A DNA stretch of 64,000 nucleotides from the NCBI RefSeq assembly GCF_020166435.1, contig NZ_JAINZP010000007.1, positions 1-64,000 on the forward strand, written 5' to 3'. The translations under genes were made by a program, and so were the position numbers. Positions 1-64,000 of the stretch are shown piece after piece (the first letter of the stretch is position 1; each line of letters starts with the position of its first letter). The DNA is from Pectobacterium versatile (GTDB lineage Bacteria > Pseudomonadota > Gammaproteobacteria > Enterobacterales > Enterobacteriaceae). The notes under the pieces were generated by a model. The model was not told the origin of the DNA. It saw only the letters and a program-made list of their open reading frames with translations, and did not search any database.

Positions 1-1
1 C

Positions 2-85
2 CAGTTTTTGCAAGAAGAGCGCGCTGACGCTGACTTTATGACAGAACGCCAGGATGTGGTCGAAGAGGGGAGATTCGAACTGTGA
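2..85 (+). CDS. vapB: VapB-type antitoxin, C-terminal end (cut by window edge)
   Basis: An open frame enters from the left edge and encodes a 27-residue acidic tail ending in the residues GRFEL before a TGA stop. The frame overlaps the start of the following vapC remnant by 4 bp (GTGA), the usual translational coupling of vapBC pairs. Only the toxin-binding tail is visible, so the DNA-binding domain cannot be checked. Identification rests mainly on its neighbour. Confidence 0.6.
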   Translation, partial: QFLQEERADADFMTERQDVVEEGRFEL

Positions 86-485
86 GTCGCTTGTTCATGC
101 TATCTGTTCCTTCATCATGCGTGAACACCCTGCAGAGGTGATTGAAAAGTTGCAGCAGTGCACGCTGCGGCGTGATCGGATTGTGGTCTCTGCCATCACT
201 TACGCTGAAATGCGTTTCGGGGCGGTTGGCAAAAAAGCCTCACGCCATATGCCACTAGTTGATGCTTTCTGTCGCCGGCTTGATGCGGTGTTACCTTGGG
301 ATAGCACCGCAGTAGACGCTACGACGAAAATTAAAATCGCGCTAGCCGCAGCAGGCACGCCTATTGGTCCGAATGATACGGCCATCGCGGGTCATGCTAT
401 CAGTGCTAAGGCCATATTGGTCACCAATAATCGGAGAGAATTTGAGCAAGTACCGGAGCTGACGTTGGAAGATTGGGTTAAATAA
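82..485 (+). pseudogene. vapC: VapC PIN-domain RNase toxin, inactivated by a 10-nt deletion
   Basis: A GTG at 82 overlapping the vapB stop opens a frame reading VSRLFML, which matches the usual VapC start. At about position 101 the sequence jumps straight to ICSFIMREHP in another frame. Family members read ML-DTN-ICSF here, so 10 nt are missing. The loss removes the first catalytic aspartate of the PIN domain and shifts the frame. The remainder to 485 is a normal VapC body, including the GTPIGPNDTAIAGHA and LVTNNRREF motifs with the other metal-binding acids. Family role: VapC cleaves RNA, often initiator tRNA. This copy should be dead. A start at 54 in the downstream frame would give an unrelated N-terminus and still lack the aspartate. 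Confidence 0.8.
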
Positions 486-553
486 TCGCGGATGATGTCT
501 GGTGAAGTGAAAGTCCTGATTCTTGCTAAGCTGCCTATACGGCAGTAAATCCA

Positions 554-1192
554 TCACTCAACAATAACCCGCTCATCATTCTCTCCAAGACAGATACTTA
601 ACTGCTGCCCGTCAGGGCTGAAGGCGCAGTAGGGGAGAGGTTCACGCAGGTAGAGATGCAGCGGGAGCGCGAAATAAAGCGCGATCAGCAGCAATGCAGC
701 GACCGCTTTCGCATAGGTTGGGCGTTGAGCTATTGGGTTGCGCTGGGCGTGTCGATATTTCATGATGCCAATAGCGGCCATGCCTGCGCCTACCAGCATG
801 GAAACATACAGTTCGCCGGACATGGGGGACAGTATCTGCTCGCCGCTTTCATACGCCTGCCAATATTGAATGCGCCACAGGGCGCTGATACCGATTTGCA
901 CCAGTCCCGCAAGTATCCAGGCAACACGCCATCCCGAGAGCCGAAAGAGCGCCAGAAAGCAGAAACCCGATGCGGCGCAAGACCAGTAGATGAGATCGAA
1001 CATCGCGCTAAACATGCCGCCAAACAGCGTGCCGCCAACGTCCGTCGGTTTCAGAGTATAGAAATTAATGAGGGCAAACAGCGTCAGGATAGCGGATACG
1101 GCAAGCCAGCTTGCCGCATAGTAGATGACCCGTTTTAAGGTCGGCAAGCCATGAGCTTGCCGATAAAAACTAGTCAGTCCGTTTTTACTCAC
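554..1192 (-). CDS. Integral membrane protein of unknown function
   Basis: 212 residues with about five hydrophobic segments (near 25-45, 60-80, 88-105, 128-145 and 163-182), followed by a short polar C-terminus beginning [11 protein letters not shown] do not recognise the family. Its start overlaps the alr stop codon by 8 bp on the same strand, so the two are probably co-transcribed and translationally coupled. There is no motif that would suggest transport or enzymatic activity. Confidence 0.65.
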
Positions 1193-2267
1193 CGTCGACG
1201 TATTCCAGCGCGGTGCGCTGGGTTAAGCGCGTAATCAGTTCGTAGGCGCTGGCGCCCGTATGCGCAGCAATGCGTTCAACCAGTAGCGTTGGCCCCCAGA
1301 GGATGACCTCATCGCCGACCTTGTCCTGCGCATCTGGCCCTAAATCCACCGTAATCATATCCATCGATACGCGGCCGGAAAGCGGCACTTCGCGACCGTT
1401 GACGAGCACGGGCGTACCGGCTGGCGCGCCGCGCGGGTAGCCATCGCCGTAGCCGACGGCGACCACGCCCAGACGGGTATTGCGCGGGCTGGTCCAGGTG
1501 CCGCCGTAACCGACCGCTTCGCCTGCGTTGTGTTCGCGTACCGCGATCAGGTGAGACGTAAAGGTCATTGCAGGTTGGAAGCCAAAATGCGCGGCGTCTT
1601 CGTTATCCAACGGCGATACGCCATAGAGAATGATGCCGGGACGGACGCGATCGCGGTGTGACTGTGGCCACAGCAGAATGCCGCCGGAGGCCGCGATGGA
1701 TTGTGCACCGGGCTTACCCTGTGTAAAAGCATCAAAGCAGGCCATCTGGCGTTCGGTGGTTCCCGCTTCGGGTTCATCGGTGCGGCAAAAATGGCTCATG
1801 ATATTGACTGGCTGCACCACATTGCGGCATTCGGTCAGGCGTTGCCAAAACGCGTCGGCGTGCTCCGGCAAAACGCCAAGGCGGTGCATGCCGGTATCAA
1901 GCTTCATCCATACGGGGATCGGCTGTGGCAGCGCGGCCTGTTCCAATGCGGCAAGCTGTTCAGGGCTGTGAACAGCGGTTTCTAGCTGGTGTTCCACCAG
2001 AAGCGGGAGATCGTCGGTGGAGAAAAAGCCTTCCAGCAGGACGATGGGCTTGGTGATGCCCGCGGCGCGTAGCGCCAGCGCTTCGGAGAGCCGCGCGACG
2101 CCGTAGCAGTCAGCGTCGGAAAAAGTATGGGCAGCTTCGATCATGCCGTGGCCGTAGGCATTGGCTTTCACGACGGCAACGACCTGACTGCCAGGCGCTA
2201 GCTGACGGATACGTTGCAGGTTGTGGCGCAAAGCACGCCGGTTAATGACGGCAGTTGCCGTTTTCAT
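1185..2267 (-). CDS. alr: Alanine racemase
   Basis: 360 residues, the usual length. The PLP-binding lysine is K34 in the motif [10 protein letters not shown], and the second catalytic base is the tyrosine of AVGYGGTW near residue 255. The substrate-site sequence SGRVSMDM is also present. The enzyme interconverts L- and D-alanine to supply D-alanine for peptidoglycan in the cytoplasm. A clear ribosome site (AAGGA) lies about 6 nt before the ATG. The gene follows dnaB on the same strand, as in other enterobacteria. The downstream membrane-protein gene overlaps its end. Confidence 0.97.
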
Positions 2268-2308
2268 TCTTGTTCCTTAGTGCAGTGTTGTCATTGCTGA
2301 GCGCTGCG

Positions 2309-3715
2309 TTATTCATCGTCATATTGTGGGCCGGCATAGTTATCAAAGCGCGACCACTGCCCGTTAAAGGTCAAACGAACGGAACCAATCGGGCCGTTAC
2401 GCTGTTTCCCCAGAATGATTTCAGCGATGCCTTTCAGGTCGCTGTTTTCGTGATAAACCTCATCACGATAGATAAACATAATCAGGTCGGCATCCTGCTC
2501 GATGGAGCCGGATTCACGCAGATCCGAGTTAACCGGGCGCTTATCGGCGCGCTGCTCCAGACTACGGTTAAGCTGCGACAGGGCGACAACAGGAACCTGC
2601 AATTCTTTTGCCAGTGCTTTGAGCGAGCGGGAAATTTCCGCAATTTCCAGCGTACGGTTGTCAGACAATGACGGCACACGCATCAATTGCAGGTAGTCGA
2701 TCATGATCAGGCTCAGGCCATTATGTTCACGGAACACGCGACGGGCGCGGGATCGCACGTCGGTCGGCGTCAGGCCAGAGGAGTCATCGATGTACATGTT
2801 GCGTTTTTCGAGCAGGATCCCCATGGTGCTGGAAATGCGCGCCCAGTCTTCATCGTCCAACTGACCGGTACGAATGCGGGTCTGATCCACGCGAGACAGA
2901 GATGCGAGCATACGCATCATGATCTGTTCGCCGGGCATCTCCAGACTGAAGATCAGTACGGGCTTTTCTTGAGTCATCGCGGCATGTTCGCACAGGTTCA
3001 TCGCAAAGGTGGTTTTCCCCATTGATGGACGTGCTGCCACGATGATCAGGTCAGATTTCTGCAAGCCAGCGGTTTTTTTGTTGAGATCCTGATAGCCCGT
3101 GTCCACACCCGTCACGCCATCATGTGGTTTCTGGTAAAGCTGCTCGATACGGGAAACGGTATCTTCCAGAATGCGGTCGATACTTTTTGGGCCTTCATCT
3201 TTGCTGGCGCGGTTTTCAGCGATTTGGAAGACGCGGGATTCCGCCAGATCGAGCAGATCTTCGCTGCTGCGACCCTGCGGATCGTAGCCCGCGTCGGCGA
3301 TCTCATTGGCGACGGAGATCATTTCACGTACCACGGCGCGCTCGCGCACGATATCGGCGTAGGCACCGATGTTAGCGGCGCTGGGGGTGTTCTTTGCCAG
3401 CTCGGCCAGATAGGCAAAGCCACCGGCGGATTCCAATGAACCTTGCAGTTCGAGCGATTCGGACAGCGTGATCAGGTCGATCGGCTTGCTCATTTCCAGC
3501 AGCCGATGCATCTCGGTGAAGATCAAACGGTGGGCGCGGTTATAGAAATCGTTAGCGACAACACGCTCGGCGACATTATCCCAGCGTTCATTGTCGAGCA
3601 TCAGGCCACCCAGTACCGATTGCTCCGCTTCCAGCGAATGTGGCGGAAGTTTCAGACCTTCCATCTGGCGGTCACGAGGTGCATTCGATTTATTGGTGGG
3701 TCTTTTCTCTGCCAT
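2309..3715 (-). CDS. dnaB: Replicative DNA helicase DnaB
   Basis: 468 residues. The N-terminal DnaG-interacting domain occupies about residues 25-130 and a linker runs to about 180. The RecA-like motor carries Walker A residues RPSMGKT at 229-235 and Walker B residues MIDYLQLM. The protein forms the hexameric helicase of the replication fork. It sits between alr and the divergent qor, the conserved enterobacterial order. The 320-bp gap upstream is largely filled by a repeat-A copy. Confidence 0.97.
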   Translation of the reverse strand: MAEKRPTNKSNAPRDRQMEGLKLPPHSLEAEQSVLGGLMLDNERWDNVAERVVANDFYNRAHRLIFTEMHRLLEMSKPIDLITLSESLELQGSLESAGGFAYLAELAKNTPSAANIGAYADIVRERAVVREMISVANEIADAGYDPQGRSSEDLLDLAESRVFQIAENRASKDEGPKSIDRILEDTVSRIEQLYQKPHDGVTGVDTGYQDLNKKTAGLQKSDLIIVAARPSMGKTTFAMNLCEHAAMTQEKPVLIFSLEMPGEQIMMRMLASLSRVDQTRIRTGQLDDEDWARISSTMGILLEKRNMYIDDSSGLTPTDVRSRARRVFREHNGLSLIMIDYLQLMRVPSLSDNRTLEIAEISRSLKALAKELQVPVVALSQLNRSLEQRADKRPVNSDLRESGSIEQDADLIMFIYRDEVYHENSDLKGIAEIILGKQRNGPIGSVRLTFNGQWSRFDNYAGPQYDDE

Positions 3716-3791
3716 AAAACAGGTTCTTTACCGATTGATTTGCCATTGGATTAGGGGGCATTGTATATGCCGCACGTCCGAAATAACACAA

Positions 3792-3991
3792 TATACCCGT
3801 CATACTTCAAGTTGCATGTGCGTTGGCTTCGCTTAAATACTCGGCCCGTCGTGGGCCTCGCCCTGAAGGGCCGCTGCAAGCAGCGTTCAAATCTGCTCCC
3901 GGCAGATTTGTCACCCGAATCACTTACTCAAGTAAGCTCATCGGACTCCTTCGCTTGCCGCCTGCCTGAAACTCGAATTATTTAGGGTATA
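3792..3991. repeat. Repeat A copy 1 (MITE-like, 200 bp)
   Basis: One of three nearly identical copies (others at 7928 and 14650). The ends are imperfect inverted repeats: TATACCCGTCATACTTCAAG at the left, and on the complementary strand at the right TATACCCTAAATAATTCGAG. The body holds several small dyads, for example GGCCCGTCGTGGGCC-like and AGATTTG segments. No transposase is encoded. The apparent TA at both edges would fit a TA target duplication. It fills most of the dnaB-qor intergenic space. Confidence 0.8.
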
Positions 3992-4036
3992 CGTATTATA
4001 GAGAAACAACGAACCTGTCACGATTAAGGAGATAAC

Positions 4037-5020
4037 ATGGCAAAACGCGTTCAGTTCCGGGCTTATGGTGGCCCAGAGGTTCTGCAATATGTGGATTTCA
4101 CGCCTGCCGACCCCGCTGCGGGAGAGGTTCAGGTTGAGAACCGCGCCATCGGCATTAATTTTATCGATACCTATATTCGCAGCGGTCTGTATCCAGTACC
4201 TGACTTACCTTCCGGTCTGGGAACCGAAGCGGCGGGCGTCGTGACGAAAGTCGGGGCAGGGGTTAGCGTGCTGAAAGTCGGCGATCGCGTCGTGTATGCG
4301 CAGTCTGGGCTGGGGGCATATAGCGAAGTGCATAACGTAGTAGCAGAAAAGGTTGCGCTGTTGCCAGATGCCATCAGTTTTGAGCAGGCGGCGGCCTCTT
4401 TCCTGAAAGGGCTGACGGTTTACTATTTGCTGCGCCAGACGTATGAAATCAAGCCAAATGAAGTCTTCCTGTTCCATGCGGCGGCGGGTGGCGTTGGGTT
4501 AATTGCCTGCCAGTGGGCGAAGGCGCTGGGGGCGAAGCTGATCGGAACGGTGGGCTCCGATGAGAAAGCAGAACGGGCAAAACAGGCGGGGGCATGGGCG
4601 ACCATTAATTACCGTACCGAGAATATCGCACAGCGCGTCGCGGAACTGACCGATGGGCAGAAGGTGAACGTTGTGTATGACTCGGTCGGGAAAGACACCT
4701 GGGAAGCCTCGCTCGATAGCCTGCGTCGCCGTGGACTGATGGTTAGCTTCGGCAATGCGTCTGGGCCGGTCACCGGCGTCAATCTGGGGATTTTGAACCA
4801 GAAAGGCTCGCTGTACGTCACGCGTCCGTCGCTGTTTGGCTACGTGACGAATCGCGCCGAGCTGGAACAAGCCAGCAATGAACTCTTTTCACTGATCGCC
4901 AGCGGGGCGATTACGGTTGATGTGCCGCAGAACCAGAAATTCGCGCTGTTGGATGCGCAAGCCGCTCATCGGGCGCTGGAAAGCCGCGGCACGCAAGGCT
5001 CCTGCCTGCTGATTCCCTAA
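4037..5020 (+). CDS. qor: NADPH:quinone oxidoreductase (QorA type)
   Basis: 327 residues of the zinc-free medium-chain dehydrogenase family. The N-terminal GroES-like fold includes GLGTEAAGVV near 60. The Rossmann domain has AAAGGVGLIACQWAK near 150 for NADPH. No zinc-ligand cysteine cluster is seen. It reduces quinones by one electron using NADPH. A strong ribosome site (AAGGAG) lies 6 nt before the ATG. It is divergent from dnaB, as in E. coli. Confidence 0.95.
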   Translation: MAKRVQFRAYGGPEVLQYVDFTPADPAAGEVQVENRAIGINFIDTYIRSGLYPVPDLPSGLGTEAAGVVTKVGAGVSVLKVGDRVVYAQSGLGAYSEVHNVVAEKVALLPDAISFEQAAASFLKGLTVYYLLRQTYEIKPNEVFLFHAAAGGVGLIACQWAKALGAKLIGTVGSDEKAERAKQAGAWATINYRTENIAQRVAELTDGQKVNVVYDSVGKDTWEASLDSLRRRGLMVSFGNASGPVTGVNLGILNQKGSLYVTRPSLFGYVTNRAELEQASNELFSLIASGAITVDVPQNQKFALLDAQAAHRALESRGTQGSCLLIP

Positions 5021-5036
5021 TCTTTGTTTCTGAAAA

Positions 5037-5066
5037 GCAAAGGGCCTCCCGTCGGGAAGCCCTTGC
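5037..5066. terminator. Hairpin after qor
   Basis: GCAAAGGGC pairs with GCCCTTGC around a CCCGTCGGG-type inner stem. The best T-run lies on the minus side (CTTTGCTTTT), so it could act for either strand. Efficiency on the qor strand is uncertain. Confidence 0.5.
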
Positions 5067-5374
5067 CGTTACGCTAATTTCATCAGACTGTATGTAGGGT
5101 ACAGCGTAGCGATCGTCACGAAGGTACCGCTGTGCGGCTATTATTTCACTGACGATGATGAAATCGTGTGGCGAGTTTGCCACTTAGCTTACTCACGCTT
5201 TAAATGATAAAAAGGGAGTCAAACCGTGGCGTTATCCTAACAGCCACATCAGGGAAAAAATATCTGCTGGCGCACACTTTTGTATTAAAACAAGGTGGTA
5301 CTAATACACGCGAGTGTTAAACGCGGTGTTGCCCGTCATTTTCGTGCGTAATTCAGTTTTTTCCCTTTCTGGCA

Positions 5375-5647
5375 TTACCACTCATTCCCGTTGCGCTGGC
5401 GATACGTGTATTTGCGATAGGTATAGCGGTGCGAGTTGTAGACAGGTCGTCCGCTAAATTTGCGCCACAGCCACACCGCCGCGACGGCCAAGATCAGCCA
5501 CGGCAGTACCTTTATCGCGATGCTAAACAGCCCACCGATCAACATAAAAAGGGACGCCACAAACAGTGCAGCAATCACGCCCAGCAGTGACACGCCCGTC
5601 AACATCAGCATGATAAAAAAGCCAATAACGAAGAAAATTTCCAACAT
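5375..5647 (-). CDS. pspG: Phage shock protein G
   Basis: 90 residues starting MLEIFFVIGFFIMLMLTG, very close to E. coli PspG (80 residues). It has two adjacent hydrophobic segments (about 3-25 and 30-62) and a basic, tyrosine-rich cytoplasmic tail. PspG is an inner-membrane effector of the envelope-stress Psp response. Its position after dusA and the sigma-54 promoter at 5721-5734 agree with the PspF-controlled E. coli gene. The other psp genes are not in this window. Confidence 0.9.
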   Translation of the reverse strand: MLEIFFVIGFFIMLMLTGVSLLGVIAALFVASLFMLIGGLFSIAIKVLPWLILAVAAVWLWRKFSGRPVYNSHRYTYRKYTYRQRNGNEW

Positions 5648-5720
5648 GGTGCGCTCCTGTAGCGGTTAAACCGTATCTTACGCAGGGAAGAGAAGGTTCT
5701 GCGTGCTACATAAGCTATAA

Positions 5721-5734
5721 CAAGAATCGTGCCA
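5721..5734 (-). promoter_or_regulatory. Sigma-54 promoter of pspG
   Basis: Read on the minus strand the sequence is TGGCACG-ATTC-TTG, matching the sigma-54 consensus TGGCACG-N4-TTGC. It lies about 75 nt before the pspG start. PspF enhancer sites would be expected further upstream but I could not assign them. Confidence 0.8.
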
Positions 5735-5738
5735 AGAT

Positions 5739-5773
5739 GTGCTGCTGGTAAGTGATTGATTTACCAGCAGCAC
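5739..5773. repeat. 13-bp perfect inverted repeat between dusA and pspG
   Basis: GTGCTGCTGGTAA (5739-5751) and TTACCAGCAGCAC (5761-5773) form a perfect 13-bp stem with a 9-nt loop, directly upstream of the sigma-54 promoter. It may be the dusA terminator, but no T-run follows. It could instead be a protein site or processing structure. Confidence 0.6.
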
Positions 5774-5825
5774 GAGGAAGAGAAATGAAAGAGTGTTGAT
5801 GAAAAATACTAACTGTTAGTGTTTT

Positions 5826-6848
5826 TTAAACCAAATTAACCAGCGCTAGCGCACGCTCTACCACTGCCGCGTCGGCACCGGGTTTGTGGGCGTTTTCACT
5901 CAGATAACGTCGCCACTGACGCGCGCCGGGGATGCCCTGAAACATGCCGAGCATATGGCGCGTGATGTGGCCTAATGATGCGCCGGAAGAGAGTTCGCGC
6001 TCGATATAGGGATACATGGCTCGTACCACGCCAGCCAAATCCGGCGTGGCGGCGTCGATGTCAAATAGCTCACGGTCGACCTGCGCCAGAATACCGGGAT
6101 TCTGGTAAGCCTCACGGCCCATCATCACGCCGTCCAGATGCTGTAAATGCGTTTTGGCTTCTTCCAGCGTTTTAACGCCGCCGTTGATGGCGAGGGTGAG
6201 CGCCGGGAAATCGCGCTTGAGCTGATAAACGCGCGGATAATCCAGCGGTGGAATTTCCCGATTCTCTTTCGGACTCAAGCCTGATAACCAGGCTTTGCGC
6301 GCGTGGACGATAAAGGTATCGCACCCACCGCGTTCGGCGACGGTTTGAATAAAGTCGCACAGGAATTCATAGCTGTCTTGATCGTCAATGCCGATACGGG
6401 TTTTCACCGTAATCGGAATGGAGGTACTGTCTTTCATCGCTTTGATGCAGTCTGCTACCAGCGCCGCTTCGCCCATCAGGCAAGCACCGAAACGGCCATT
6501 CTGCACACGGTCAGACGGGCAACCGACGTTCAGGTTTACTTCATCATAGCCGCGCTGTTCTGCCAGTTTGGCACATTGCGCCAGCGCTTGTGGATCGCTA
6601 CCGCCGAGCTGCAACGCCAGCGGATGTTCTTCTTCGCTGTAGGCCAGATAGTCGCCTTTACCGTGAAGAATTGCACCTGTCGTCACCATTTCGGTATACA
6701 GCAGCGTCTGGCTAGTCAGTTGGCGAAGAAAATAACGGCAATGGCGATCGGTCCAGTCGAGCATCGGCGCGATGGAGAAGCGGTTGAGGTGCGAAGCGCG
6801 GGAATCGGCTGACGCCCTGTTGTTTATACCTGATTTTACGTCTGTCAT
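5826..6848 (-). CDS. dusA: tRNA-dihydrouridine(20/20a) synthase DusA
   Basis: 340 residues (E. coli 345). An FMN TIM barrel starts near residue 23 ([18 protein letters not shown]), with catalytic C110 in [14 protein letters not shown]. The flavin and tRNA signature [14 protein letters not shown] follows, and the C-terminal helical tRNA-binding domain contains [19 protein letters not shown]. It reduces U20 and U20a of tRNAs. The upstream residues 1-22 are variable, so an internal start cannot be excluded. Confidence 0.96.
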
Positions 6849-7092
6849 GGTTTGTCAGTTATCGTTTCGTGTGTGCGTGGTCTGATTTTAGCGTTGTCAG
6901 CGTCCCTGTGGCCCTTTTGGTTTCGGGTCATAAACAGGTCGGTATGGCCACTATAGCATAGAGCGTGGGTCTCGTGCTGAGGGCGGTGCCACTGCTTTCG
7001 GCGGCCTTTGAGCAGACCTCGTCTGGCTAATATGGTGATAGGCCAGCCGTTAGTTTCATTGGGGTAATCCCCCCGAAAAAACGGTGTGTTTA

Positions 7093-7124
7093 TAAGTAGA
7101 ATTTTCTCTAAGTAGAATTTTCTC
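7093..7124. repeat. 16-bp perfect tandem duplication
   Basis: TAAGTAGAATTTTCTC occurs twice head to tail (7093-7108, 7109-7124), about 25 nt before the start of the IS3-type orfA remnant. The rest of the 300-bp gap from dusA (6849-7148) shows no gene. Confidence 0.85.
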
Positions 7125-7148
7125 GTAATCTGTACTGGGGAGATCTCT

Positions 7149-7453
7149 ATGAAAAAATCACGTTTTACCGACAGTCAAATTATGACCATTCTTAAGCAAG
7201 CCGAAACCGGAACACCCGTTGCTGAATTGTGCTGCGAGCACGGTATGAGCAATGCCAGTTTCTATAGGTGTCGCTCATGCTTTGGCGGGATGGATGCTTC
7301 CATGATAGCTCACCTGAAGAGTACCTGCTGTGGTTCTCCCGCAAGGATGAATTTCCTCACGGTCGCTTAGGGGAATTGATGCAAATTACGCTGGCAATCA
7401 AGGTTGAGGGTCTACAAGGGTTGGTCACGCCGCTGAAACGGCCCCGTCCCTGA
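7149..7453 (+). pseudogene. IS3-family orfA remnant fused to an unrelated coding tail
   Basis: The first 50 codons (MKKSRFTDSQIMTILKQAE..., then ...CEHGMSNASFYR) are the helix-turn-helix start of an IS3-family orfA with its own ribosome site. After about 7275 the frame breaks down: FYRWRSKFGGMD-like sequence is scrambled. A second frame from about 7310 to 7453 ends ...VEGLQGLVTPLKRPRP, which looks like the natural C-terminus of some other protein that I do not recognise. No orfB and no second IS end are visible. It is a decayed insertion that probably also deleted a neighbouring gene. Confidence 0.7.
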
Positions 7454-7481
7454 TTATCCATTTCCTGTCGAACCCCTGATG

Positions 7482-7513
7482 AAAAAAGGTCGCTTCAATG
7501 AAGCGACCTTTCA
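7482..7513 (-). terminator. Rho-independent terminator of the first FlxA-like gene
   Basis: GGTCGCTTC-aat-GAAGCGACC stem. On the minus strand it is followed by six T (AAAAAA at 7482-7487 on plus), just beyond the stop of the minus-strand gene ending at 7545. Confidence 0.85.
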
Positions 7514-7544
7514 CGTTGACTGGCTACCCCATCCCTGACGCAGA

Positions 7545-7904
7545 CTACACGTAGATATTAATCTGGTTGTCTTCTGTCGGGCGGTTAACGCCTTCTTGTT
7601 TAGCACGTTGAGTCGGAGCAGAGGAATCAGACTGTTGTTCTGATTCTTCGTTCTGCAAACGAGCAATTTGCGCCTGTAACATCTGGATCTGCGCCTGAAT
7701 TGTCTGTTGCTGTTGCTCGATCTGCTTACGTTCTTCGTCGCTTTCTGCGCTGGAAGCGGATTCGGTCAGTTTACTGACCTGTTTGGTAAGCGCTTGAACC
7801 TGCTTGGTGAGCTGCGCAATCTGTTGCTCCGAAGTGCTGCTACTGCTTTTACTGCTGCTTGCCGTGGTTGTCGATACGCTGATACTGCTGATGGTGTTTG
7901 ACAT
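7545..7904 (-). CDS. FlxA-like coiled-coil protein, copy 1
   Basis: 119 residues from the ATG at 7904, which has an AGGAGG site 6 nt upstream. A longer in-frame extension to 8015 would run into the repeat-A copy and is rejected. The Ser/Thr-rich N-terminus is followed by a coiled coil with leucine/isoleucine heptads and glutamine runs (about 28-85) and a polar tail ending INIYV. FlxA genes of E. coli are FliA-dependent members of the flagellar regulon with no settled function. The paralogue at 8302 has the same layout and the same terminal motif. A repeat-A copy separates the gene from its probable promoter. Confidence 0.8.
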   Translation of the reverse strand: MSNTISSISVSTTTASSSKSSSSTSEQQIAQLTKQVQALTKQVSKLTESASSAESDEERKQIEQQQQTIQAQIQMLQAQIARLQNEESEQQSDSSAPTQRAKQEGVNRPTEDNQINIYV

Positions 7905-7927
7905 TTTCCCTCCTGAAAAGATGCCGA

Positions 7928-8130
7928 TATACCCGTCATACTTCAAGTTGCATGTGCGTTGGCTGCGTTTAAATACTCGGCCCGTCGTGGGCCTCGCCCC
8001 AAAGGGCCGCTGCAAGCAGCGTTCAAATCTGCTCCCGGCAGATTTGTCACCCGAATCACTTACTTGTGTAAGCTCATCGGGATTCGCTCGCTTGCCGCCT
8101 GCCTGAAACTCGAATTATTTAGGGTTTATA
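7928..8130. repeat. Repeat A copy 2 (203 bp) in a 5' leader
   Basis: Full-length copy with both ends (TATACCCGTC... and ...TTTAGGGTTTATA), nearly identical in body to the copies at 3792 and 14650. It sits 24 bp before the start of the FlxA-like gene at 7904 and on its downstream side of a likely sigma-28 promoter. Confidence 0.85.
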
Positions 8131-8157
8131 CCCGAATGGTTTGGGCTACATGCCTTT

Positions 8158-8184
8158 GCATCGGCAATTTAAGCACTTTCTCGA
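8158..8184 (-). promoter_or_regulatory. Probable sigma-28 (FliA) promoter displaced by repeat A
   Basis: Minus strand reads TCGAGAAA-N11-GCCGATGC, against the consensus TAAAGTTT-N11-GCCGATAA. The spacing is exact and the -10 core GCCGAT is intact. It is now 254 nt from the FlxA-like start. Without the 203-bp repeat it would be about 51 nt. Confidence 0.5.
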
Positions 8185-8301
8185 AGGGGATATTGTTGGT
8201 AATGAAACATGAAATCCTCACTTTCCTGATAGCTCATGTAACAAAATGTATCAATCAGGAAAGAGAGAGAAAGAAAGAAGGGAATGCGTCAGATATTGCT
8301 G

Positions 8302-8727
8302 TCAGACGTAGATATTAACTCCGCCTTTTTTGTCTTTATTTTCAGTTTGTTGTGATGTTACTTTTGACGCAGTTTCAATCGCTTTCTTTTCTGCTTCTTC
8401 CTTTTGGATGCGGGCAATTTCGGCATAGAGCGCCTGTATTTGTGCCTGAATCATCTGCTGCTGCTGTTTAATGAGTTTGCGCTCATTTTCACTTTGCGCA
8501 TTAGCGGCTGATTCGCCCAGATCTTTTAGCTTTTTGGTCAGCTGTTTGATTTGATTTTGCAATGCAGCAATTTTTTGTTGAGCACCACTACTGCCAGCAG
8601 GTGCAGCCTTACTCTCATTAGTCGACGCAGCTTTATTTTCTGTATTAGATGCAGACTTACTGGCCGTAGAGGCCACCGCGACTGTTGACACCGTATTCAT
8701 TGTAATCCGGCTGATATCATTGGACAT
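8302..8727 (-). CDS. FlxA-like coiled-coil protein, copy 2
   Basis: 141 residues from the ATG at 8727 (AGGAGG five nt upstream; a GTG one codon earlier is less likely). The small-residue-rich N-terminus is followed by a long coiled coil from about residue 48 to 115 (IAALQNQIKQLTKKLKDLG and similar heptads) and a Lys/Asp tail ending VNIYV. It is a paralogue of the protein at 7545. The sigma-28 promoter at 8762-8788 places it in the late flagellar regulon. Biochemical role unknown. Confidence 0.85.
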   Translation of the reverse strand: MSNDISRITMNTVSTVAVASTASKSASNTENKAASTNESKAAPAGSSGAQQKIAALQNQIKQLTKKLKDLGESAANAQSENERKLIKQQQQMIQAQIQALYAEIARIQKEEAEKKAIETASKVTSQQTENKDKKGGVNIYV

Positions 8728-8761
8728 CACTTCCTCCTGAAATAGGTCAGTTCTCCGATCA

Positions 8762-8788
8762 CTATCGGCTGTGTCGCTCTTTTCTTTA
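8762..8788 (-). promoter_or_regulatory. Sigma-28 (FliA) promoter of the second FlxA-like gene
   Basis: Minus strand: TAAAGAAA-N11-GCCGATAG, an almost perfect match to the enterobacterial FliA consensus with the correct 11-nt spacing, 35 nt before the start codon. Confidence 0.88.
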
Positions 8789-8845
8789 CGAAAAACTTAC
8801 AAAACGTGAGGGGGCAATGCGTTTGCTCGAAGGGAAGAAAGGGGA

Positions 8846-8868
8846 CAAGGGCGCTTTCCACGCCCTTG
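8846..8868. terminator. Hairpin after the Aer-like gene
   Basis: CAAGGGCG and CGCCCTTG form an 8-bp stem with a 7-nt loop just past the receptor stop codon (minus strand). The T-run is poor, so termination strength is uncertain. Confidence 0.45.
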
Positions 8869-8892
8869 CCGCAATGGATGAGATGATGTCAG

Positions 8893-10428
8893 TTAACTAC
8901 CGTACACGTTAATCGCGCTATTCAGCCGCCTTGCCTGAAGGTTTAGCCCTTCAGCCGCTTCTGTGGAGTGGGTAACCATATCGGTGTTGCGCTGTGTCAT
9001 TTGTTCTATCTGTGCAATAGAGGTATTGATCAGGCCCAATGCCGAGGTTTGCTCATGCGTTGCGTTGCTGATCTCTTTGATCATGGTGGAGACCTGCAAG
9101 ACTTCATCAACGATGTCGCTGATATGTTTGCCCGCGTTCTCGACCATAGTGCTGCCCTGTTTCACACTTTGGACGTTAGCATCGATCAACGTTTTAATCT
9201 CTTTGGCCGCAGAGGCGGAATGCTGCGCCAGATTGCGAACCTCAGCGGCTACCACCGCAAACCCGCGTCCTTGTACGCCAGCACGAGCGGCTTCAACGGC
9301 CGCATTCAGCGCAAGGATGTTGGTCTGGAAGGCAATACTGTCTATCACGCCAATGATATCAACGATTCTATCACTGGCGCTTGAGATGGAATCCATCATG
9401 CCGATGGTTTCCTTCATGATATTGCCACCTTTGAACGCGGTGCTGCTGGCGGCCTCTGCCATGGTGGTGGCCTGTGCCGCCGTCTCTGCACTTTGCTGCA
9501 CGGCAACGGTAATTTCTTCAATGGCAGCGGCAGTTTGTTGCAGATTGGCCGATGTCTCTTCCGTGCGGGTATTCAGATCGACATTGTTTTCCGCCAGCTT
9601 ATGGCTGACGTTGGTGATGCCGTTTACCTGTGTACTGACGTCGTCGACAAGCGAATGCAGGTTCAGGCCAAACTGATTAACAGAGCGTAGCAGCAAGCCA
9701 ATTTCATCGACCCGGTTCAGGTGGACATGCTTTACTTTACGGCCCGATACTACATGCTGAGCCTGCTTCATTATCATCCTGATTGGCTGTGCAATTTGCT
9801 TTTGCAGAAACTGATCCATGATGACGATGAGTAATAGCGTCAGTGCCAGTAGCCACAGTGGATTCATGCCATTGAAAGCAAGCAGTGCGGGAATGAGGCC
9901 CACCGCCAGCACTGCTAGGCGCAAGCGCCAGCAGACTGACAATTGCTGTAAAAGTGACAGTGGAGAGAAGAGTCCAGTGCGAACGACGAGCCCTTTGTAG
10001 AATTTGCGGCTGCCCGCCTGTTTTTTCTGCACGGCGCTATACAGCGTTTCGGCATACTTTATTTCTTCCGCGCTAGGCGTGTTACGTACTGAGATATAGC
10101 CCGCGAGCTGCTCCTGCTGGTAGACCGGCGTAACGTTGGCGCGAACCCAGTAGTGGTCACCGTTGTTGCGACGGTTTTTCACTAATCCGGTCCAGCTATC
10201 GCCTTGTTTCAACGTAAACCACATGTCGGCATAGGCTTCCACGGGCATGTCGGGATGGCGCACAATATTGTGAGGCTGGTTGATGAGCTGCTCTTCGGAA
10301 AAACCGCTAACTGTAATGAAGGCAGAGTTGGCATAGGTAATGTGGCTGTGAATATTTGTTGTGGACATCAATATGGTGTCCATGTCTAACAGATACTCCT
10401 GCTGTGTTACAGGTGTATTTAATCTCAT
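8893..10428 (-). CDS. aer: Aer-type aerotaxis/redox receptor (PAS + MCP signalling domain)
   Basis: 511 residues. The N-terminal PAS domain (about 20-120) contains the FAD-receptor motifs QPHNIVRHPDMP, ADMWFTLKQGDSWTG and NRRNNGDHYWVRAN, very close to E. coli Aer. A hydrophobic anchor lies near 168-208, then HAMP-like sequence. The methyl-accepting signalling domain has its conserved hairpin tip around residues 370-390 (DSIAFQTNILALNAAVEAAR). Aer senses electron-transport state and signals through CheA/CheW. It sits beside the two flagellar-regulon FlxA-like genes. I found no convincing FliA promoter in front of it. Confidence 0.9.
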   Translation of the reverse strand: MRLNTPVTQQEYLLDMDTILMSTTNIHSHITYANSAFITVSGFSEEQLINQPHNIVRHPDMPVEAYADMWFTLKQGDSWTGLVKNRRNNGDHYWVRANVTPVYQQEQLAGYISVRNTPSAEEIKYAETLYSAVQKKQAGSRKFYKGLVVRTGLFSPLSLLQQLSVCWRLRLAVLAVGLIPALLAFNGMNPLWLLALTLLLIVIMDQFLQKQIAQPIRMIMKQAQHVVSGRKVKHVHLNRVDEIGLLLRSVNQFGLNLHSLVDDVSTQVNGITNVSHKLAENNVDLNTRTEETSANLQQTAAAIEEITVAVQQSAETAAQATTMAEAASSTAFKGGNIMKETIGMMDSISSASDRIVDIIGVIDSIAFQTNILALNAAVEAARAGVQGRGFAVVAAEVRNLAQHSASAAKEIKTLIDANVQSVKQGSTMVENAGKHISDIVDEVLQVSTMIKEISNATHEQTSALGLINTSIAQIEQMTQRNTDMVTHSTEAAEGLNLQARRLNSAINVYGS

Positions 10429-11053
10429 TAGAAACCCCGGCGTACGTATCCCGCTCAGCTTCCAGGTTCAGCCATGCTGGCAGCTTCTTGCCTCAGCCGC
10501 TCTGGTTATTCCAGATGCGGGTGCGCAGTGTAGCTGCTACTTGGTGATACCGTGAAATCTGTCAGGCATATTGCTGTGTAAATATTCAAGTTATTCAAAT
10601 AGGTATACTGAAATTTCTTGGGTGATTGATTCGCTTATATAAAATAATGGCATTCCTTAATTATATGAGCGGTCTATTCACCCTATATTGTGCGTGATGG
10701 AGGTTTTGTAACTTTATTTTTTGTAACAAATATTTCATCAGTGTTAGCACGCTTTTTCAGCACGCGTAAATTTATGATGAGGATGATTACCTGTCAATTG
10801 ATTCATTTTATTGGCAATAAATAATTGGTAAAAAAATGATTAAAAATAGGCGGGGATTAAAATAGGGATTTTTCTTAAAAGGTGTTTTAGAATTGATGAA
10901 GGTGACGCTAAGAAGAATGACTTGTTAAGTTTTTTTTATCTTTTCTTTGCATGAATGAAATTAAATGTTGCTGCCCTGCTGTTTATTCTTTTAATTACGG
11001 CCTTTCTTCCATTTTTATTGACGCTGAATTTATTGCAGATCAAATAACGCTAT
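10429..11053. other. A+T-rich intergenic region, no gene seen
   Basis: About 625 bp between the Aer-like gene and garD, both on the minus strand. From roughly 10560 it is very A+T rich. I see no plausible coding frame, RNA gene or repeat. Confidence 0.6.
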
Positions 11054-11084
11054 CCGCAGACCAGATAATGATTCTGGCCTGCGG
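11054..11084 (-). terminator. Hairpin after garD
   Basis: CCGCAGaCCAGA pairs with TCTGGcCTGCGG around a 7-nt loop, 10 nt beyond the garD stop codon. There is only a weak T-rich tract on the minus strand. Confidence 0.6.
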
Positions 11085-11094
11085 AGAAAGATAA

Positions 11095-12669
11095 TCAGGT
11101 TACTGGCGCCGGATTGAAAACGGCCAGTGCGTTATGCAGCCCCCACTGATCGGACCAAGTTTTTTTCCTGCCGCTGGCGATATCCAAAATGAAGTGGAAA
11201 AGCTGCCAGCCTACGTCTTCGATCGTGGCCTCTCCGGTAGCAATGGTTCCGGCATCAATATCCATTAGATCGTGCCAGCGGTTTGCCAATGCGGTTCGGG
11301 TCGCCATTTTGATCACAGGGACAGCCAGCAGGCCATAGGGTGTGCCACGACCGGTGGTGAAGACTTGCACGGTGATACCAGAAGCAAGCTGCTGGGTACC
11401 GCACACGAAATCACTGGCTGGTGTTGCGGCGTAAATCAAGCCACGTTTAGTTGGACGCTGTCCGGGGGACAGGACTTCGACAATCGCGCTGGTGCCGGAT
11501 TTGGCGATGGAGCCGAGCGCTTTTTCCACCACGTTCGCGAGGCCACCTTTTTTGTTGCCTGGCGATGGGTTGGCGCTACGATCGGTCTGGCCGCTCTCGA
11601 GGTAGTTATCGTACCAAGCCATTTCTTCCAGCAGGCGTTTACCGACTTCTTCATTGATGACGCGCGGCGTCAACAGATGAATGGCGTCGCGTACTTCGGT
11701 CACTTCGGAGAACATGACGGTCGCACCGCAGCGAACCAAGAGATCGGATGCAAAACCAACGGCAGGGTTCGCGGTGACGCCGGAGAAAGCATCGCTACCG
11801 CCACACTGCATGCCGACAACCAACTCAGAGGCCGGACAGGTTTCACGCTGACGTTTGTTCAACCGTTGCAGGTGCTTGTCTGCCATCGTCAGAATGTCAT
11901 CCACCATCGATCTGAAACCAACATGGTGTTCATCCTGCAAGCGGACAATGCTGGTGTCGTCGAGGGAGATGGCTTGTACATCAGGCGTCCCTTCCAGCAG
12001 GCGCTCCGGCTGTAATTTTTCACAGCCCAGGCCGACCACCAGTATCTCGCCGCCAAAATTCGGGTTCAGCGCCAGATTGTGAATGGTACGGATGGGAACC
12101 ACCGCAGCAGGAGCATTGATTGCCACGCCACAGCCATAAAGATGGTTGAGTGCGACCACGCCATCCACATTGGGATATCTCGGCAATAAGTCTCGCTCGA
12201 TAATTTTGACGACATAGTCCACCACGCCCGCGACGCAGTGCACGCTGGTGGTAATGCCCAACAGGTTTTTCGTACCTACGCTGCCATCGGCGTTGCGGTA
12301 ACCTTCAAAGGTATAACCTTCCAACGCAGGCAGCGTGGGGGGGATTTTGGTCGCTAACGGCAGGGTTTCCAGCGCGGGAGCCTGAGGCAACTCGACCAGA
12401 GATTCATCGATCCAGCTTCCTTTGGTAATATCACGCAGCGCATACCCGATAATTTCACCATAGCGGATGATGGCGCCTGATTTGGCGATATCCACAAGGG
12501 CCACTTTGTGACCTTGCGGAACATGCTCAATTAATTCCAGATCATCATTAAAACGGGTTCCGGCACGTAAGCCATTATTATTAACAACAATGGCAACATT
12601 ATCAGAATCGTGGACCTTAATATAAAGTGGCTGCTCTTGTGCAGCATTACTTTCTGATTTATCTGACAT
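11095..12669 (-). CDS. garD: Galactarate dehydratase
   Basis: 524 residues of the UxaA/GarD family. The N-terminal SAF domain (about 13-95) and the catalytic core carry [21 protein letters not shown] and [20 protein letters not shown], typical of the iron-dependent galactarate/altronate dehydratases. It converts galactarate (mucate) to 5-keto-4-deoxy-D-glucarate, the same intermediate made by GudD. It is divergent from the gudP-gudX-gudD-garL-garR-garK run, so one locus handles both hexarates. Its start region faces a CRP-like site. Confidence 0.95.
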
Positions 12670-12838
12670 GATGCAAGCCTTTATTATTGGTTTATCAGAA
12701 ACACGGTGGTAACTATTACCACGCTATTACTTCATTGCTCGCTAATGAGTATACGTGAGGTTCCCTTCTCGTACATTATGCAATTGACCTAAGCCAGCGC
12801 TTTTTATTTCTGATTTATCAGGCGAAGACCCAATTTTT

Positions 12839-12854
12839 GGTGAGTTTGATCACA
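12839..12854. promoter_or_regulatory. CRP-like site between garD and gudP
   Basis: GGTGA-GTTTGA-TCACA: one half perfect and the other with a single mismatch to TGTGA-N6-TCACA, with T/A flanks. It lies 170 bp before garD and 360 bp before gudP in the divergent region (12670-13213), which otherwise shows no gene. Catabolite control of hexarate genes would fit. Confidence 0.6.
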
Positions 12855-12926
12855 TTCTTCCGGCGCACGGTTTTTAAGTCAGAAATGAAAATAATGTGTA
12901 TGAATGTAAAAAGAGAATAGCGGCGT

Positions 12927-12943
12927 TTTTCGTGAAACACCTC
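12927..12943. promoter_or_regulatory. 17-bp motif, copy 1 (upstream of gudP)
   Basis: TTTTCGTGAAACACCTC. The identical 17-mer recurs at 14958-14974, upstream of gudX-gudD. Both are intergenic within the hexarate locus, so a shared operator is possible. No regulator gene of the CdaR type is in the window. Confidence 0.4.
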
Positions 12944-13213
12944 GCACTATATAGGGCAAGTGCACCAACATATTCAAAAGGACATTTTTAATGTTGTGCT
13001 TTTAGCTAGTGAGCAGTCAGTGGGTAAAAATTATAATGTTCCTGCGAGTTGAAGATGTCAGCTAATTACTCTGATGCTATATAGCCTGGCTATTCGCAAA
13101 AAAAAATAAAAATGGGAATGTTAACTATCCACTGATCTTCATTCTGATAACCCTACACCGTTATCTGTTATTCGGAATGAATGAGCGAACCGCGATTGAA
13201 GCAGGAGTTCATC

Positions 13214-14566
13214 ATGAATACAGTAAGCTCAGCAGCTGGCGCGATACAAAAGAGAACAAACGCCCGCTACTGGATTGTCGTGATGTTGTTTATTGTCACG
13301 TCATTTAACTATGGGGACCGCGCAACCTTGTCCATTGCTGGTTCAGCAATGTCTAAGGAAATTGGGCTGGATGCGGTGGGGATGGGCTATATCTTCTCTG
13401 CTTTCTCCTGGGCATATGTTATTGGGCAAATACCCGGAGGCTGGCTGCTCGATCGCTTTGGTTCAAAGAAAGTCTACTTCTATAGTATTTTTACCTGGTC
13501 GATTTTTACCTTATTACAAGGTTTTGTCGATATTTTCAGCGGTGCGGGCATCGTCATTTCCCTGTTCTTGCTGCGCTTTATGGTTGGTTTGTGTGAATCA
13601 CCCTCCTTCCCGGGGAATAGCCGAATTGTAGCGGCCTGGTTCCCTGCTCAAGAGCGCGGTACTGCTGTCGCGATATTCAACTCGGCACAATACTTCGCTA
13701 CCGTGATTTTTGCTCCTATCATGGGCTGGCTGGTACACGCCGTGGGTTGGGCGCATGTGTTCTGGTTTATGGGCGGATTGGGGATCATTCTGAGTTTTGT
13801 CTGGCTGAAAGTGATCCACGATCCTAAAGATCACCCTAGTGTGAATCAGGCCGAACTGGATTACATCGAGGCCGGCGGCGCACTGATCAATATGGATGCC
13901 AAAGGGTCGAAGAAAGCGACTGAGAAGGGTGAAAAATGGCACCAGATCAAACAATTAATGCAGTCCCGTATGATGCTTGGTGTTTACATCGGTCAATATT
14001 GTATTAACGCACTGACTTACTTCTTCATCACCTGGTTCCCGCTTTATCTGGTTCAGGCGCGCGGTATGTCGATCCTCAAAGCAGGATTCGTCGCCTCGGT
14101 TCCTGCTATCTGTGGTTTTGTGGGAGGCGTTCTGGGCGGCATTATTTCCGATTACCTGATGCGCCGGACTAATTCACTGACCTTTGCCCGTAAAACACCA
14201 ATCGTTCTCGGTATGTTGCTCTCCATGTCGATGGTGATTTGTAACTACGTTGAAACCGAGTGGGTCGTTATTGCGGTGATGTCTGCAGCCTTCTTCGGCA
14301 AAGGCATTGGTGCGCTGGGCTGGGCGGTTATGGCCGATACCGCACCGAAAGAAATCAGCGGATTGAGCGGTGGACTGTTCAATATGTTTGGTAACGCGTC
14401 TGGTATCGTGACGCCGATTGCGATTGGCTACATCATCGGAATGACCGGTTCTTTCAATGGTGGTCTGGTGTATGTCGGGATTCATGCGCTGGTTGCGATC
14501 TTCAGCTACCTGTTCATTGTGAAAGAGATTAAACGTGTCGAATTGAAGCCGTTCGTTAAGAATTAA
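13214..14566 (+). CDS. gudP: D-glucarate/galactarate proton symporter (MFS)
   Basis: 450 residues from the ATG at 13214, which has an AGGAG site 6 nt upstream. An earlier in-frame start at 13181 has no good site. Twelve membrane spans are expected. The opening motif KRTNARYWIVVMLFIVTSFNYGDRATLSIAG is nearly that of E. coli GudP (also 450 residues), and the loop sequence GGWLLDRFGSKKVY is the MFS motif A region. It imports hexarates across the inner membrane. It is first in the plus-strand hexarate run, followed by a hairpin and a repeat-A copy before gudX. Confidence 0.94.
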   Translation: MNTVSSAAGAIQKRTNARYWIVVMLFIVTSFNYGDRATLSIAGSAMSKEIGLDAVGMGYIFSAFSWAYVIGQIPGGWLLDRFGSKKVYFYSIFTWSIFTLLQGFVDIFSGAGIVISLFLLRFMVGLCESPSFPGNSRIVAAWFPAQERGTAVAIFNSAQYFATVIFAPIMGWLVHAVGWAHVFWFMGGLGIILSFVWLKVIHDPKDHPSVNQAELDYIEAGGALINMDAKGSKKATEKGEKWHQIKQLMQSRMMLGVYIGQYCINALTYFFITWFPLYLVQARGMSILKAGFVASVPAICGFVGGVLGGIISDYLMRRTNSLTFARKTPIVLGMLLSMSMVICNYVETEWVVIAVMSAAFFGKGIGALGWAVMADTAPKEISGLSGGLFNMFGNASGIVTPIAIGYIIGMTGSFNGGLVYVGIHALVAIFSYLFIVKEIKRVELKPFVKN

Positions 14567-14608
14567 GGCCAGTCGTTACCGTATTAGTCTAGATATAGGC
14601 AATAAAAC

Positions 14609-14850
<242 letters not shown>

Positions 14851-14957
14851 GATTTGTCATTTATTCATGCCCTTTAACGTCGGGTTTTACCTCTTCGAAA
14901 TCGAGTGCCAAGGGGACGTATTTCGGTGTTGATAAAGCAGGAATTCGCTTTTCCCAG

Positions 14958-14974
14958 TTTTCGTGAAACACCTC
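14958..14974. promoter_or_regulatory. 17-bp motif, copy 2 (upstream of gudX)
   Basis: TTTTCGTGAAACACCTC, identical to 12927-12943, about 405 bp before gudX. Confidence 0.4.
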
Positions 14975-15379
14975 CCATTGGCCTGTGATAATGACATATT
15001 TAATCTGCATTTCGACAGGGAATGCTGTGCTATTGCCCAATGAGTTGTGAAATAAGAAAACTTATACTTTTTACTGAGGTTGGTGAGGCGGTACGAATTA
15101 CAACACCGCATTCCTGACTGGTTTATTTCAGTAATAACCTGTTTTTATTCTGACAATCTTACAAGCCCTACAAGCATTGTTCAGTTCAAATCAGAGTAAA
15201 AACAAGGTCGCGCTAATAAAGTAGGAAAACAACATGAAATCATCTACTGGTGCACCATCTGTTTTTTATTTCTGTATGACTGAATTATTTTCATCCGCCT
15301 CAGCGCGCCCCTGCGTTGTGGCAACCATCGGAAACCTAAGCGTCAATCCTGTGCGATCCATTCATGACGGGAGCCTGTC

Positions 15380-16732
15380 ATGACAAACTTTTCAGCGACG
15401 CCTGTGATTACCGACATGAAAGTCATCCCCGTTGCGGGCTATGACAGCATGTTGCTGAACATCGGCGGCGCGCATGGTGCTTACTTCACGCGTAACCTCG
15501 TCATTTTAACCGACAGCGCCGGGCATACTGGTGTCGGCGAAGCGCCCGGTGGTGAAGTCATCTACAACACGCTGGTTGAAGCCATTCCTCGTGTGAAAGG
15601 CGAACAAATCGCCCGCATGAACCGTCTGGTTCATGACATTCATGTCGGCAACCAGTCTTCTGATTTTGATTCCTTCGGCAAAGGTGCCTGGACGTTTGAA
15701 CTGCGCGTGAATGCGGTGGCAGCACTCGAAGCGGCGCTGCTCGATCTGCTGGGGCAATTCATGGGTGTCCCTGTTGCCGAGCTGCTGGGGCCGGGTAAAC
15801 AGCGTGATGAAGTCACCGTGCTCGGTTATCTGTTCTATATCGGCGATCGCACGAAGACGGATTTACCTTATCTGTCGGGTGAGAAAGTATCAGGTGAGAA
15901 AGGCAAGCACGAGTGGTATCACCTGCGTCACCAGCAGGCGATGGACAGCGACGCGATTGTGCGTTTGGCCGAAGCCACAACCGACCGCTACGGATTTAAA
16001 GATTTCAAACTCAAAGGTGGTGTACTGCCCGGCGAACAGGAAATCGATGCCGTGAAAGCGCTGAAAAAGCGTTTCCCGGATGCGCGTATTACCGTCGATC
16101 CAAACGGTGCCTGGCTGCTGGATGAAGCGATCGGATTGTGCAAAGACATGAAGGGCATTCTGACTTACGCGGAAGACCCGTGTGGTGCCGAACAAGGTTT
16201 CTCCGGTCGTGAAGTAATGGCGGAATTCCGTCGTGCCACCGGGCTACCGGTCGCGACCAACATGATTGCGACCAACTGGCGCGAAATGAACCATGCCGTG
16301 ATGCTACAAGCGGTCGATATTCCGTTGGCCGATCCCCATTTCTGGACGATGCACGGTGCGGTGCGCGTCGCCCAACTGTGTGATGAGTGGGGTCTGACGT
16401 GGGGCTGCCATTCCAATAACCACTTCGATATCTCTCTGGCGATGTTCACGCACGTGGGGGCTGCGGCACCGGGTAACCCGACGGCGATTGATACGCACTG
16501 GATCTGGCAGGAAGGGCAGCATCTGACCAAAGAGCCACTGCAAATCGTCAACGGCAAAATTAAGGTGCCGGATCGTCCCGGTCTGGGGATTGAGCTGGAT
16601 AGGGAACAGGTCATGAAGGCTCACGATCTCTACAAAAAATTACCGAGCGGGGCACGTAATGATGCCGTCGCCATGCAGTACCTGATTCCTGGTTGGACAT
16701 TTGATCGTAAACGCCCGGTTTTTGGCCGCTAA
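15380..16732 (+). CDS. gudX: Glucarate dehydratase-related protein GudX
   Basis: 450 residues of the enolase superfamily. It is closer to E. coli GudX than to its neighbour Gud[25 protein letters not shown], the [10 protein letters not shown] segment, and a C-terminus ending RKRPVFGR. The KxK base motif (FKLKGG), metal-ligand regions DPNGAW and AEDPCGAEQ, and the general-base segment CHSNNHFD are all present. E. coli GudX has little dehydratase activity and its role is unclear. Near residue 172 there is a short tandem SGEK duplication (SGEKVSGEK) not seen in GudD. The ribosome site is GGGAG. It begins the gudX-gudD-garL-garR run. Confidence 0.92.
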
Positions 16733-16768
16733 CCCTACATAGAAAAATGAGAGAGAAAGGATAAGAAA

Positions 16769-18109
16769 ATGACATTGCAAAGTTCAACGCCGGTGATTAC
16801 CCACATGCAGGTTATTCCGGTTGCAGGTCACGACAGTATGTTGCTCAACCTGAGTGGCGCACATGCACCTTATTTCACTCGCAACATTGTGATTCTGAAA
16901 GATAACGCCGGGAATACCGGTGTCGGAGAAATTCCCGGCGGTGAGAAAATCCGTCAGACGCTGGAAGATGCTGCCGCGCTGGTGGTGGGCAAAACGCTGG
17001 GCGAATACAAAAACGTGATGACGGCGGTGCGTGCGCAGTTCGCCGACCGCGATTCTTCCGGGCGCGGTTTGCAGACGTTCGATCTGCGTACCACCATCCA
17101 TGTCGTCACGGGGATCGAAGCCGCCATGCTCGATCTGCTGGGGCAATTCCTCAATGTCAGCGTGGCCTCGCTGCTGGGTGATGGGCAGCAGCGTGATGCC
17201 GTCGAGATGCTGGGTTATCTGTTCTACATTGGCGATCGTAATAAAACCGATCTGCCTTACCAGAGTCAGGCTAACGAGAAATGCAACTGGTATCGTCTGC
17301 GTCATGAAGAAGCGCTGACGCCAGAAACCATCGTGCGTCTGGCTGAAGCTGCGTATGAAAAATACGGTTTCAACGATTTCAAACTGAAAGGCGGCGTACT
17401 GGCCGGTAGCGAAGAGGCCGAAGCGGTGACCGCGCTGGCGAAACGCTTCCCGCAGGCCCGCATCACGCTGGATCCAAACGGTGCCTGGTCGCTGGATGAA
17501 GCCATCGGTCTGGGCAAACAGTTGCGTGGCGTGCTGGCGTATGCAGAAGATCCGTGCGGCGCGGAGCAAGGCTTCTCGGGTCGTGAAGTGATGGCGGAAT
17601 TCCGCCGTGCGACGGGGCTGCCTACCGCGACCAACATGATCGCTACCGACTGGCGACAGATGGGGCACACTATTTCGCTGCAATCGGTCGATATTCCGTT
17701 GGCCGATCCGCACTTCTGGACAATGCAAGGTTCCGTACGCGTGGCGCAAATGTGCCACGAATGGGGCTTAACCTGGGGTTCTCACTCCAATAACCACTTT
17801 GATATTTCACTGGCCATGTTTACTCAGGTCGCCGCGGCGGCGCCGGGCAAGATTACGGCGATTGATACGCACTGGATCTGGCAGGAAGGCAACCAACGCC
17901 TGACGAAAGAACCGTTGCAGATTGTTGGCGGCATGGTGGAAGTGCCGAAGAAACCGGGTCTGGGCGTCGAGCTGGATATGGATCAGGTGATGAAAGCACA
18001 CGAACTGTATAAAAACATGGGATTAGGCGCACGTAACGACGCCATGGGAATGCAGTACCTTATTCCTGAGTGGACGTTTGATAATAAACGTCCGTGTCTG
18101 GTTCGCTAA
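16769..18109 (+). CDS. gudD: D-glucarate dehydratase
   Basis: 446 residues, the same length as E. coli GudD. Enolase-superfamily barrel with catalytic lysine in FKLKGG (about 207), metal ligands in [15 protein letters not shown] and the NMIATDW segment, and catalytic histidine in SHSNNHFD (about 339). It dehydrates D-glucarate (and L-idarate) to 5-keto-4-deoxy-D-glucarate. It lies 36 bp after gudX with a good AAAGGA site. It is a clear paralogue of gudX, differing mainly in the N-terminal cap ([16 protein letters not shown]). Confidence 0.96.
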
Positions 18110-18178
18110 CGTTCTGATTTTCCGTTTTTTGAGCGCGCCGCTTCAGTCAAGCGGCGCTGGAATGACCGAGGATAAAAA

Positions 18179-18949
18179 ATGAAGACTCCGCTGTTACCTA
18201 ACCGTTTTCGCCAAGATTTGCTGCAGGGGAAAACGTTGATTGGCTGCTGGTGTGCGCTGGGCAACCCGATTTCAACTGAAGTGCTGGGGCTGGCGGGATT
18301 CGACTGGCTGGTGCTGGATGGAGAACATGCGCCTAACGATATCGTGACGTTTATTCCTCAGCTCATGGCGCTGAAAGGCAGCCACAGTGCGCCTGTCGTC
18401 CGCCCGCCGTGCAATGAGCCGATCATCATCAAGCGACTGCTGGATATCGGGTTCAATAACTTCCTGATTCCTTTCGTGGAAACGGCGGAAGAGGCTGCGC
18501 GTGCGGTCGCGTCAACCCGTTATCCGCCAGCAGGCATCCGCGGCGTTTCCGTGGCGCACCGTAGCAACTGCTATGGCACCGAACCGGACTATTTCGCCAA
18601 GATTAACGACAACATTACCGTCGTAGTGCAAATCGAAAGTCAGGACGGCCTCGACAATCTGGATGCAATTATTGCCGTTGACGGCGTAGACGGCGTGTTT
18701 GTTGGCCCGAGCGACCTGTCTGCGGCGCTGGGCTATCTCGGTCAGCCTAATCATCCTGACGTGCAGAAAGCGATCCGCCACATCTTCGATCGCACCGCTG
18801 CGCACAACAAGCCGTGCGGCATTCTGGCACCGGTTGAAGCCGATGCGCGTCGCTATCTGGAATGGGGCGCAAGCTTCGTTGCGGTCGGTAGCGATCTGGG
18901 CGTGTTCCGCAGCGCAACACAGGCGCTGAGCGACAAGTACAAGAAGTAA
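18179..18949 (+). CDS. garL: 5-keto-4-deoxy-D-glucarate aldolase
   Basis: 256 residues of the HpaI/HpcH class II aldolase family, the length of E. coli GarL. Catalytic and metal motifs are the histidine and acids of [20 protein letters not shown] and [12 protein letters not shown]. It splits 5-keto-4-deoxy-D-glucarate to pyruvate and tartronate semialdehyde. The ribosome site is GAGGA. It follows gudD by 69 bp and precedes garR, which reduces its product. Confidence 0.96.
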
Positions 18950-19038
18950 TGGATTAATTCCGTGCGAATCGGATCCGCCATGAGGTGGGTTCATCGTGAA
19001 TTGAAGTGATATCTACATCAGACAATGAGGTTAGGGCG

Positions 19039-19923
19039 ATGAAAATTGGTTTTATTGGATTGGGCATCATGGGAAAACCGATGAGTAAAAATCTGCTGAA
19101 AGCAGGTTACTCATTAGTCGTGATGGATCGAAATCTGGACGCGGTCGCGGAAGTGGTTGCAGCGGGCGCTACGGCGGCTGAAACGCCGAAACAGGTTGCG
19201 GAGCTGTGTGATGTCATCATCACCATGCTGCCTAACTCTCCACACGTTAAAGAGGTGGTGCTGGGTGAAAACGGCGTCATCGACGGTGCGCGCGCCGGAA
19301 GCATTGTGGTGGATATGAGTTCAATCGCCCCGCTTGCCAGCCGTGAAATTGCTACCGCACTGGCGGCGAAAGAGATCGCTATGCTGGACGCGCCAGTCAG
19401 CGGCGGTGAACCGAAAGCGATTGACGGCACGCTGTCTGTGATGGTCGGTGGCGACAAAGCCCAGTTTGAGCGCTGCTTTGAGATTCTGAAATCCATGGCA
19501 GGTTCTGTTGTACATACTGGTGATATCGGTGCAGGTAACGTGACCAAACTGGCGAATCAGGTGATTGTGGCGCTGAACATTGCCGCCATGTCCGAGGCGC
19601 TGGTGCTGGCGACGAAAGCAGGGGTTAACCCGGATCTGGTTTATCAGGCGATCCGCGGTGGATTGGCTGGCAGCACCGTGCTGGATGCGAAAGCGCCGAT
19701 GGTGATGGATCGTAACTTTAAGCCAGGTTTCCGCATCGATCTGCATATCAAAGATTTGGCGAACGCGCTGGATACCTCACACGGCGTCGGCGCACAACTG
19801 CCGTTAACGGCGGCAGTGATGGAAATGATGCAGGCGCTGAAAGCGGACGATCTGGGATCGGCTGACCACAGTGCGCTGGCGTGTTACTACGAGAAGCTGG
19901 CCAAAGTTGAAGTTACGCGATAA
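19039..19923 (+). CDS. garR: Tartronate semialdehyde reductase
   Basis: 294 residues from the ATG at 19039, matching family length. An in-frame ATG at 19006 would add 11 unconserved residues. NAD(P) motif GFIGLGIMGKPMSKNL at the N-terminus, substrate motif DAPVSGGEPKA near 120, and catalytic lysine in the GNVTKLANQ region near 170. It is nearly identical in kind to E. coli GarR and reduces tartronate semialdehyde to D-glycerate. Confidence 0.96.
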   Translation: MKIGFIGLGIMGKPMSKNLLKAGYSLVVMDRNLDAVAEVVAAGATAAETPKQVAELCDVIITMLPNSPHVKEVVLGENGVIDGARAGSIVVDMSSIAPLASREIATALAAKEIAMLDAPVSGGEPKAIDGTLSVMVGGDKAQFERCFEILKSMAGSVVHTGDIGAGNVTKLANQVIVALNIAAMSEALVLATKAGVNPDLVYQAIRGGLAGSTVLDAKAPMVMDRNFKPGFRIDLHIKDLANALDTSHGVGAQLPLTAAVMEMMQALKADDLGSADHSALACYYEKLAKVEVTR

Positions 19924-20100
19924 GCCGTGAAGCGATAGTCACGAGGCTGGCACAGGATGCCAGCCGACTGGCAGATAATCACTCTGATCTACCTACTGGG
20001 TTTCAGGATCTACTGCCCTGAACGTTGGCAGGTATAAGCGCCGTTTCATGAGCGCGCGGATTATTGATGCAATCGGAACGTTGATGAAATCGGATCGTTT

Positions 20101-21246
20101 ATGAAAATAGTGATCGCACCGGATTCTTATAAAGAAAGCCTGTCTGCACAAGAGGTTGCTACGCAGATTGAAAAGGGATTTCGTGAAATATTCCCCGATG
20201 CCTGCTATGTCAAATTGCCTGTTGCAGATGGTGGGGAAGGCACCGTTGAAGCCATGGTCGCTGCGACCGATGGCAAGATTGTGAATGTTAAGGTGACAGG
20301 ACCGTTAGGCGATAACATCGACGCGTTCTTTGGCCTGTCTGGCGATGAAAAAACGGCTTTTATTGAGATGGCGGCAGCGAGCGGTCTGGAACGAGTGCCT
20401 TCGCAACTGCGTAATCCGTTAAAAACGACCAGCTATGGCACGGGCGAATTGATTCGCTGCGCGTTAGATCACGGTGTTCGACACTGCATCATCGGCATTG
20501 GTGGAAGCGCAACCAATGACGGCGGGTCGGGCATGGTGCAGGCGCTGGGCGCGAAGTTGCTGGATAAGCAGGGCGAACAGATCGGTTTTGGCGGGGGTGA
20601 ACTCGACAAACTCGCTCGCATTGATATCAGCGAGCTGGATGAGCGTATTAAAAATTGTCGCTTTGAAGTGGCCTGTGATGTGACCAACCCGTTGACGGGG
20701 AAACTGGGTGCGTCGGCGATTTTTGGCCCCCAGAAAGGGGCAACGCCGGAGATGATTGAACAACTGGATAATGCGCTGAAGCATTATGCGGCGGTGATTC
20801 GCCACGATCTGGATATGGACGTGGAACACGTTCCCGGTGCGGGGGCGGCGGGCGGTATGGGTGCGGCGCTACAGGCTTTTTGCGGCGCTGAGCTTCGTCA
20901 GGGCATTGAGATTGTCACAGAAGCATTGGGGCTGGATGAACTGGTACGAGATGCCACGCTGGTGATTACTGGGGAAGGGCGCATCGACAGCCAGACGATT
21001 CACGGTAAAGTGCCGATTGGCGTGGCGCGAATTGCCAAACAGTATAACAAACCAGTGATTGGTATTGCTGGCAGCCTGACGGCAGATGTCGGCGTGGTGC
21101 ATGAACATGGTCTGGATGCAGTATTCAGCGTGCTTTACAACATCTGCTCACTAGAAGAAGCGCTGGATAATGCGGCAGAGAATGTGCGGATGACGGCACG
21201 TAATATCGCCGCCACGATCCGACTGGCGCAGTCTGTGTCGCGCTGA
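20101..21246 (+). CDS. garK: Glycerate 2-kinase
   Basis: 381 residues, the E. coli GarK length. N-terminal APDSYKESLSA, glycine-rich IGIGGSATNDGGSGMVQALGA and C-terminal TGEGRIDSQT/HGKVPIGVA motifs define this kinase family. It phosphorylates D-glycerate to 2-phosphoglycerate, which feeds enolase (also in this window). The gap from garR is 177 bp and the ribosome site is weak. A small GGCTGGCA/TGCCAGCC hairpin near 19945 may attenuate read-through. Confidence 0.94.
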   Translation: MKIVIAPDSYKESLSAQEVATQIEKGFREIFPDACYVKLPVADGGEGTVEAMVAATDGKIVNVKVTGPLGDNIDAFFGLSGDEKTAFIEMAAASGLERVPSQLRNPLKTTSYGTGELIRCALDHGVRHCIIGIGGSATNDGGSGMVQALGAKLLDKQGEQIGFGGGELDKLARIDISELDERIKNCRFEVACDVTNPLTGKLGASAIFGPQKGATPEMIEQLDNALKHYAAVIRHDLDMDVEHVPGAGAAGGMGAALQAFCGAELRQGIEIVTEALGLDELVRDATLVITGEGRIDSQTIHGKVPIGVARIAKQYNKPVIGIAGSLTADVGVVHEHGLDAVFSVLYNICSLEEALDNAAENVRMTARNIAATIRLAQSVSR

Positions 21247-21394
21247 GCACTATCGTGATGCGGTTAATCAGCGCCTTTTATCTACACGTTTTTATGCAGA
21301 TGCGGAGGCGGTTTCGTGCGCTCGTCCCTTAAACGTTCAGCGTTAGGTTCTCCCTCTGTCAGTCTGCTGTTTCTTATACGAATGCAGCGACATT

Positions 21395-21698
21395 GTGGGT
21401 TTTGCCGTTATCCGGCGTAAAAAATTATGCTGAGGAGATAGCGGGCTTCGGATGAGCCGCAGGACGCGGCGAAAGCTTGCGCCACGTCGGGAACGTGTTG
21501 CAAGCGGTCCGTAAAGCCAGATACCGACGAAGGCCCCGCGTTAGCGGCATAATTTCCGCCAAAAAGCCTGGGGTCACGGGGCGAGCGGCGTTTGAGCCGT
21601 CCCGTGTCGGGCGCGTGCTGCGGAGGAGCATGGAATAGCCATATTGTAAGCGCACGAAACTGTCTCCACAGCCACATAAAATATGACGAAGAGACAGG
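21395..21698 (+). repeat. Repeat B copy 1 (structured intergenic element)
   Basis: About 300 nt. Pairings seen: AAATTATGC (21422-21430) with GCATAATTT (21547-21555); GCCGC/GCGGC (21456-21470); CTTGC..CACGT with ACGTG..GCAAG (21476-21504); CACGGG..GC with GCCGTCCCGTG (21576-21605) around the loop GGCGTTTGA; and CTGTCTC/GAGACAG at the end after GCGCACGAAA. The same plan recurs in the other two copies with different stem bases. It lies between the convergent garK and barA. Confidence 0.8.
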
Positions 21699-21717
21699 GC
21701 TATGCTGGGGATATTGA

Positions 21718-24513
21718 TTACGAATGCATAGGTTTGATATGCGGCTGGGCGGCTTTGTTGACGTTGTCGATTTCGTCCAGCAGCTCTAGCCATTCGGGTT
21801 CCAGATCGCTGGCGTGAACGCCTTTACGCAGCTGTTGTTCCAGATAACGGCAGATGCGTTGCAGACGCGGAACGCCGCTGTAGCTGCAACTGCCGTGCAG
21901 TTTATGAACCAGCTCGATGATGTCATCATCCGTCTGCCCCTTCAGCACGTTTTCTATCTTCCGCTGAACCTCTGGCAAGAAATCCAACAGCATTTGCAGC
22001 AGGTCGCGCGCCAGTTCCGGCTTGTTGGCCGCCTGTTGCTGCGCCAGCGCCCAGTCGAGTGATAGCTGGCTATCGTCGTGCTCGTTCAGTAATCCCGTCA
22101 TCTCGCCCCGATTGCGCTTCAACGGATCTTGCCGTGCATGACGCGTCAACACGCTTTTCAGCATCTGTTCGTCTATCGGTTTCGCCAGATAGTCATCCAT
22201 ACCCGAACGCAGCAGATGCTCACGTTCACCCGTCATAGTCTGCGCCGTCACCGCGATGATAGGCGTGGTGGCATGGTGAGGGATCTGACGGATCAATTCG
22301 CTGGCGCAAATGCCGTCCATACCCGGCATCTGAATATCCATGAGAATAATGTCGCACTGATTCAGTTCTGCCTGTGCAATCGCATCTTGTCCGCTTTCGC
22401 ACAGGATAATCGTCTCGACCTGCTCTTCCAGCAGCGTGCCGATCAGTTTCAGATTAGCTGGATTGTCATCCACCGCCATCACCCTCAACGGTAAACGGGC
22501 GAGATGGCGTGCGGCACTCTGATGCGATGCAGTATCGTCCGGCAGAAAAGAGAACTGGAACAGCGTGCTGTCCTGTAACAGCGGCAGCAGGCGTGAGGCG
22601 GCGAGCGGTTTGCTCAGGCAGGCATGCACGCCGAAGGTTTTCAACTGCTCGGCATCCATTTGCGCCAGGCTGGGCAGCGCCAGAATCACACAGGGCGAGC
22701 GGCGGCAGATATCGCGCAGTCTGGGCGTGTAATCGAGCAGCGTATTACGGTATTGCACGGGAATACCGAGCAGCAGGATATCAAATTCCCCTTCTGGCAG
22801 TTGCTCAAACGTCGGGCTGTAGCTCACGATGAGCGGCGTCTGACTCAGGATATCCAGCGTGGCCTGTGCGGCGATGGGATGGTATTCGACATAAGCCAGA
22901 TGTTTGCCTTGCAGCATCGTGTAGGCGGGTTCGGTCGGTATCGCGTGCGGGTTGAGCGGTAGCGTGATGTGGAACCAGAAGGTCGATCCCTTGCTGAGTT
23001 CGCTCTGAAAACTGATATCGCCACCCATTTCTTTGACCAGACGTTGGGTGATGACCAGCCCGAGCCCTGTACCACCATGACGGCGAGAAATGCTGGTGTC
23101 GGCCTGACGGAAAGCCTGGAACAGCTGCGATTGCTGCAACTCGGCAATACCGATGCCGGTATCGCGTATTTGCACCTCTAACTGCACCTGATGAAGTTCC
23201 TGACGACGCTTCTCCACCCGAATATCGATGTTGCCCTGTTCGGTAAATTTAATCGCGTTGCCCAGCAGGTTGGTGATGATTTGCTGTATCCGTAGCGGAT
23301 CGCCGACAAACTGTTCGGGTACGTCATTCTGAATACTGAGCGTCAGCTCCAATCCTTTTTCATGTGCCGTGTGCGCCAGCAGCATGACAACGTCGTCCAG
23401 CGTGTTGTGCAGCGAGAACGGAATATCCTCCAGCACCAGCTTTCCGGCTTCTAGCTTCGAGAAATCCAGCACATCGTTAATAATATTCAGCAAGTTATTG
23501 GCGGACCGCTCGATGGTGAGCAGATAGTCCGTCTGTGTCGTGTTCAGCGGTGTTTTCAACGTCTGGCGGGTGAAACCGATCACGCCATTCAGCGGCGTTC
23601 TCAGTTCGTGCGACATATTTGCCAGAAACTCAGACTTGATGCGGGCGGCTTCCTGTGCGCGCTTTTTAGCCAGATCCAGCTCGACGTTTTGGATCTCCAT
23701 CTGCTCCAGCGTTTCCCGCAGATCGTAGGTCGCCTGATCGATATTTTGCTGCATTTCTTCGTGGTAGGCGGTCAGCGACATCGCCATCGAGTTGATGCCG
23801 TTTTTCAGCATATCCAGTTCGCCGAGCATGTAACCTTCGACCCGGCTATCCAACTGCCCACGACGAATACGATCGACGGTATCCACCATATTGCGAATAG
23901 GGGTGGTGACATCCCGCATCAGACGATAGGCAAAGATGACGGCGGCGCCCAAAGATAACAGCAGCAAGAGCGCGGCAATGAAAATTTCCTGATACTGCTG
24001 AAGCCGAATGGTGCTGGTATCCAGCTCGATCACCAGATAGCCGAGAGGTGTCGCGGTGCCGGGCAGCACGGGCGTTGTTCCGCCCTGCATGAATTCGCTG
24101 TCAGTGACGATCGGCATGTGCAGAATCAGCGCGTCATTCGTGTGGTGCAGGTGCAGCTTATTGTGTGCAAGCGCATCGCTGCTGAGCGACTCTAAGGTCA
24201 CGTTGTTGCGGACGTTGGTGGTGGCGAGGAGCTGATTACGCGCATCGAACACGCTAATGGTACGAATAATCGCGGAGTGACGGCGATGAAGCGTATTGAT
24301 TAACGCGGGAATCGTGTCCATCTGCCGATGAGTAATGGCATAAGCGCTGATGGTCGCCAGCGGCTCAATGATGCTGGTGCCCGAATCGGCCAATTGCGAC
24401 TGCAACTGATTGTAACGATGGATGACGAAGAACGAACTAAGCAGCAGTCCGATCATTAGCGTCGGTGCCAAAATCAGTATCAACATCCGTGCACGAAGAC
24501 TGTATTTGGTCAT
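21718..24513 (-). CDS. barA: Hybrid sensor kinase BarA (GacS/ExpS homologue)
   Basis: 931 residues from the ATG at 24513 (MTKYSLRAR...). An earlier in-frame start at 24555 adds 14 unconserved residues. A transmembrane segment lies near 10-30, a periplasmic sensor to about 165, a second span near 170-190, then HAMP. The histidine kinase has its phospho-acceptor in [13 protein letters not shown] (about 300). The ATPase carries DTGIGI and HGGTGLGL. The receiver has its aspartate in [11 protein letters not shown], and the C-terminal HPt has its histidine in [13 protein letters not shown]. It drives UvrY/GacA phosphorelay and thence RsmB/CsrB small RNAs, which control soft-rot virulence enzymes. 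Convergent with garK, divergent from rlmD. Confidence 0.96.
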
Positions 24514-24630
24514 GGGGTTCCAATGTGGGAGAATTAGAGGATGCTGAGCACCCAATGATGTAATTAGTTATCGGGTACTGCATGTACCGGTTACAGCCGT
24601 TCAACTCAAGAGATCAATCGATAGTACATT

Positions 24631-25980
24631 ATGGCGCAATTCTACTCTCCAAACCGGCGTGTGACGACCCGGAAAGCAATTCCTGCTAAGAACCTCACTG
24701 TTACGGTCACGTCGCTTGATCCGTTTGGGCAGGGGGTGGCGCGTCACGAAGGCAAGACGGTGTTTGTCACGGGTGTACTGCCGGGAGAGCAGGCCGAGGT
24801 CCAACTGACAGAAGAGAAGCGTCAGTTTTCGCATGCAAAACTTAAACGCCTGCTGACGCCTAGCCCGCAGCGCGTTGCGCCGCCGTGCCCGCATTTTACC
24901 CGCTGTGGCGGTTGCCAACAGCAGCACGCGGACATCGCGCTGCAACAGAGCAGTAAATCGGCTGCATTGATGCGTTTGATGACGCGGGAAACGGGCGCAG
25001 AGCTGCCTGAAGCCTCGCTGATTGCTGGCACACCTTATGCCTATCGGAGGCGCGCGCGGCTTGCGTTATACTTTCAGGCAAAAGAGCAGCGTCTGTTGAT
25101 GGGCTACCGGCAGTCAAATTCTCACGATCTGGTGGATATCAAAGCCTGTCCGGTGTTGCGCCCCGAGCTTGAAGCGCTGCTGCAACCGCTGCGCGATTGC
25201 CTGAGTCGATTAAAGGCGGTGAAACGCCTTGGGCATGTGGAGCTGGTGCAGGCGGAGAACGGTCCGCTGCTGGTGCTGAGGCACCTTGACCCACTCCATT
25301 CATCGGATCAACTGGCGCTGCGTGATTTTGCGCAGCAGCAGGGCGTTTCGGTTTATCTGGCACCGGATGCCGATTCGCTGACGTGTTTACAGGGTGAAGA
25401 GCCGGTTTATCACGTTGCTGGGCTGACGCTGGCCTTTAGCCCGCGTGATTTTATTCAGGTTAATGACGCAGTGAACCAGCAGATGGTCGCGCAGGCGCTG
25501 GCATGGCTGGATGTGCAACCGCAGGATAGAATATTAGATCTGTTTTGTGGCATGGGTAACTTCACGCTACCGCTGGCACAGCGTGCCGCCAGCGTCGTTG
25601 GTGTGGAGGGGGTGACCGCGTTAGTTGAGAAAGGACGCGAGAATGCCCGACGCAATGGGTTGTCCAATGTCACATTTTTTCACCAAAATCTTGAAGATGA
25701 CGTCACGCAGCAGCCATGGGCGGCTCAGGGTTTTGATAAGATATTACTTGATCCGGCACGTGCGGGTGCGGCAGGCGTGATGGAGCAGATAACCAGACTG
25801 GCACCGAAACGCGTGGTGTATGTCTCCTGTAACGCCACGACGCTAGCACGCGACAGCAAAGTATTACTGGCCGCTGGTTATCGGCTGGCGAATGTCGCCA
25901 TGTTGGATATGTTTCCACATACCGGTCACCTTGAATCGATGGCACTGTTTTTGCACGATACCGGCACGCGAAAGGCGTAA
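24631..25980 (+). CDS. rlmD: 23S rRNA (uracil-1939-C5)-methyltransferase
   Basis: 449 residues. The N-terminal TRAM domain (about 20-75) is followed by [4Fe-4S]-cluster cysteines in [14 protein letters not shown] and the later KACPVL. The SAM-binding motif is [15 protein letters not shown] near 305, the LDPARAG segment follows, and the catalytic cysteine is in [13 protein letters not shown] near 400. Same gene order as E. coli: barA divergent, relA directly downstream with a 53-bp gap. Confidence 0.96.
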
Positions 25981-26033
25981 TAGGCAGCAAAGCGGCGTCG
26001 TTTGCAAGGTGAAGGGTAACGTAGGGAGAAATT

Positions 26034-28268
26034 ATGGTTGCGGTAAGAAGTGCGCATTTGAATACGGCAGGTGAGTTTGTCCCTGACGCGTGGATTGCTT
26101 CACTGGGTATTTCCAGCCAGCAATCGTGTGAACGTTTAGCCGAAACCTGGCGTTACTGTGAGCAGCAAACGCAAGATCACGCCGATGCATCGCTACTGCT
26201 GTGGCGCGGCATTGAAATGGTGGAAATCCTGTCCACGCTGAGCATGGACAATGACAGCATGCGCGCGGCGCTGCTCTTTCCGCTGGCAGACGCGAACGTG
26301 GTGGATGAGGCGACGCTGGAAGCCGCGTTTGGTAAAAACATCGTTGATTTGGTGCATGGCGTGCGCGATATGGATGCAATCCGCCAGCTCAAAGCGACGC
26401 AGAATGATTCAGGCTCGTCTGAGCAGGTCGATAACATCCGCCGCATGCTGCTGGCGATGGTGGAAGATTTCCGCTGCGTGGTGATCAAGCTCGCCGAGCG
26501 GATCGCGCACCTGCGTGAAGTGAAGGATGCCCCGGAAGAAGAACGGGTATTGGCGGCCAAAGAATGTACCAATATCTATGCGCCACTGGCTAACCGCTTA
26601 GGTATCGGCCAGTTAAAGTGGGAGCTGGAAGATTTCTGCTTCCGCTATCTGCATCCTGATGAATATAAAAAAATCGCCAAGCTGCTGCACGAGCGCCGTA
26701 TCGATCGTGCGCAGTACATTGACGATTTTGTCAAAACGCTGCGCAACGCGATGAAAGAAGAGGGCGTGCAGGCGGAGATCTACGGTCGTCCTAAGCATAT
26801 CTACAGCATCTGGCGCAAGATGCAGAAGAAAGCGCTGTCGTTCGATGAGCTGTTCGATGTCCGTGCGGTACGCATTGTCGTTGAGCGCTTGCAGGACTGC
26901 TACGGGGCGCTCGGTATCGTGCATACCCATTATCGCCATCTGCCGGACGAGTTTGACGACTACGTCGCTAACCCCAAACCAAACGGCTATCAGTCCATTC
27001 ACACGGTGGTGTTAGGGCCGGGTGGAAAGACGCTCGAAATTCAGATTCGTACGCGACAGATGCATGAAGATGCCGAACTGGGCGTCGCAGCACACTGGAA
27101 ATACAAAGAAGGCACCTCCGTGGGCGGGCGTTCCGGTTACGAAGGCCGCATTGCCTGGCTGCGTAAACTGCTTGCCTGGCAGGAAGAAGTGGCGGATTCG
27201 AATGATGTACTGGACGAAGTTCGCAGTCAGGTGTTTGACGACCGGGTTTATGTCTTTACGCCGAAAGGCGATGTGGTGGATCTCCCTACGGGCTCCACGC
27301 CGTTGGATTTTGCTTATAACATCCACAGTGATATCGGGCACCGCTGCATCGGGGCGAAAATCGGCGGACGTATCGTGCCGTTTACCTACCAACTGCAAAT
27401 GGGCGATCAGATTGAAATCATCACCCAGAAGCAACCGAACCCGAGCCGTGACTGGCTGAACCCGAATTTAGGCTATATCACCACCAGCCGCGGACGTTCG
27501 AAGATCCAGAACTGGTTCCGTAAGCAAGATCGCGACAAGAACATTTTGGCGGGTCGACAGATTCTGGATGACGAACTGGCGCATTTGGGTGTCAGTCTGA
27601 AAGCCGCGGAAAAACTGTTGCTGCCACGTTACAACGTGAATTCGCTGGATGAGTTACTGGCTGCTATCGGCGGCGGTGATGTTCGTCTGAACCAGATGGT
27701 GAATTTCCTGCAATCGCAGCTAAAACAGCCGAGTGCGGAAGAGTTGGATCGCGAAGCGCTGCGACAGCTGACGCAAAAATCGCATCAGCCAGCGGCACGT
27801 AACACGAAGGACAACGGTCGCGTGGTAGTGGAAGGTGTGGGCAATCTGATGCACCACATTGCCCGCTGCTGCCAGCCGATCCCGGGTGATGAGATCACCG
27901 GGTTTATCACGCGCGGACGCGGAATTTCGATTCACCGCGCCGACTGTGAACAGTTGGATGAACTACGCGCCAGCTCGCCGGAGCGCATTGTGGATGCGGT
28001 ATGGGGCGAAAGCTACTCCAGCGGCTATTCGCTGGTGGTGAGGGTGATTGCCAACGATCGTAGCGGCTTGCTGCGGGATATCACCACAATTCTGGCGAAT
28101 GAGAAGGTTAATGTACTGGGCGTCGCCAGCCGCAGCGATACCAAGCAGCAACTGGCCACGATTGATATGGATATCGAGATCTACAACCTGCAAGTGCTGG
28201 GCCGCATTCTGGCGAAGCTCAACCAACTTCCAGATGTGATCGATGCGAGGCGCCAGCAGGGGGCGTAA
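26034..28268 (+). CDS. relA: (p)ppGpp synthetase RelA
   Basis: 744 residues, the E. coli length. The N-terminal HD-like domain lacks the HD metal pair, so no hydrolase activity is expected. The synthetase domain (about 245-370) carries YGRPKHIYSIWRKM and the DVRAVRIV segment. TGS follows near 405-468 (VYVFTPKGDVVDLPTGSTPLDFAY), then the helical and zinc-finger-like region with CCQPIPGD near 612. The C-terminal ACT domain is about 670-740. It makes pppGpp on starved ribosomes. Confidence 0.97.
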   Translation: MVAVRSAHLNTAGEFVPDAWIASLGISSQQSCERLAETWRYCEQQTQDHADASLLLWRGIEMVEILSTLSMDNDSMRAALLFPLADANVVDEATLEAAFGKNIVDLVHGVRDMDAIRQLKATQNDSGSSEQVDNIRRMLLAMVEDFRCVVIKLAERIAHLREVKDAPEEERVLAAKECTNIYAPLANRLGIGQLKWELEDFCFRYLHPDEYKKIAKLLHERRIDRAQYIDDFVKTLRNAMKEEGVQAEIYGRPKHIYSIWRKMQKKALSFDELFDVRAVRIVVERLQDCYGALGIVHTHYRHLPDEFDDYVANPKPNGYQSIHTVVLGPGGKTLEIQIRTRQMHEDAELGVAAHWKYKEGTSVGGRSGYEGRIAWLRKLLAWQEEVADSNDVLDEVRSQVFDDRVYVFTPKGDVVDLPTGSTPLDFAYNIHSDIGHRCIGAKIGGRIVPFTYQLQMGDQIEIITQKQPNPSRDWLNPNLGYITTSRGRSKIQNWFRKQDRDKNILAGRQILDDELAHLGVSLKAAEKLLLPRYNVNSLDELLAAIGGGDVRLNQMVNFLQSQLKQPSAEELDREALRQLTQKSHQPAARNTKDNGRVVVEGVGNLMHHIARCCQPIPGDEITGFITRGRGISIHRADCEQLDELRASSPERIVDAVWGESYSSGYSLVVRVIANDRSGLLRDITTILANEKVNVLGVASRSDTKQQLATIDMDIEIYNLQVLGRILAKLNQLPDVIDARRQQGA

Positions 28269-28271
28269 ATA

Positions 28272-28572
28272 CTGGTTTCACCATCAGCCAGGTGAAAATC
28301 TTGTGCGGGTGTGGTGAACAGTTTCGTGCGTGATTAGCCGTATTGTTCTTTGTGGCACCATTGCCACGCCCGACTGAGGGATGCTCAGACGCCGCATCCC
28401 TCAGAACCCAGGCTTTTGGCGAGAATTGTGCCGCGATGCGGTTCCTTCGATGAACATGCCCGCTGTCGAGCCGCCTGTGACGCGTTCCCTACGCGGCACA
28501 GGCTTTCGCCGCATCCATGCGGCTCACTCGGCGATCATGTGCATCTCAGCACAATTTTCTACGCCGTTTAAA
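28272..28572 (-). repeat. Repeat B copy 2 (minus orientation)
   Basis: Same plan as the copies at 21395 and 40480, read on the minus strand. GCACAATT (28549-28556) pairs with AATTGTGC (28424-28431), an A-T to G-C exchange relative to the other copies. CCTGTG..CGCGT pairs with ACGCG..CACAGG (28474-28502). CTGAGGGATGC pairs perfectly with GCATCCCTCAG (28374-28404) around loop GGCGTCTGA. A terminal CTG-TTCACC/GGTGAA-CAG stem runs to 28272. It fills the relA-mazG gap. Confidence 0.8.
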
Positions 28573-28655
28573 TGAAGATAGTGATGTCTTTGCGCTTTTT
28601 AGCACAGTTAGCTACCGTGTTTTGCTATTTTCACACAAATTTTTTCAGGAATATT

Positions 28656-29468
28656 ATGATTGTACCTTTGACGAATTTATCCTCCGTTGAGCGCCTGCTC
28701 GCCATCATGAAAACCCTACGTGACCCTGAAAATGGTTGTCCGTGGGATAAGGAACAGACTTTTGACACTATCGCGCCTTATACGCTGGAAGAAACGTATG
28801 AAGTGCTGGATGCCATCAGCCGTCAGGATTTTGATGACTTGCGCGGTGAGTTAGGGGATTTACTGTTTCAGGTGGTGTTTTACGCGCAAATGGCGCAGGA
28901 AAAGGGCTTGTTCGATTTCTCCGATGTGTGTAACGCCATCAGCGACAAGCTGGAACGCCGCCACCCGCATATTTTCGGCGATCTGACGCTGACGGACAGC
29001 GATGCCGTGCTGGCAAACTGGGAGCAGACCAAAGCGCAGGAGCGGGCGGAGAAAGATCGTCATTCGCCGTTGGACGACATTCCTGATGCGCTGCCTGCCT
29101 TAATGAAAGCGCAAAAAATTCAGCAGCGTTGTGCCTCTGTTGGCTTCGATTGGGACAGCCTGGGGCCGGTGCTCGATAAAGTGTACGAAGAGATCGACGA
29201 GGTGATGTTTGAGGCGCGGCAAGCCGTTGTCGATGAAGAAAAATTAGGTGAAGAGATTGGTGATTTATTGTTCGCCACAGTCAATCTCTCTCGTCATCTG
29301 GGGCACAAGGCTGAGAATGCATTACAGGCGGCAAATCGCAAGTTCACGCGTCGTTTTCGTGAGGTAGAACAAATCGTTACGGCATCGGGAAAAACGCTGG
29401 AACAGGCGACGCTGGATGAAATGGAAGCCGCATGGCAGCAGGTAAAAAAACAGGAAATAGGCCATTAA
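28656..29468 (+). CDS. mazG: Nucleoside triphosphate pyrophosphohydrolase MazG
   Basis: 270 residues from the ATG at 28656 (AGGA site 6 nt upstream; E. coli 263). A frame running back to 28572 enters repeat B and is rejected. Two tandem MazG domains: the first with EETYEVLDAI and GELGDLLFQVVFYA (about 45-85), the second with EEIDEVMFEARQ and EEIGDLLFATVN (about 180-215), each supplying the ExxE-12-ExxD metal site. It hydrolyses NTPs and (d)NTPs and dampens ppGpp-linked responses. Lies between relA and pyrG as in E. coli, but without mazEF. Confidence 0.95.
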   Translation: MIVPLTNLSSVERLLAIMKTLRDPENGCPWDKEQTFDTIAPYTLEETYEVLDAISRQDFDDLRGELGDLLFQVVFYAQMAQEKGLFDFSDVCNAISDKLERRHPHIFGDLTLTDSDAVLANWEQTKAQERAEKDRHSPLDDIPDALPALMKAQKIQQRCASVGFDWDSLGPVLDKVYEEIDEVMFEARQAVVDEEKLGEEIGDLLFATVNLSRHLGHKAENALQAANRKFTRRFREVEQIVTASGKTLEQATLDEMEAAWQQVKKQEIGH

Positions 29469-29679
29469 TCCGTTTTTAATCACAAACCCTGTTTTTATCG
29501 ATTTTAATGAATATATTTTATTGTTATTAAAGGTAATTATTGGTTTTGGTGAGAGCGGTTTTACTTCACCTTCGAGGGGGTTGGAATCGCCACATTGTGT
29601 AAAACGAACATTTGTGGCGTTCATCAGGTTCAGGTATACTACTTTCCCGTCTTGGTACCTCCATCGTCTTTAAACCTAA

Positions 29680-31332
<1,653 letters not shown>

Positions 31333-31344
31333 GAGTTATATCAG

Positions 31345-31370
31345 CAACGCGCGATCGCTATCGCGCGTTG
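31345..31370 (+). terminator. Hairpin between pyrG and eno
   Basis: CAACGCGCGAT-cgct-ATCGCGCGTTG, an 11-bp perfect stem 13 nt after the pyrG stop. It has a weak T-run (TTGTTCGTC), so read-through into eno is likely. Confidence 0.6.
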
Positions 31371-31397
31371 TTCGTCTAGGGTTTTAGTTCTATCTAA

Positions 31398-32726
<1,329 letters not shown>

Positions 32727-32792
32727 TTACGCCTCTGGTGTTATCAGGTAGCTGAGAAAGCGGCCTGATACGCGCCCAGCGTGATTAACTAT

Positions 32793-32830
32793 AAAAATCC
32801 AGAAGCGTGAAAACGTTTCTGGATTTTTTT
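32793..32830. terminator. Strong bidirectional terminator after eno
   Basis: AAAAATCCAGAA pairs with TTCTGGATTTTT, ending in a T-run of seven. The A-run on the other side serves the convergent gene at 32844. Confidence 0.9.
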
Positions 32831-32843
32831 CGACTGCGTATCG

Positions 32844-33644
32844 TTACAAGCTTCGGAGAACAACCATTCCCGGTTTTGAGCGCATATATTCAAGAAATGG
32901 CGAGTCGACAACCTTTCTGTTTGCTTCGAGTGAAGAAGCGTTTCTGAACCATAGGGCGTTATCCTTATGGATAGCGATTCCTACGTGTGAAACATCCAGT
33001 CCTTCAAGAGGTGAATAAACACCTACGTAATCGCCTGTTTTCAGATGGCTGATTATATGCGTATCAATTAAGTTACCTGGGATGAAATTTATTTTCCGTG
33101 GGATAACGCCTAATCCTTTAACATACTCCCCGCCCTGCGGGTTATGATTAAGCTGTTTATTGACAGTGACATAATTTGGGCTGATATCTGCGGTTACATC
33201 CAGAGTGTTATGTGGATTCTTGGTGCTCCAGTCAGTAAAAAAGTGGCGGCGGGTAAGGTAGGTGACACGACAGTCGATATAGCGTGTCTTGACTAGATTT
33301 TTCAGAAATGATGTTTGATCTTGGCTCTGACTGAGTGCTTCAACGTAATCTGTGAGTGTGAAACAGTCTACTCCGTTGAAATCAGCAACCAATGCCTCCG
33401 CTTCGTCAGGAGAGCCAATTAGTGTGTTCGCTATGTAGGGCGTATTGAGAAAGGTTGATGATACCTGACCGATAATTTCTCCTCTGCTTTTACCTGGTGA
33501 TATGGTGACCTCTGAATTAATAATAAAGCTGATTTTTTCGAGGGTCGTTTCATCTATAACAGTACGATATTCTTGATTATTAGGTGAAGCGCAGGAGGTT
33601 AAAGGGGTGGGAACATTTGGACGTGAGGATATTGATGCTTTCAT
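32844..33644 (-). CDS. DUF1460 (NlpC/P60-like amidase) family protein
   Basis: 266 residues. The likely nucleophile is C94 in FNGVDCFTLTDYVEAL and the likely histidine is H220 in GLDVSHVGIAI, a spacing typical of the DUF1460 family related to peptidoglycan amidases. I see no N-terminal hydrophobic segment. An in-frame TAG just upstream of the ATG rules out a simple extension, so the protein appears leaderless. The N-terminus PLTSCAS looks faintly like a lipobox but lacks the hydrophobic region. The gene faces eno and is flanked by A+T-rich DNA and repeat debris, suggesting acquisition. Function is inferred from family only. Confidence 0.7.
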   Translation of the reverse strand: MKASISSRPNVPTPLTSCASPNNQEYRTVIDETTLEKISFIINSEVTISPGKSRGEIIGQVSSTFLNTPYIANTLIGSPDEAEALVADFNGVDCFTLTDYVEALSQSQDQTSFLKNLVKTRYIDCRVTYLTRRHFFTDWSTKNPHNTLDVTADISPNYVTVNKQLNHNPQGGEYVKGLGVIPRKINFIPGNLIDTHIISHLKTGDYVGVYSPLEGLDVSHVGIAIHKDNALWFRNASSLEANRKVVDSPFLEYMRSKPGMVVLRSL

Positions 33645-33925
33645 TATATATACCTAATTACGTTAATGTGTGTAATTAGTATTATTGACCAATTTTTTAT
33701 TTGTGGTTGTAAAAAAACGTTTTATTTTATTGAAGTAGATGAATATTTAAGTGTGATATATATTCTCTCTATTAGTCCATAGTATTACTTTTTTAACCTC
33801 TGTTCTGAGGGTTTTTTATGAAGCTTAACGATTATGGGGGCTTGTTTTTTAATAAATTCATTGTGTTGGCTTTCTGTTGTTAGCCTTATTTTCTTACTTT
33901 CATATTTTTATCACATGCAAATATT

Positions 33926-34175
33926 TATACTCATAATACTTCAGTTGTATGCGTATTGGCTGTGTTACTCAGCACGCCCAACCCCGTTGTGAACACTGCA
34001 AGCCGCGTTCAAATCTGTCCCAGAAAAATTTGCCAGTCACCTAAATCACTGACTTGATTTAGCACTGTGCTTCAGTGAGAAACATCCTGTCTCTCACTGA
34101 AGCCCAATTGCTGGCTGGTCAAATTTATTCCCAACGAATTTTTCCTTCTCTTGCCGCCTGATTGATATAGGGTAT
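33926..34175. repeat. Repeat A copy 4, decayed, with an internal hairpin insertion
   Basis: Both ends are recognisable (TATAC..CATAATACTTCAGTTGTATGCG and ...GGGTATA) but the body is diverged. In the middle lies an extra perfect stem, GCTTCAGTGAGA (34069-34080) with TCTCACTGAAGC (34092-34103). The flanking region 33645-33925 is A+T-rich with no gene seen. Confidence 0.65.
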
Positions 34176-34183
34176 AGCGCGGG

Positions 34184-34864
34184 TTAAGCCAACTGCTTGA
34201 GAATCGCTTTAGCAACCACTTCCGAGCTGGCCGGGTTCTGACCGGTGATCAGCTTGCCGTCTTCAACGAGGTACGGTGCCCAGTCCGGGCCTTTTTCGTA
34301 GAGCCCGCCGAGTTTCTTGAATTCATCTTCAATCAGGAAAGGTACGACGTCCGTCAACTGAACCGCCGCTTCTTCACCGTTGGTGAAGCCTGTCACTTTG
34401 CGGCCTTTAATCAGCGCATCGCCATTTTCTGCTTTCACATGAATCAGCACGCCCGGAGCGTGGCAGACAAAACCGGTCGGTTTGTTGGCGCGCACAAAAG
34501 CTTCGATGAGCGCGATAGAGATCGGCGATTCTGCCAGATCCCAAAGCGGGCCGTGACCGCCGGGATAGAAAACGGCATCGAAATCCTGTTCGCTGACGGT
34601 ATCCAGTTTTACCGTATTCGCCAGTTCCTGTTGCGCAGCCGGGTCGGCTTTAAAACGATGCGTCAGTTCGGTTTGAAAATCGGCCAAATCGCTTTTCGGG
34701 TCAAGAGGCGGCTGACCGCCAGAAGGGGAGGCAAGCACCAGCTCGGCACCTGCGTCTTTAAAGGTGTAATAAGGGGCGGCAAACTCTTCCAGCCAGAAGC
34801 CGGTTTTATTACCCGTGTTGCCCAGTTTGTCGTGAGAAGTCAGTACCATTAAAATTTTCATCAT
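34184..34864 (-). CDS. DJ-1/PfpI family protein (type 1 glutamine amidotransferase-like)
   Basis: 226 residues. The nucleophile-elbow cysteine is C134 in GFVCHAPGVL, with the preceding acid in FYPGGHGPLWD and a long insert after residue 50, as in glyoxalase III / HSP31-like members. A role in methylglyoxal or reactive aldehyde detoxification is plausible. It lies 44 bp downstream of an aldehyde dehydrogenase on the same strand, which supports a shared aldehyde-stress operon. The start may be one codon later (MKILMV). Confidence 0.8.
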   Translation of the reverse strand: MMKILMVLTSHDKLGNTGNKTGFWLEEFAAPYYTFKDAGAELVLASPSGGQPPLDPKSDLADFQTELTHRFKADPAAQQELANTVKLDTVSEQDFDAVFYPGGHGPLWDLAESPISIALIEAFVRANKPTGFVCHAPGVLIHVKAENGDALIKGRKVTGFTNGEEAAVQLTDVVPFLIEDEFKKLGGLYEKGPDWAPYLVEDGKLITGQNPASSEVVAKAILKQLA

Positions 34865-34908
34865 TTTTCTCTCTAGGGTTGCAGGATGATCGGGTGAATA
34901 GACGCTGG

Positions 34909-36327
34909 TTACCCTTTCAGGGCGGCGACAATCGCGTCTTGTTTCTCATGGTAAGGCGCACGCAGTGTCAGGTTAGACGCGCCATCTTCACTTTGTATGA
35001 CAATCGGTTTGGCGTGGCTGAAACGGCGGAATCCATGAACGCCGTGATACGCGCCGATGCCGGATGCGCCAACGCCGCCGAACGGAAGTGTGTCGATAGA
35101 CACGTGCGTCATTACATCGTTGACGACCAGCGCGCCTGATGTCGTTCTGCTGGCGAAGCGTTGCTGCATGGCCTCATCGTTGCTGAACAGATAGGCTGCC
35201 AGCGGGCGTGGATGCGCATTGATGTAGTGAATCGGTTCCTCTGCGGCCTGATAGGTTTTGATGGGCAGCAGCGGGCCGAAAATTTCTTCCTGCATGATCG
35301 TCATCTCATCGCTTACGCCGAACACCAGATGCGGGGCAATCTTACGGCTTTTGGCGTCGTAGGGCGCTTCGCCTTCCGGTGCCAGACTGACGACGGTCGC
35401 GCCTTGCTGCTCAGCCTCTTTCAGAATACGAATCAGGCGATCGTAATGTCTGTCAGCAATGATAGACGTGTAATCTGGATTCGCCTGTAACGTCGGGAAG
35501 CTTTTCTGCATAAAGGCTTTTGCGGCATCGCGGAAAGCCTGCTCCTGACCTTCGGGCAGGAGAACATAGTCCGGCGACAGGCAGATTTGTCCGGCGTTGA
35601 AGGTTTTCACCGTCAGCGTGCGTTCAACGGCTTCAGTGATATCCGCGCTGCTATCAATCACGACTGGTGATTTGCCACCCAGCTCCAGTGTGACCGGCAC
35701 CAGATTCTCTGCCGCCGCGCGCATCACCTGTTTCCCAACGGCGGTGCTGCCGGTGAAAACCAGATGATCGAACGGCAGTTCGCTGAATGCCTGACCGATT
35801 TCTGCATCACCCAACACCACGGCCAATTCCAGCGGATCAAAATAATGGGCAATCAGTTCTGCCAGCAGTTCAGACGTACGCGGCGTGAGCTCTGACGGTT
35901 TCAGAATTGCGGTATTACCGGCAGCAAAAATGTCAGCCAGCGGGCCGAACGATAGGTTCACGGGGAAGTTCCACGGGCTGATCACGCCGATCACGCCCAA
36001 AGGCTGATGTTGAATCCATGCCTGCATGCCGGGAGCGGGTTCATCCACAGGTTCTGGCTGCATCCAGCGTTCAACGTTGTCGATGGCGTTCTGGAGTATT
36101 TTCAGCGTGATGCCGATGTCGGCGGCGAAAGAGTGATACAGGCTGCGATGGCCGAAATCGTCACTCATAGCCTGCGCGAGCGCCGCATGGTTTTCACGGA
36201 GCAGGTTGATGCTGCGCTGTAAGCGATCTTGACGCAGCGCGGCATCGGCGGGGCCAGAGGCAATGTGAGCGCGCTTCATCGTATTCAGGATGGCTTGTAA
36301 ATCCTTTTTGGATTGTTGTGTCGACAT
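34909..36327 (-). CDS. calB: Aldehyde dehydrogenase, coniferyl-aldehyde-dehydrogenase type
   Basis: 472 residues from the ATG at 36327, which has an AAGGAG site 7 nt upstream. The upstream in-frame extension to 36393 is not conserved. NAD-binding motifs PWNFPVNLSFGPLADIFAAGN and FTGSTAVGK, active-site glutamate in LELGGKSPVV, catalytic cysteine in FNAGQICLSPDYV, and the EEIFGPLLP motif are present. This subgroup oxidises coniferyl and similar aromatic aldehydes, relevant to lignin-derived compounds in plants. Substrate is inferred. A LysR gene is divergent upstream. Confidence 0.8.
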   Translation of the reverse strand: MSTQQSKKDLQAILNTMKRAHIASGPADAALRQDRLQRSINLLRENHAALAQAMSDDFGHRSLYHSFAADIGITLKILQNAIDNVERWMQPEPVDEPAPGMQAWIQHQPLGVIGVISPWNFPVNLSFGPLADIFAAGNTAILKPSELTPRTSELLAELIAHYFDPLELAVVLGDAEIGQAFSELPFDHLVFTGSTAVGKQVMRAAAENLVPVTLELGGKSPVVIDSSADITEAVERTLTVKTFNAGQICLSPDYVLLPEGQEQAFRDAAKAFMQKSFPTLQANPDYTSIIADRHYDRLIRILKEAEQQGATVVSLAPEGEAPYDAKSRKIAPHLVFGVSDEMTIMQEEIFGPLLPIKTYQAAEEPIHYINAHPRPLAAYLFSNDEAMQQRFASRTTSGALVVNDVMTHVSIDTLPFGGVGASGIGAYHGVHGFRRFSHAKPIVIQSEDGASNLTLRAPYHEKQDAIVAALKG

Positions 36328-36497
36328 GTTTTGTCTCCTTTTCGTCGTCGAGTACCAGAGAAAACAGAAAGTTAGCCGGGGTTTCCGGGTCACTCAAGAT
36401 GGGATAAAGGATACGGCAGGGGTTGATCTGCCCGCCAACAAGATTATTATTCGGGGGGTATAAATAATTTTATGGGCATAAAATCTATAGGTATCGT

Positions 36498-37388
36498 ATG
36501 TCACTAATTCGCCTACGCACGTTTGTGGAAGTCTATCGGCAGCGCTCAATTAGCGGCGCGTCACGCGCGCTCAATCTGACCCAGCCAGCGGTGTCGCAGC
36601 ATATTGCCGGGCTGGAGGTGGCGGTGGGGCGTCGTCTCTTTGAGCGTCAGGCAAACGGCGTAACGCCAACGTCGGCAGCGGATGATCTGGCGGCGGATCT
36701 GGGGGATAAGCTCGATGAAGCGGAAGCGGCGCTGGCTTCGGCCCGTGCGAGGTCAATGGACGTCGCGGGGACGCTGCATATCATTGGTCATGCGGATTTC
36801 ATGGCCGAAGTGGTGTCGGAACAGCTATTGCCGCTGCTTGAGGCGGGTGTGCGGGTGCACATGCATACCGGCGACGGCGATTTGATTAAACAAATGCTGC
36901 TTGAAGGGCACTGTGATTTGGGCATAACGGCGCACCCGGTGACGGATAAGCGGCTGAAAAGCGATCTGTTGAAGAGTGCGACATTACAGGCGGTGGCGGC
37001 ACCTGCGATCGTCGAGCGGCTATTGCAGACGGGCGATCTGCCGCAGGCGCTGGCGCAGGAGCCGATGCTGGCGTATGACCTTGAGTTTCCTCTGATCGAT
37101 CACTGGTTGAAGAAGAACCGCATGGAGGATAAGGGACTGGTGCCTGCCGTGGTGAGTCAGGATCTGCGTGCGCTGCGTCGCGTGCTAACCAGTGGATTTG
37201 GCTGGACGGTGATGCCGGTGTATTTGTGTCAGGACCTGCTGGATGCGGGGGAGCTTGTTGTCATTCCGCCTCCCGTTGGCACAACGCAGCTGGATTACTA
37301 TCTGGCCTGGGTGCCGGGTGCTCTGCGCCAGCCGCGTTTAGCCCACGCGCGGCAAACCTTCCTGTGGCGACTACAGCACGCTGAATAG
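36498..37388 (+). CDS. LysR-family transcriptional regulator
   Basis: 296 residues. The N-terminal winged helix (about 3-62) carries SISGASRALNLTQPAVSQHIAGLE, followed by a linker helix and a periplasmic-binding-like effector domain. It is divergent from the aldehyde dehydrogenase/DJ-1 pair across a 170-bp gap, the standard arrangement for a LysR regulator and its target. The inducer is unknown. A hairpin follows the stop. Confidence 0.9.
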   Translation: MSLIRLRTFVEVYRQRSISGASRALNLTQPAVSQHIAGLEVAVGRRLFERQANGVTPTSAADDLAADLGDKLDEAEAALASARARSMDVAGTLHIIGHADFMAEVVSEQLLPLLEAGVRVHMHTGDGDLIKQMLLEGHCDLGITAHPVTDKRLKSDLLKSATLQAVAAPAIVERLLQTGDLPQALAQEPMLAYDLEFPLIDHWLKKNRMEDKGLVPAVVSQDLRALRRVLTSGFGWTVMPVYLCQDLLDAGELVVIPPPVGTTQLDYYLAWVPGALRQPRLAHARQTFLWRLQHAE

Positions 37389-37431
37389 TGCTATTCTCTG
37401 CTAAAAAAAGCGCCATTTTTCAAGACATCAC

Positions 37432-37461
37432 AAGGCAACGTCCGTTGGCGACGTTGCCCTT
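37432..37461 (+). terminator. Terminator after the LysR gene
   Basis: AAGGCAACGTC pairs with GACGTTGCCCTT, followed by CTTCTTCCT. The region 37389-37690 between it and rhiT shows no gene. A longer frame there is an accidental in-frame extension of rhiT. Confidence 0.7.
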
Positions 37462-37690
37462 CTTCCTGCTGACTTCCTATCTTCTATCCTGTGATCGCCA
37501 TAAACGAACTGCTGGTTTCGTTCAGTTAAAATCGCTTTTTATAAAATCTTTGAAGCGGATCGCACCAATCTTCCCTGTGCTGCCAGCGTGGGGCGCGTGG
37601 TGGCAAAAGCGCAAAGGTTTTCACGATCGCCGGGCGCTACCGTATCAGCGTGACACCTTCATAATTAAAAATGTTCGGGGAAGGATGGCG

Positions 37691-39250
37691 ATGAAAACGC
37701 GTAAGATCGGTTTGGCTAACTATTTAGCCTACGGTTCAGGGGACTTTCTTGGTGCGGGTACCACCGCGCTGACGGCCGCTTGGTTACTCTATTTTTACAC
37801 TACGTTCTGTGGCTTAACGCCGATTGAGGCAACGTTTATTTTTGCGATGGCGCGCGTGCTTGATGCTGTCGTCAGCCCGCTGATGGGCTTCCTGACCGAT
37901 AACTTCGGTTCAACCTGGCTGGGCAAACGCTTTGGCCGCCGTAAGTTCTTTATTCTGCTCGGTATTCCCTTCGTGTTTAGCTACAGCTTCATGTGGGTCG
38001 GGGATATGAGCTATTGGTACTATCTGCTGACGTACCTGCTGTTCGATGTCGTTTATACGATGGTGCTGGTGCCGTATGAAACGCTGGTGCCGGAAATGAC
38101 CGATGACTTCAAACAGAAGACTAAGTTTTCCGGCGCACGTATCGCGCTGGCGCAGCTGTCTGCGATTTTGGCCGCGTTTCTGCCGGGCATCCTGTTAGGC
38201 TACTTTGGCAAAGACAATGCGGTGTCCTTCTTCTATTCGAGTCTGGTGTTCTCCGTTATCTGTGCGCTGGTGCTGACGCTAGTCTATTTCTTTACCTGGG
38301 AACGGCCACGCGATCAGATGTCGGAAGCGTCGCTGCGGGCGGAGAAAGAGCGCCAGTCTCTGACGTTAGGCCAAAGCCTGAAACGGCTGAACGTTGAGTT
38401 GGTTTCCACGCTGCGTATTCGTATTTTCCGTCAGCATCTCGGGATGTATCTGGGCGGGTATATCGCGCAGGACGTGTTCAACGCCGTATTCACCTACTAC
38501 GTGGTCTTTGTGCTGATGCAAAGCCCGACTATGGCGTCGAACCTGATGGGCACCATGGCGATTCTGCAATTCATTGCGGTGATCGGCATGATTCCGCTGT
38601 GCATCCGCTTTGGGCCAGCTCCATCTTACCGCTTGGTCGTGTGCCTGTTTGGCGTGAGTGCGCTGTCCTACGCGGTCCTGTGGTACAGCGGCCTGCATGA
38701 CACCTTCTCTCTATTGCTGTTGATTTCTGCGCTGGCGGGCATCGGGCGCGGCGGGATCAACTACGTACCGTGGAACACCTACACTTACATTGCGGATGTG
38801 GATGAAGTGATTACCGCACAGCGTCGCGAAGGGATCTTCGCTGGGATTATGACGCTGACTCGCAAAGCCTCTCAGGCTGGTGCGGTGATGCTGGTGGGCG
38901 TGGTGTTACAGCTCTCCGGCTTTGTGTCCGGCCAGAGCGTACAGGCACCGAGCGTTAGCCACACGATTCTGATGATTTTGAGCTTCGGCACCGTGGGCGT
39001 GCTGGCGCTGGGCTTCCTTGTTTCTCTGCGCTTTAAGCTCAACCTGCAAACGCACAGCGTGCTGCGGGAAGAGACGCTGAAAATGCGTGAAGCCGGGCGT
39101 CCTGTGCCGGAGAAAATTACGCCGCAGGCGCGGGCAACGGTCGAAATGCTGGCTGGTATGCCGTATGAATCGCTGTGGGGCAACAACAATATCGGCTATC
39201 TGAACCGCCACAAAGGCGACAAGCCGGTCACGCATGCCACGCAGCCGTAA
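37691..39250 (+). CDS. rhiT: Rhamnogalacturonide transporter RhiT (GPH family)
   Basis: 519 residues from the ATG at 37691, with the ribosome site GGGGAAGG 6 nt upstream. The frame is open back to 37388 but that stretch lacks membrane character and a start signal. Twelve spans, with GPH-family signatures AMARVLDAVVSPLMGFLTDNF and VLVPYETLVPEMT. In Dickeya, RhiT imports the oligosaccharides left by rhamnogalacturonan lyase and is co-transcribed with rhiN; the next gene here is rhiN. RhaS and catabolite control are known in Dickeya. I could not fix the sites here. Confidence 0.87.
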   Translation: MKTRKIGLANYLAYGSGDFLGAGTTALTAAWLLYFYTTFCGLTPIEATFIFAMARVLDAVVSPLMGFLTDNFGSTWLGKRFGRRKFFILLGIPFVFSYSFMWVGDMSYWYYLLTYLLFDVVYTMVLVPYETLVPEMTDDFKQKTKFSGARIALAQLSAILAAFLPGILLGYFGKDNAVSFFYSSLVFSVICALVLTLVYFFTWERPRDQMSEASLRAEKERQSLTLGQSLKRLNVELVSTLRIRIFRQHLGMYLGGYIAQDVFNAVFTYYVVFVLMQSPTMASNLMGTMAILQFIAVIGMIPLCIRFGPAPSYRLVVCLFGVSALSYAVLWYSGLHDTFSLLLLISALAGIGRGGINYVPWNTYTYIADVDEVITAQRREGIFAGIMTLTRKASQAGAVMLVGVVLQLSGFVSGQSVQAPSVSHTILMILSFGTVGVLALGFLVSLRFKLNLQTHSVLREETLKMREAGRPVPEKITPQARATVEMLAGMPYESLWGNNNIGYLNRHKGDKPVTHATQP

Positions 39251-39287
39251 CTGTATTGAACTGTTAACTGATAACTCAATTGGATGA

Positions 39288-40433
39288 ATGACTATGACCG
39301 TATTCAGTGTAAAACATAGCCCGCTTTTACGTCAGCCGGAACGCTTCATCTCCCGTGAGGATCTGAAGGCGCTGATTTGCCGTATCACCGACAATCTGGT
39401 GAATATCGAGGATAAAACCGGTGAGTTCTTGTTACGGCTGGACGATGGTCGGGTGATTGATACCAAAGGCTGGGCGGGATGGGAATGGACGCACGGCATC
39501 GGGCTGTACGGGATTTATCAGTATTACCAGCAGACGGGCGACGAGCAGATGCGCGCTATCATCGACGACTGGTTTACCGAGCGTCTGGCGGAAGGTACGC
39601 CGACGAAGAACGTGAACACCGTATGCCCGTTCCTGACGCTGGCTTATCGCTATGAAGAAACGGGCGATGCCCGCTGGCTGCCGTATCTGGAGCGCTGGGC
39701 GGAGTGGGTGATGTATGAAATGCCGCGCACGGACAAGCAGGGTTTGCAGCACATTGTTTATAACAACGAAAACCATCAGCAGATGTGGGACGACACGCTG
39801 ATGATGAGCGTGCTGCCGCTGGCGAAAATTGGCAAGCTGTTAAACCGGCCTGAGTTTGTGGAAGAAGCCACATATCAGTTCCTGCTGCATGTGCAATATC
39901 TGATGGATCGCGAAAGCGGCCTGTGGTTCCACGGCTGGACGTTCGAAGGGCAGCATAACTACGCCAAAGCGCGCTGGGCACGTGGCAACAGCTGGCTGAC
40001 GATCGTTATTCCTGAATTTATCGAACTGCTGGATCTGCCGGAACACAACGCCACGCGTCGCTTCCTGTTGCAGGTGCTGGAAAGCCAGATTGAAGCATTG
40101 GCGAAATATCAGGATGACAGCGGTCTGTGGCACACGCTGATCGACGATCCGAATTCGTACCTTGAAAGCTCGGCCACTGCCGGTTTTGCCTACGGTATCC
40201 TGAAAGCGGTGCGCAAACGCTACGTCGACCCGAGCTACGCTGAGGTAGCGGAGAAAGCCATTCGTGGCGTGATTAATCACGTTAATAAGGATGGTGAGCT
40301 GACGCAGGTGTCATTCGGCACCGCGATGGGCAACGATTTGGATTTCTACCGTAACATCGCCCTGACCTCCATGCCTTACGGTCAGGCAATGGCGATTCTG
40401 TGTCTGGCGGAATACCTGCGGGTGTATCTGTAA
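39288..40433 (+). CDS. rhiN: Unsaturated rhamnogalacturonyl hydrolase RhiN (GH105)
   Basis: 381 residues of the (alpha/alpha)6-barrel GH105 family. WAGWEWTHGIGLYGI, WDDTLMMSVLPLA (the acid catalyst region), HGWTFEGQHNYAKARWARGNSW and SSATAGFAYGILKAV are the family motifs. It removes the terminal unsaturated galacturonyl residue from rhamnogalacturonides in the cytoplasm after RhiT uptake. It lies 37 bp after rhiT. The start could be two codons later (39294). Confidence 0.9.
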   Translation: MTMTVFSVKHSPLLRQPERFISREDLKALICRITDNLVNIEDKTGEFLLRLDDGRVIDTKGWAGWEWTHGIGLYGIYQYYQQTGDEQMRAIIDDWFTERLAEGTPTKNVNTVCPFLTLAYRYEETGDARWLPYLERWAEWVMYEMPRTDKQGLQHIVYNNENHQQMWDDTLMMSVLPLAKIGKLLNRPEFVEEATYQFLLHVQYLMDRESGLWFHGWTFEGQHNYAKARWARGNSWLTIVIPEFIELLDLPEHNATRRFLLQVLESQIEALAKYQDDSGLWHTLIDDPNSYLESSATAGFAYGILKAVRKRYVDPSYAEVAEKAIRGVINHVNKDGELTQVSFGTAMGNDLDFYRNIALTSMPYGQAMAILCLAEYLRVYL

Positions 40434-40479
40434 CGGGTTATCGCAACTCTTATATCCAAATGCTGCGAGTTTTTATGGT

Positions 40480-40775
40480 TTGGCCGTTATCCGGCGTGAA
40501 AATTATGCAGCGGTGGGCTTGACCGCCGAGTGAGCGACAGGACGTCGCGAAAGCCAGCGCCATGCCGGGAGCATGTTGCTGGCGGCTCGAAAAGCGGGCA
40601 TGGGCACCGATGGAACCGCGTAGCGGCATAATTTAGCCAGAAGCCTGGGTTCGTAGGGCGGCGGCGATTGAGCCGCCCTACGTCGGGCGCGTGTACGGTA
40701 TCGCATACGAGTGGCGGTGGTGTGGCGCACGAAAGCCTCTCTTAACCTGCATATAAATGTGATTAAGAGATAGGC
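40480..40775 (+). repeat. Repeat B copy 3
   Basis: Same plan as the copies at 21395 and 28272. AAATTATGC (40500-40508) pairs with GCATAATTT (40626-40634). CCAGC..CATG pairs with CATG..GCTGG (40554-40582). CGTAGGGCGGC pairs perfectly with GCCGCCCTACG (40652-40682) around loop GGCGATTGA. The terminal CTCTCTTAA/TTAAGAGATAG stem (40736-40774) follows GCGCACGAAA. It lies after rhiN. Confidence 0.8.
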
Positions 40776-40804
40776 TAAGCAGGAGGAACCTGCATAGGTT
40801 GCGT

Positions 40805-41221
40805 CTATTTACCGCCCGCTAGGTCGATAAAATTCCCAGTGACATAGGACGCGTCGTCCGATAACAGCCAGCCTATCGCTTGCGCGACCTCCATCGGGTG
40901 ACCACCCCGTTTCATCGGCAGCGAATGCTTGATGCGATCGACTCTTGCCGGTTCTCCGCCGTCAGCGTGCATATCGGTATAAATAAAACCGGGGCGCACG
41001 GCGTTAACGCGAATGCCCTGATCGGCGACTTCCAGAGATAAACCAATCGTTAAGGTATCGAGTGCGCCCTTTGACGCCGCATAATCAATGTATTCATGCG
41101 GTGAGCCCAGACGGGCGGCTGCGGATGACACGTTAACGATAGCACCGCCTTTTCCTCCATGACGGAACGCCATACGCTTGACCGCTTCCCGAGCACAGAG
41201 AAAACTGATCCTACCCAGCAA
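40805..41221 (-). pseudogene. Short-chain dehydrogenase/reductase, N-terminally truncated
   Basis: 138 residues covering only the C-terminal half of an SDR fold. The catalytic serine segment AIVNVSSAAARLGSP, the YxxxK motif in YIDYAASKGALD and RVNAVRPGFIYTDMH are present. The N-terminal cofactor-binding half (TGxxxGxG) is missing. The sequence breaks at about 41217 into an IS-like end (ATAGTGGACACGTGGCTAAG). It is probably non-functional and marks the left edge of the accessory region. Confidence 0.85.
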
Positions 41222-42220
41222 TAGTGGACACGTGGCTAAGTGAGTAAACTCAGTAACAGAGGAGACTCACATAAAGAGTAAGCAGCATGTGACGGCTTGC
41301 GTCTATAAATCCACAGACCCTAATGCCCGTATCAAGACCTGTCAGTCGTGCTTTTCTGACGTTGCTACATCAAACGGTTATTTCAGATGTTTCTGCACTC
41401 TGAGCTTGCCTACTCGAGCGCGGCTATGACTGGCGGTTCCTTGCTCAGGATGGAACGCGATACAGAAAGTTGAAAGATTTGGAAGATATTTTGACGTTAA
41501 GTGGATTAACCATCGTTGGAACAAAGAAAATAACTACTGGCCATACGGTGGTTGAGATTAAATTAAACGCAGTGTTGCAGAGGTGAATACTGTGGGGGCA
41601 CTGTTTTTCTACGTTTTCCTCATCGGTGACCTTATGATTACTGTTATTAAAATCATGTTATTAAAATCATGTTATTAAAAACAGTATTGACACTATTTTT
41701 AAAATCCGTAAATTAGTTACCAACGGCAGCGAAATTTCAGCTTGCTGTGATGTTAAAGACATAAGATACGTTCTTTAATAAATATTTTGCGATACAGGTC
41801 ACGAAGTATTTTTGTATGGGCAATCAATGTTGAGAGAAATTCAAATTCTCACTTGGTTATGCTTTAAGGCCTTGTAGTCAGTACCGACAATCGTAAAAAT
41901 GGGCAAAGGCGCGATGATGTAAAGCCATGATTTTATTGTTATTGCTTGCGATTACGTGTTTGTTGAGTTAGTCGTGAAATATCGCAACATGAGTAAGGCA
42001 ACGCATCAAAGAGTATATATCGCGATGGGGGATGTACTTGTTAACCTGCCATATCTTTGAATGGTTATAAGGTTGGCAGATTGTTTAAATCAGTAAGTAT
42101 AGGGAGGCTTGGCTAATTTTAGTGCCCAATATTATCTGTTATAAACGTGTACATTTAAAGCAGTACCGATAGTAGTAAGATGTTATTAAGTTAATGAATG
42201 TTAAATCTTAAATTTGCAGT
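41222..42220. other. Degraded accessory DNA with IS-end-like sequence, no intact gene
   Basis: It begins with an IS-like end (to about 41272). A stopless stretch from about 41414 to 41586 encodes YDWRFLAQDGTRYRKLKDLE... and ends ...VVEIKLNAVLQR, apparently the C-terminus of an unrecognised protein without a start. TTATTAAAATCATG is repeated 2.6 times in tandem (41644-41680). From 41690 to 42220 the DNA is A+T-rich, with CAGTACC occurring three times (near 41880, 42158, 42216). No intact gene is supportable. Confidence 0.6.
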
Positions 42221-42225
42221 ACCTT

Positions 42226-42256
42226 AAAAGCCCTGGCTAACATAGTCAGGGCTTTT
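42226..42256 (+). terminator. Rho-independent terminator in accessory DNA
   Basis: AAAAGCCCTGGCTA-aca-TAGTCAGGGCTTTT, a strong 13-14 bp stem followed by ATCATTTT. No plus-strand gene ends just before it, so it closes either a lost gene or an unannotated RNA. Confidence 0.75.
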
Positions 42257-42436
42257 ATCATTTTGGCATGTTGCTGTGCTAGAACAGATCGTCGATTGTG
42301 CACAAATCAGACGCGTTGCTCTACGCGAACGGTATCATTGCTCTTCAACGGGGTGGAAAGCACAACGAACTAACATGGTTATATTTTGCTAAAAAAGACC
42401 GATTGGCTTATTTTGGGCTAATGTACCTTTCAGGGC

Positions 42437-42577
42437 ATGAAGAAAATCCTGATTATCGTTCCCGACGGCAGCATGCTTTTTGAAGCTGCTGGTGTCGCAG
42501 ACATTCCGCATGTACGCCGTGTGGCTACCCACCTGGCGACTGAAGACTCGGAAATCTCAAAAAGTGCGTGGAACTAA
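42437..42577 (+). pseudogene. Fragment of a GlxA-type AraC regulator
   Basis: 46 codons beginning MKKILIIVPDGSMLFEAAGVADI, the DJ-1-like N-terminal domain start of GlxA-family transcriptional regulators. After residue 23 the sequence departs from the family and stops soon after. The DNA-binding domain is absent. Confidence 0.6.
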
Positions 42578-42669
42578 AACTGGTGCGCTTACAGCTTAAG
42601 AAAGAAAGGTACAACGTTGGCCGCGGTATCAAGAGCATCTGGATTAGCGTTTTCAACACTCGCTAATGC

Positions 42670-42946
42670 TTTAAAGCCGCTAAGATACGCCATGGTCACT
42701 CAGTTATCGGCTTTCATGCGGTGAAACGCGTTTGCCTGTTGCTCAATGTCAGCATGCGGGATTACCGATCATGGCGCAACCGAACACCCAGTCAACGACA
42801 GTTGGCTGACGACATCCTGAGCCAGCGGCTCATTCAGTTGCATCACGACAGCCTGGGAACTTACGGTATCCGGCGTCTGCAACGTGATTTACGGGATGAA
42901 CAGCATTTTCATGGAAAAAGCCGCATCACCCGTCTGATGAAACTGT

Positions 42947-42948
<2 letters not shown>
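42670..42948 (+). pseudogene. IS3-family orfB N-terminal fragment
   Basis: The frame reads FHAVKRVCLLLNVSMRDYRSWR... then ...DSLGTYGIRRLQRDL, the start of an IS3-family transposase before the DDE core. No catalytic residues remain. It abuts the left end of the IS at 42947, so it is an older insertion cut by a younger one. Confidence 0.7.
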
Positions 42949-44128
<1,180 letters not shown>

Positions 44129-44801
44129 CACGTGCGCATTAGCTTGGGGAGTTCTTCTGGCCGGATAGTCGGCATATGCTGTTTTTTAGGGCGCTCAAAG
44201 GCCATACTGATGCCAGAGGCGGGGTTAGCGTCAATCAGCCCCGTGTTGACTGCGTAAACCATGATTTCATTGATACGCTGTACTAGCCGCCTGACGGTTT
44301 CTAGTGCGCCACGGGCTTTAATCGGTTCTAGCGCCTGTATCAACGTGCGGGCTTTGATTTCCTGCACTGGGATATTTTCAATCGCTGGTAGCACATCTTT
44401 TTCCAGTGAGCGCCAAATGTCTTTGGCGTGATCTGCACTGACATTCGTCTGTTTCAACATGAACCAACAACGCGCCACGTTAATAAAGATGCTTTCTACC
44501 GCGATTTGCGCTTCTTCTTCTTTAGCCACTTTTTGCTGTGGATCTATGCCTTTTGCCAGCAGGGCTAAATGTTCTGCCCGTAGCTGTCTTGCGTCGGCCA
44601 ATGATAAGGCCAGGTAGCTGCCAAAGGAGAGTGTTGTGCGTTTCTTGGTATCAGGGCGTAGATAGCGAAACCGCCATAATTTTTTCCTGACGGTTTGATA
44701 AGCAGAAAGAGGCCATCACCATCATGCAGGCTTAACGCTTTATCAGGCGTTCGTGCTTTGCTGACTTCGGTATGTGTCAAAGGGCGCGCAATTCTTGGCA
44801 T
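44129..44801 (-). pseudogene. P4-type tyrosine integrase, 5' part only
   Basis: A paralogue of the intact integrase at 53537. It starts MPRIARPLTHTEVSKART..., has a frameshift near 44683 (after KPSGKN) and continues to ...HMPTIRPEELPKLMRT. There the IS at 42947-44128 cuts it before the catalytic domain. The missing C-terminal half is not found on the other side of the IS, so a deletion or recombination followed. It marks an older satellite next to the same attachment site. Confidence 0.85.
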
Positions 44802-44805
44802 GGCG

Positions 44806-44829
44806 GGGTAGGCCTAAACGTAGGCCAAT
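44806..44829. repeat. Palindrome upstream of the broken integrase
   Basis: GGTAGGCCTAAACGTAGGCC followed by AATA. It has the layout of the GGTATACC-type integrase arm sites of the right-hand element but both half-sites carry the same substitution (TA to GG). Confidence 0.5.
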
Positions 44830-44853
44830 AATCATCGGATTTAGCTGGATAAC

Positions 44854-44931
44854 GTCGGACAATCATGGACACAAAAAAGCCCGCAGGGCTTGTGCCGTGC
44901 GGGCTTTTCGTACTTCATCGGTCTTATCTGG
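44854..44931. repeat. Left attachment-type direct repeat (attL)
   Basis: 78 bp matching 54836-54913 with five mismatches (GTCGGACAAT... to ...CTTATCTGG). It contains the terminator-like stem AAGCCCGCAGGGC/GTGCGGGCTT found just beyond ssrA. It bounds the satellite on the left. Confidence 0.8.
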
Positions 44932-44999
44932 ACTGAGGGAATCTGAATATCTATCGTAACGTGGTGATATTTATGTTTTAAGTGTGAATTCAGACTTTG

Positions 45000-45023
45000 T
45001 TGGTATACCTAAACGTATACCAA
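45000..45023. repeat. Integrase arm-type palindrome, left end
   Basis: TTGGTATAC-ctaaac-GTATACCAA, a perfect 9-bp inverted repeat 70 bp inside attL. The same half-sites occur five times inside attR (54742-54810). Confidence 0.65.
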
Positions 45024-45110
45024 TACTGAAAAGTGATAGGGCTTTTTGCTAACGTTCTCACCCTGTGAAACCCACCTTTTTGTCACCTAAATCTATGACT
45101 ATTCTTTGGT

Positions 45111-45154
45111 AAGTACACACGAATGTCATTTATTGATGTCATTCGTGTGTACTT
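45111..45154. promoter_or_regulatory. 15-bp inverted repeat upstream of the AbiEi-like gene
   Basis: AAGTACACACGAATG (45111-45125) and CATTCGTGTGTACTT (45140-45154) are perfectly complementary. A degenerate half-site (GTATACGTGAATGACGT, about 45175) follows. AbiEi antitoxins repress their own operon through inverted repeats, so an operator is likely. Confidence 0.55.
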
Positions 45155-45220
45155 GACGAGGGTTTTTTATTCAAGTATACGTGAATGACGTAATTATATG
45201 GTTTTCATGTGGACTTATAA

Positions 45221-45787
45221 ATGAACAGGATCACTGCTATTGAGCGTTTAAACGCATTCGATAAGCAAGGGCGTTATGTCTTCACCTCCCGTGATTTAGC
45301 CAAGATTTTCCATGAGGATACGCCCAGAGCGTTTAATGCCGGGCTAAATCGTTTGGTAAAAGATGGCATCCTAACTCGTGCTATTCGCGGCGTGTATGTT
45401 TATAACCATGCCAAAAGCAAAGATGCCTATACGCTTGATCGTATCGTGTTAGCACTGCGCCGTGGTGAATATAATTATCTTAGCCTCGAATCCGCCTTGT
45501 CTGAATATGGCGTGATTTCTCAAATCCCGATTGACCGGATCACGGTGATGACCACCGGACGTTCCGAAGAACATAAAACGCCTTTTGGGGTGATTGAATT
45601 TACCCATACCAAGCGGCCACCAGAGCAGATTTTGCAGGATACCTATTTTGGCAATTCTCCGTTACGGCAAGCGACGAAGAAAACCGCTGTGAGGGATTTA
45701 CGCCGCGTTGGACGCAATACCCACCTGATTGACGAATCGGAGCTACATGATGAAGGAGATGACGGAAAAGCGCCGTTCGTCATTTAA
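45221..45787 (+). CDS. AbiEi-like antitoxin / regulator (type IV TA), toxin gene absent
   Basis: 188 residues. The N-terminal winged helix (about 1-70) includes FTSRDLAKIF and LNRLVKDGILTRAIRGVYVY. The C-terminal AbiEi domain includes YNYLSLESALSEYGVISQI and TPFGVIEFTHTKRPPEQI. AbiEi normally represses the abiE operon and antagonises the nucleotidyltransferase toxin AbiEii encoded just downstream. Here only a 16-codon frame follows (MMKEMTEKRRSSFNRQ) and no AbiEii. An inverted repeat lies in front of it. Orphan antitoxin or regulator. Confidence 0.75.
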   Translation: MNRITAIERLNAFDKQGRYVFTSRDLAKIFHEDTPRAFNAGLNRLVKDGILTRAIRGVYVYNHAKSKDAYTLDRIVLALRRGEYNYLSLESALSEYGVISQIPIDRITVMTTGRSEEHKTPFGVIEFTHTKRPPEQILQDTYFGNSPLRQATKKTAVRDLRRVGRNTHLIDESELHDEGDDGKAPFVI

Positions 45788-45822
45788 CCGTCAGTAGCCA
45801 AAATAAAAAGATTTTGCACAAA

Positions 45823-45937
45823 ACTGTTCACCCTCTTCACCAGAGGTTTTTATTTTTAATAATCAATAAATTAATGGGTGATGAGTTGGTGAACAGGTGA
45901 CGAGTTACTCATCACCTTTCAACTTTTGGTGAACTGC
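45823..45937. repeat. P4-type iteron cluster 1 (crr/ori-like)
   Basis: ACTGTTCACC (45823, inverted), GGTGAACAGG (45888) and GGTGAACTGC (45928), with related GGTGA words between. P4 alpha protein binds type I iterons GGTGAACAGT at ori1 and crr. A second cluster lies 4.4 kb away at 50231, on the other side of the primase gene. Confidence 0.6.
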
Positions 45938-46008
45938 TCCCGCATCGGAGCGCTCAGCTTCTTAAATTCTTTCAGCGCGTGCTCTTCAAACTCCAGCTTA
46001 TAACTCAT
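45919..46008 (-). pseudogene. RelE/ParE-family toxin stump
   Basis: 29 codons, MSYKLEFEEHALKEFKKLSA...REQFTKS then TGA. This is the classic N-terminus of a RelE/StbE toxin, overlapping the antitoxin stop as expected. The remaining two thirds of the toxin, including the catalytic region, are missing. The truncation point falls inside the iteron cluster. Confidence 0.75.
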
Positions 46009-46249
46009 CCAGATCAACCTTCACACATTTACCCTTCATCCGGGAATGGGCAATTTTGGCAAGTTCGATATCTTCCTGATAGTCAGCCAGCGCTTCCCAT
46101 GTTTCCGTGGAAACATAGTAGCCAGAAATACGGCCATTGGTGAGCACCGCTACAGGCTCGCCGTTAGCTTCTTTCAGCGCGACATTGGGCGATTTTTTAA
46201 AGTCGCTGATACTCACAGCAGCATTGGCAAGGATTGGTTGTACGGACAT
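45998..46249 (-). CDS. Phd/YefM-family antitoxin
   Basis: 83 residues. VSISDFKKSPNVALKEANGEPVAVLTNGRISGYYVS is the Phd/YefM DNA-binding fold, and the C-terminal DIELAKIAHSRMKGKCVKVDLDEL is the toxin-binding tail. The toxin gene downstream is reduced to 29 codons, so the antitoxin is an orphan. Confidence 0.88.
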   Translation of the reverse strand: MSVQPILANAAVSISDFKKSPNVALKEANGEPVAVLTNGRISGYYVSTETWEALADYQEDIELAKIAHSRMKGKCVKVDLDEL

Positions 46250-46378
46250 AATCAGCCTCTTTTAAGTATGATATTTGATACTGAATTTAGCACTCAATCA
46301 AGAAAGCAGCACAATCGCGGTATAAATGTGACACCAAATAAAATAATATTGAAAATACATTAAAAACAGGGAGGTTTA

Positions 46379-46849
46379 ATGGATACTACTGAGGAACTCA
46401 ATAATACATATTATTATCATGGGCATGGAAATTTAACTGCTGGTGAGTTATTTAACCTGATCTTTCTTGAAAATTTTTCTTCTCGCACCGGTTTAGAGAT
46501 TACAGCGGCGGCGCTGATCCTCTCAGGGCAACCTTATCTAAAGGTATCAGGGAAACTATCCGCCGCCACTGCGACGCTCGGAACCAGTGTGGCTTCCAGA
46601 GTATCACGAGCATTGCTCAGAGATTTACGTTTCCCTTATGGGCTAAGGCCGCTCACGCCTATGGGAAAGAATCTTGCGACATTGAAGATGGTTCCTACGA
46701 ATAAGATTGCCTCTTTTGTTGGGCGTTATATTCCATGGATAGGTTATGTCCAATTAATAGCTATAATGCAATTGGTAGCAAGAGATACCCGTCGACAATA
46801 TAACCTGATCGCTAGGCCAGAAGACCGCATTGAATGGACGTATTTCTGA
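46379..46849 (+). CDS. STM2901-family protein (unknown function, likely membrane-associated)
   Basis: 156 residues. It starts MDTTEELNNTYYYHGHGNLTAGELFNLIF and has two moderately hydrophobic regions (about 39-62 and 113-132). From memory it resembles the Salmonella STM2901 family. It has a strong GGGAGG site. Its stop overlaps the start of the DUF1493 gene (TGATG), so the two form a coupled pair. Pairs of this kind are common in enterobacterial islands. No function is established. Confidence 0.65.
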   Translation: MDTTEELNNTYYYHGHGNLTAGELFNLIFLENFSSRTGLEITAAALILSGQPYLKVSGKLSAATATLGTSVASRVSRALLRDLRFPYGLRPLTPMGKNLATLKMVPTNKIASFVGRYIPWIGYVQLIAIMQLVARDTRRQYNLIARPEDRIEWTYF

Positions 46850-47178
46850 TGAACCAAAGAAATATCGAAAATGAGGTTATTCAATACCTAATGCAACGTT
46901 ACCCGATTAGGAAGCATTGGTTTAAATCCGGTATTAGACAAGTCACTAAAGATTGGACATTACAGGATGATTACCAGTTTCTGCCGGAGGATGCTCATGA
47001 TTTCCTTCTTGATATATTCGGACATTTTAATATTGAGCACTCAAACTTTGATGGAAGAAATTATTTTGAATATGAGTATCCCATCTGGCAAAAGAAACCA
47101 CTATCAAAAGCGTTAAAACCGCTCACGGTCGAGATGATTATTGAGTCAGCTAAAGCAGGGAAATGGTTATACGATTAG
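46849..47178 (+). CDS. DUF1493-family protein
   Basis: 109 residues from the ATG overlapping the previous stop; an ATG five codons earlier lies inside the upstream gene. Contains the family pattern YQFLPEDAHDFLLDIFGHFNIEHSNFDGRNYFEYE and the C-terminal LTVEMIIESAKAGKWLYD. Small, acidic, probably cytoplasmic. It may act with the STM2901-type partner, for instance as an immunity or regulatory subunit; that is speculation. Confidence 0.7.
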   Translation: MNQRNIENEVIQYLMQRYPIRKHWFKSGIRQVTKDWTLQDDYQFLPEDAHDFLLDIFGHFNIEHSNFDGRNYFEYEYPIWQKKPLSKALKPLTVEMIIESAKAGKWLYD

Positions 47179-47246
47179 AGGCATCTAATATTGAAGTGTC
47201 TGGGCGTAAAAAAACCGGCCGGAGTCGGTTTTGTCGTTTCTGGTGT

Positions 47247-49575
47247 CTACCTCGCCGATTCACATTTGGGCAGCCAGTCGGCGTCTGATTCGTCTTTCAG
47301 CTCAAGGTTAGTCTGTATGCCCTGCTTGGTTCTGCCCTTGAGGTAACTCTGCCCGTATTCCGACATCATATTAGGCAGCACCTTACCAAAGGCCGTCAGG
47401 CTGATCGGCTTCTGGTGGCCGTGCGATTCCATAAAGGACAGATAGGCGTGGTACAGGTACTTACGCGGGTTACGCGGCGTGATGTTGGCGTTGCCCATAT
47501 ACAGCCCGGTGGTGTCGCTGTGAGCCAGCAGGTAGCCGCAAAAATCAACCAGCGGATCAGCCTGCCGTTTGATTTCCAGCGCCTCAGCGGAGTGTTGCTG
47601 CGCCTGTAACAGCGTCCGGGCGTCGTTTGGCTCTTCAAAGCGTTTCATCAGGTGACGCACTATCACCGCCAGCTCTGCGCGGATTTTCTCTTTCAGCTTG
47701 GGATCGCGTTCGCTGGCTGGGATGGTTTCACCAAAATGGATAATCACCCGACGACGGGATACGCCGCCGCTGCGGTCGCTAAAACGCATCGGCGAGTTGT
47801 TGACGGCCAGATATCACCGCTGGAATCCGGGTTGAGTAGGCGTCACGGTATTTTGGGTCAACCATCACCGCATCGCCGCCGGTAATCGCCTTGATACCTG
47901 CACCGTCACCGCTCCATTTTTCTTGGTCAGGCAGTACGATGAGTGAGAAGCCGATAATCGACGAGCGTTCACGGGACGATTCAATGGTGTTGATGGTGGC
48001 AGCCGTGGTGTTGTCCTCCCCGGCCAGCATAGTGGCGATTTCGGCCAGAATACTCTTGCCGCTGCCACCGGGGCCGGTGACTTCAAGGAACAGTTGCCAG
48101 TCATAGCAGTTCGCCAGCACCATAAACAGCGCGGCTAAAATGCGCTCTTGTTTATCCGCGTGGTTCCCCGCAGCACGGGTCAGCCAGCGCCAGAAGTGCG
48201 GGGCGTTGTCGGCAAGGTTTTCCCCGGCCTTAAACGGCGTGTAATCCACATCATTGACGGTATTCAGCCAGTGCTCCCTGCGATGGGGTTTAAATTTCCC
48301 GCTGACGGTATCAAACACCCCGTTACGAAAACCGATTAACCGGCGCTGGGGCTTTTCCTGCATCGGGATAATCAGTTTCAGGGTGTCTAACACGCTGCCA
48401 ATTCCGGACGCGGTAAAAGGTGCCTGTATCTTCTGAAACAGCGCGGCGATATCCCGGCTTAACAGGCGATAGGGCAACACTTTCCACGCGCCGTTCTGGT
48501 ACTGGAAGAACGTTTCCCCGAACGCGTCAATCGCCAGCGTATCGCGGTAGTGGTCGCGTATCTTCTCCGCTTTCTCGCTGGCGCTCATGGCCTTGAATTC
48601 AGCCTCGCCCAACGACTTAAACGGGCTGACAGGCTCTGGTTGAGTAAACGCATTCAGGTGCTGCCGGGTGGCGTCAGCGCCCTCAGCAAGATAGACATCA
48701 TTCCAGTCACCAAATACCGGCGGCAGCGCGACACGGCCATTGACGGCAACGGCTGCTTGTTCGGCTTTGGTCTGGCCGGTGCCGTTCTCGTCCCGGTCAG
48801 CGGCTATCAGCAGCGTGACCGCCGGGTGGCGGGTTTTCAGCTCACGGGCAAGGGATGGCAGGTTGTTGGCGCTGAGTGCGACATACACGCTATCACCCGT
48901 TAACTGATGCAGCGTTAACCCGGTAGCGTAGCCCTCGGCCAGCCAGATAACGCTGGCCTGTTTGCCGCTGAAACAGTGAAAGGTGCCTTTCACCTGTCCG
49001 CCTTTTAACGTGCGTTTGTCGCCCTGTGCGTTGATAAGCTGGAGATTCACCACCTCGCCGTCCGGTGTGGTCAGCGGCACCAGTACATCGCCGGGCTGAT
49101 AGGTGATACCGCCTACGCGCAGCGGCTTACCTGTAAGGGTTGGCACGGTCACGTCCGGCTAGCCTTTGGTGCTGAGATATGCGTTGCTGGGTTGCGTCAC
49201 CGCCTCTTTCAGTTTCGCCTGTGCCTGAACCGCCGCCCGTTGCCGGGCGGCCTCGCTGTCTTCGTCCTCTGGCGTTGATGCTGCCGGGCTGTCCGGCAGG
49301 TTGCCCAGCCACGCGCCCACTTTCAGGGCGGCTTCTGTCGGTGTCAGTTTCAGGGCTTTCTCAACCAAATTCAGGCCGTCACCCGCGCCACACTGGTTAC
49401 AGAACCATGTGCCGCACCCTTCCTTGTTATCGAAACGGAAACGGTCTTTGCCCTCGCACATCGGGCAGGCGGTATGCTGCCCGATAGCACCAATACGAAT
49501 ACCCACAGCCGGGAGCAGTTGCGGCCAGTGGCCGCTGGCGCGTTTCACAGTCTGTGTCACGGTAAGGTGTGCCAT
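47247..49575 (-). pseudogene. P4 alpha-type primase/helicase, broken by amber codon and frameshift
   Basis: Starts at the ATG 49575 with an AAGGGG site. The intact reading would be about 775 residues, against 777 for P4 alpha. The zinc-binding domain has C37, C40, C59, C62. An in-frame TAG sits at codon 139 (49161-49159), with the family sequence continuing in the same frame after it. Toprim-like WLAEGYATG and IAADRDENG follow, and the Walker A GPGGSGKS marks the helicase. Near 47806 one extra base (ATATCTGGCC where ATCCTGGCC is expected) shifts the frame. The C-terminal part (MRFSDRSGGVSRRRVIIHF...) runs on to 47247. Two independent lesions imply long loss of selection for replication. Confidence 0.85.
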
Positions 49576-49585
49576 GCGTTGCCCC

Positions 49586-49687
49586 TTAATGCAGTGTGGT
49601 GGTCGGGGTGGCCGCTGTCGCGCACAGGCTGAGGGCTTCCCGTTCATCAAGTGTGACCGACTGCCCGGCGATAGTTAAGGTGATCAT
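49586..49687 (-). CDS. 33-residue small protein in the satellite early operon
   Basis: MITLTIAGQSVTLDEREALS... ending TTTLH. The ATG overlaps the alpA stop (ATGA) and the stop is 10 nt before the primase ATG, so it is tightly packed in the alpA-orf-primase run. Role unknown. It is too short to assign. Confidence 0.5.
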   Translation of the reverse strand: MITLTIAGQSVTLDEREALSLCATAATPTTTLH

Positions 49688-49944
49688 GCGTGGTTCTCCT
49701 GTTGACGGGCGGCGATACGCTCGGCCACCCAGTGATGAATTTCGGACTCAACCCATGCGACGTTCTTCCCACCCAGCGGAACACGGGCAGGAAAGGCCTT
49801 GCGGCCGCTCAGTTCATACAGCGTCGAGCGGGAAATGCCGGTGACGTGCAGCACTTCCGGCAGGCGCATTAAGCGCTCTCTGACCGGATGCGGTGACATC
49901 GGGGGCATAGCAGGAATGGGAGTTGGGGGTGTGGCTGACAACAT
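49684..49944 (-). CDS. AlpA-family transcriptional regulator
   Basis: 86 residues. The helix-turn-helix core is RLPEVLHVTGISRSTLYELSGRKAFPARVPLGGKNVAWVESEI, the standard AlpA/excisionase-like fold. AlpA proteins of P4-like satellites activate excision and early functions. The true start may be an internal methionine (codon 13 or 26), since the first 20 residues are proline-rich and unconserved. Confidence 0.85.
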   Translation of the reverse strand: MLSATPPTPIPAMPPMSPHPVRERLMRLPEVLHVTGISRSTLYELSGRKAFPARVPLGGKNVAWVESEIHHWVAERIAARQQENHA

Positions 49945-50230
49945 GTGACGCTACCTCGTTCATGTCCGCCCGGCTCTGGCCGGATGGCGCTGGATTTCTC
50001 TGGTAGCTCGCTATTATGTGAATATTTTCGGAGACCACAACAAGGGGCTGTTGTGCTGTCGATGGGCAAAAAACAGCCCCAAATTGCCAACGTTTGCCAA
50101 TAGTTACCATTAGTTTTCCTTTGTTTGCCATTCGAGAAAGGTCTACATGTTTATGGCTATTAATCACTACGTTATTTATAGGAAATAACATCGTAAAAAC
50201 TGCTCGCCAGAAAAAAGGCTCAAAAAAGCG

Positions 50231-50323
50231 GGTGAACAGTGTGAACACTCGGCGAAGAGTTATTTATCAACTCTTCACCCCTTTATTTATTGATTTATAT
50301 ATTCTTTTTTCTCAGGTGAAGAG
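50231..50323. repeat. P4-type iteron cluster 2 (ori-like)
   Basis: GGTGAACAGT at 50231-50240 is an exact P4 type I iteron, with related CTCTTCACCC (50271) and AGGTGAAGAG (50314) around an A+T-rich stretch (50281-50312). It lies in the divergent region between alpA and sid. The whole non-coding interval is 49945-50482. Confidence 0.65.
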
Positions 50324-50388
50324 TAGTGAATAGTTTTATAAAAAAGTTAGTTCTCAATTGGGGAAACAGCCTGTGTTAGAGATTGTTT

Positions 50389-50406
50389 TGTGTGGGAAGT
50401 AGCACA
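50389..50406 (+). promoter_or_regulatory. Ogr/Delta activator site, distal (sid promoter)
   Basis: TGT-N12-ACA with extended TTGTG/CACAA arms, the late-promoter activator site of P2/P4. It is centred about 55 bp before the transcription start implied by a CACAAT -10-like element near 50442. Confidence 0.75.
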
Positions 50407-50427
50407 ACCGGCTTAGATAGCGGGAGT

Positions 50428-50445
50428 TGTGTGGTGAATTGCACA
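50428..50445 (+). promoter_or_regulatory. Ogr/Delta activator site, proximal
   Basis: A second TGT-N12-ACA 39 bp downstream, centred near -17 relative to the same inferred start. P4 late promoters are known to carry a second site close to the start. Confidence 0.7.
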
Positions 50446-50482
50446 ATAGCCAACAGACACTCACCCCATACGGAGAATGACC

Positions 50483-51241
50483 ATGAGCCAGAAGGCAGAA
50501 CAAACCGATAAACCCGTAACCCCGCCTGATGTCCTGAAAAAAACGGCTGATGAATACCAGAAGAGACGAGCGGAACACTTTGCCAACGCTAGCGAACTGG
50601 ACAACATCGATACCGCTATTGCACGAGCCAAAGAGCAGAAAGCCAATACGGAAGCGGAAAATCAGCTTTCTGATACCGACTGGCGTGCGCGTTTTCTTGC
50701 GGCACGTGGCGAAATGACGGAAGAATTAAAAAGCCAGCAATTACAGCGGTTGGCACAGCGTGAACTGGCGCAGGAGTATGACGGATTGCTGGCGCAGTTG
50801 GAAATCGACCAGCTCAAGCAGAAAGCAAAATGTCACTTTTCAGCAAAAGGCTGTCGGGATGCTTATAAAACGGCGTTATTCCAATACGCACACCGGGAAT
50901 TTGGGCTGGCGATGAATAACATTAGCGAGGATCTTATCCGGGCTATTAAGCTATATCGGCATATGTATGATGTTACTACATCTGAATTTACTGAAGGGCT
51001 TGCCTATCAAGACCCTGATAAGAGGGTGATTAATCAGGTGATTGACCACCTGATGGCGAAATCGAATAAGTATCAATTTAATATGGACAGTGAACCGGAA
51101 TTGTCATCTCTGAGATTGTATCAACCCGCTCTGCCGCATTCCGATTTCCCGCCGGTGTCGACGCCTTGCCAAAATACGAAATTTTGGCGTGAATTAAAGG
51201 AAAAAGAAGAAGCATTAAAAACACGGAGCCAGAAAGTATGA
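50483..51241 (+). CDS. sid: Sid-like capsid size determination protein
   Basis: 252 residues from the ATG at 50483 (GGAG site 7 nt upstream; an ATG two codons earlier overlaps the site). It resembles P4 Sid (244 residues) in length and helical character and through RAEHFANASELDNIDTAIARA, DWRARFLAARGEMTEEL and ARRELVQEYD-like RLAQRELAQEYDGLLAQLE. Sid forms an external scaffold that makes the helper phage build small capsids fitting the satellite genome. It heads the late operon with the Ogr-like gene and is preceded by two activator sites. Confidence 0.78.
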   Translation: MSQKAEQTDKPVTPPDVLKKTADEYQKRRAEHFANASELDNIDTAIARAKEQKANTEAENQLSDTDWRARFLAARGEMTEELKSQQLQRLAQRELAQEYDGLLAQLEIDQLKQKAKCHFSAKGCRDAYKTALFQYAHREFGLAMNNISEDLIRAIKLYRHMYDVTTSEFTEGLAYQDPDKRVINQVIDHLMAKSNKYQFNMDSEPELSSLRLYQPALPHSDFPPVSTPCQNTKFWRELKEKEEALKTRSQKV

Positions 51242-51486
51242 TGCACTGCCCGTTCTGCGGTCATGCCGCCCACGCTCGCACCAGTCGTCCGTTATCGGAG
51301 AACGTTAAACAGCGCTATCACCAATGCCGGAATATTGAATGTTCAGCAACATTCCGGACACTGGAATCGATAGAGGAAATTATTCAGCCGTCGAATAGAC
51401 GAGATCTGCCAGTGCCTGATATTCCGTTATCCCCGGCCATGCAGAAAAAATATAAGGATTACCCGGCCTCAGCCCTGCGGAATTAA
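51238..51486 (+). CDS. Ogr/Delta-like zinc-finger late activator
   Basis: 82 residues. Zinc ligands are C4-x2-C7 and the later C-x4-C in QCRNIECSATFRTLES. P2 Ogr is 72 residues; P4 Delta is a fused double version, so this is the single-domain form. Overlaps the sid stop (ATGATG/TGA). It activates late promoters at TGT-N12-ACA sites, two of which precede sid. Confidence 0.88.
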   Translation: MMHCPFCGHAAHARTSRPLSENVKQRYHQCRNIECSATFRTLESIEEIIQPSNRRDLPVPDIPLSPAMQKKYKDYPASALRN

Positions 51487-51528
51487 TTAGCCAGATTATA
51501 ATTTCATTACCGTCAATATCAGGAAGTC

Positions 51529-51552
51529 GCCCGCCATTGCGCGGGCTTTTTT
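51529..51552 (+). terminator. Terminator after the sid-ogr operon
   Basis: GCCCGC-cattgc-GCGGGC followed by six T, 43 nt past the ogr-like stop. Confidence 0.85.
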
Positions 51553-51604
51553 GCGAGATTTTTTCTCTGGCTAGCGATTTTTTGACCGTGCATGCATACG
51601 GTGC

Positions 51605-51751
51605 ATGGAATTGCATGCAATACTTACCCCTGAATCTGCCCTACAGCGCCAGTACTGGCGCGGCCTGAGCGCTTCCATGCAACTGCATGAAAAGCGCTAC
51701 ATAAAGCGGGCAGGCGTGGCGGGGATAGCATTGCGCGCGGGGGCGTGTTAA
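51605..51751 (+). CDS. Small protein, 48 residues, phage-satellite type
   Basis: MELHAILTPESALQRQYWRG... ending ...AGIALRAGAC. It is basic, with an RQYW..LHEKRYIKRAG core that I recall from small ORFs in enterobacterial prophages, though I cannot name it. The surrounding DNA is unusually rich in GCATGCA-like words (51591-51625). The rest of 51752-52100 shows no gene and becomes very A+T-rich. Confidence 0.45.
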   Translation: MELHAILTPESALQRQYWRGLSASMQLHEKRYIKRAGVAGIALRAGAC

Positions 51752-52100
51752 GGCTATGACGTTATGAATGAACAATGCATGAAATGCCAACTGGCTAAAT
51801 AGTTGCTCACAGTATAGATATATAGGTAGTACTTTGTCTGTTGCCGAATTTAACGGCTAAGCTTCCTATAGGAAAATGTTTGTGAACGAAATACGCCTGA
51901 CCCCTTGTGTTATAAACCTTCCCCAACGTGGAATGTAATGTGTAAAACTATTTATAAAAAATATGTATTGGCTTATTTAAATTTGATTGAATATTTTAAT
52001 TTATCGATGATGGATATGGTTTTTTAATTTATTATTAATGCAATGAAGTGATTTGATTTAATTATTAGGCAATTTTTTATTAACTAATAGAGGAAAGTAA

Positions 52101-53450
52101 ATGATATCTTTTTCAGAAAAACAAATACAAGAATATATTTGGAGTGCAAGAGATGATTTTTCGGAGCTTTTAGACGATAAATATGATATTGAATTACATG
52201 AGTTTAAAGATGATCTATCTGATGTTACTGCTAAATTACTTATGCGAAATAAGATAAGTAAAAGATTATCACATCTTTATTCGAAGTTACATGGTATGGA
52301 GCTGATTGGTTATGAAGTTCCATTAGAGCAAAATTCTAATTCAACAATTAGAGCTGATTTCTTGGCTGTTTTTCCCGGAGATACAGGGTTGGCTGTTGTA
52401 GAGCTAAAAAAAAGCAATCAAACAGAGAGGCAAGCATTTACTGAGTTGTTAGCATATTCAAATCATATGACGACATTATTTCCAGCAATGACTCGTGATG
52501 ATAGTATATATGTATTGATATCACCGATGGAAACTAGAATAGCACGTGATGCAGTTATTCAAAGTTTGACTTTTGATAATCGAAGTATAGTAGCTCTAGT
52601 CCCTCGATTTACAGATCCTCAAGATATAACTACATTAAGGCTTCATTTGTGGGTTCCAAGCGAATCTGAATTATCTTCTTTCTCAAATATAGCATTTCGA
52701 GAGGAAAATTTCAGTGTTTGTAAACTATCATGGGAATACGATCCCGGTAGGTGGGATGCAGAAAAAGGAGAATCCCCTGCAGAATATTTTGTCAATCAGT
52801 TCGATAACGTATCTTCTTTAGCTGCGCAACATATGGAAGAGATAGGGATTCATGGGTTCACATATTGTTCTCAACTGTGGCCGGAACTATCAGACGTGCT
52901 TCCTTATACTAACTCACTTGTCTTAGTTGGTTTAAATCCTTATGCAGTAGGTAGCGCTCAGTATTTAATGGGGATGCGAACAAATGAAGATGATGAAATT
53001 CCAGATCCTAATATGTACGTACCTCACATTTCTGAATTAATTGAAAAACTTGGAGTAGGGGAGCTTTATGAATCAAATAGTGAAGTTCTTGAGAGCTTAC
53101 ATCGTATATGGAATTCTCAGTTATTCAGAATTGGAAAGCAGGTTGTAGATGTGGCAACAAAGAATACAGATGGGAAATATATAGATGTAGAATATGGCTT
53201 TATGGACTGGGGAACTTATCAGAGGTCACTGCTTGAAGATGTTTTATGCCATAATTTTGCTATTCGTTCAACTGGATTAATGCGCCATCTATATACTGAT
53301 ATTCTTAAGCTAGACTATGAACTATGTAAGAAATTTGGTTTGGAGAATCATCCAATACATGGTGATATGCCATATTTAGGCGTGGATTTTTTAAATTCTC
53401 AGATGTACTTTCGTGAGTTTATTTCGCGTATGTTTTATTCTGAGTCTTAG
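52101..53450 (+). CDS. Candidate defence protein with N-terminal PD-(D/E)xK-like motif
   Basis: 449 residues. I do not recognise the full-length family. A beta-strand pair fits a PD-(D/E)xK nuclease core: D86 in TIRADFLAVF, then E101 and K103 in LAVVELKKS, with E72/E76 upstream. The C-terminal 270 residues have no motif known to me. An AGAGGA site precedes the ATG. The gene is strikingly A+T-rich with rare codons compared with its neighbours, indicating separate acquisition. It stands alone between the late operon and the integrase, the place where P4-type satellites carry antiviral genes. Defence is inferred from position and motif, not shown. Confidence 0.6.
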   Translation: MISFSEKQIQEYIWSARDDFSELLDDKYDIELHEFKDDLSDVTAKLLMRNKISKRLSHLYSKLHGMELIGYEVPLEQNSNSTIRADFLAVFPGDTGLAVVELKKSNQTERQAFTELLAYSNHMTTLFPAMTRDDSIYVLISPMETRIARDAVIQSLTFDNRSIVALVPRFTDPQDITTLRLHLWVPSESELSSFSNIAFREENFSVCKLSWEYDPGRWDAEKGESPAEYFVNQFDNVSSLAAQHMEEIGIHGFTYCSQLWPELSDVLPYTNSLVLVGLNPYAVGSAQYLMGMRTNEDDEIPDPNMYVPHISELIEKLGVGELYESNSEVLESLHRIWNSQLFRIGKQVVDVATKNTDGKYIDVEYGFMDWGTYQRSLLEDVLCHNFAIRSTGLMRHLYTDILKLDYELCKKFGLENHPIHGDMPYLGVDFLNSQMYFREFISRMFYSES

Positions 53451-53536
53451 GGGTAAATATTTATTTACTGCTTTTGTATTAAGATAAAATATGAGTTTGA
53501 TAATTCACGTGGCTGAGCGATATACGCTCAGCCCTT

Positions 53537-54724
53537 CTATTTATGCACTGCCAAACCCCACCAATCCATCAGCTCTTTACGTTGTTCAAGATAGGTAGAG
53601 CGGTTATAAGCCCGTCGAACTTCGTTCTTATCACAATGCGCTAATGCCGCTTCAATCACATCAGGGTTAAAACCGGCTTCATTCATGGCAGTACTGGCTA
53701 TCGAGCGTAAACCATGTGCGACCAGTTTGCCACCGTAGCCGATGCGTTTTAGCGCGGCATTCGCGGTCTGGCTGTTCATGGGCTTTTTAGGATCGTTACG
53801 GCTGGGAAATACGTGCTCCCGGTTGCCGCTGATAGGGCACATGATGTCGAGCAGTTCCAGTGCCTGATCGGAGAGCGGCACGATATGAACGCGCTTAGCT
53901 TTCATTCGTTCAGCCGGAATGCTCCACGTTCTTTTCTCTATATCGATCTCTGCCCATGCCGTGGCAGAGGCTTCTGCCGGGCGAATCAGTGTCAGTAGTT
54001 GCCATTCCAATAGGCAGCGGGTAGGGATGGACAGGTTAGACATGGCAATGGTGCGCATCAGCTTGGGAAGTTCTTCTGGCCAGATAGTCGGCATGTGCTG
54101 CTTTTTAGGGCGTTCAAAGGCCATACCAATGCCGGAGGCGGGATTAGCGTCAATCAGCCCCGTATTGACCGCGTAAACCATGATTTCATTGATACGCTGT
54201 ACTAGCCGCCTGACGGTTTCTAGTGCGTCACGGGCTTTAATCGGTTCTAGCGCCTGTATCAGCGTGCGTGCTTTGATTTCCTGTACCGGGATATTCTCAA
54301 TCGCTGGTAGCACATCTTTTTCCAGTGAGCGCCAAATGTCTTTGGCGTGATCGGCACTGACCTTTGTCTGTTTCAACGTGAACCAGCTACGCGCCACGTT
54401 AATAAAGATGCTTTCTACCGCGATTTGCGCTTCTTCCTCTTCTTTAGCCACTTTTTCCTGTGGATCGATACCTTTGGCTAACAAAGAGAGTTTCTCGTCT
54501 CTCATTGCGCGGGCATCAGCTAGCGATAATGCTGGGTAAGCGCCAAACCCGATCATGGTGCGTTGGCCGGTTGTTGGTTTCTGGTAACGGAACCGCCACA
54601 GCTTTTTCCCGGTAGTTTTGACTAAGAGAAATAACCCGTTGCCGTCATGCAACGTCAGATCTTTGTCTGTCGCTTTGGCTTTTTGTACTTCAGTGTGGGT
54701 GAGGGGGCGGGTTGTCCGTGCCAT
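53537..54724 (-). CDS. int: P4-type tyrosine integrase
   Basis: 395 residues from the ATG at 54724 (AAGGA site; an earlier in-frame start at 54781 lies in the arm sites). The N-terminal arm-binding domain contains LHDGNGLFLLVKTTGKKLWRFRY. The catalytic residues are R in LTLIRPAEASATAW, HxxR in HGLRSIASTAMNEAG, H in ALAHCDKNEVRRAYNRS and the terminal Y of that segment region. The gene appears intact. It reads away from ssrA, and five TTGGTATAC-type half-sites overlap its promoter, suggesting self-repression. Confidence 0.93.
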   Translation of the reverse strand: MARTTRPLTHTEVQKAKATDKDLTLHDGNGLFLLVKTTGKKLWRFRYQKPTTGQRTMIGFGAYPALSLADARAMRDEKLSLLAKGIDPQEKVAKEEEEAQIAVESIFINVARSWFTLKQTKVSADHAKDIWRSLEKDVLPAIENIPVQEIKARTLIQALEPIKARDALETVRRLVQRINEIMVYAVNTGLIDANPASGIGMAFERPKKQHMPTIWPEELPKLMRTIAMSNLSIPTRCLLEWQLLTLIRPAEASATAWAEIDIEKRTWSIPAERMKAKRVHIVPLSDQALELLDIMCPISGNREHVFPSRNDPKKPMNSQTANAALKRIGYGGKLVAHGLRSIASTAMNEAGFNPDVIEAALAHCDKNEVRRAYNRSTYLEQRKELMDWWGLAVHK

Positions 54725-54741
54725 GAGGGAATCCTTTGTCA

Positions 54742-54810
54742 TTGGTATACACATGCAATTGGTATACGCCTTTTGGTACATATCCTACCGTATACCAATT
54801 CGTATACCAA
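54742..54810. repeat. Integrase arm-type sites, right end
   Basis: TTGGTATAC at 54742 and 54759, a variant TTGGTACAT at 54773, and inverted copies GTATACCAA at 54790 and 54802. They lie between int and attR. The same half-site forms the palindrome near attL (45000). Confidence 0.7.
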
Positions 54811-54835
54811 TAATCTCTGGATTCAGGCGAATATC

Positions 54836-54913
54836 GTCGGACAATAACGGACACAAAAAAGCCCGCAGGGCTTGCGCCATGCGGGCTTTTCGTACTTCAT
54901 CGGACTTATCTGG
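54836..54913. repeat. Right attachment-type direct repeat (attR) containing the ssrA terminator
   Basis: 78 bp matching 44854-44931 with five mismatches. The stem AAGCCCGCAGGGC..ATGCGGGCTT ends about 40 nt beyond the 3' end of ssrA and has a T-run on the minus strand, so it is also the probable ssrA terminator. Confidence 0.8.
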
Positions 54914-54932
54914 TAATAACCGATGTCTAAAT

Positions 54933-55295
54933 TGGTGGAGCTGGGGGGATTTGAACCCCCGTCCGGAACCACTCTACCGTCGGTACTACATGCTTAGTCT
55001 ATCTTTACATTCGCTTGCCAGCTGCGAATAGACACGCCACTAACAAACTAGCCTGATTAGATTTAGTGCTTCAACCCCAGGCAAGGCATCCACACGATCT
55101 CTTTTGGGTTTGACCTCTCTTGATCCCCGTCCTAAGAGCGGAGGCTAGGGAGAGAGGGCTATAAGCAGGTTATTAAGCTGCTAAAGCGTAGTTTTCGTCG
55201 TTTGCGACTATTTTTTTGCGGCTTTTTACGAGGCAAACCGCCCCTCGGCATGCACCTTGGGCTTTGCAAATCCCGTCGAATCCAGAATCAGCCCC
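54933..55295 (-). ncRNA. ssrA: Transfer-messenger RNA (tmRNA)
   Basis: 363 nt, equal to E. coli. The 5' end GGGGCTGATTCTGG and the 3' end CCCCAGCTCCACCA form the alanine-tRNA-like acceptor. The resume tag reads ANDENYALAA then TAA (55205-55173). Rescues stalled ribosomes with SmpB, whose gene is just upstream on the same strand. Its 3' flank is the integration site of the satellite. Confidence 0.98.
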
Positions 55296-55345
55296 CAAGA
55301 AACTGTTACCAGTATACCAGAACTTACTATCGCTAAGCCAGCGAC

Positions 55346-55828
55346 TTAGCGATTGGCGTTCTTCATGATACGGGCTTTATCTAACTTCCATTCACGTTCT
55401 TTAATGTCATCACGCTTGTCGTGATCTTTTTTACCTTTTGCCACGCCGATTTTGACTTTGCTCCAGGCATTTTTCCAATACATGGACAGCGCGACGACCG
55501 TGTAACCTTCACGGCTGACGCGGCCAAACAGCGAATCTAGCTCGCGTTTGTTGAGCAGGAGTTTGCGCGTGCGTATAGGGTCGCAAACAACGTGTGATGA
55601 AGCCACATTAAGCGGCGTGATCGTTGCGCCAAACAGGTAAGCCTCACCGTTCATGAAGGTGACATAGCTGTCGCTGAGGTTTGCTTTGCCTGCGCGCAGT
55701 GATTTGACTTCCCATCCTTGCAGCGCAAGACCGGCCTCAAATTCTTCTTCAATGAAGTATTCGTGACGGGCGCGCTTGTTCTGCGCAATGGTGGCGGAAC
55801 CGGGTTTGTATGCTTTTTTCTTTGTCAT
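55346..55828 (-). CDS. smpB: tmRNA-binding protein SmpB
   Basis: 160 residues from the ATG at 55828 ([21 protein letters not shown]). The longer frame to 55888 is not conserved. The OB-fold core [23 protein letters not shown] and the basic tail [15 protein letters not shown] match the family. It carries tmRNA to stalled ribosomes. An ATCGCTAAG/CTTAGCGAT stem overlaps its stop codon. Confidence 0.97.
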
Positions 55829-55983
55829 AGTGCCGTCATTATACTGGATGTTATTGGGAATGAAATCCCCGCCGTGCGTCCGTGTCATGGTTAATGATAT
55901 CGTGCGATAAGCTTCGCAGAATTTTTGTCTGTCGGGCTATCAATGCTATTATTTTGCGCGTTTTATGAAACTCGGAAAATAGT

Positions 55984-56430
55984 ATGCCAAAGATAAGTCG
56001 TTCCGCATTGGTGCCGTTCAGCGCTGAACAGATGTACAAGCTGGTGAATGATGTCGCTTCCTACTCCGCGTTTTTACCAGGCTGTACGGGGAGCCGCGTG
56101 CTCTCTTCCTCAGAAGGGGAGATGACCGCCGCAGTGGACGTTTCCAAAGCCGGTATCAGCAAGACCTTTACCACCCGTAATACGCTGACGCACAACCAGA
56201 ATATCAATATGCAGTTGGTCGATGGCCCGTTCCGTCAGTTGGGGGGCGACTGGCATTTTACGCCGCTGAGCGCTGATGCCTGTAAAGTCGAACTGCATCT
56301 GGAATTTGAATTCACCAATGCCTTGATTGAACTCGCTTTTGGCAAAGTATTCAAGGAGCTGGCGGGAAATATGGTGCAGGCTTTCACGCAGCGAGCAAAA
56401 GAGGTCTACAGTGTCCGCAATGCAGGTTGA
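55984..56430 (+). CDS. ratA: RatA/PasT, START-like (COQ10-type) protein
   Basis: 148 residues. [34 protein letters not shown] is the START/COQ10 fold signature. Reported in E. coli as a 50S-binding translation inhibitor and persistence factor; the orthologous family also links to ubiquinone. Divergent from smpB and overlapping rnfH downstream, the conserved order. Confidence 0.93.
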
Positions 56431-56701
56431 TGTCGTCTACGCGTTGCCGGAACGTCAGTATCTACGCACGGTAAAGCTGGAAGAGGGCAGTACGGTTGAG
56501 CAGGCGATTGTGGCATCGGGCTTGCTGGAGTTGCGCCATGATATCGATTTGCAGGTGAATAAAGTCGGTATTTACAGTCGTGCAGCGAAGCTGGCCGATG
56601 TTGTTCAGGATGGTGACCGTGTGGAAATTTATCGCCCGCTGATTGCCGATCCGAAAGAACTACGCCGCCAGCGCGCAGAGCGTGCGAAGAGCAAATCCTG
56701 A
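56411..56701 (+). CDS. rnfH: RnfH family ubiquitin-fold protein (PasI)
   Basis: 96 residues from a GTG at 56411, with an AGAGG site upstream. An ATG three codons later at 56420 is also possible. The conserved core is [19 protein letters not shown] and [24 protein letters not shown]. Overlaps the end of ratA by 20 bp. Function unproven. Confidence 0.9.
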
Positions 56702-56769
56702 ATAATGCTGCTAAACGGCACATGACGTTTTACTGAGCGTCCTTACCGAAATGCCCTTACAAAAAAACA

Positions 56770-56800
56770 CAGGCAAACCTGAAGTGTTCAGATTTGCCTG
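56770..56800 (-). terminator. Terminator of bamE
   Basis: CAGGCAAA pairs with TTTGCCTG, with an inner GAA/TTC. A run of seven A lies on the plus side (T on the minus strand). Probably works in both directions between rnfH and bamE. Confidence 0.75.
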
Positions 56801-56804
56801 CTGT

Positions 56805-56905
56805 TATACCCGCTAGACATCAAGCCGCGTGTGCGTTGGCTTCCTTCAAGTACTCTGCCCATTGTGGGCTTCGTCTTAACGCGCCGCCTTTGGCTACCAG
56901 AATCG
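56805..56905. repeat. Repeat A copy 5, decayed 5' part
   Basis: TATACCCGCTAGACATCAAG then a GTGTGCGTTGGCT segment and CAAGTACTCTGCCC-type body match the first half of the full copies. The right end is missing. Confidence 0.6.
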
Positions 56906-56939
56906 TTCATCCTGATTCAGCCGAACGGCATTGAAAGCA

Positions 56940-57275
56940 TTAATTCAGCGCAGGCTTGTTGTTGATGTTGGTTAACACGCCACTGCCGCTGAAGGTCAGC
57001 GTCAGCGTCTGCTGTTTTACTGACTCATGACCAGGCTGCTGGCGGAAGACGTAAAACCAGGTATCGCTGCCAAACGGATCCTGCATCATAGGAGTACCCA
57101 GCGTATAAGCGACCTGTTGTTTGGTCATGCCGGTGTGAATTTTCGCAACGTCAGCCGGTGCCAGATAGTTTCCCTGATTGATGTCCGGCCGATAGACCAC
57201 CTTTTCCAGTGTGGAACAACCGGCAGTCAGCATAACAACCACCGCGGCGACGACAGTCAGCGTTTTACAGCGCAT
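56940..57275 (-). CDS. bamE: Outer membrane assembly lipoprotein BamE
   Basis: 111 residues from the ATG at 57275 ([20 protein letters not shown]). Signal peptide with lipobox LTAGC, so it is an outer-membrane lipoprotein. The body matches E. coli BamE, including [13 protein letters not shown] and [14 protein letters not shown]. Part of the BAM beta-barrel assembly complex. An upstream in-frame extension to 57344 is not conserved. Confidence 0.96.
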
Positions 57276-57427
57276 AGTGATTACATTCCTTAAGGGCATA
57301 GGTTGCCGATGATAATAGACCTTGCAGGACTTGGAAACCTGCAAGGCGATTGTATGACCTCAGGAAGGTAAAAAAGTTGAGCTTTTTTACCAGTAATCCG
57401 CCTTTCTTGCCCTGTCGGCGGTAGATT

Positions 57428-59089
57428 TTAGGCCGCCAGCAATTCTTTGGCATTCGCCAGCGTGTTTTTGGTTACGGCGCTGCCGCCCAAGAGGCGTGCC
57501 AGTTCTTGTAGCCGTGCACGTTTATCCAACGGCTGCATCAGGGTTTCTGTTTCTGCACCGTCTGTTTGTTTGCTCACGAAGAAGTGCTGATGACCGCAGC
57601 CCGCGACCTGCGGCAGGTGAGTCACACACATCACCTGCGTAGATTCGCCGAGCTGGCGCAGCATTCTGCCGACGATGGCGGCGGTTGGCCCGCTAATACC
57701 CACATCGACTTCATCGAAGATCATCGCTGGCGTGTCCATTTTCTGCGCGGTGATCACCTGAATAATCAGTGCGATACGCGATAGCTCACCGCCCGAGGCC
57801 ACTTTTGCCAGCGTCTGATGCGGCTGGCCGGGGTTGGTGGTCACGCGGAATTCAATACTGTCGGCACCGGTGGCCGTCAGGTTGTCTGGCGTAAATTTCA
57901 CATCAATGGTGAAGTGGCCGTGTGGCATTGCCAGTTCACGCATATTGGTGGTGATGAGCTGAGCCAGTTCGCTGGCATGGTGCTGGCGGCGCACGTGCAG
58001 CTGTTCTGCGAGGTGCAACGCCTGCTGATGATATTCGCCAACGGAGGCACTGAGCGCGTCGTGGTCACTTTCCTGCTGTTCCAACTGTTGCTGTTCTTCC
58101 AATAGCTGCTGATGGAACGCTGGGAGCGCCTCTGGAGCAACATGGTGTTTGCGTGACAGCGCGAGCTGGCGTGACAGGCGCTGTTCCAGTTCATACAGAC
58201 GAATCGGGTCGAGATCCATTTGTTCGCTGTAGTGGCGCAGTTCATCGCTGGCTTCGCTAAGTTGAATACCTGCTTCTTCGAGCATGGACAGCACGCCAGA
58301 CAGTTTGTCATCCATGCTGATGAGTTCGCCAAGCTGGTGTTTTACGCTGTGCAGCATACTGATGATGTTCTGCTCTTCGTCTTCGCTCAGCAGTTGCATG
58401 GCCTGTTGGCTCATTGTCAGTAGCTGACCGCTATTCGCCAGACGCTTATATTCAACGTCAATTTGCTCGTATTCGCCGGGCTGTGGGGCGAATTCGTTTA
58501 GCTCTTTTAATTGGTATTGCAGCAGTTCCCGGCGGGCTTCGCGCTCAATAGCCGCCTGTTGCAACTGCGCCAGCGCGCGGCAACTTTGGTGCCACTGATG
58601 CCAAACCTGTTGCATCGCAACCAGCAGTTTCGGTTCATCGGCATAGGCATCCAGCAGGTGTTTTTGATGGTCGGGGCGCAGCAGTAGCTGATGGGCATGC
58701 TGGCCATGTACCTGAATCAGGTGCTGGCCGAGTTCACGTAGTTGAGACAGCGGCACGGCGGTACCGTTAATAAAACCGCGTGAACGACCATCAGCACTAA
58801 TGACGCGGCGTAGCAGGCACTCGTTGCTGTCATCCAACTGGTTTTCTTCCAGCCACTGACGTGCCGTCGGCGTATCCGCCAGCGCAAAGCGGGCGCAAAT
58901 GTCGGCGCGGGCAGCGCCCGGCCTGACCATGCTGGCGTCAGAACGATTTCCCAGACATAAACCGAGGGCATCAATCGCAATCGATTTCCCCGCACCGGTT
59001 TCCCCGGTGATAACGCTCATCCCTGACTGAAAATCGATTTCTAATTCGCGCACGATAGCGAAGTTACTGATAGTGAGTTGCGCCAGCAT
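57428..59089 (-). CDS. recN: DNA repair protein RecN
   Basis: 553 residues, E. coli length. SMC-like ATPase with Walker A GETGAGKS at 29-36, a long coiled coil through the middle (about 150-370), and the C-terminal signature [13 protein letters not shown] plus Walker [13 protein letters not shown]. Acts in double-strand-break repair. Two LexA sites lie in its promoter. Confidence 0.97.
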
Positions 59090-59112
59090 GATAAACCTCT
59101 GTATGTAATCAC

Positions 59113-59128
59113 CTGTGATTACATACAG
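59113..59128. promoter_or_regulatory. LexA box 1 of recN
   Basis: CTGT-GATTACAT-ACAG, a perfect CTGT-N8-ACAG site, forming the right half of a larger 14-bp inverted repeat (59099-59128). Confidence 0.8.
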
Positions 59129-59134
59129 TATAAA

Positions 59135-59150
59135 CTGGTTTTATATACAG
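59135..59150. promoter_or_regulatory. LexA box 2 of recN
   Basis: CTGG-TTTTATAT-ACAG. The opposite strand reads TACTGTATATAAAACCAG, the canonical E. coli recN LexA box. Confidence 0.9.
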
Positions 59151-59170
59151 TAAAGTAGCTGGGTAGAATT

Positions 59171-60049
59171 TTAGAATAATTTTTTTGACCAGCCGAGCTT
59201 TGAACTTAGTGTGTTGAAATAGCTGTAATTTTTTGGATGGATCAGATTCAGGTAATGTTCGCTGCGGCGAATCAGTACTTCTTCGCCCTCTTGCACTGGC
59301 AGCGCAATCTGGCTGTCACAGCTGATCTCCAGATCGTTGGTAATGCAGGAAAATTTCAGCCGAATCGTGCTGCTGCTGTTGATGACCAGCGGGCGGGCAG
59401 ACAGCGTGTGTGGGAACATGGGCACCAGCGCAATGGCATCCAGCGACGGCGTCAGGATTGGGCCGCCAGCGGAAAGGGAATAGGCGGTTGAACCTGTGGG
59501 GGTGGCGATAATCAGGCCGTCTGAACGCTGAGAAAAGGCGAATTTGTCATCAATATAGACTTCAAATTCAATCATATGTGCGACTTTTCCGGGGTGAAGC
59601 ACCACTTCGTTAATGGCGGTACTGATGCTGTCGGGCTGGTTTACGCGGCAAACGTGCGCTTCCAGCATGAAGCGTTTTTCGCTCAGGTAATGGCCGTCGA
59701 GCACGTCAGAAAGCTGTTGCTGCGCATGGTCAGGATCGAGATCGGTCAGAAAACCGAGGTTGCCACGGTTTACGCCGATCACCTTGATGTCATAGCGCGA
59801 CAGCACGCGCGCTGCGCCGAGCATGTTGCCATCACCGCCGACGACAACCGCCAAATCCGCCTGCTGGCCGATGTCGGCAAGGCTACCGGTCGGCGCATCT
59901 TTCAGATTCAACTCACGGGCGATCTGTTGCTCGATCAGAACCGAGTAACCCTTGTCGGTGAGCCAGTGGTAAAGCATCTCATGCGTTGCCAGCGCCGTTG
60001 GGTGGCGCGGATGGCCGACAATGCCAATACAATTAAACGGCCTGTTCAT
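59171..60049 (-). CDS. nadK: NAD kinase
   Basis: 292 residues from the ATG at 60049 ([17 protein letters not shown]), the family length. An ATG at 60067 has a better GAGGA site but adds six unconserved residues; either may be used. GGDG motif at 71-74 ([11 protein letters not shown]), NAD-binding [13 protein letters not shown] and [15 protein letters not shown]. Phosphorylates NAD to NADP. Divergent from grpE and upstream of recN, as in E. coli. Confidence 0.96.
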
Positions 60050-60129
60050 TGTAAGCGGTGTGTTCATTGCTGTTTTTGTCCTCAGCGTGGTGTATCGGCA
60101 GCGGCTGGAACCAATATGTGACTGGTTCC

Positions 60130-60157
60130 CTTGAATCCCCGATTTTGATCCCCATAA
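60130..60157 (+). promoter_or_regulatory. Sigma-32 heat-shock promoter of grpE
   Basis: CTTGAAT-N13-CCCCATAA, matching the sigma-32 consensus CTTGAAA-N11-15-CCCCATnT, about 40 nt before the start codon. Confidence 0.9.
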
Positions 60158-60198
60158 TAAGCAACTAGCGAGATTAATGCTAAACCGCGGAGAATTTC

Positions 60199-60786
60199 AT
60201 GAGTAGTAAAGAACAGAAAACGCCTGACGAGCAAGTCCTGGATCAAAAGGAAGTAGCAAAAGGGCAGCAAGCGGATGCCACGCCAGAGACGGCAGACGTA
60301 GCTGACCCGCGTGATGCGCGCATCGCCGAACTGGAAACCCAGTTGAGCGAACTGCAACAGCGTGAACGTGACAATATGCTTCGCGTCCGTGCTGAAGCCG
60401 ATAACATTCGCCGCCGTGCGGAAATGGATGTTGAGAAAGCGCATAAATTTGCGGTAGAAAAATTTGCCAGCGAAATGCTGCCAGTTATCGACAATCTGGA
60501 ACGTGCGCTGGATACGGCGGACAAGGCCAATGAATCACTGGCTGCAATGATTGAAGGTGTTGAACTGACGCTGAAATCGTTGCTGGATGCCGTGCGTAAA
60601 TTTGGCATCGAGGTTGTGGGTGATGTGGGTGTACCGTTTAACCCAGAAGTGCATCAGGCGATGACGATGTTACCTTCGGCCGATCACCAGCCGAACCACG
60701 TCATGATGGTCATGCAAAAAGGCTATACGCTGAACGGCCGTTTGCTGCGTCCAGCTATGGTTGCAGTATCAAAAGCACAAGACTGA
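60199..60786 (+). CDS. grpE: Nucleotide exchange factor GrpE
   Basis: 195 residues. The acidic N-terminus is followed by a long coiled coil (about 35-95) and the C-terminal beta domain with [20 protein letters not shown] and [23 protein letters not shown]. Releases ADP from DnaK. Preceded by a heat-shock promoter. Confidence 0.97.
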
Positions 60787-60821
60787 TACACGCATCCTAT
60801 TTACAACGTAGCTTTATTCCG

Positions 60822-60850
60822 AACCCCGTGCCCACCGCATGGGGTTTTTT
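60822..60850 (+). terminator. Terminator of grpE
   Basis: AACCCCgtg..cGGGGTT-type stem followed by six T. Confidence 0.85.
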
Positions 60851-60853
60851 GTT

Positions 60854-60983
60854 TATATCCCCCGTCATACTTCAAGATGCATGTGCGTTGGCTTTCCTCG
60901 CTCACCCCAGTCACTTACTTATGTAAGCTCCTGGGGATTCACTGTGTTGCCGCCTTCCTGCAACTTGAATTATTTAGTGTACA
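60854..60983. repeat. Repeat A copy 6, internally deleted (130 bp)
   Basis: Both ends are present (CCCCCGTCATACTTCAAGATG and CAACTTGAATTATTTAGTG), but about 70 bp of the centre is missing. A CCCCAGTCACTTA...TAAGCTCCTGGGG dyad remains in the middle. Lies between grpE and mntH. Confidence 0.75.
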
Positions 60984-61085
60984 TTTTGTTAAGATTTGTT
61001 TGATAAAAAAGATGTTTTTTAGGTTTTGAATGACTCATCATCATTAGCTATCAAAAGAATTGGTATTACCACTCTAAATGCACTT

Positions 61086-61098
61086 GATAATCATTATC
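61086..61098 (+). promoter_or_regulatory. Fur-box-like site before mntH
   Basis: GATAATCATTATC, matching the core of the Fur consensus, about 46 bp before the start codon. E. coli mntH is controlled by Fur and MntR. No clear MntR palindrome was found. Confidence 0.7.
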
Positions 61099-61143
61099 GT
61101 TTTTGTGAGAGTAATAAAACACCAGTGTTAGAAGGGTCATACT

Positions 61144-62382
61144 ATGCCGGGTAGCCGTGTTATTGAGTCAACAAGCCGCACATCAAGGAAGGTCAAACTT
61201 TCTCTGATGGGTCCGGCGTTTATCGCGGCGATTGGTTATATCGATCCGGGTAACTTTGCTACTAACATCCAGTCTGGCGCGGCCTATGGCTATACGCTGC
61301 TGTGGGTGGTGGTGTGGGCGAACCTGATGGCGATGCTGATCCAGCTGTTGTCCGCCAAATTGGGGATCGCAACGGGTAAGAACCTGGCGGAACATATCCG
61401 CGATCGCTTTCCGCGTCCGGCTGTTTGGGCGTATTGGGTGCAGGCCGAAATTATTGCGATGGCGACCGATCTGGCCGAGTTTATCGGTGCGGCGATTGGT
61501 TTCAAGCTGCTATTGGGCGTGTCGCTGCTGGAAGGCGCGATCCTCACTGCCATTGCCACCTTCCTGATTCTCATGCTGCAACAGCGCGGTCAGAAGCCGC
61601 TGGAAATGGTCATCGGTGGCCTACTGCTGTTTGTGGCGGCGGCGTATATTGTCGAATTGGTCTTCTCTCAGCCTGAGCTGTCTGCGTTAGCCAAAGGTAT
61701 GGCGATTCCTAGTTTGCCGACCTCCGATGCCGTGCTGCTGGCCGCGGGTGTGTTGGGGGCGACCATTATGCCGCATGTGATTTACCTGCACTCTTCCCTG
61801 ACGCAGCATGAGGGCAACCACACCCGTGCCGAACGTTATTCGGCAACGAAAGTCGATGTCGCGATTGCGATGACCATCGCCGGATTCGTCAATCTGGCGA
61901 TGATGGCAACGGCCGCGGCGGCGTTCCATTTCAGCGGCAATCAGGATATTGCCGATCTGGATAAAGCCTACCTGACGCTGGAACCGCTGCTGGGTAAAGC
62001 CGCCGCGGTCATTTTCGGTCTGAGTTTGGTGGCGGCGGGCCTGTCTTCCACCGTTGTCGGCACGCTGGCGGGGCAGGTGGTGATGCAAGGATTCGTGCGT
62101 TTCCATATTCCACTCTGGGTACGCCGCACGGTGACAATGCTGCCATCGTTTATCGTGATTCTGTCTGGTATGGATCCGACGCGCGTGCTGGTGTTGAGTC
62201 AGGTGGTGCTGAGCTTCGGGATTGCGCTAGCGCTGGTTCCCTTGCTGTCCTTCACCGGTAACCGTGAATTAATGGGAACGATGGTGAACGGAAAATGGGT
62301 ACAGCGCATCGGGCAGCTTATTGTGGTACTGGTAGTTTCCCTGAATATGTATCTGCTGATTGATACGATGTTGGGGATATAA
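61144..62382 (+). CDS. mntH: Manganese/iron proton symporter MntH (NRAMP)
   Basis: 412 residues, eleven predicted spans. The metal-binding DPGN motif is at residues 34-37, the second metal motif is [11 protein letters not shown] in span 6, and the NRAMP signature region GQVVMQGF follows. Imports Mn(II) with protons, important under oxidative stress in plants. Single gene with its own Fur-like site. Confidence 0.96.
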
Positions 62383-62426
62383 TTCTGGGGGAGCGGCACA
62401 TTTCTCTCTACCGAAATTGTGCCACG

Positions 62427-62720
62427 TTATTGATCCAGCGTGGCCTTACCAACATAGTGTGGCCCTTCCCATAGAGTCCATTCGCCGATGCAAGAAAGTG
62501 TTTCAAGTTGCTCGGCGGAAGCGATAACAGTGACGGTGGCTGAGGTTGTTTCTCCGGAGGTGATTTCACCGTCAAAATGAAATTGCCCCATAAAATATGC
62601 TCCGCTGATCGGGTCTTTATGGTTAGGTCGATAGCCAGAGCGGCAGGGTGAGCGTCTTATTGATTCAGCGGCTAAACATAGCCTTACTTTAAACTCAGCG
62701 GTTTTATGTTTTATCATCAC
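62427..62720 (-). CDS. EF-Tu domain-3-like small protein
   Basis: 97 residues. SGYRPNHKDPISGAYFMGQFHFD...ITSGETTSATVTVIAS and GEWTLWEGPHYVGKATL recall the third barrel of elongation factor Tu, without any GTPase domain. Overlaps the stop of the Imm53 gene by 17 bp, implying coupling. Such fragments appear in contact-dependent toxin/immunity loci, but the role here is unknown. Confidence 0.6.
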   Translation of the reverse strand: MMIKHKTAEFKVRLCLAAESIRRSPCRSGYRPNHKDPISGAYFMGQFHFDGEITSGETTSATVTVIASAEQLETLSCIGEWTLWEGPHYVGKATLDQ

Positions 62721-63006
62721 GACACCAGTTCAGAAAAACGCTTAACAGTTCGGCCAGATTACTGACGCCGCAAAAGCCAATAAATTGCAGATTTTCCGTT
62801 TTGCAAAATATCCAGTCGCTGGCTTCTGGATGTGCACTACGACTTAGAGATGTAAAAGGCTTATCAGCAAGTGAGGTTTCAGCCAGATCTATTTTTACTC
62901 TCCAGCCTGGGTTGTCCAGTGTATCGATGCTAATGCCGAATGCGTGCTCCCACTTCCCGTTACACTGCGCCTGATACCACCGTTGAATCTCCTGTAACTC
63001 GTTCAT
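62704..63006 (-). CDS. Imm53-family immunity protein
   Basis: 100 residues with the family pattern IQRWYQAQCNGKWEHAFGISIDTLDNPGWRVKIDL and FIGFCGVSNLAELLSVFLNW. Imm53 proteins protect against toxins of polymorphic secretion systems. No toxin gene is visible in the window, so this is an orphan immunity gene. Confidence 0.8.
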   Translation of the reverse strand: MNELQEIQRWYQAQCNGKWEHAFGISIDTLDNPGWRVKIDLAETSLADKPFTSLSRSAHPEASDWIFCKTENLQFIGFCGVSNLAELLSVFLNWCRDDKT

Positions 63007-63027
63007 TAATCATTGTCTCATGAGTAT

Positions 63028-63693
63028 TCAATATGGGGTTTCTTCATGGTTTGCTGGTGTTTCAGCATCGGGAAAGATTTCCTGTAATTCCACTCGCTTG
63101 CAGATGACAAATCCAGAATCAAACAGTAATGCTTTAACGTCACTTTTCATTTCAACGGATGGAACGAAGCGGGTTGTAAGTACGCTGGATAACGCTTCTT
63201 GATAAGCATCCAGTAAGGGTTTAGGCCCTTGCGCGAGTAATCCATTGCCATTATTGCCGAATGTCGGCTCGTCCTGATGCCGATAAGCGTTGATATAGCG
63301 GTTCATCGGGCGCCAGTCGTTGAGAATACGTGTGTGAACACTCCAGACTCGCCCAAGTAGTTCGTAGCTTGATGCTGTTGCTATGGTGGAATAGTACAAC
63401 CCACCTCTCGGCGCGTTGTAGTCCCACAATAGTGGATGCTGATCGGTAAAGGTCAGCTCGCCTGAACTAGCAGGTTGAATGTCATGTTCGACAACGCCAC
63501 AACAGCAAATAATAAAATGACGAAGATAAGATTCAGGTGGTTCACAGTACACTGAGCAATGGTTCTGCTCGTCATAACGCCAGTTATCACAGCAAAAATG
63601 GATCGTTAGTGTATTTGTGCTGGTGTACTGCACGCTGGAAATATAGCCATTTAAGTCGTCGTATAGCGCATCGGCTAACTGTTCAATATCCAT
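63028..63693 (-). CDS. Hypothetical protein in immunity-type cluster
   Basis: 221 residues, no recognised domain. Features are a cysteine-rich stretch near 68-80 (FIICCCGVVEH), a tryptophan-rich N-terminal third and an acidic C-terminus. It lies 21 bp upstream of the Imm53 gene on the same strand, so probably part of the same operon. Function unknown. Confidence 0.6.
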   Translation of the reverse strand: MDIEQLADALYDDLNGYISSVQYTSTNTLTIHFCCDNWRYDEQNHCSVYCEPPESYLRHFIICCCGVVEHDIQPASSGELTFTDQHPLLWDYNAPRGGLYYSTIATASSYELLGRVWSVHTRILNDWRPMNRYINAYRHQDEPTFGNNGNGLLAQGPKPLLDAYQEALSSVLTTRFVPSVEMKSDVKALLFDSGFVICKRVELQEIFPDAETPANHEETPY

Positions 63694-63705
63694 ATTTTTT
63701 ATCCT

Positions 63706-63795
63706 TTAAGCTGCGGACTCCCACAGGAAGTGCAGGTATTCCTGTTCATATTCGGCAAATACGGATCCCAGCATAAACGCATTGCGGTTAAACAT
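63706..63795 (-). CDS. 29-residue open frame before the immunity cluster
   Basis: MFNRNAFMLGSVFAEYEQEYLHFLWESAA. It begins 2 nt after the tautomerase stop and ends 12 nt before the ATG at 63693. It may be a genuine small protein or the truncated start of a longer gene. No ribosome site is evident. Confidence 0.3.
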   Translation of the reverse strand: MFNRNAFMLGSVFAEYEQEYLHFLWESAA

Positions 63796-63797
63796 GG

Positions 63798-64000
63798 TTA
63801 ATCCATATCAGATTTATCGGAAGGTTTCCCTACAGCCTTCCTCAACTCCGTCACCGACACGCCGCCGATCCCCCAGTTGTCCGTTTCAACTTCATCAATT
63901 ACGACCACGGTAGTTTTCGAGTTCTTATTTAGCACATCGACCAACAACTGGGTGACGCCTTCAATCAACTGACGTTTTTGTTTAGGGGTGACGCCTTCAT
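63798..64000 (-). CDS. Tautomerase (4-oxalocrotonate tautomerase family), partial
   Basis: The frame runs off the right edge and ends at 63798. The visible part reads EGVTPKQKRQLIEGVTQLLV..., then TVVVIDEVETDNWGIGGVSV and a Lys/Asp tail. This is the small tautomerase fold. The N-terminal catalytic proline lies beyond the window. Confidence 0.85.
   Translation of the reverse strand, partial: EGVTPKQKRQLIEGVTQLLVDVLNKNSKTTVVVIDEVETDNWGIGGVSVTELRKAVGKPSDKSDMD

Follow-up and report, generated by a model that had tools for sequence, protein, structure and literature searches.

The window analysed here comprises 64,000 nt of Pectobacterium versatile DNA (contig NZ_JAINZP010000007.1), and three of its intergenic regions share an element whose hairpins differ in stem bases from copy to copy while keeping their pairing. 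The question is what kind of element this is. The original prediction left three answers open, a non-coding RNA, a processed 3' element or a transposing unit; the evidence presented in this work speaks for an RNA-like fold, specific to one strand, within a dispersed element that is non-autonomous and located at gene ends.

Element copies in the window

All three copies were found where they had been predicted (Table 1), together with the outer stems ATTATGC/GCATAAT and ATTGTGC/GCACAAT, the second stems CTTGC/GCAAG, CCTGTG/CACAGG and CCAGC/GCTGG, and the third stems CTGAGGGATGC, CGTAGGGCGGC and a bulged CACGGG form closing the loop GGCGnnTGA. The unit, described before as about 300 nt long, turned out to have a conserved core of about 245 nt, from a GGCGTAAAA-like start to CGCACGAAA; the last stem does pair, as a separate 3' hairpin present only in part of the copies. 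Location beyond a stop codon holds for B2, which starts 53 nt past the relA stop, yet its two flanking genes, relA and mazG, are both encoded on the opposite strand. Aligned with their flanks, the three copies give 339 columns with a mean column identity of 77%, and the fold of each beats 100 of 100 shuffles (z of -2.75, -5.29 and -3.05). An optional apical module (about 73 nt net) is placed at P4/P5 of B1 in a sister genome (L209). The remnant listed for B1 is, by eye, common to genomes with the inverted copy.

Table 1. Positions of the element copies and their parts in the window
Feature	Position	Strand	Remark
Copy B1, full core (1-248 of the R1 model)	21412..21659	+	R1 match, 233.8 bits
Copy B2, full core, strand opposite to relA and mazG	28322..28567	-	R1 match, 238.4 bits
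Copy B3, full core	40491..40734	+	R1 match, 234.4 bits
B1 helix P3, loop CAGGACG (invariant GGA)	21456..21470	+	
B2 helix P3, loop CATGGATG	28508..28523	-	
B3 helix P3, loop CAGGACG	40534..40548	+	
B1 helices P4/P5, GGA in apical loop	21475..21505	+	
B2 helices P4/P5	28473..28503	-	
B3 helices P4/P5	40553..40583	+	
B1 helix P7, loop GGCGnnTGAG (3' domain)	21575..21606	+	
B2 helix P7	28374..28404	-	
B3 helix P7	40652..40682	+	
B1 optional 3' hairpin CTGTCTC...GAGACAG, long-form copies only	21660..21697	+	
B3 optional 3' hairpin GCCTCTC...GATAGGC	40735..40775	+	
B1 remnant of a copy in the opposite orientation, 3' end (GGTTTCGTGCGC)	21310..21321	-	by eye

Collection of copies and spread of the family

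The genome pattern scan returned at least 112 stretches, 80 of them listed. Starting from 141 distinct segments, we set aside 7 in which the pattern located no 3' end and, among the remaining 134, another 11 in which it located no 5' start, which left 123 copies. Of the 7, L143 resembles a genuine copy, while L049, L085 and L106 (Inhella and Mycolicibacterium) were judged after reading to be chance matches, and the rest are L074, L123 and L132; some of the 11 segments dropped for a missing 5' start are real copies. A coding match (L032) was read and also dropped as chance. The 123 copies were reduced to 70 non-redundant ones, 58 of them without the apical module, and removal of five partial or mis-trimmed sequences gave the 53 aligned copies, from Enterobacterales only, of the covariance model R1, whose E-values rest on a shortened calibration.

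The name "three-copy element" does not survive this search: many further copies were found in the genome and its relatives, with 30 R1 matches at E<=0.01 in the own genome, of which 22 score above 210 bits and one scores 170 bits. The relA-mazG site holds a full copy in 25 of 25 genomes of the genus. Among the matches listed, the named carriers are Pectobacterium, Brenneria, Samsonia and Serratia, and R1 also matches loci in distant Gammaproteobacteria, one of which (L235) was not recovered in a repeat R1 scan. No match came from plasmid, phage or E. coli collections, for which B3 was the single query copy, or from viral contigs, which were searched with one pattern. No description of this repeat was found in the titles and beginnings of abstracts listed, a set with few subscription papers.

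Conserved fold and covariation

The paired changes among the three window copies alone could be few events. In the 53 aligned copies, over 69 pairs, 93.9% of 3588 cells are paired, compared with 26.6-46.6% in slid controls. Two-sided change occurs at 44 of 69 pairs, in 447 cells, counts made without a tree and inflated by related rows; on each of five measures, all 500 shuffles fell short of the real alignment. The fold has two domains, the 3' one consisting of P7 and P8 and ending in CGAAA. The long-range helices P1 and P2 covary as well, while P3, P4 and P7 show many double changes and few intermediates. P2 and the inner hairpin of P8 are paired in just about 76-80% of cells, and the outer helix of P8 is invariant at 6 of 7 pairs, so covariation is silent on those pairs.

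Exceptions to pairing tell the strands apart. In the eight helices pairing at >=97.8% (49 pairs, with the conserved U-G pair 43-99 excluded) there are 29 G-U and 3 A-C cells, and over all 68 pairs other than 43-99 the numbers are 105 and 43. Since G-U exceptions exceed A-C, it is the named strand that folds. Pair 43-99 itself is a conserved U-G in 49 of 53 copies.

Copies resident at the same site

Orthologous copies that stay at one site also keep their pairing, most clearly at B1 and B2, although the events are few. Among 13 orthologues of B2 we counted 0.008 changes per site for paired columns and 0.057 for unpaired ones, and the 50 nt on either side of this set gave 0.062 and 0.099; B2, antisense to relA and mazG, is as constrained as the other copies. 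The effect is weaker at B3 (0.032 paired vs 0.060 unpaired; 0.043 vs 0.044 in the inverted set), where 6 of 18 distinct changes in the window-orientation set break pairs. Over five orthologue sets, 33 distinct changes preserve pairing and 12 disrupt it, while a random single change is expected to preserve it in about 26% of cases; single changes led to G-U 18 times and to A-C 6 times. The test used 46 (change rates) and 44 (distinct changes) of 58 full-length matches, excluding ten module-bearing copies and the module-free L172 and L174, and no tree. The original reading of compensatory change as selection on structure is thus supported both across copies and within orthologous copies at fixed sites.

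The sites of B1, B2 and B3 each hold either orientation in different species (weak partial matches L190, L193, L215 and L223 were scored as "none"), and gain or loss as well as change of orientation is seen at single sites. In three element-free genomes (L213, L221, L222) the B1 site has, by eye, an ordinary terminator-like hairpin. These data suggest that in this genus selection retains resident copies in whichever orientation they lie.

Gene context

Copies lie at gene 3' ends: of 119 classified, 52 are in convergent and 3 in divergent gaps, while 238 background gaps include 40 and 82, respectively. Genes were called with a crude ORF caller, and 4 of 123 copies, at a locus edge, were left unclassified. 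Between tandem genes 36 copies are sense and 28 antisense, and this mixture, with the constrained antisense B2, is not what a plain 3'-UTR role would predict. An own promoter is not supported, because upstream sense scores (mean 5.05) are lower than after shuffling the upstream sequence (6.12). Near B2 there are two promoter-like sites, both on the strand opposite to the element, and a terminator-like site lies on the B2 antisense strand. No common T-run follows the 3' end among 28 copies; one copy (L031, the same as L052) has, by eye, a terminator-like hairpin on both sides.

GGA loops and similarity to TwoAYGGAY

GGA is present in the P3 and P5 loops of all 53 aligned rows. By pattern, P3 CA(N)GGANG was found in 114 of 123 copies (60 AYGGAY, 38 AGGAC and 16 other NGGAN loops); of the nine missed, by eye, six were searched past the hairpin, one contains an N, one has another loop and one lacks the 5' domain. 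The P5 GGA was found by pattern in 99 of 105 module-free rows, mostly as CGGGAAC or CGGGAGC, and so is not AYGGAY. These loops fit the CsrA loop consensus, CANGGANG, and the two GGA hairpins may be docking sites of RsmA/CsrA. The csrA gene is present in 20 of 20 carrier genomes, which, covering carriers alone, is no real test. A CsrA-binding motif has been predicted for the TwoAYGGAY hairpins (PMC4333381).

At cut-off, the window matches just tmRNA and CRISPR-DR4 in Rfam, and 17 loci match nothing. A HEARO-like guide RNA, a hammerhead and a group II remnant were considered for the window and the B3 region and dropped, being without Rfam support. TwoAYGGAY (RF01731, clan CL00106) has been an orphan motif since 2010. 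Its model has no match in the window at the gathering cut-off (43 bits), none in the B3 region at E<=10 and no place in the own genome in a scan of 369 genomes; in the 17 loci two matches reach 34.7 and 33.3 bits, below 43. In four of nine distant R1 loci (L230, L231, L232, L233) it scores above cut-off at the same places as R1, and in the other five it has no match at E<=1. Judged by this model overlap, the 5' domain, and with it overall architecture and homology, is shared with TwoAYGGAY in distant relatives. The caveat that a known family would remove novelty therefore applies by half, to those four loci and not to the window copies. RF01731 was found in 18 of 369 genomes, 8 of them with at least 6 or 7 places, some below cut-off (the best 7 candidates per genome were scored).

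Alternative explanations

The element could be mobile at the DNA level, its fold serving a hairpin-reading transposase (IS200/605/RAYT style) or an IS50-like one acting on CTGTCTCTTA-like ends, with no RNA function. It is multi-copy and dispersed, changes orientation and comes and goes at single sites, and direct repeats of at least 10 nt flank 8 of 123 copies against a mean of 2.5 in shuffled pairings (exact repeats only; those of L070 and L094 are element sequence, and L020 and L075 share one). Outer sequences of the long-form copies, and of these only, also resemble the ends of IS50, which makes 9-bp duplications. Constraint in copies that stay put is, however, unexpected if structure serves moving only, the conserved U-G pair is RNA-like, and identity of two copies within one genome, at most 92.8% among copies in hand, means little recent movement. 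The end pattern CTGTCTCTTANNCACA (<=1 mismatch) occurs at five genome places, four at 3' hairpins and one upstream of copy L006; as all adjoin element copies, no IS with such ends is seen in the own genome, and IS50-like ends were rejected as the source of mobility. We consider a purely DNA-level role possible, though rather unlikely.

Placement at gene ends would equally suit a hairpin-rich substitute for terminators between converging genes, for which any stable hairpins suffice, and the terminator-like hairpins of the element-free B1 sites and the terminator-like site antisense to B2 agree with it. Such a substitute needs neither a fixed two-domain architecture nor invariant loops, and no common T-run lies past the 3' end in 28 copies; we find it improbable. 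Finally, paired changes could arise without selection if hairpin-templated repair copied one arm to the other, and P3, P4 and P7, where double changes are many and intermediates few, would fit this. Repair should treat both strands alike, though, so G-U and A-C should be equal, and they are not, either across copies (29:3) or among orthologues (18:6). With the long-range P1 and P2 covarying too, this origin is very hard to believe.

Discussion

Our main reading, to which we give a probability of roughly 0.55, is a dispersed, non-autonomous element that would work as a folded RNA, about 245 nt long and specific to one strand. As no own promoter was found, we infer that it is transcribed within read-through or 3'-UTR RNA of neighbouring genes. 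Its two GGA hairpins would then dock the RNA-binding protein RsmA/CsrA, and past spread would have relied on trans-acting machinery at terminator-like targets, a route reported for YPAL. Its job would most likely be to protect or mark transcript ends; summed over some 22 full copies, the element might also hold some RsmA/CsrA. A bolder proposal, speculative and in our opinion unlikely, is a genome-wide RNA decoy, in which about two dozen gene-end copies in either orientation, with two docking hairpins each, jointly buffer RsmA/CsrA, the whole TwoAYGGAY class being a (once-)transposable RNA family kept for this.

What is new here is that resident copies keep their pairing, that all three sites accept either orientation and that the named strand is the one that folds. 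Small mobile repeats would thereby be linked, in a testable way, to the post-transcriptional control exerted by CsrA/RsmA, and sites that occur in either orientation, and with or without the apical module, offer natural replicates.

Among known elements, YPAL (RU-2) behaves in the same way: according to a review it is about 168 bp long, has internal inverted repeats, dyad targets and 3-26 bp duplications, and is reported to be made with upstream genes; its printed sequence has, by eye, two NGGAN hairpins. Of its traits the gene-end bias is present in our element and the direct-repeat excess is small. As the same family it was rejected, being alike by eye while the models disagree. YPAL occupies five places in the own genome, none among the 30 of R1; R1 matches 0 of 19 YPAL loci, and RF01731 gives no match in 10 at E<=0.1, nor in a single one at E<=10. 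All 10 YPAL loci scanned instead hit Ysr224, an Rfam sRNA, on the opposite strand, and 8 of these hits exceed the cut-off. ERIC (RU-1) and enterobacterial MITEs are likewise dispersed, intergenic and structured when transcribed. The ERIC core is absent from the 53 aligned copies; the optional module also adjoins ERIC-like cores in L272 and L274. REPs with RAYT share palindromic hairpins between genes, but at 20-40 bp they differ from a 245-nt two-domain fold. AaHKsRNA22 (RF02902) resembles the module, and the module only, at one locus (L033): its score there over 451 nt is 26.2 bits (E 0.0066), below its cut-off of 39.8. R200 of P. fluorescens, reported as 320 bp with 47 copies in one strain, may by its size be a Pseudomonas counterpart.

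The closest relative is TwoAYGGAY, which by model overlap shares the 5' architecture, with a P3 loop of AYGGAY or AGGAY, and is also multi-copy, though none of the literature passages available to us calls it a repeat. The window copies differ from it in their second loop, NNGGAR and not AYGGAY, and in a 3' domain (P7, P8 and the CGAAA end) outside the part covered by RF01731. Five TwoAYGGAY loci (L242, L245, L246, L247, L265) have CGA, not GGA, in the second loop. Several distant loci seem, by eye, to have the 3' domain too. Our results suggest that, in several genomes at least, TwoAYGGAY occurs as multiple dispersed copies and has a second domain that the Rfam model does not cover. The element described here is not categorically new; it is a new, larger branch of a known, unexplained RNA motif.

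Distribution of the element

Three intergenic copies with a common order of hairpins had been predicted from the sequence, and comparison of the three (B1, B2 and B3) showed them to be real, each folding better than all 100 of its own dinucleotide shuffles. Further copies are present in the same genome and in related ones, both in DNA searches and with R1, a covariance model built from 53 aligned copies. With B3 as a DNA query, the window's genome of 4.83 Mb in 69 contigs gave 33 matches at E<=1; R1, with 150 of 1248 first-look candidates scored, gave at least 30 at E<=0.01 and at least 22 above 210 bits. At the relA-mazG site a full-length R1 match was found in 25/25 genomes of the genus, the window's genome counted. 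The alignment contains Pectobacterium copies, and loci inspected among the matches listed by an exact-pattern scan of named genomes place the element also in Serratia marcescens, Brenneria and Samsonia. When 149 genera of the family were sampled, a matching pattern occurred in six genomes, one of them a coding false match; no match was obtained with one copy in plasmid, phage and E. coli collections, or by pattern scan in viral contigs. The observation is confirmed and widened.

Coordinates of features (window positions unless genome and contig are given; G000 is the window's genome)
Feature	Location	Strand	Remark
Element B1	21412-21659	+	
Element B2	28322-28567	-	relA-mazG site
Element B3	40491-40734	+	
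Inverted pair of element matches	G000:C1:117462-117816		
BarA-like hybrid sensor kinase gene	21718-24555	-	adjoins B1; sCache_4, HisKA, HATPase, receiver, Hpt domains
tmRNA gene	54933-55295	-	Rfam scan
CRISPR-DR4 direct-repeat match, single	523-550	-	borderline, 35.1 against cut-off of 35 bits
ORF (GDISFIRLQDKW...)	43188-43559	-	presumably IS3-type integrase fragment, by resemblance
Apical module outside element, L272	G000:C6:18900-19900		apparently three diverged modules; presumed ERIC-like core
Apical module outside element, L274	G000:C69:76300-77300		presumed ERIC-like core
Apical module outside element, L273	G000:C67:128600-129600		
Inverted RF01731 pair	G330:C2:97225-97565		
Inverted RF01731 pair	G441:C1:460963-461308		
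Inverted RF01731 pair	G441:C1:1853353-1853707		
Inverted RF01731 pair	G535:C1:2051941-2052277		

Structure and covariation

The 5' domain consists, in order, of a GGCG stem, an A-rich stretch, helix P1, a long P2 with mismatches, P3 (loop CA(N)GGANG), a GCGAAAGC linker, P4/P5 with a GGA loop and a small CCGCG-GCGG hairpin; the 3' domain holds P7 (loop GGCGnnTGAG), P8 with TCG...CGA at its base, and a CGAAA end. The GGA of P3 and that of P5 are invariant in 53/53 rows.

The alignment comprises 53 non-redundant copies, all without the apical module (an optional insert in the P5 loop), and RNAalifold together with inspection gave a structure with 11 helices and 69 pairs. Paired cells make up 93.9% of 3588, against 26.6-46.6% in slid-partner controls, over which a structure partly taken from the same alignment has an advantage. 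Two-sided changes occur at 44 pairs, a count inflated by related rows, and on each of five structure measures the observed value was reached by 0/500 shuffles; these results uphold the proposed selection on structure. Pairing is nearly complete in P3, P4/P5 and P7 (99.7-100% of cells, at most five pair types per position), the outer P8 helix is almost invariant, and pairing is weaker in P2 and in the inner P8 hairpin (76-80%). Single copies illustrate the changes: the outer stem of L037 reads AGGGGC/GCCCCT, and in L039 the outermost GGCG/CGCC is replaced by CGCG/CGCG. In eight helices, those where 97.8% or more of the cells pair, G-U cells exceed A-C cells by 29 to 3, which argues for selection on the fold of the named strand rather than on both DNA strands alike; over all pairs except 43-99 the ratio is 105 to 43.

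Some copies carry an extra 3' hairpin (CTGTCTC...GAGACAG) and related upstream sequence, both absent from others. The apical module (ACAAA-hairpin-GAAC-hairpin-GGCCC..GGG-hairpin-GAGTAA) was present in 20/141 segments, judged by GAGTAA upstream. The B1 copy of sister genome G160 holds it (about 73 nt net), and the two parts of that locus match the window at 97% and 99% identity; this is a clean gain or loss. Its motif occurs at six places in the window's genome, three within element copies and three elsewhere, the latter within repeats having CCTAAATAATTCGAGT near one end; two of these three adjoin presumed ERIC-like cores. In one locus the module resembles the Rfam family AaHKsRNA22, below cut-off.

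Location, movement and upkeep

Gene context was assigned with a crude gene caller for 119 copies and 238 background gaps. Copies lie between converging genes in 52/119 cases (background 40/238) and between diverging genes in 3/119 (background 82/238); 36 stand sense behind a gene with the next gene co-directional and 28 antisense between tandem genes.

Among 25 genomes of the genus, window and opposite orientations number 13 and 12 at the B2 site, 10 and 8 at B3 (seven without a full copy), and 8 and 7 at B1 (ten without); an opposite copy may represent inversion or separate insertion. By eye, the B1 site shows remnants of both orientations in some genomes and, in three, an ordinary terminator-like hairpin in place of the element. 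Flanking direct repeats of at least 10 nt accompany 8/123 copies against 2.5 in shuffled pairings, but in L070 and L094 they are element sequence and L020 and L075 have one common repeat; the longest repeat averages 6.98 against 6.76 nt. Copy pairs within a genome, among copies in hand, are at most 92.8% identical. By these observations the element has moved or been replaced, though not recently as far as seen. In L031/L052 (recorded as Brenneria roseae) a very similar terminator-like hairpin, ACAGGGCGTNTGCCCTGT, flanks the copy on both sides, as if duplicated upon insertion.

In orthologues at fixed sites, changes per site were 0.008 paired versus 0.057 unpaired for B2 in window orientation (13 genomes), 0.005 versus 0.031 in the opposite one (8 used) and 0.007 versus 0.038 for B1 (7 used). 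B3 was less clear, with 0.032 versus 0.060, and 0.043 versus 0.044 in the opposite orientation (6 used). Flanks changed at 0.062-0.179, except the B1 5' flank (0.011), which is long-form element sequence. Distinct changes in the orthologue sets kept pairing 33 times and broke it 12 times. The case for upkeep of resident copies in either orientation is good though not final, as events are few, the count is tree-free and other copies may have refreshed a site.

Possible mode of action

Strand asymmetry and a conserved U-G pair point to RNA as the working form. Upstream scoring found no promoter of the element's own; its transcripts would then originate in neighbouring genes or at spurious antisense start sites. 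That sense and antisense copies are about equally common among tandem genes argues against a simple 3'-UTR role and favours a trans role or low, pervasive transcription. The element's two GGA loops are putative contacts that would make RsmA/CsrA the first candidate partner, a candidacy weakened by the CGA second loop of some relatives; csrA was present in 20/20 carrier genomes tested and is non-discriminating. BarA governs the CsrA system in relatives; the position of B1 beside a BarA-like gene is probably chance.

Comparison with known families

YPAL/RU-2 repeats behave like the element (PMC2229807), and their printed sequence holds two GGA hairpins (PMC2759123), but no covariance model connects the two. 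These repeats (L276-L295) occurred in 10/149 sampled genera; all ten loci scanned matched the Yersinia sRNA family Ysr224, eight of them above cut-off, but the GGA hairpins lie on the other strand.

With five candidates scored per genome, R1 matched 8/368 other Gammaproteobacteria genomes at E<=1e-4; L235, among the weakest, was absent on repeat search. In the better matches the 5' domain recurs, and several continue with a P7-like hairpin and then TCGC...GCGAAA or a similar sequence. As to a known Rfam family, TwoAYGGAY (RF01731) lies above cut-off at R1's own coordinates in L230, L231, L232 and L233, but the window copies score below that cut-off, and the other five distant loci gave no RF01731 match at E<=1. 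RF01731 was found in 18/369 genomes (15 over cut-off) and 0/14 controls, at six or seven places in 8 of the 18, with only seven candidates scored per genome. Its matches sometimes lie as neighbouring inverted pairs, with some 150-170 bases between them, resembling the element pair in the window's genome. In the TwoAYGGAY loci inspected, 3' hairpins are often present too.

A 2010 survey rates TwoAYGGAY a probable RNA that is probably not cis-regulatory (PMC2864571); its Rfam type label is Cis-reg. Another report predicts CsrA binding from its pair of hairpins and also notes tandem G-A pairs (PMC4333381). Within the TwoAYGGAY kind the element forms a new and larger branch, marked by a 3' domain, an optional module nested in it, dispersal in many copies and signs that resident copies are kept up in either orientation.
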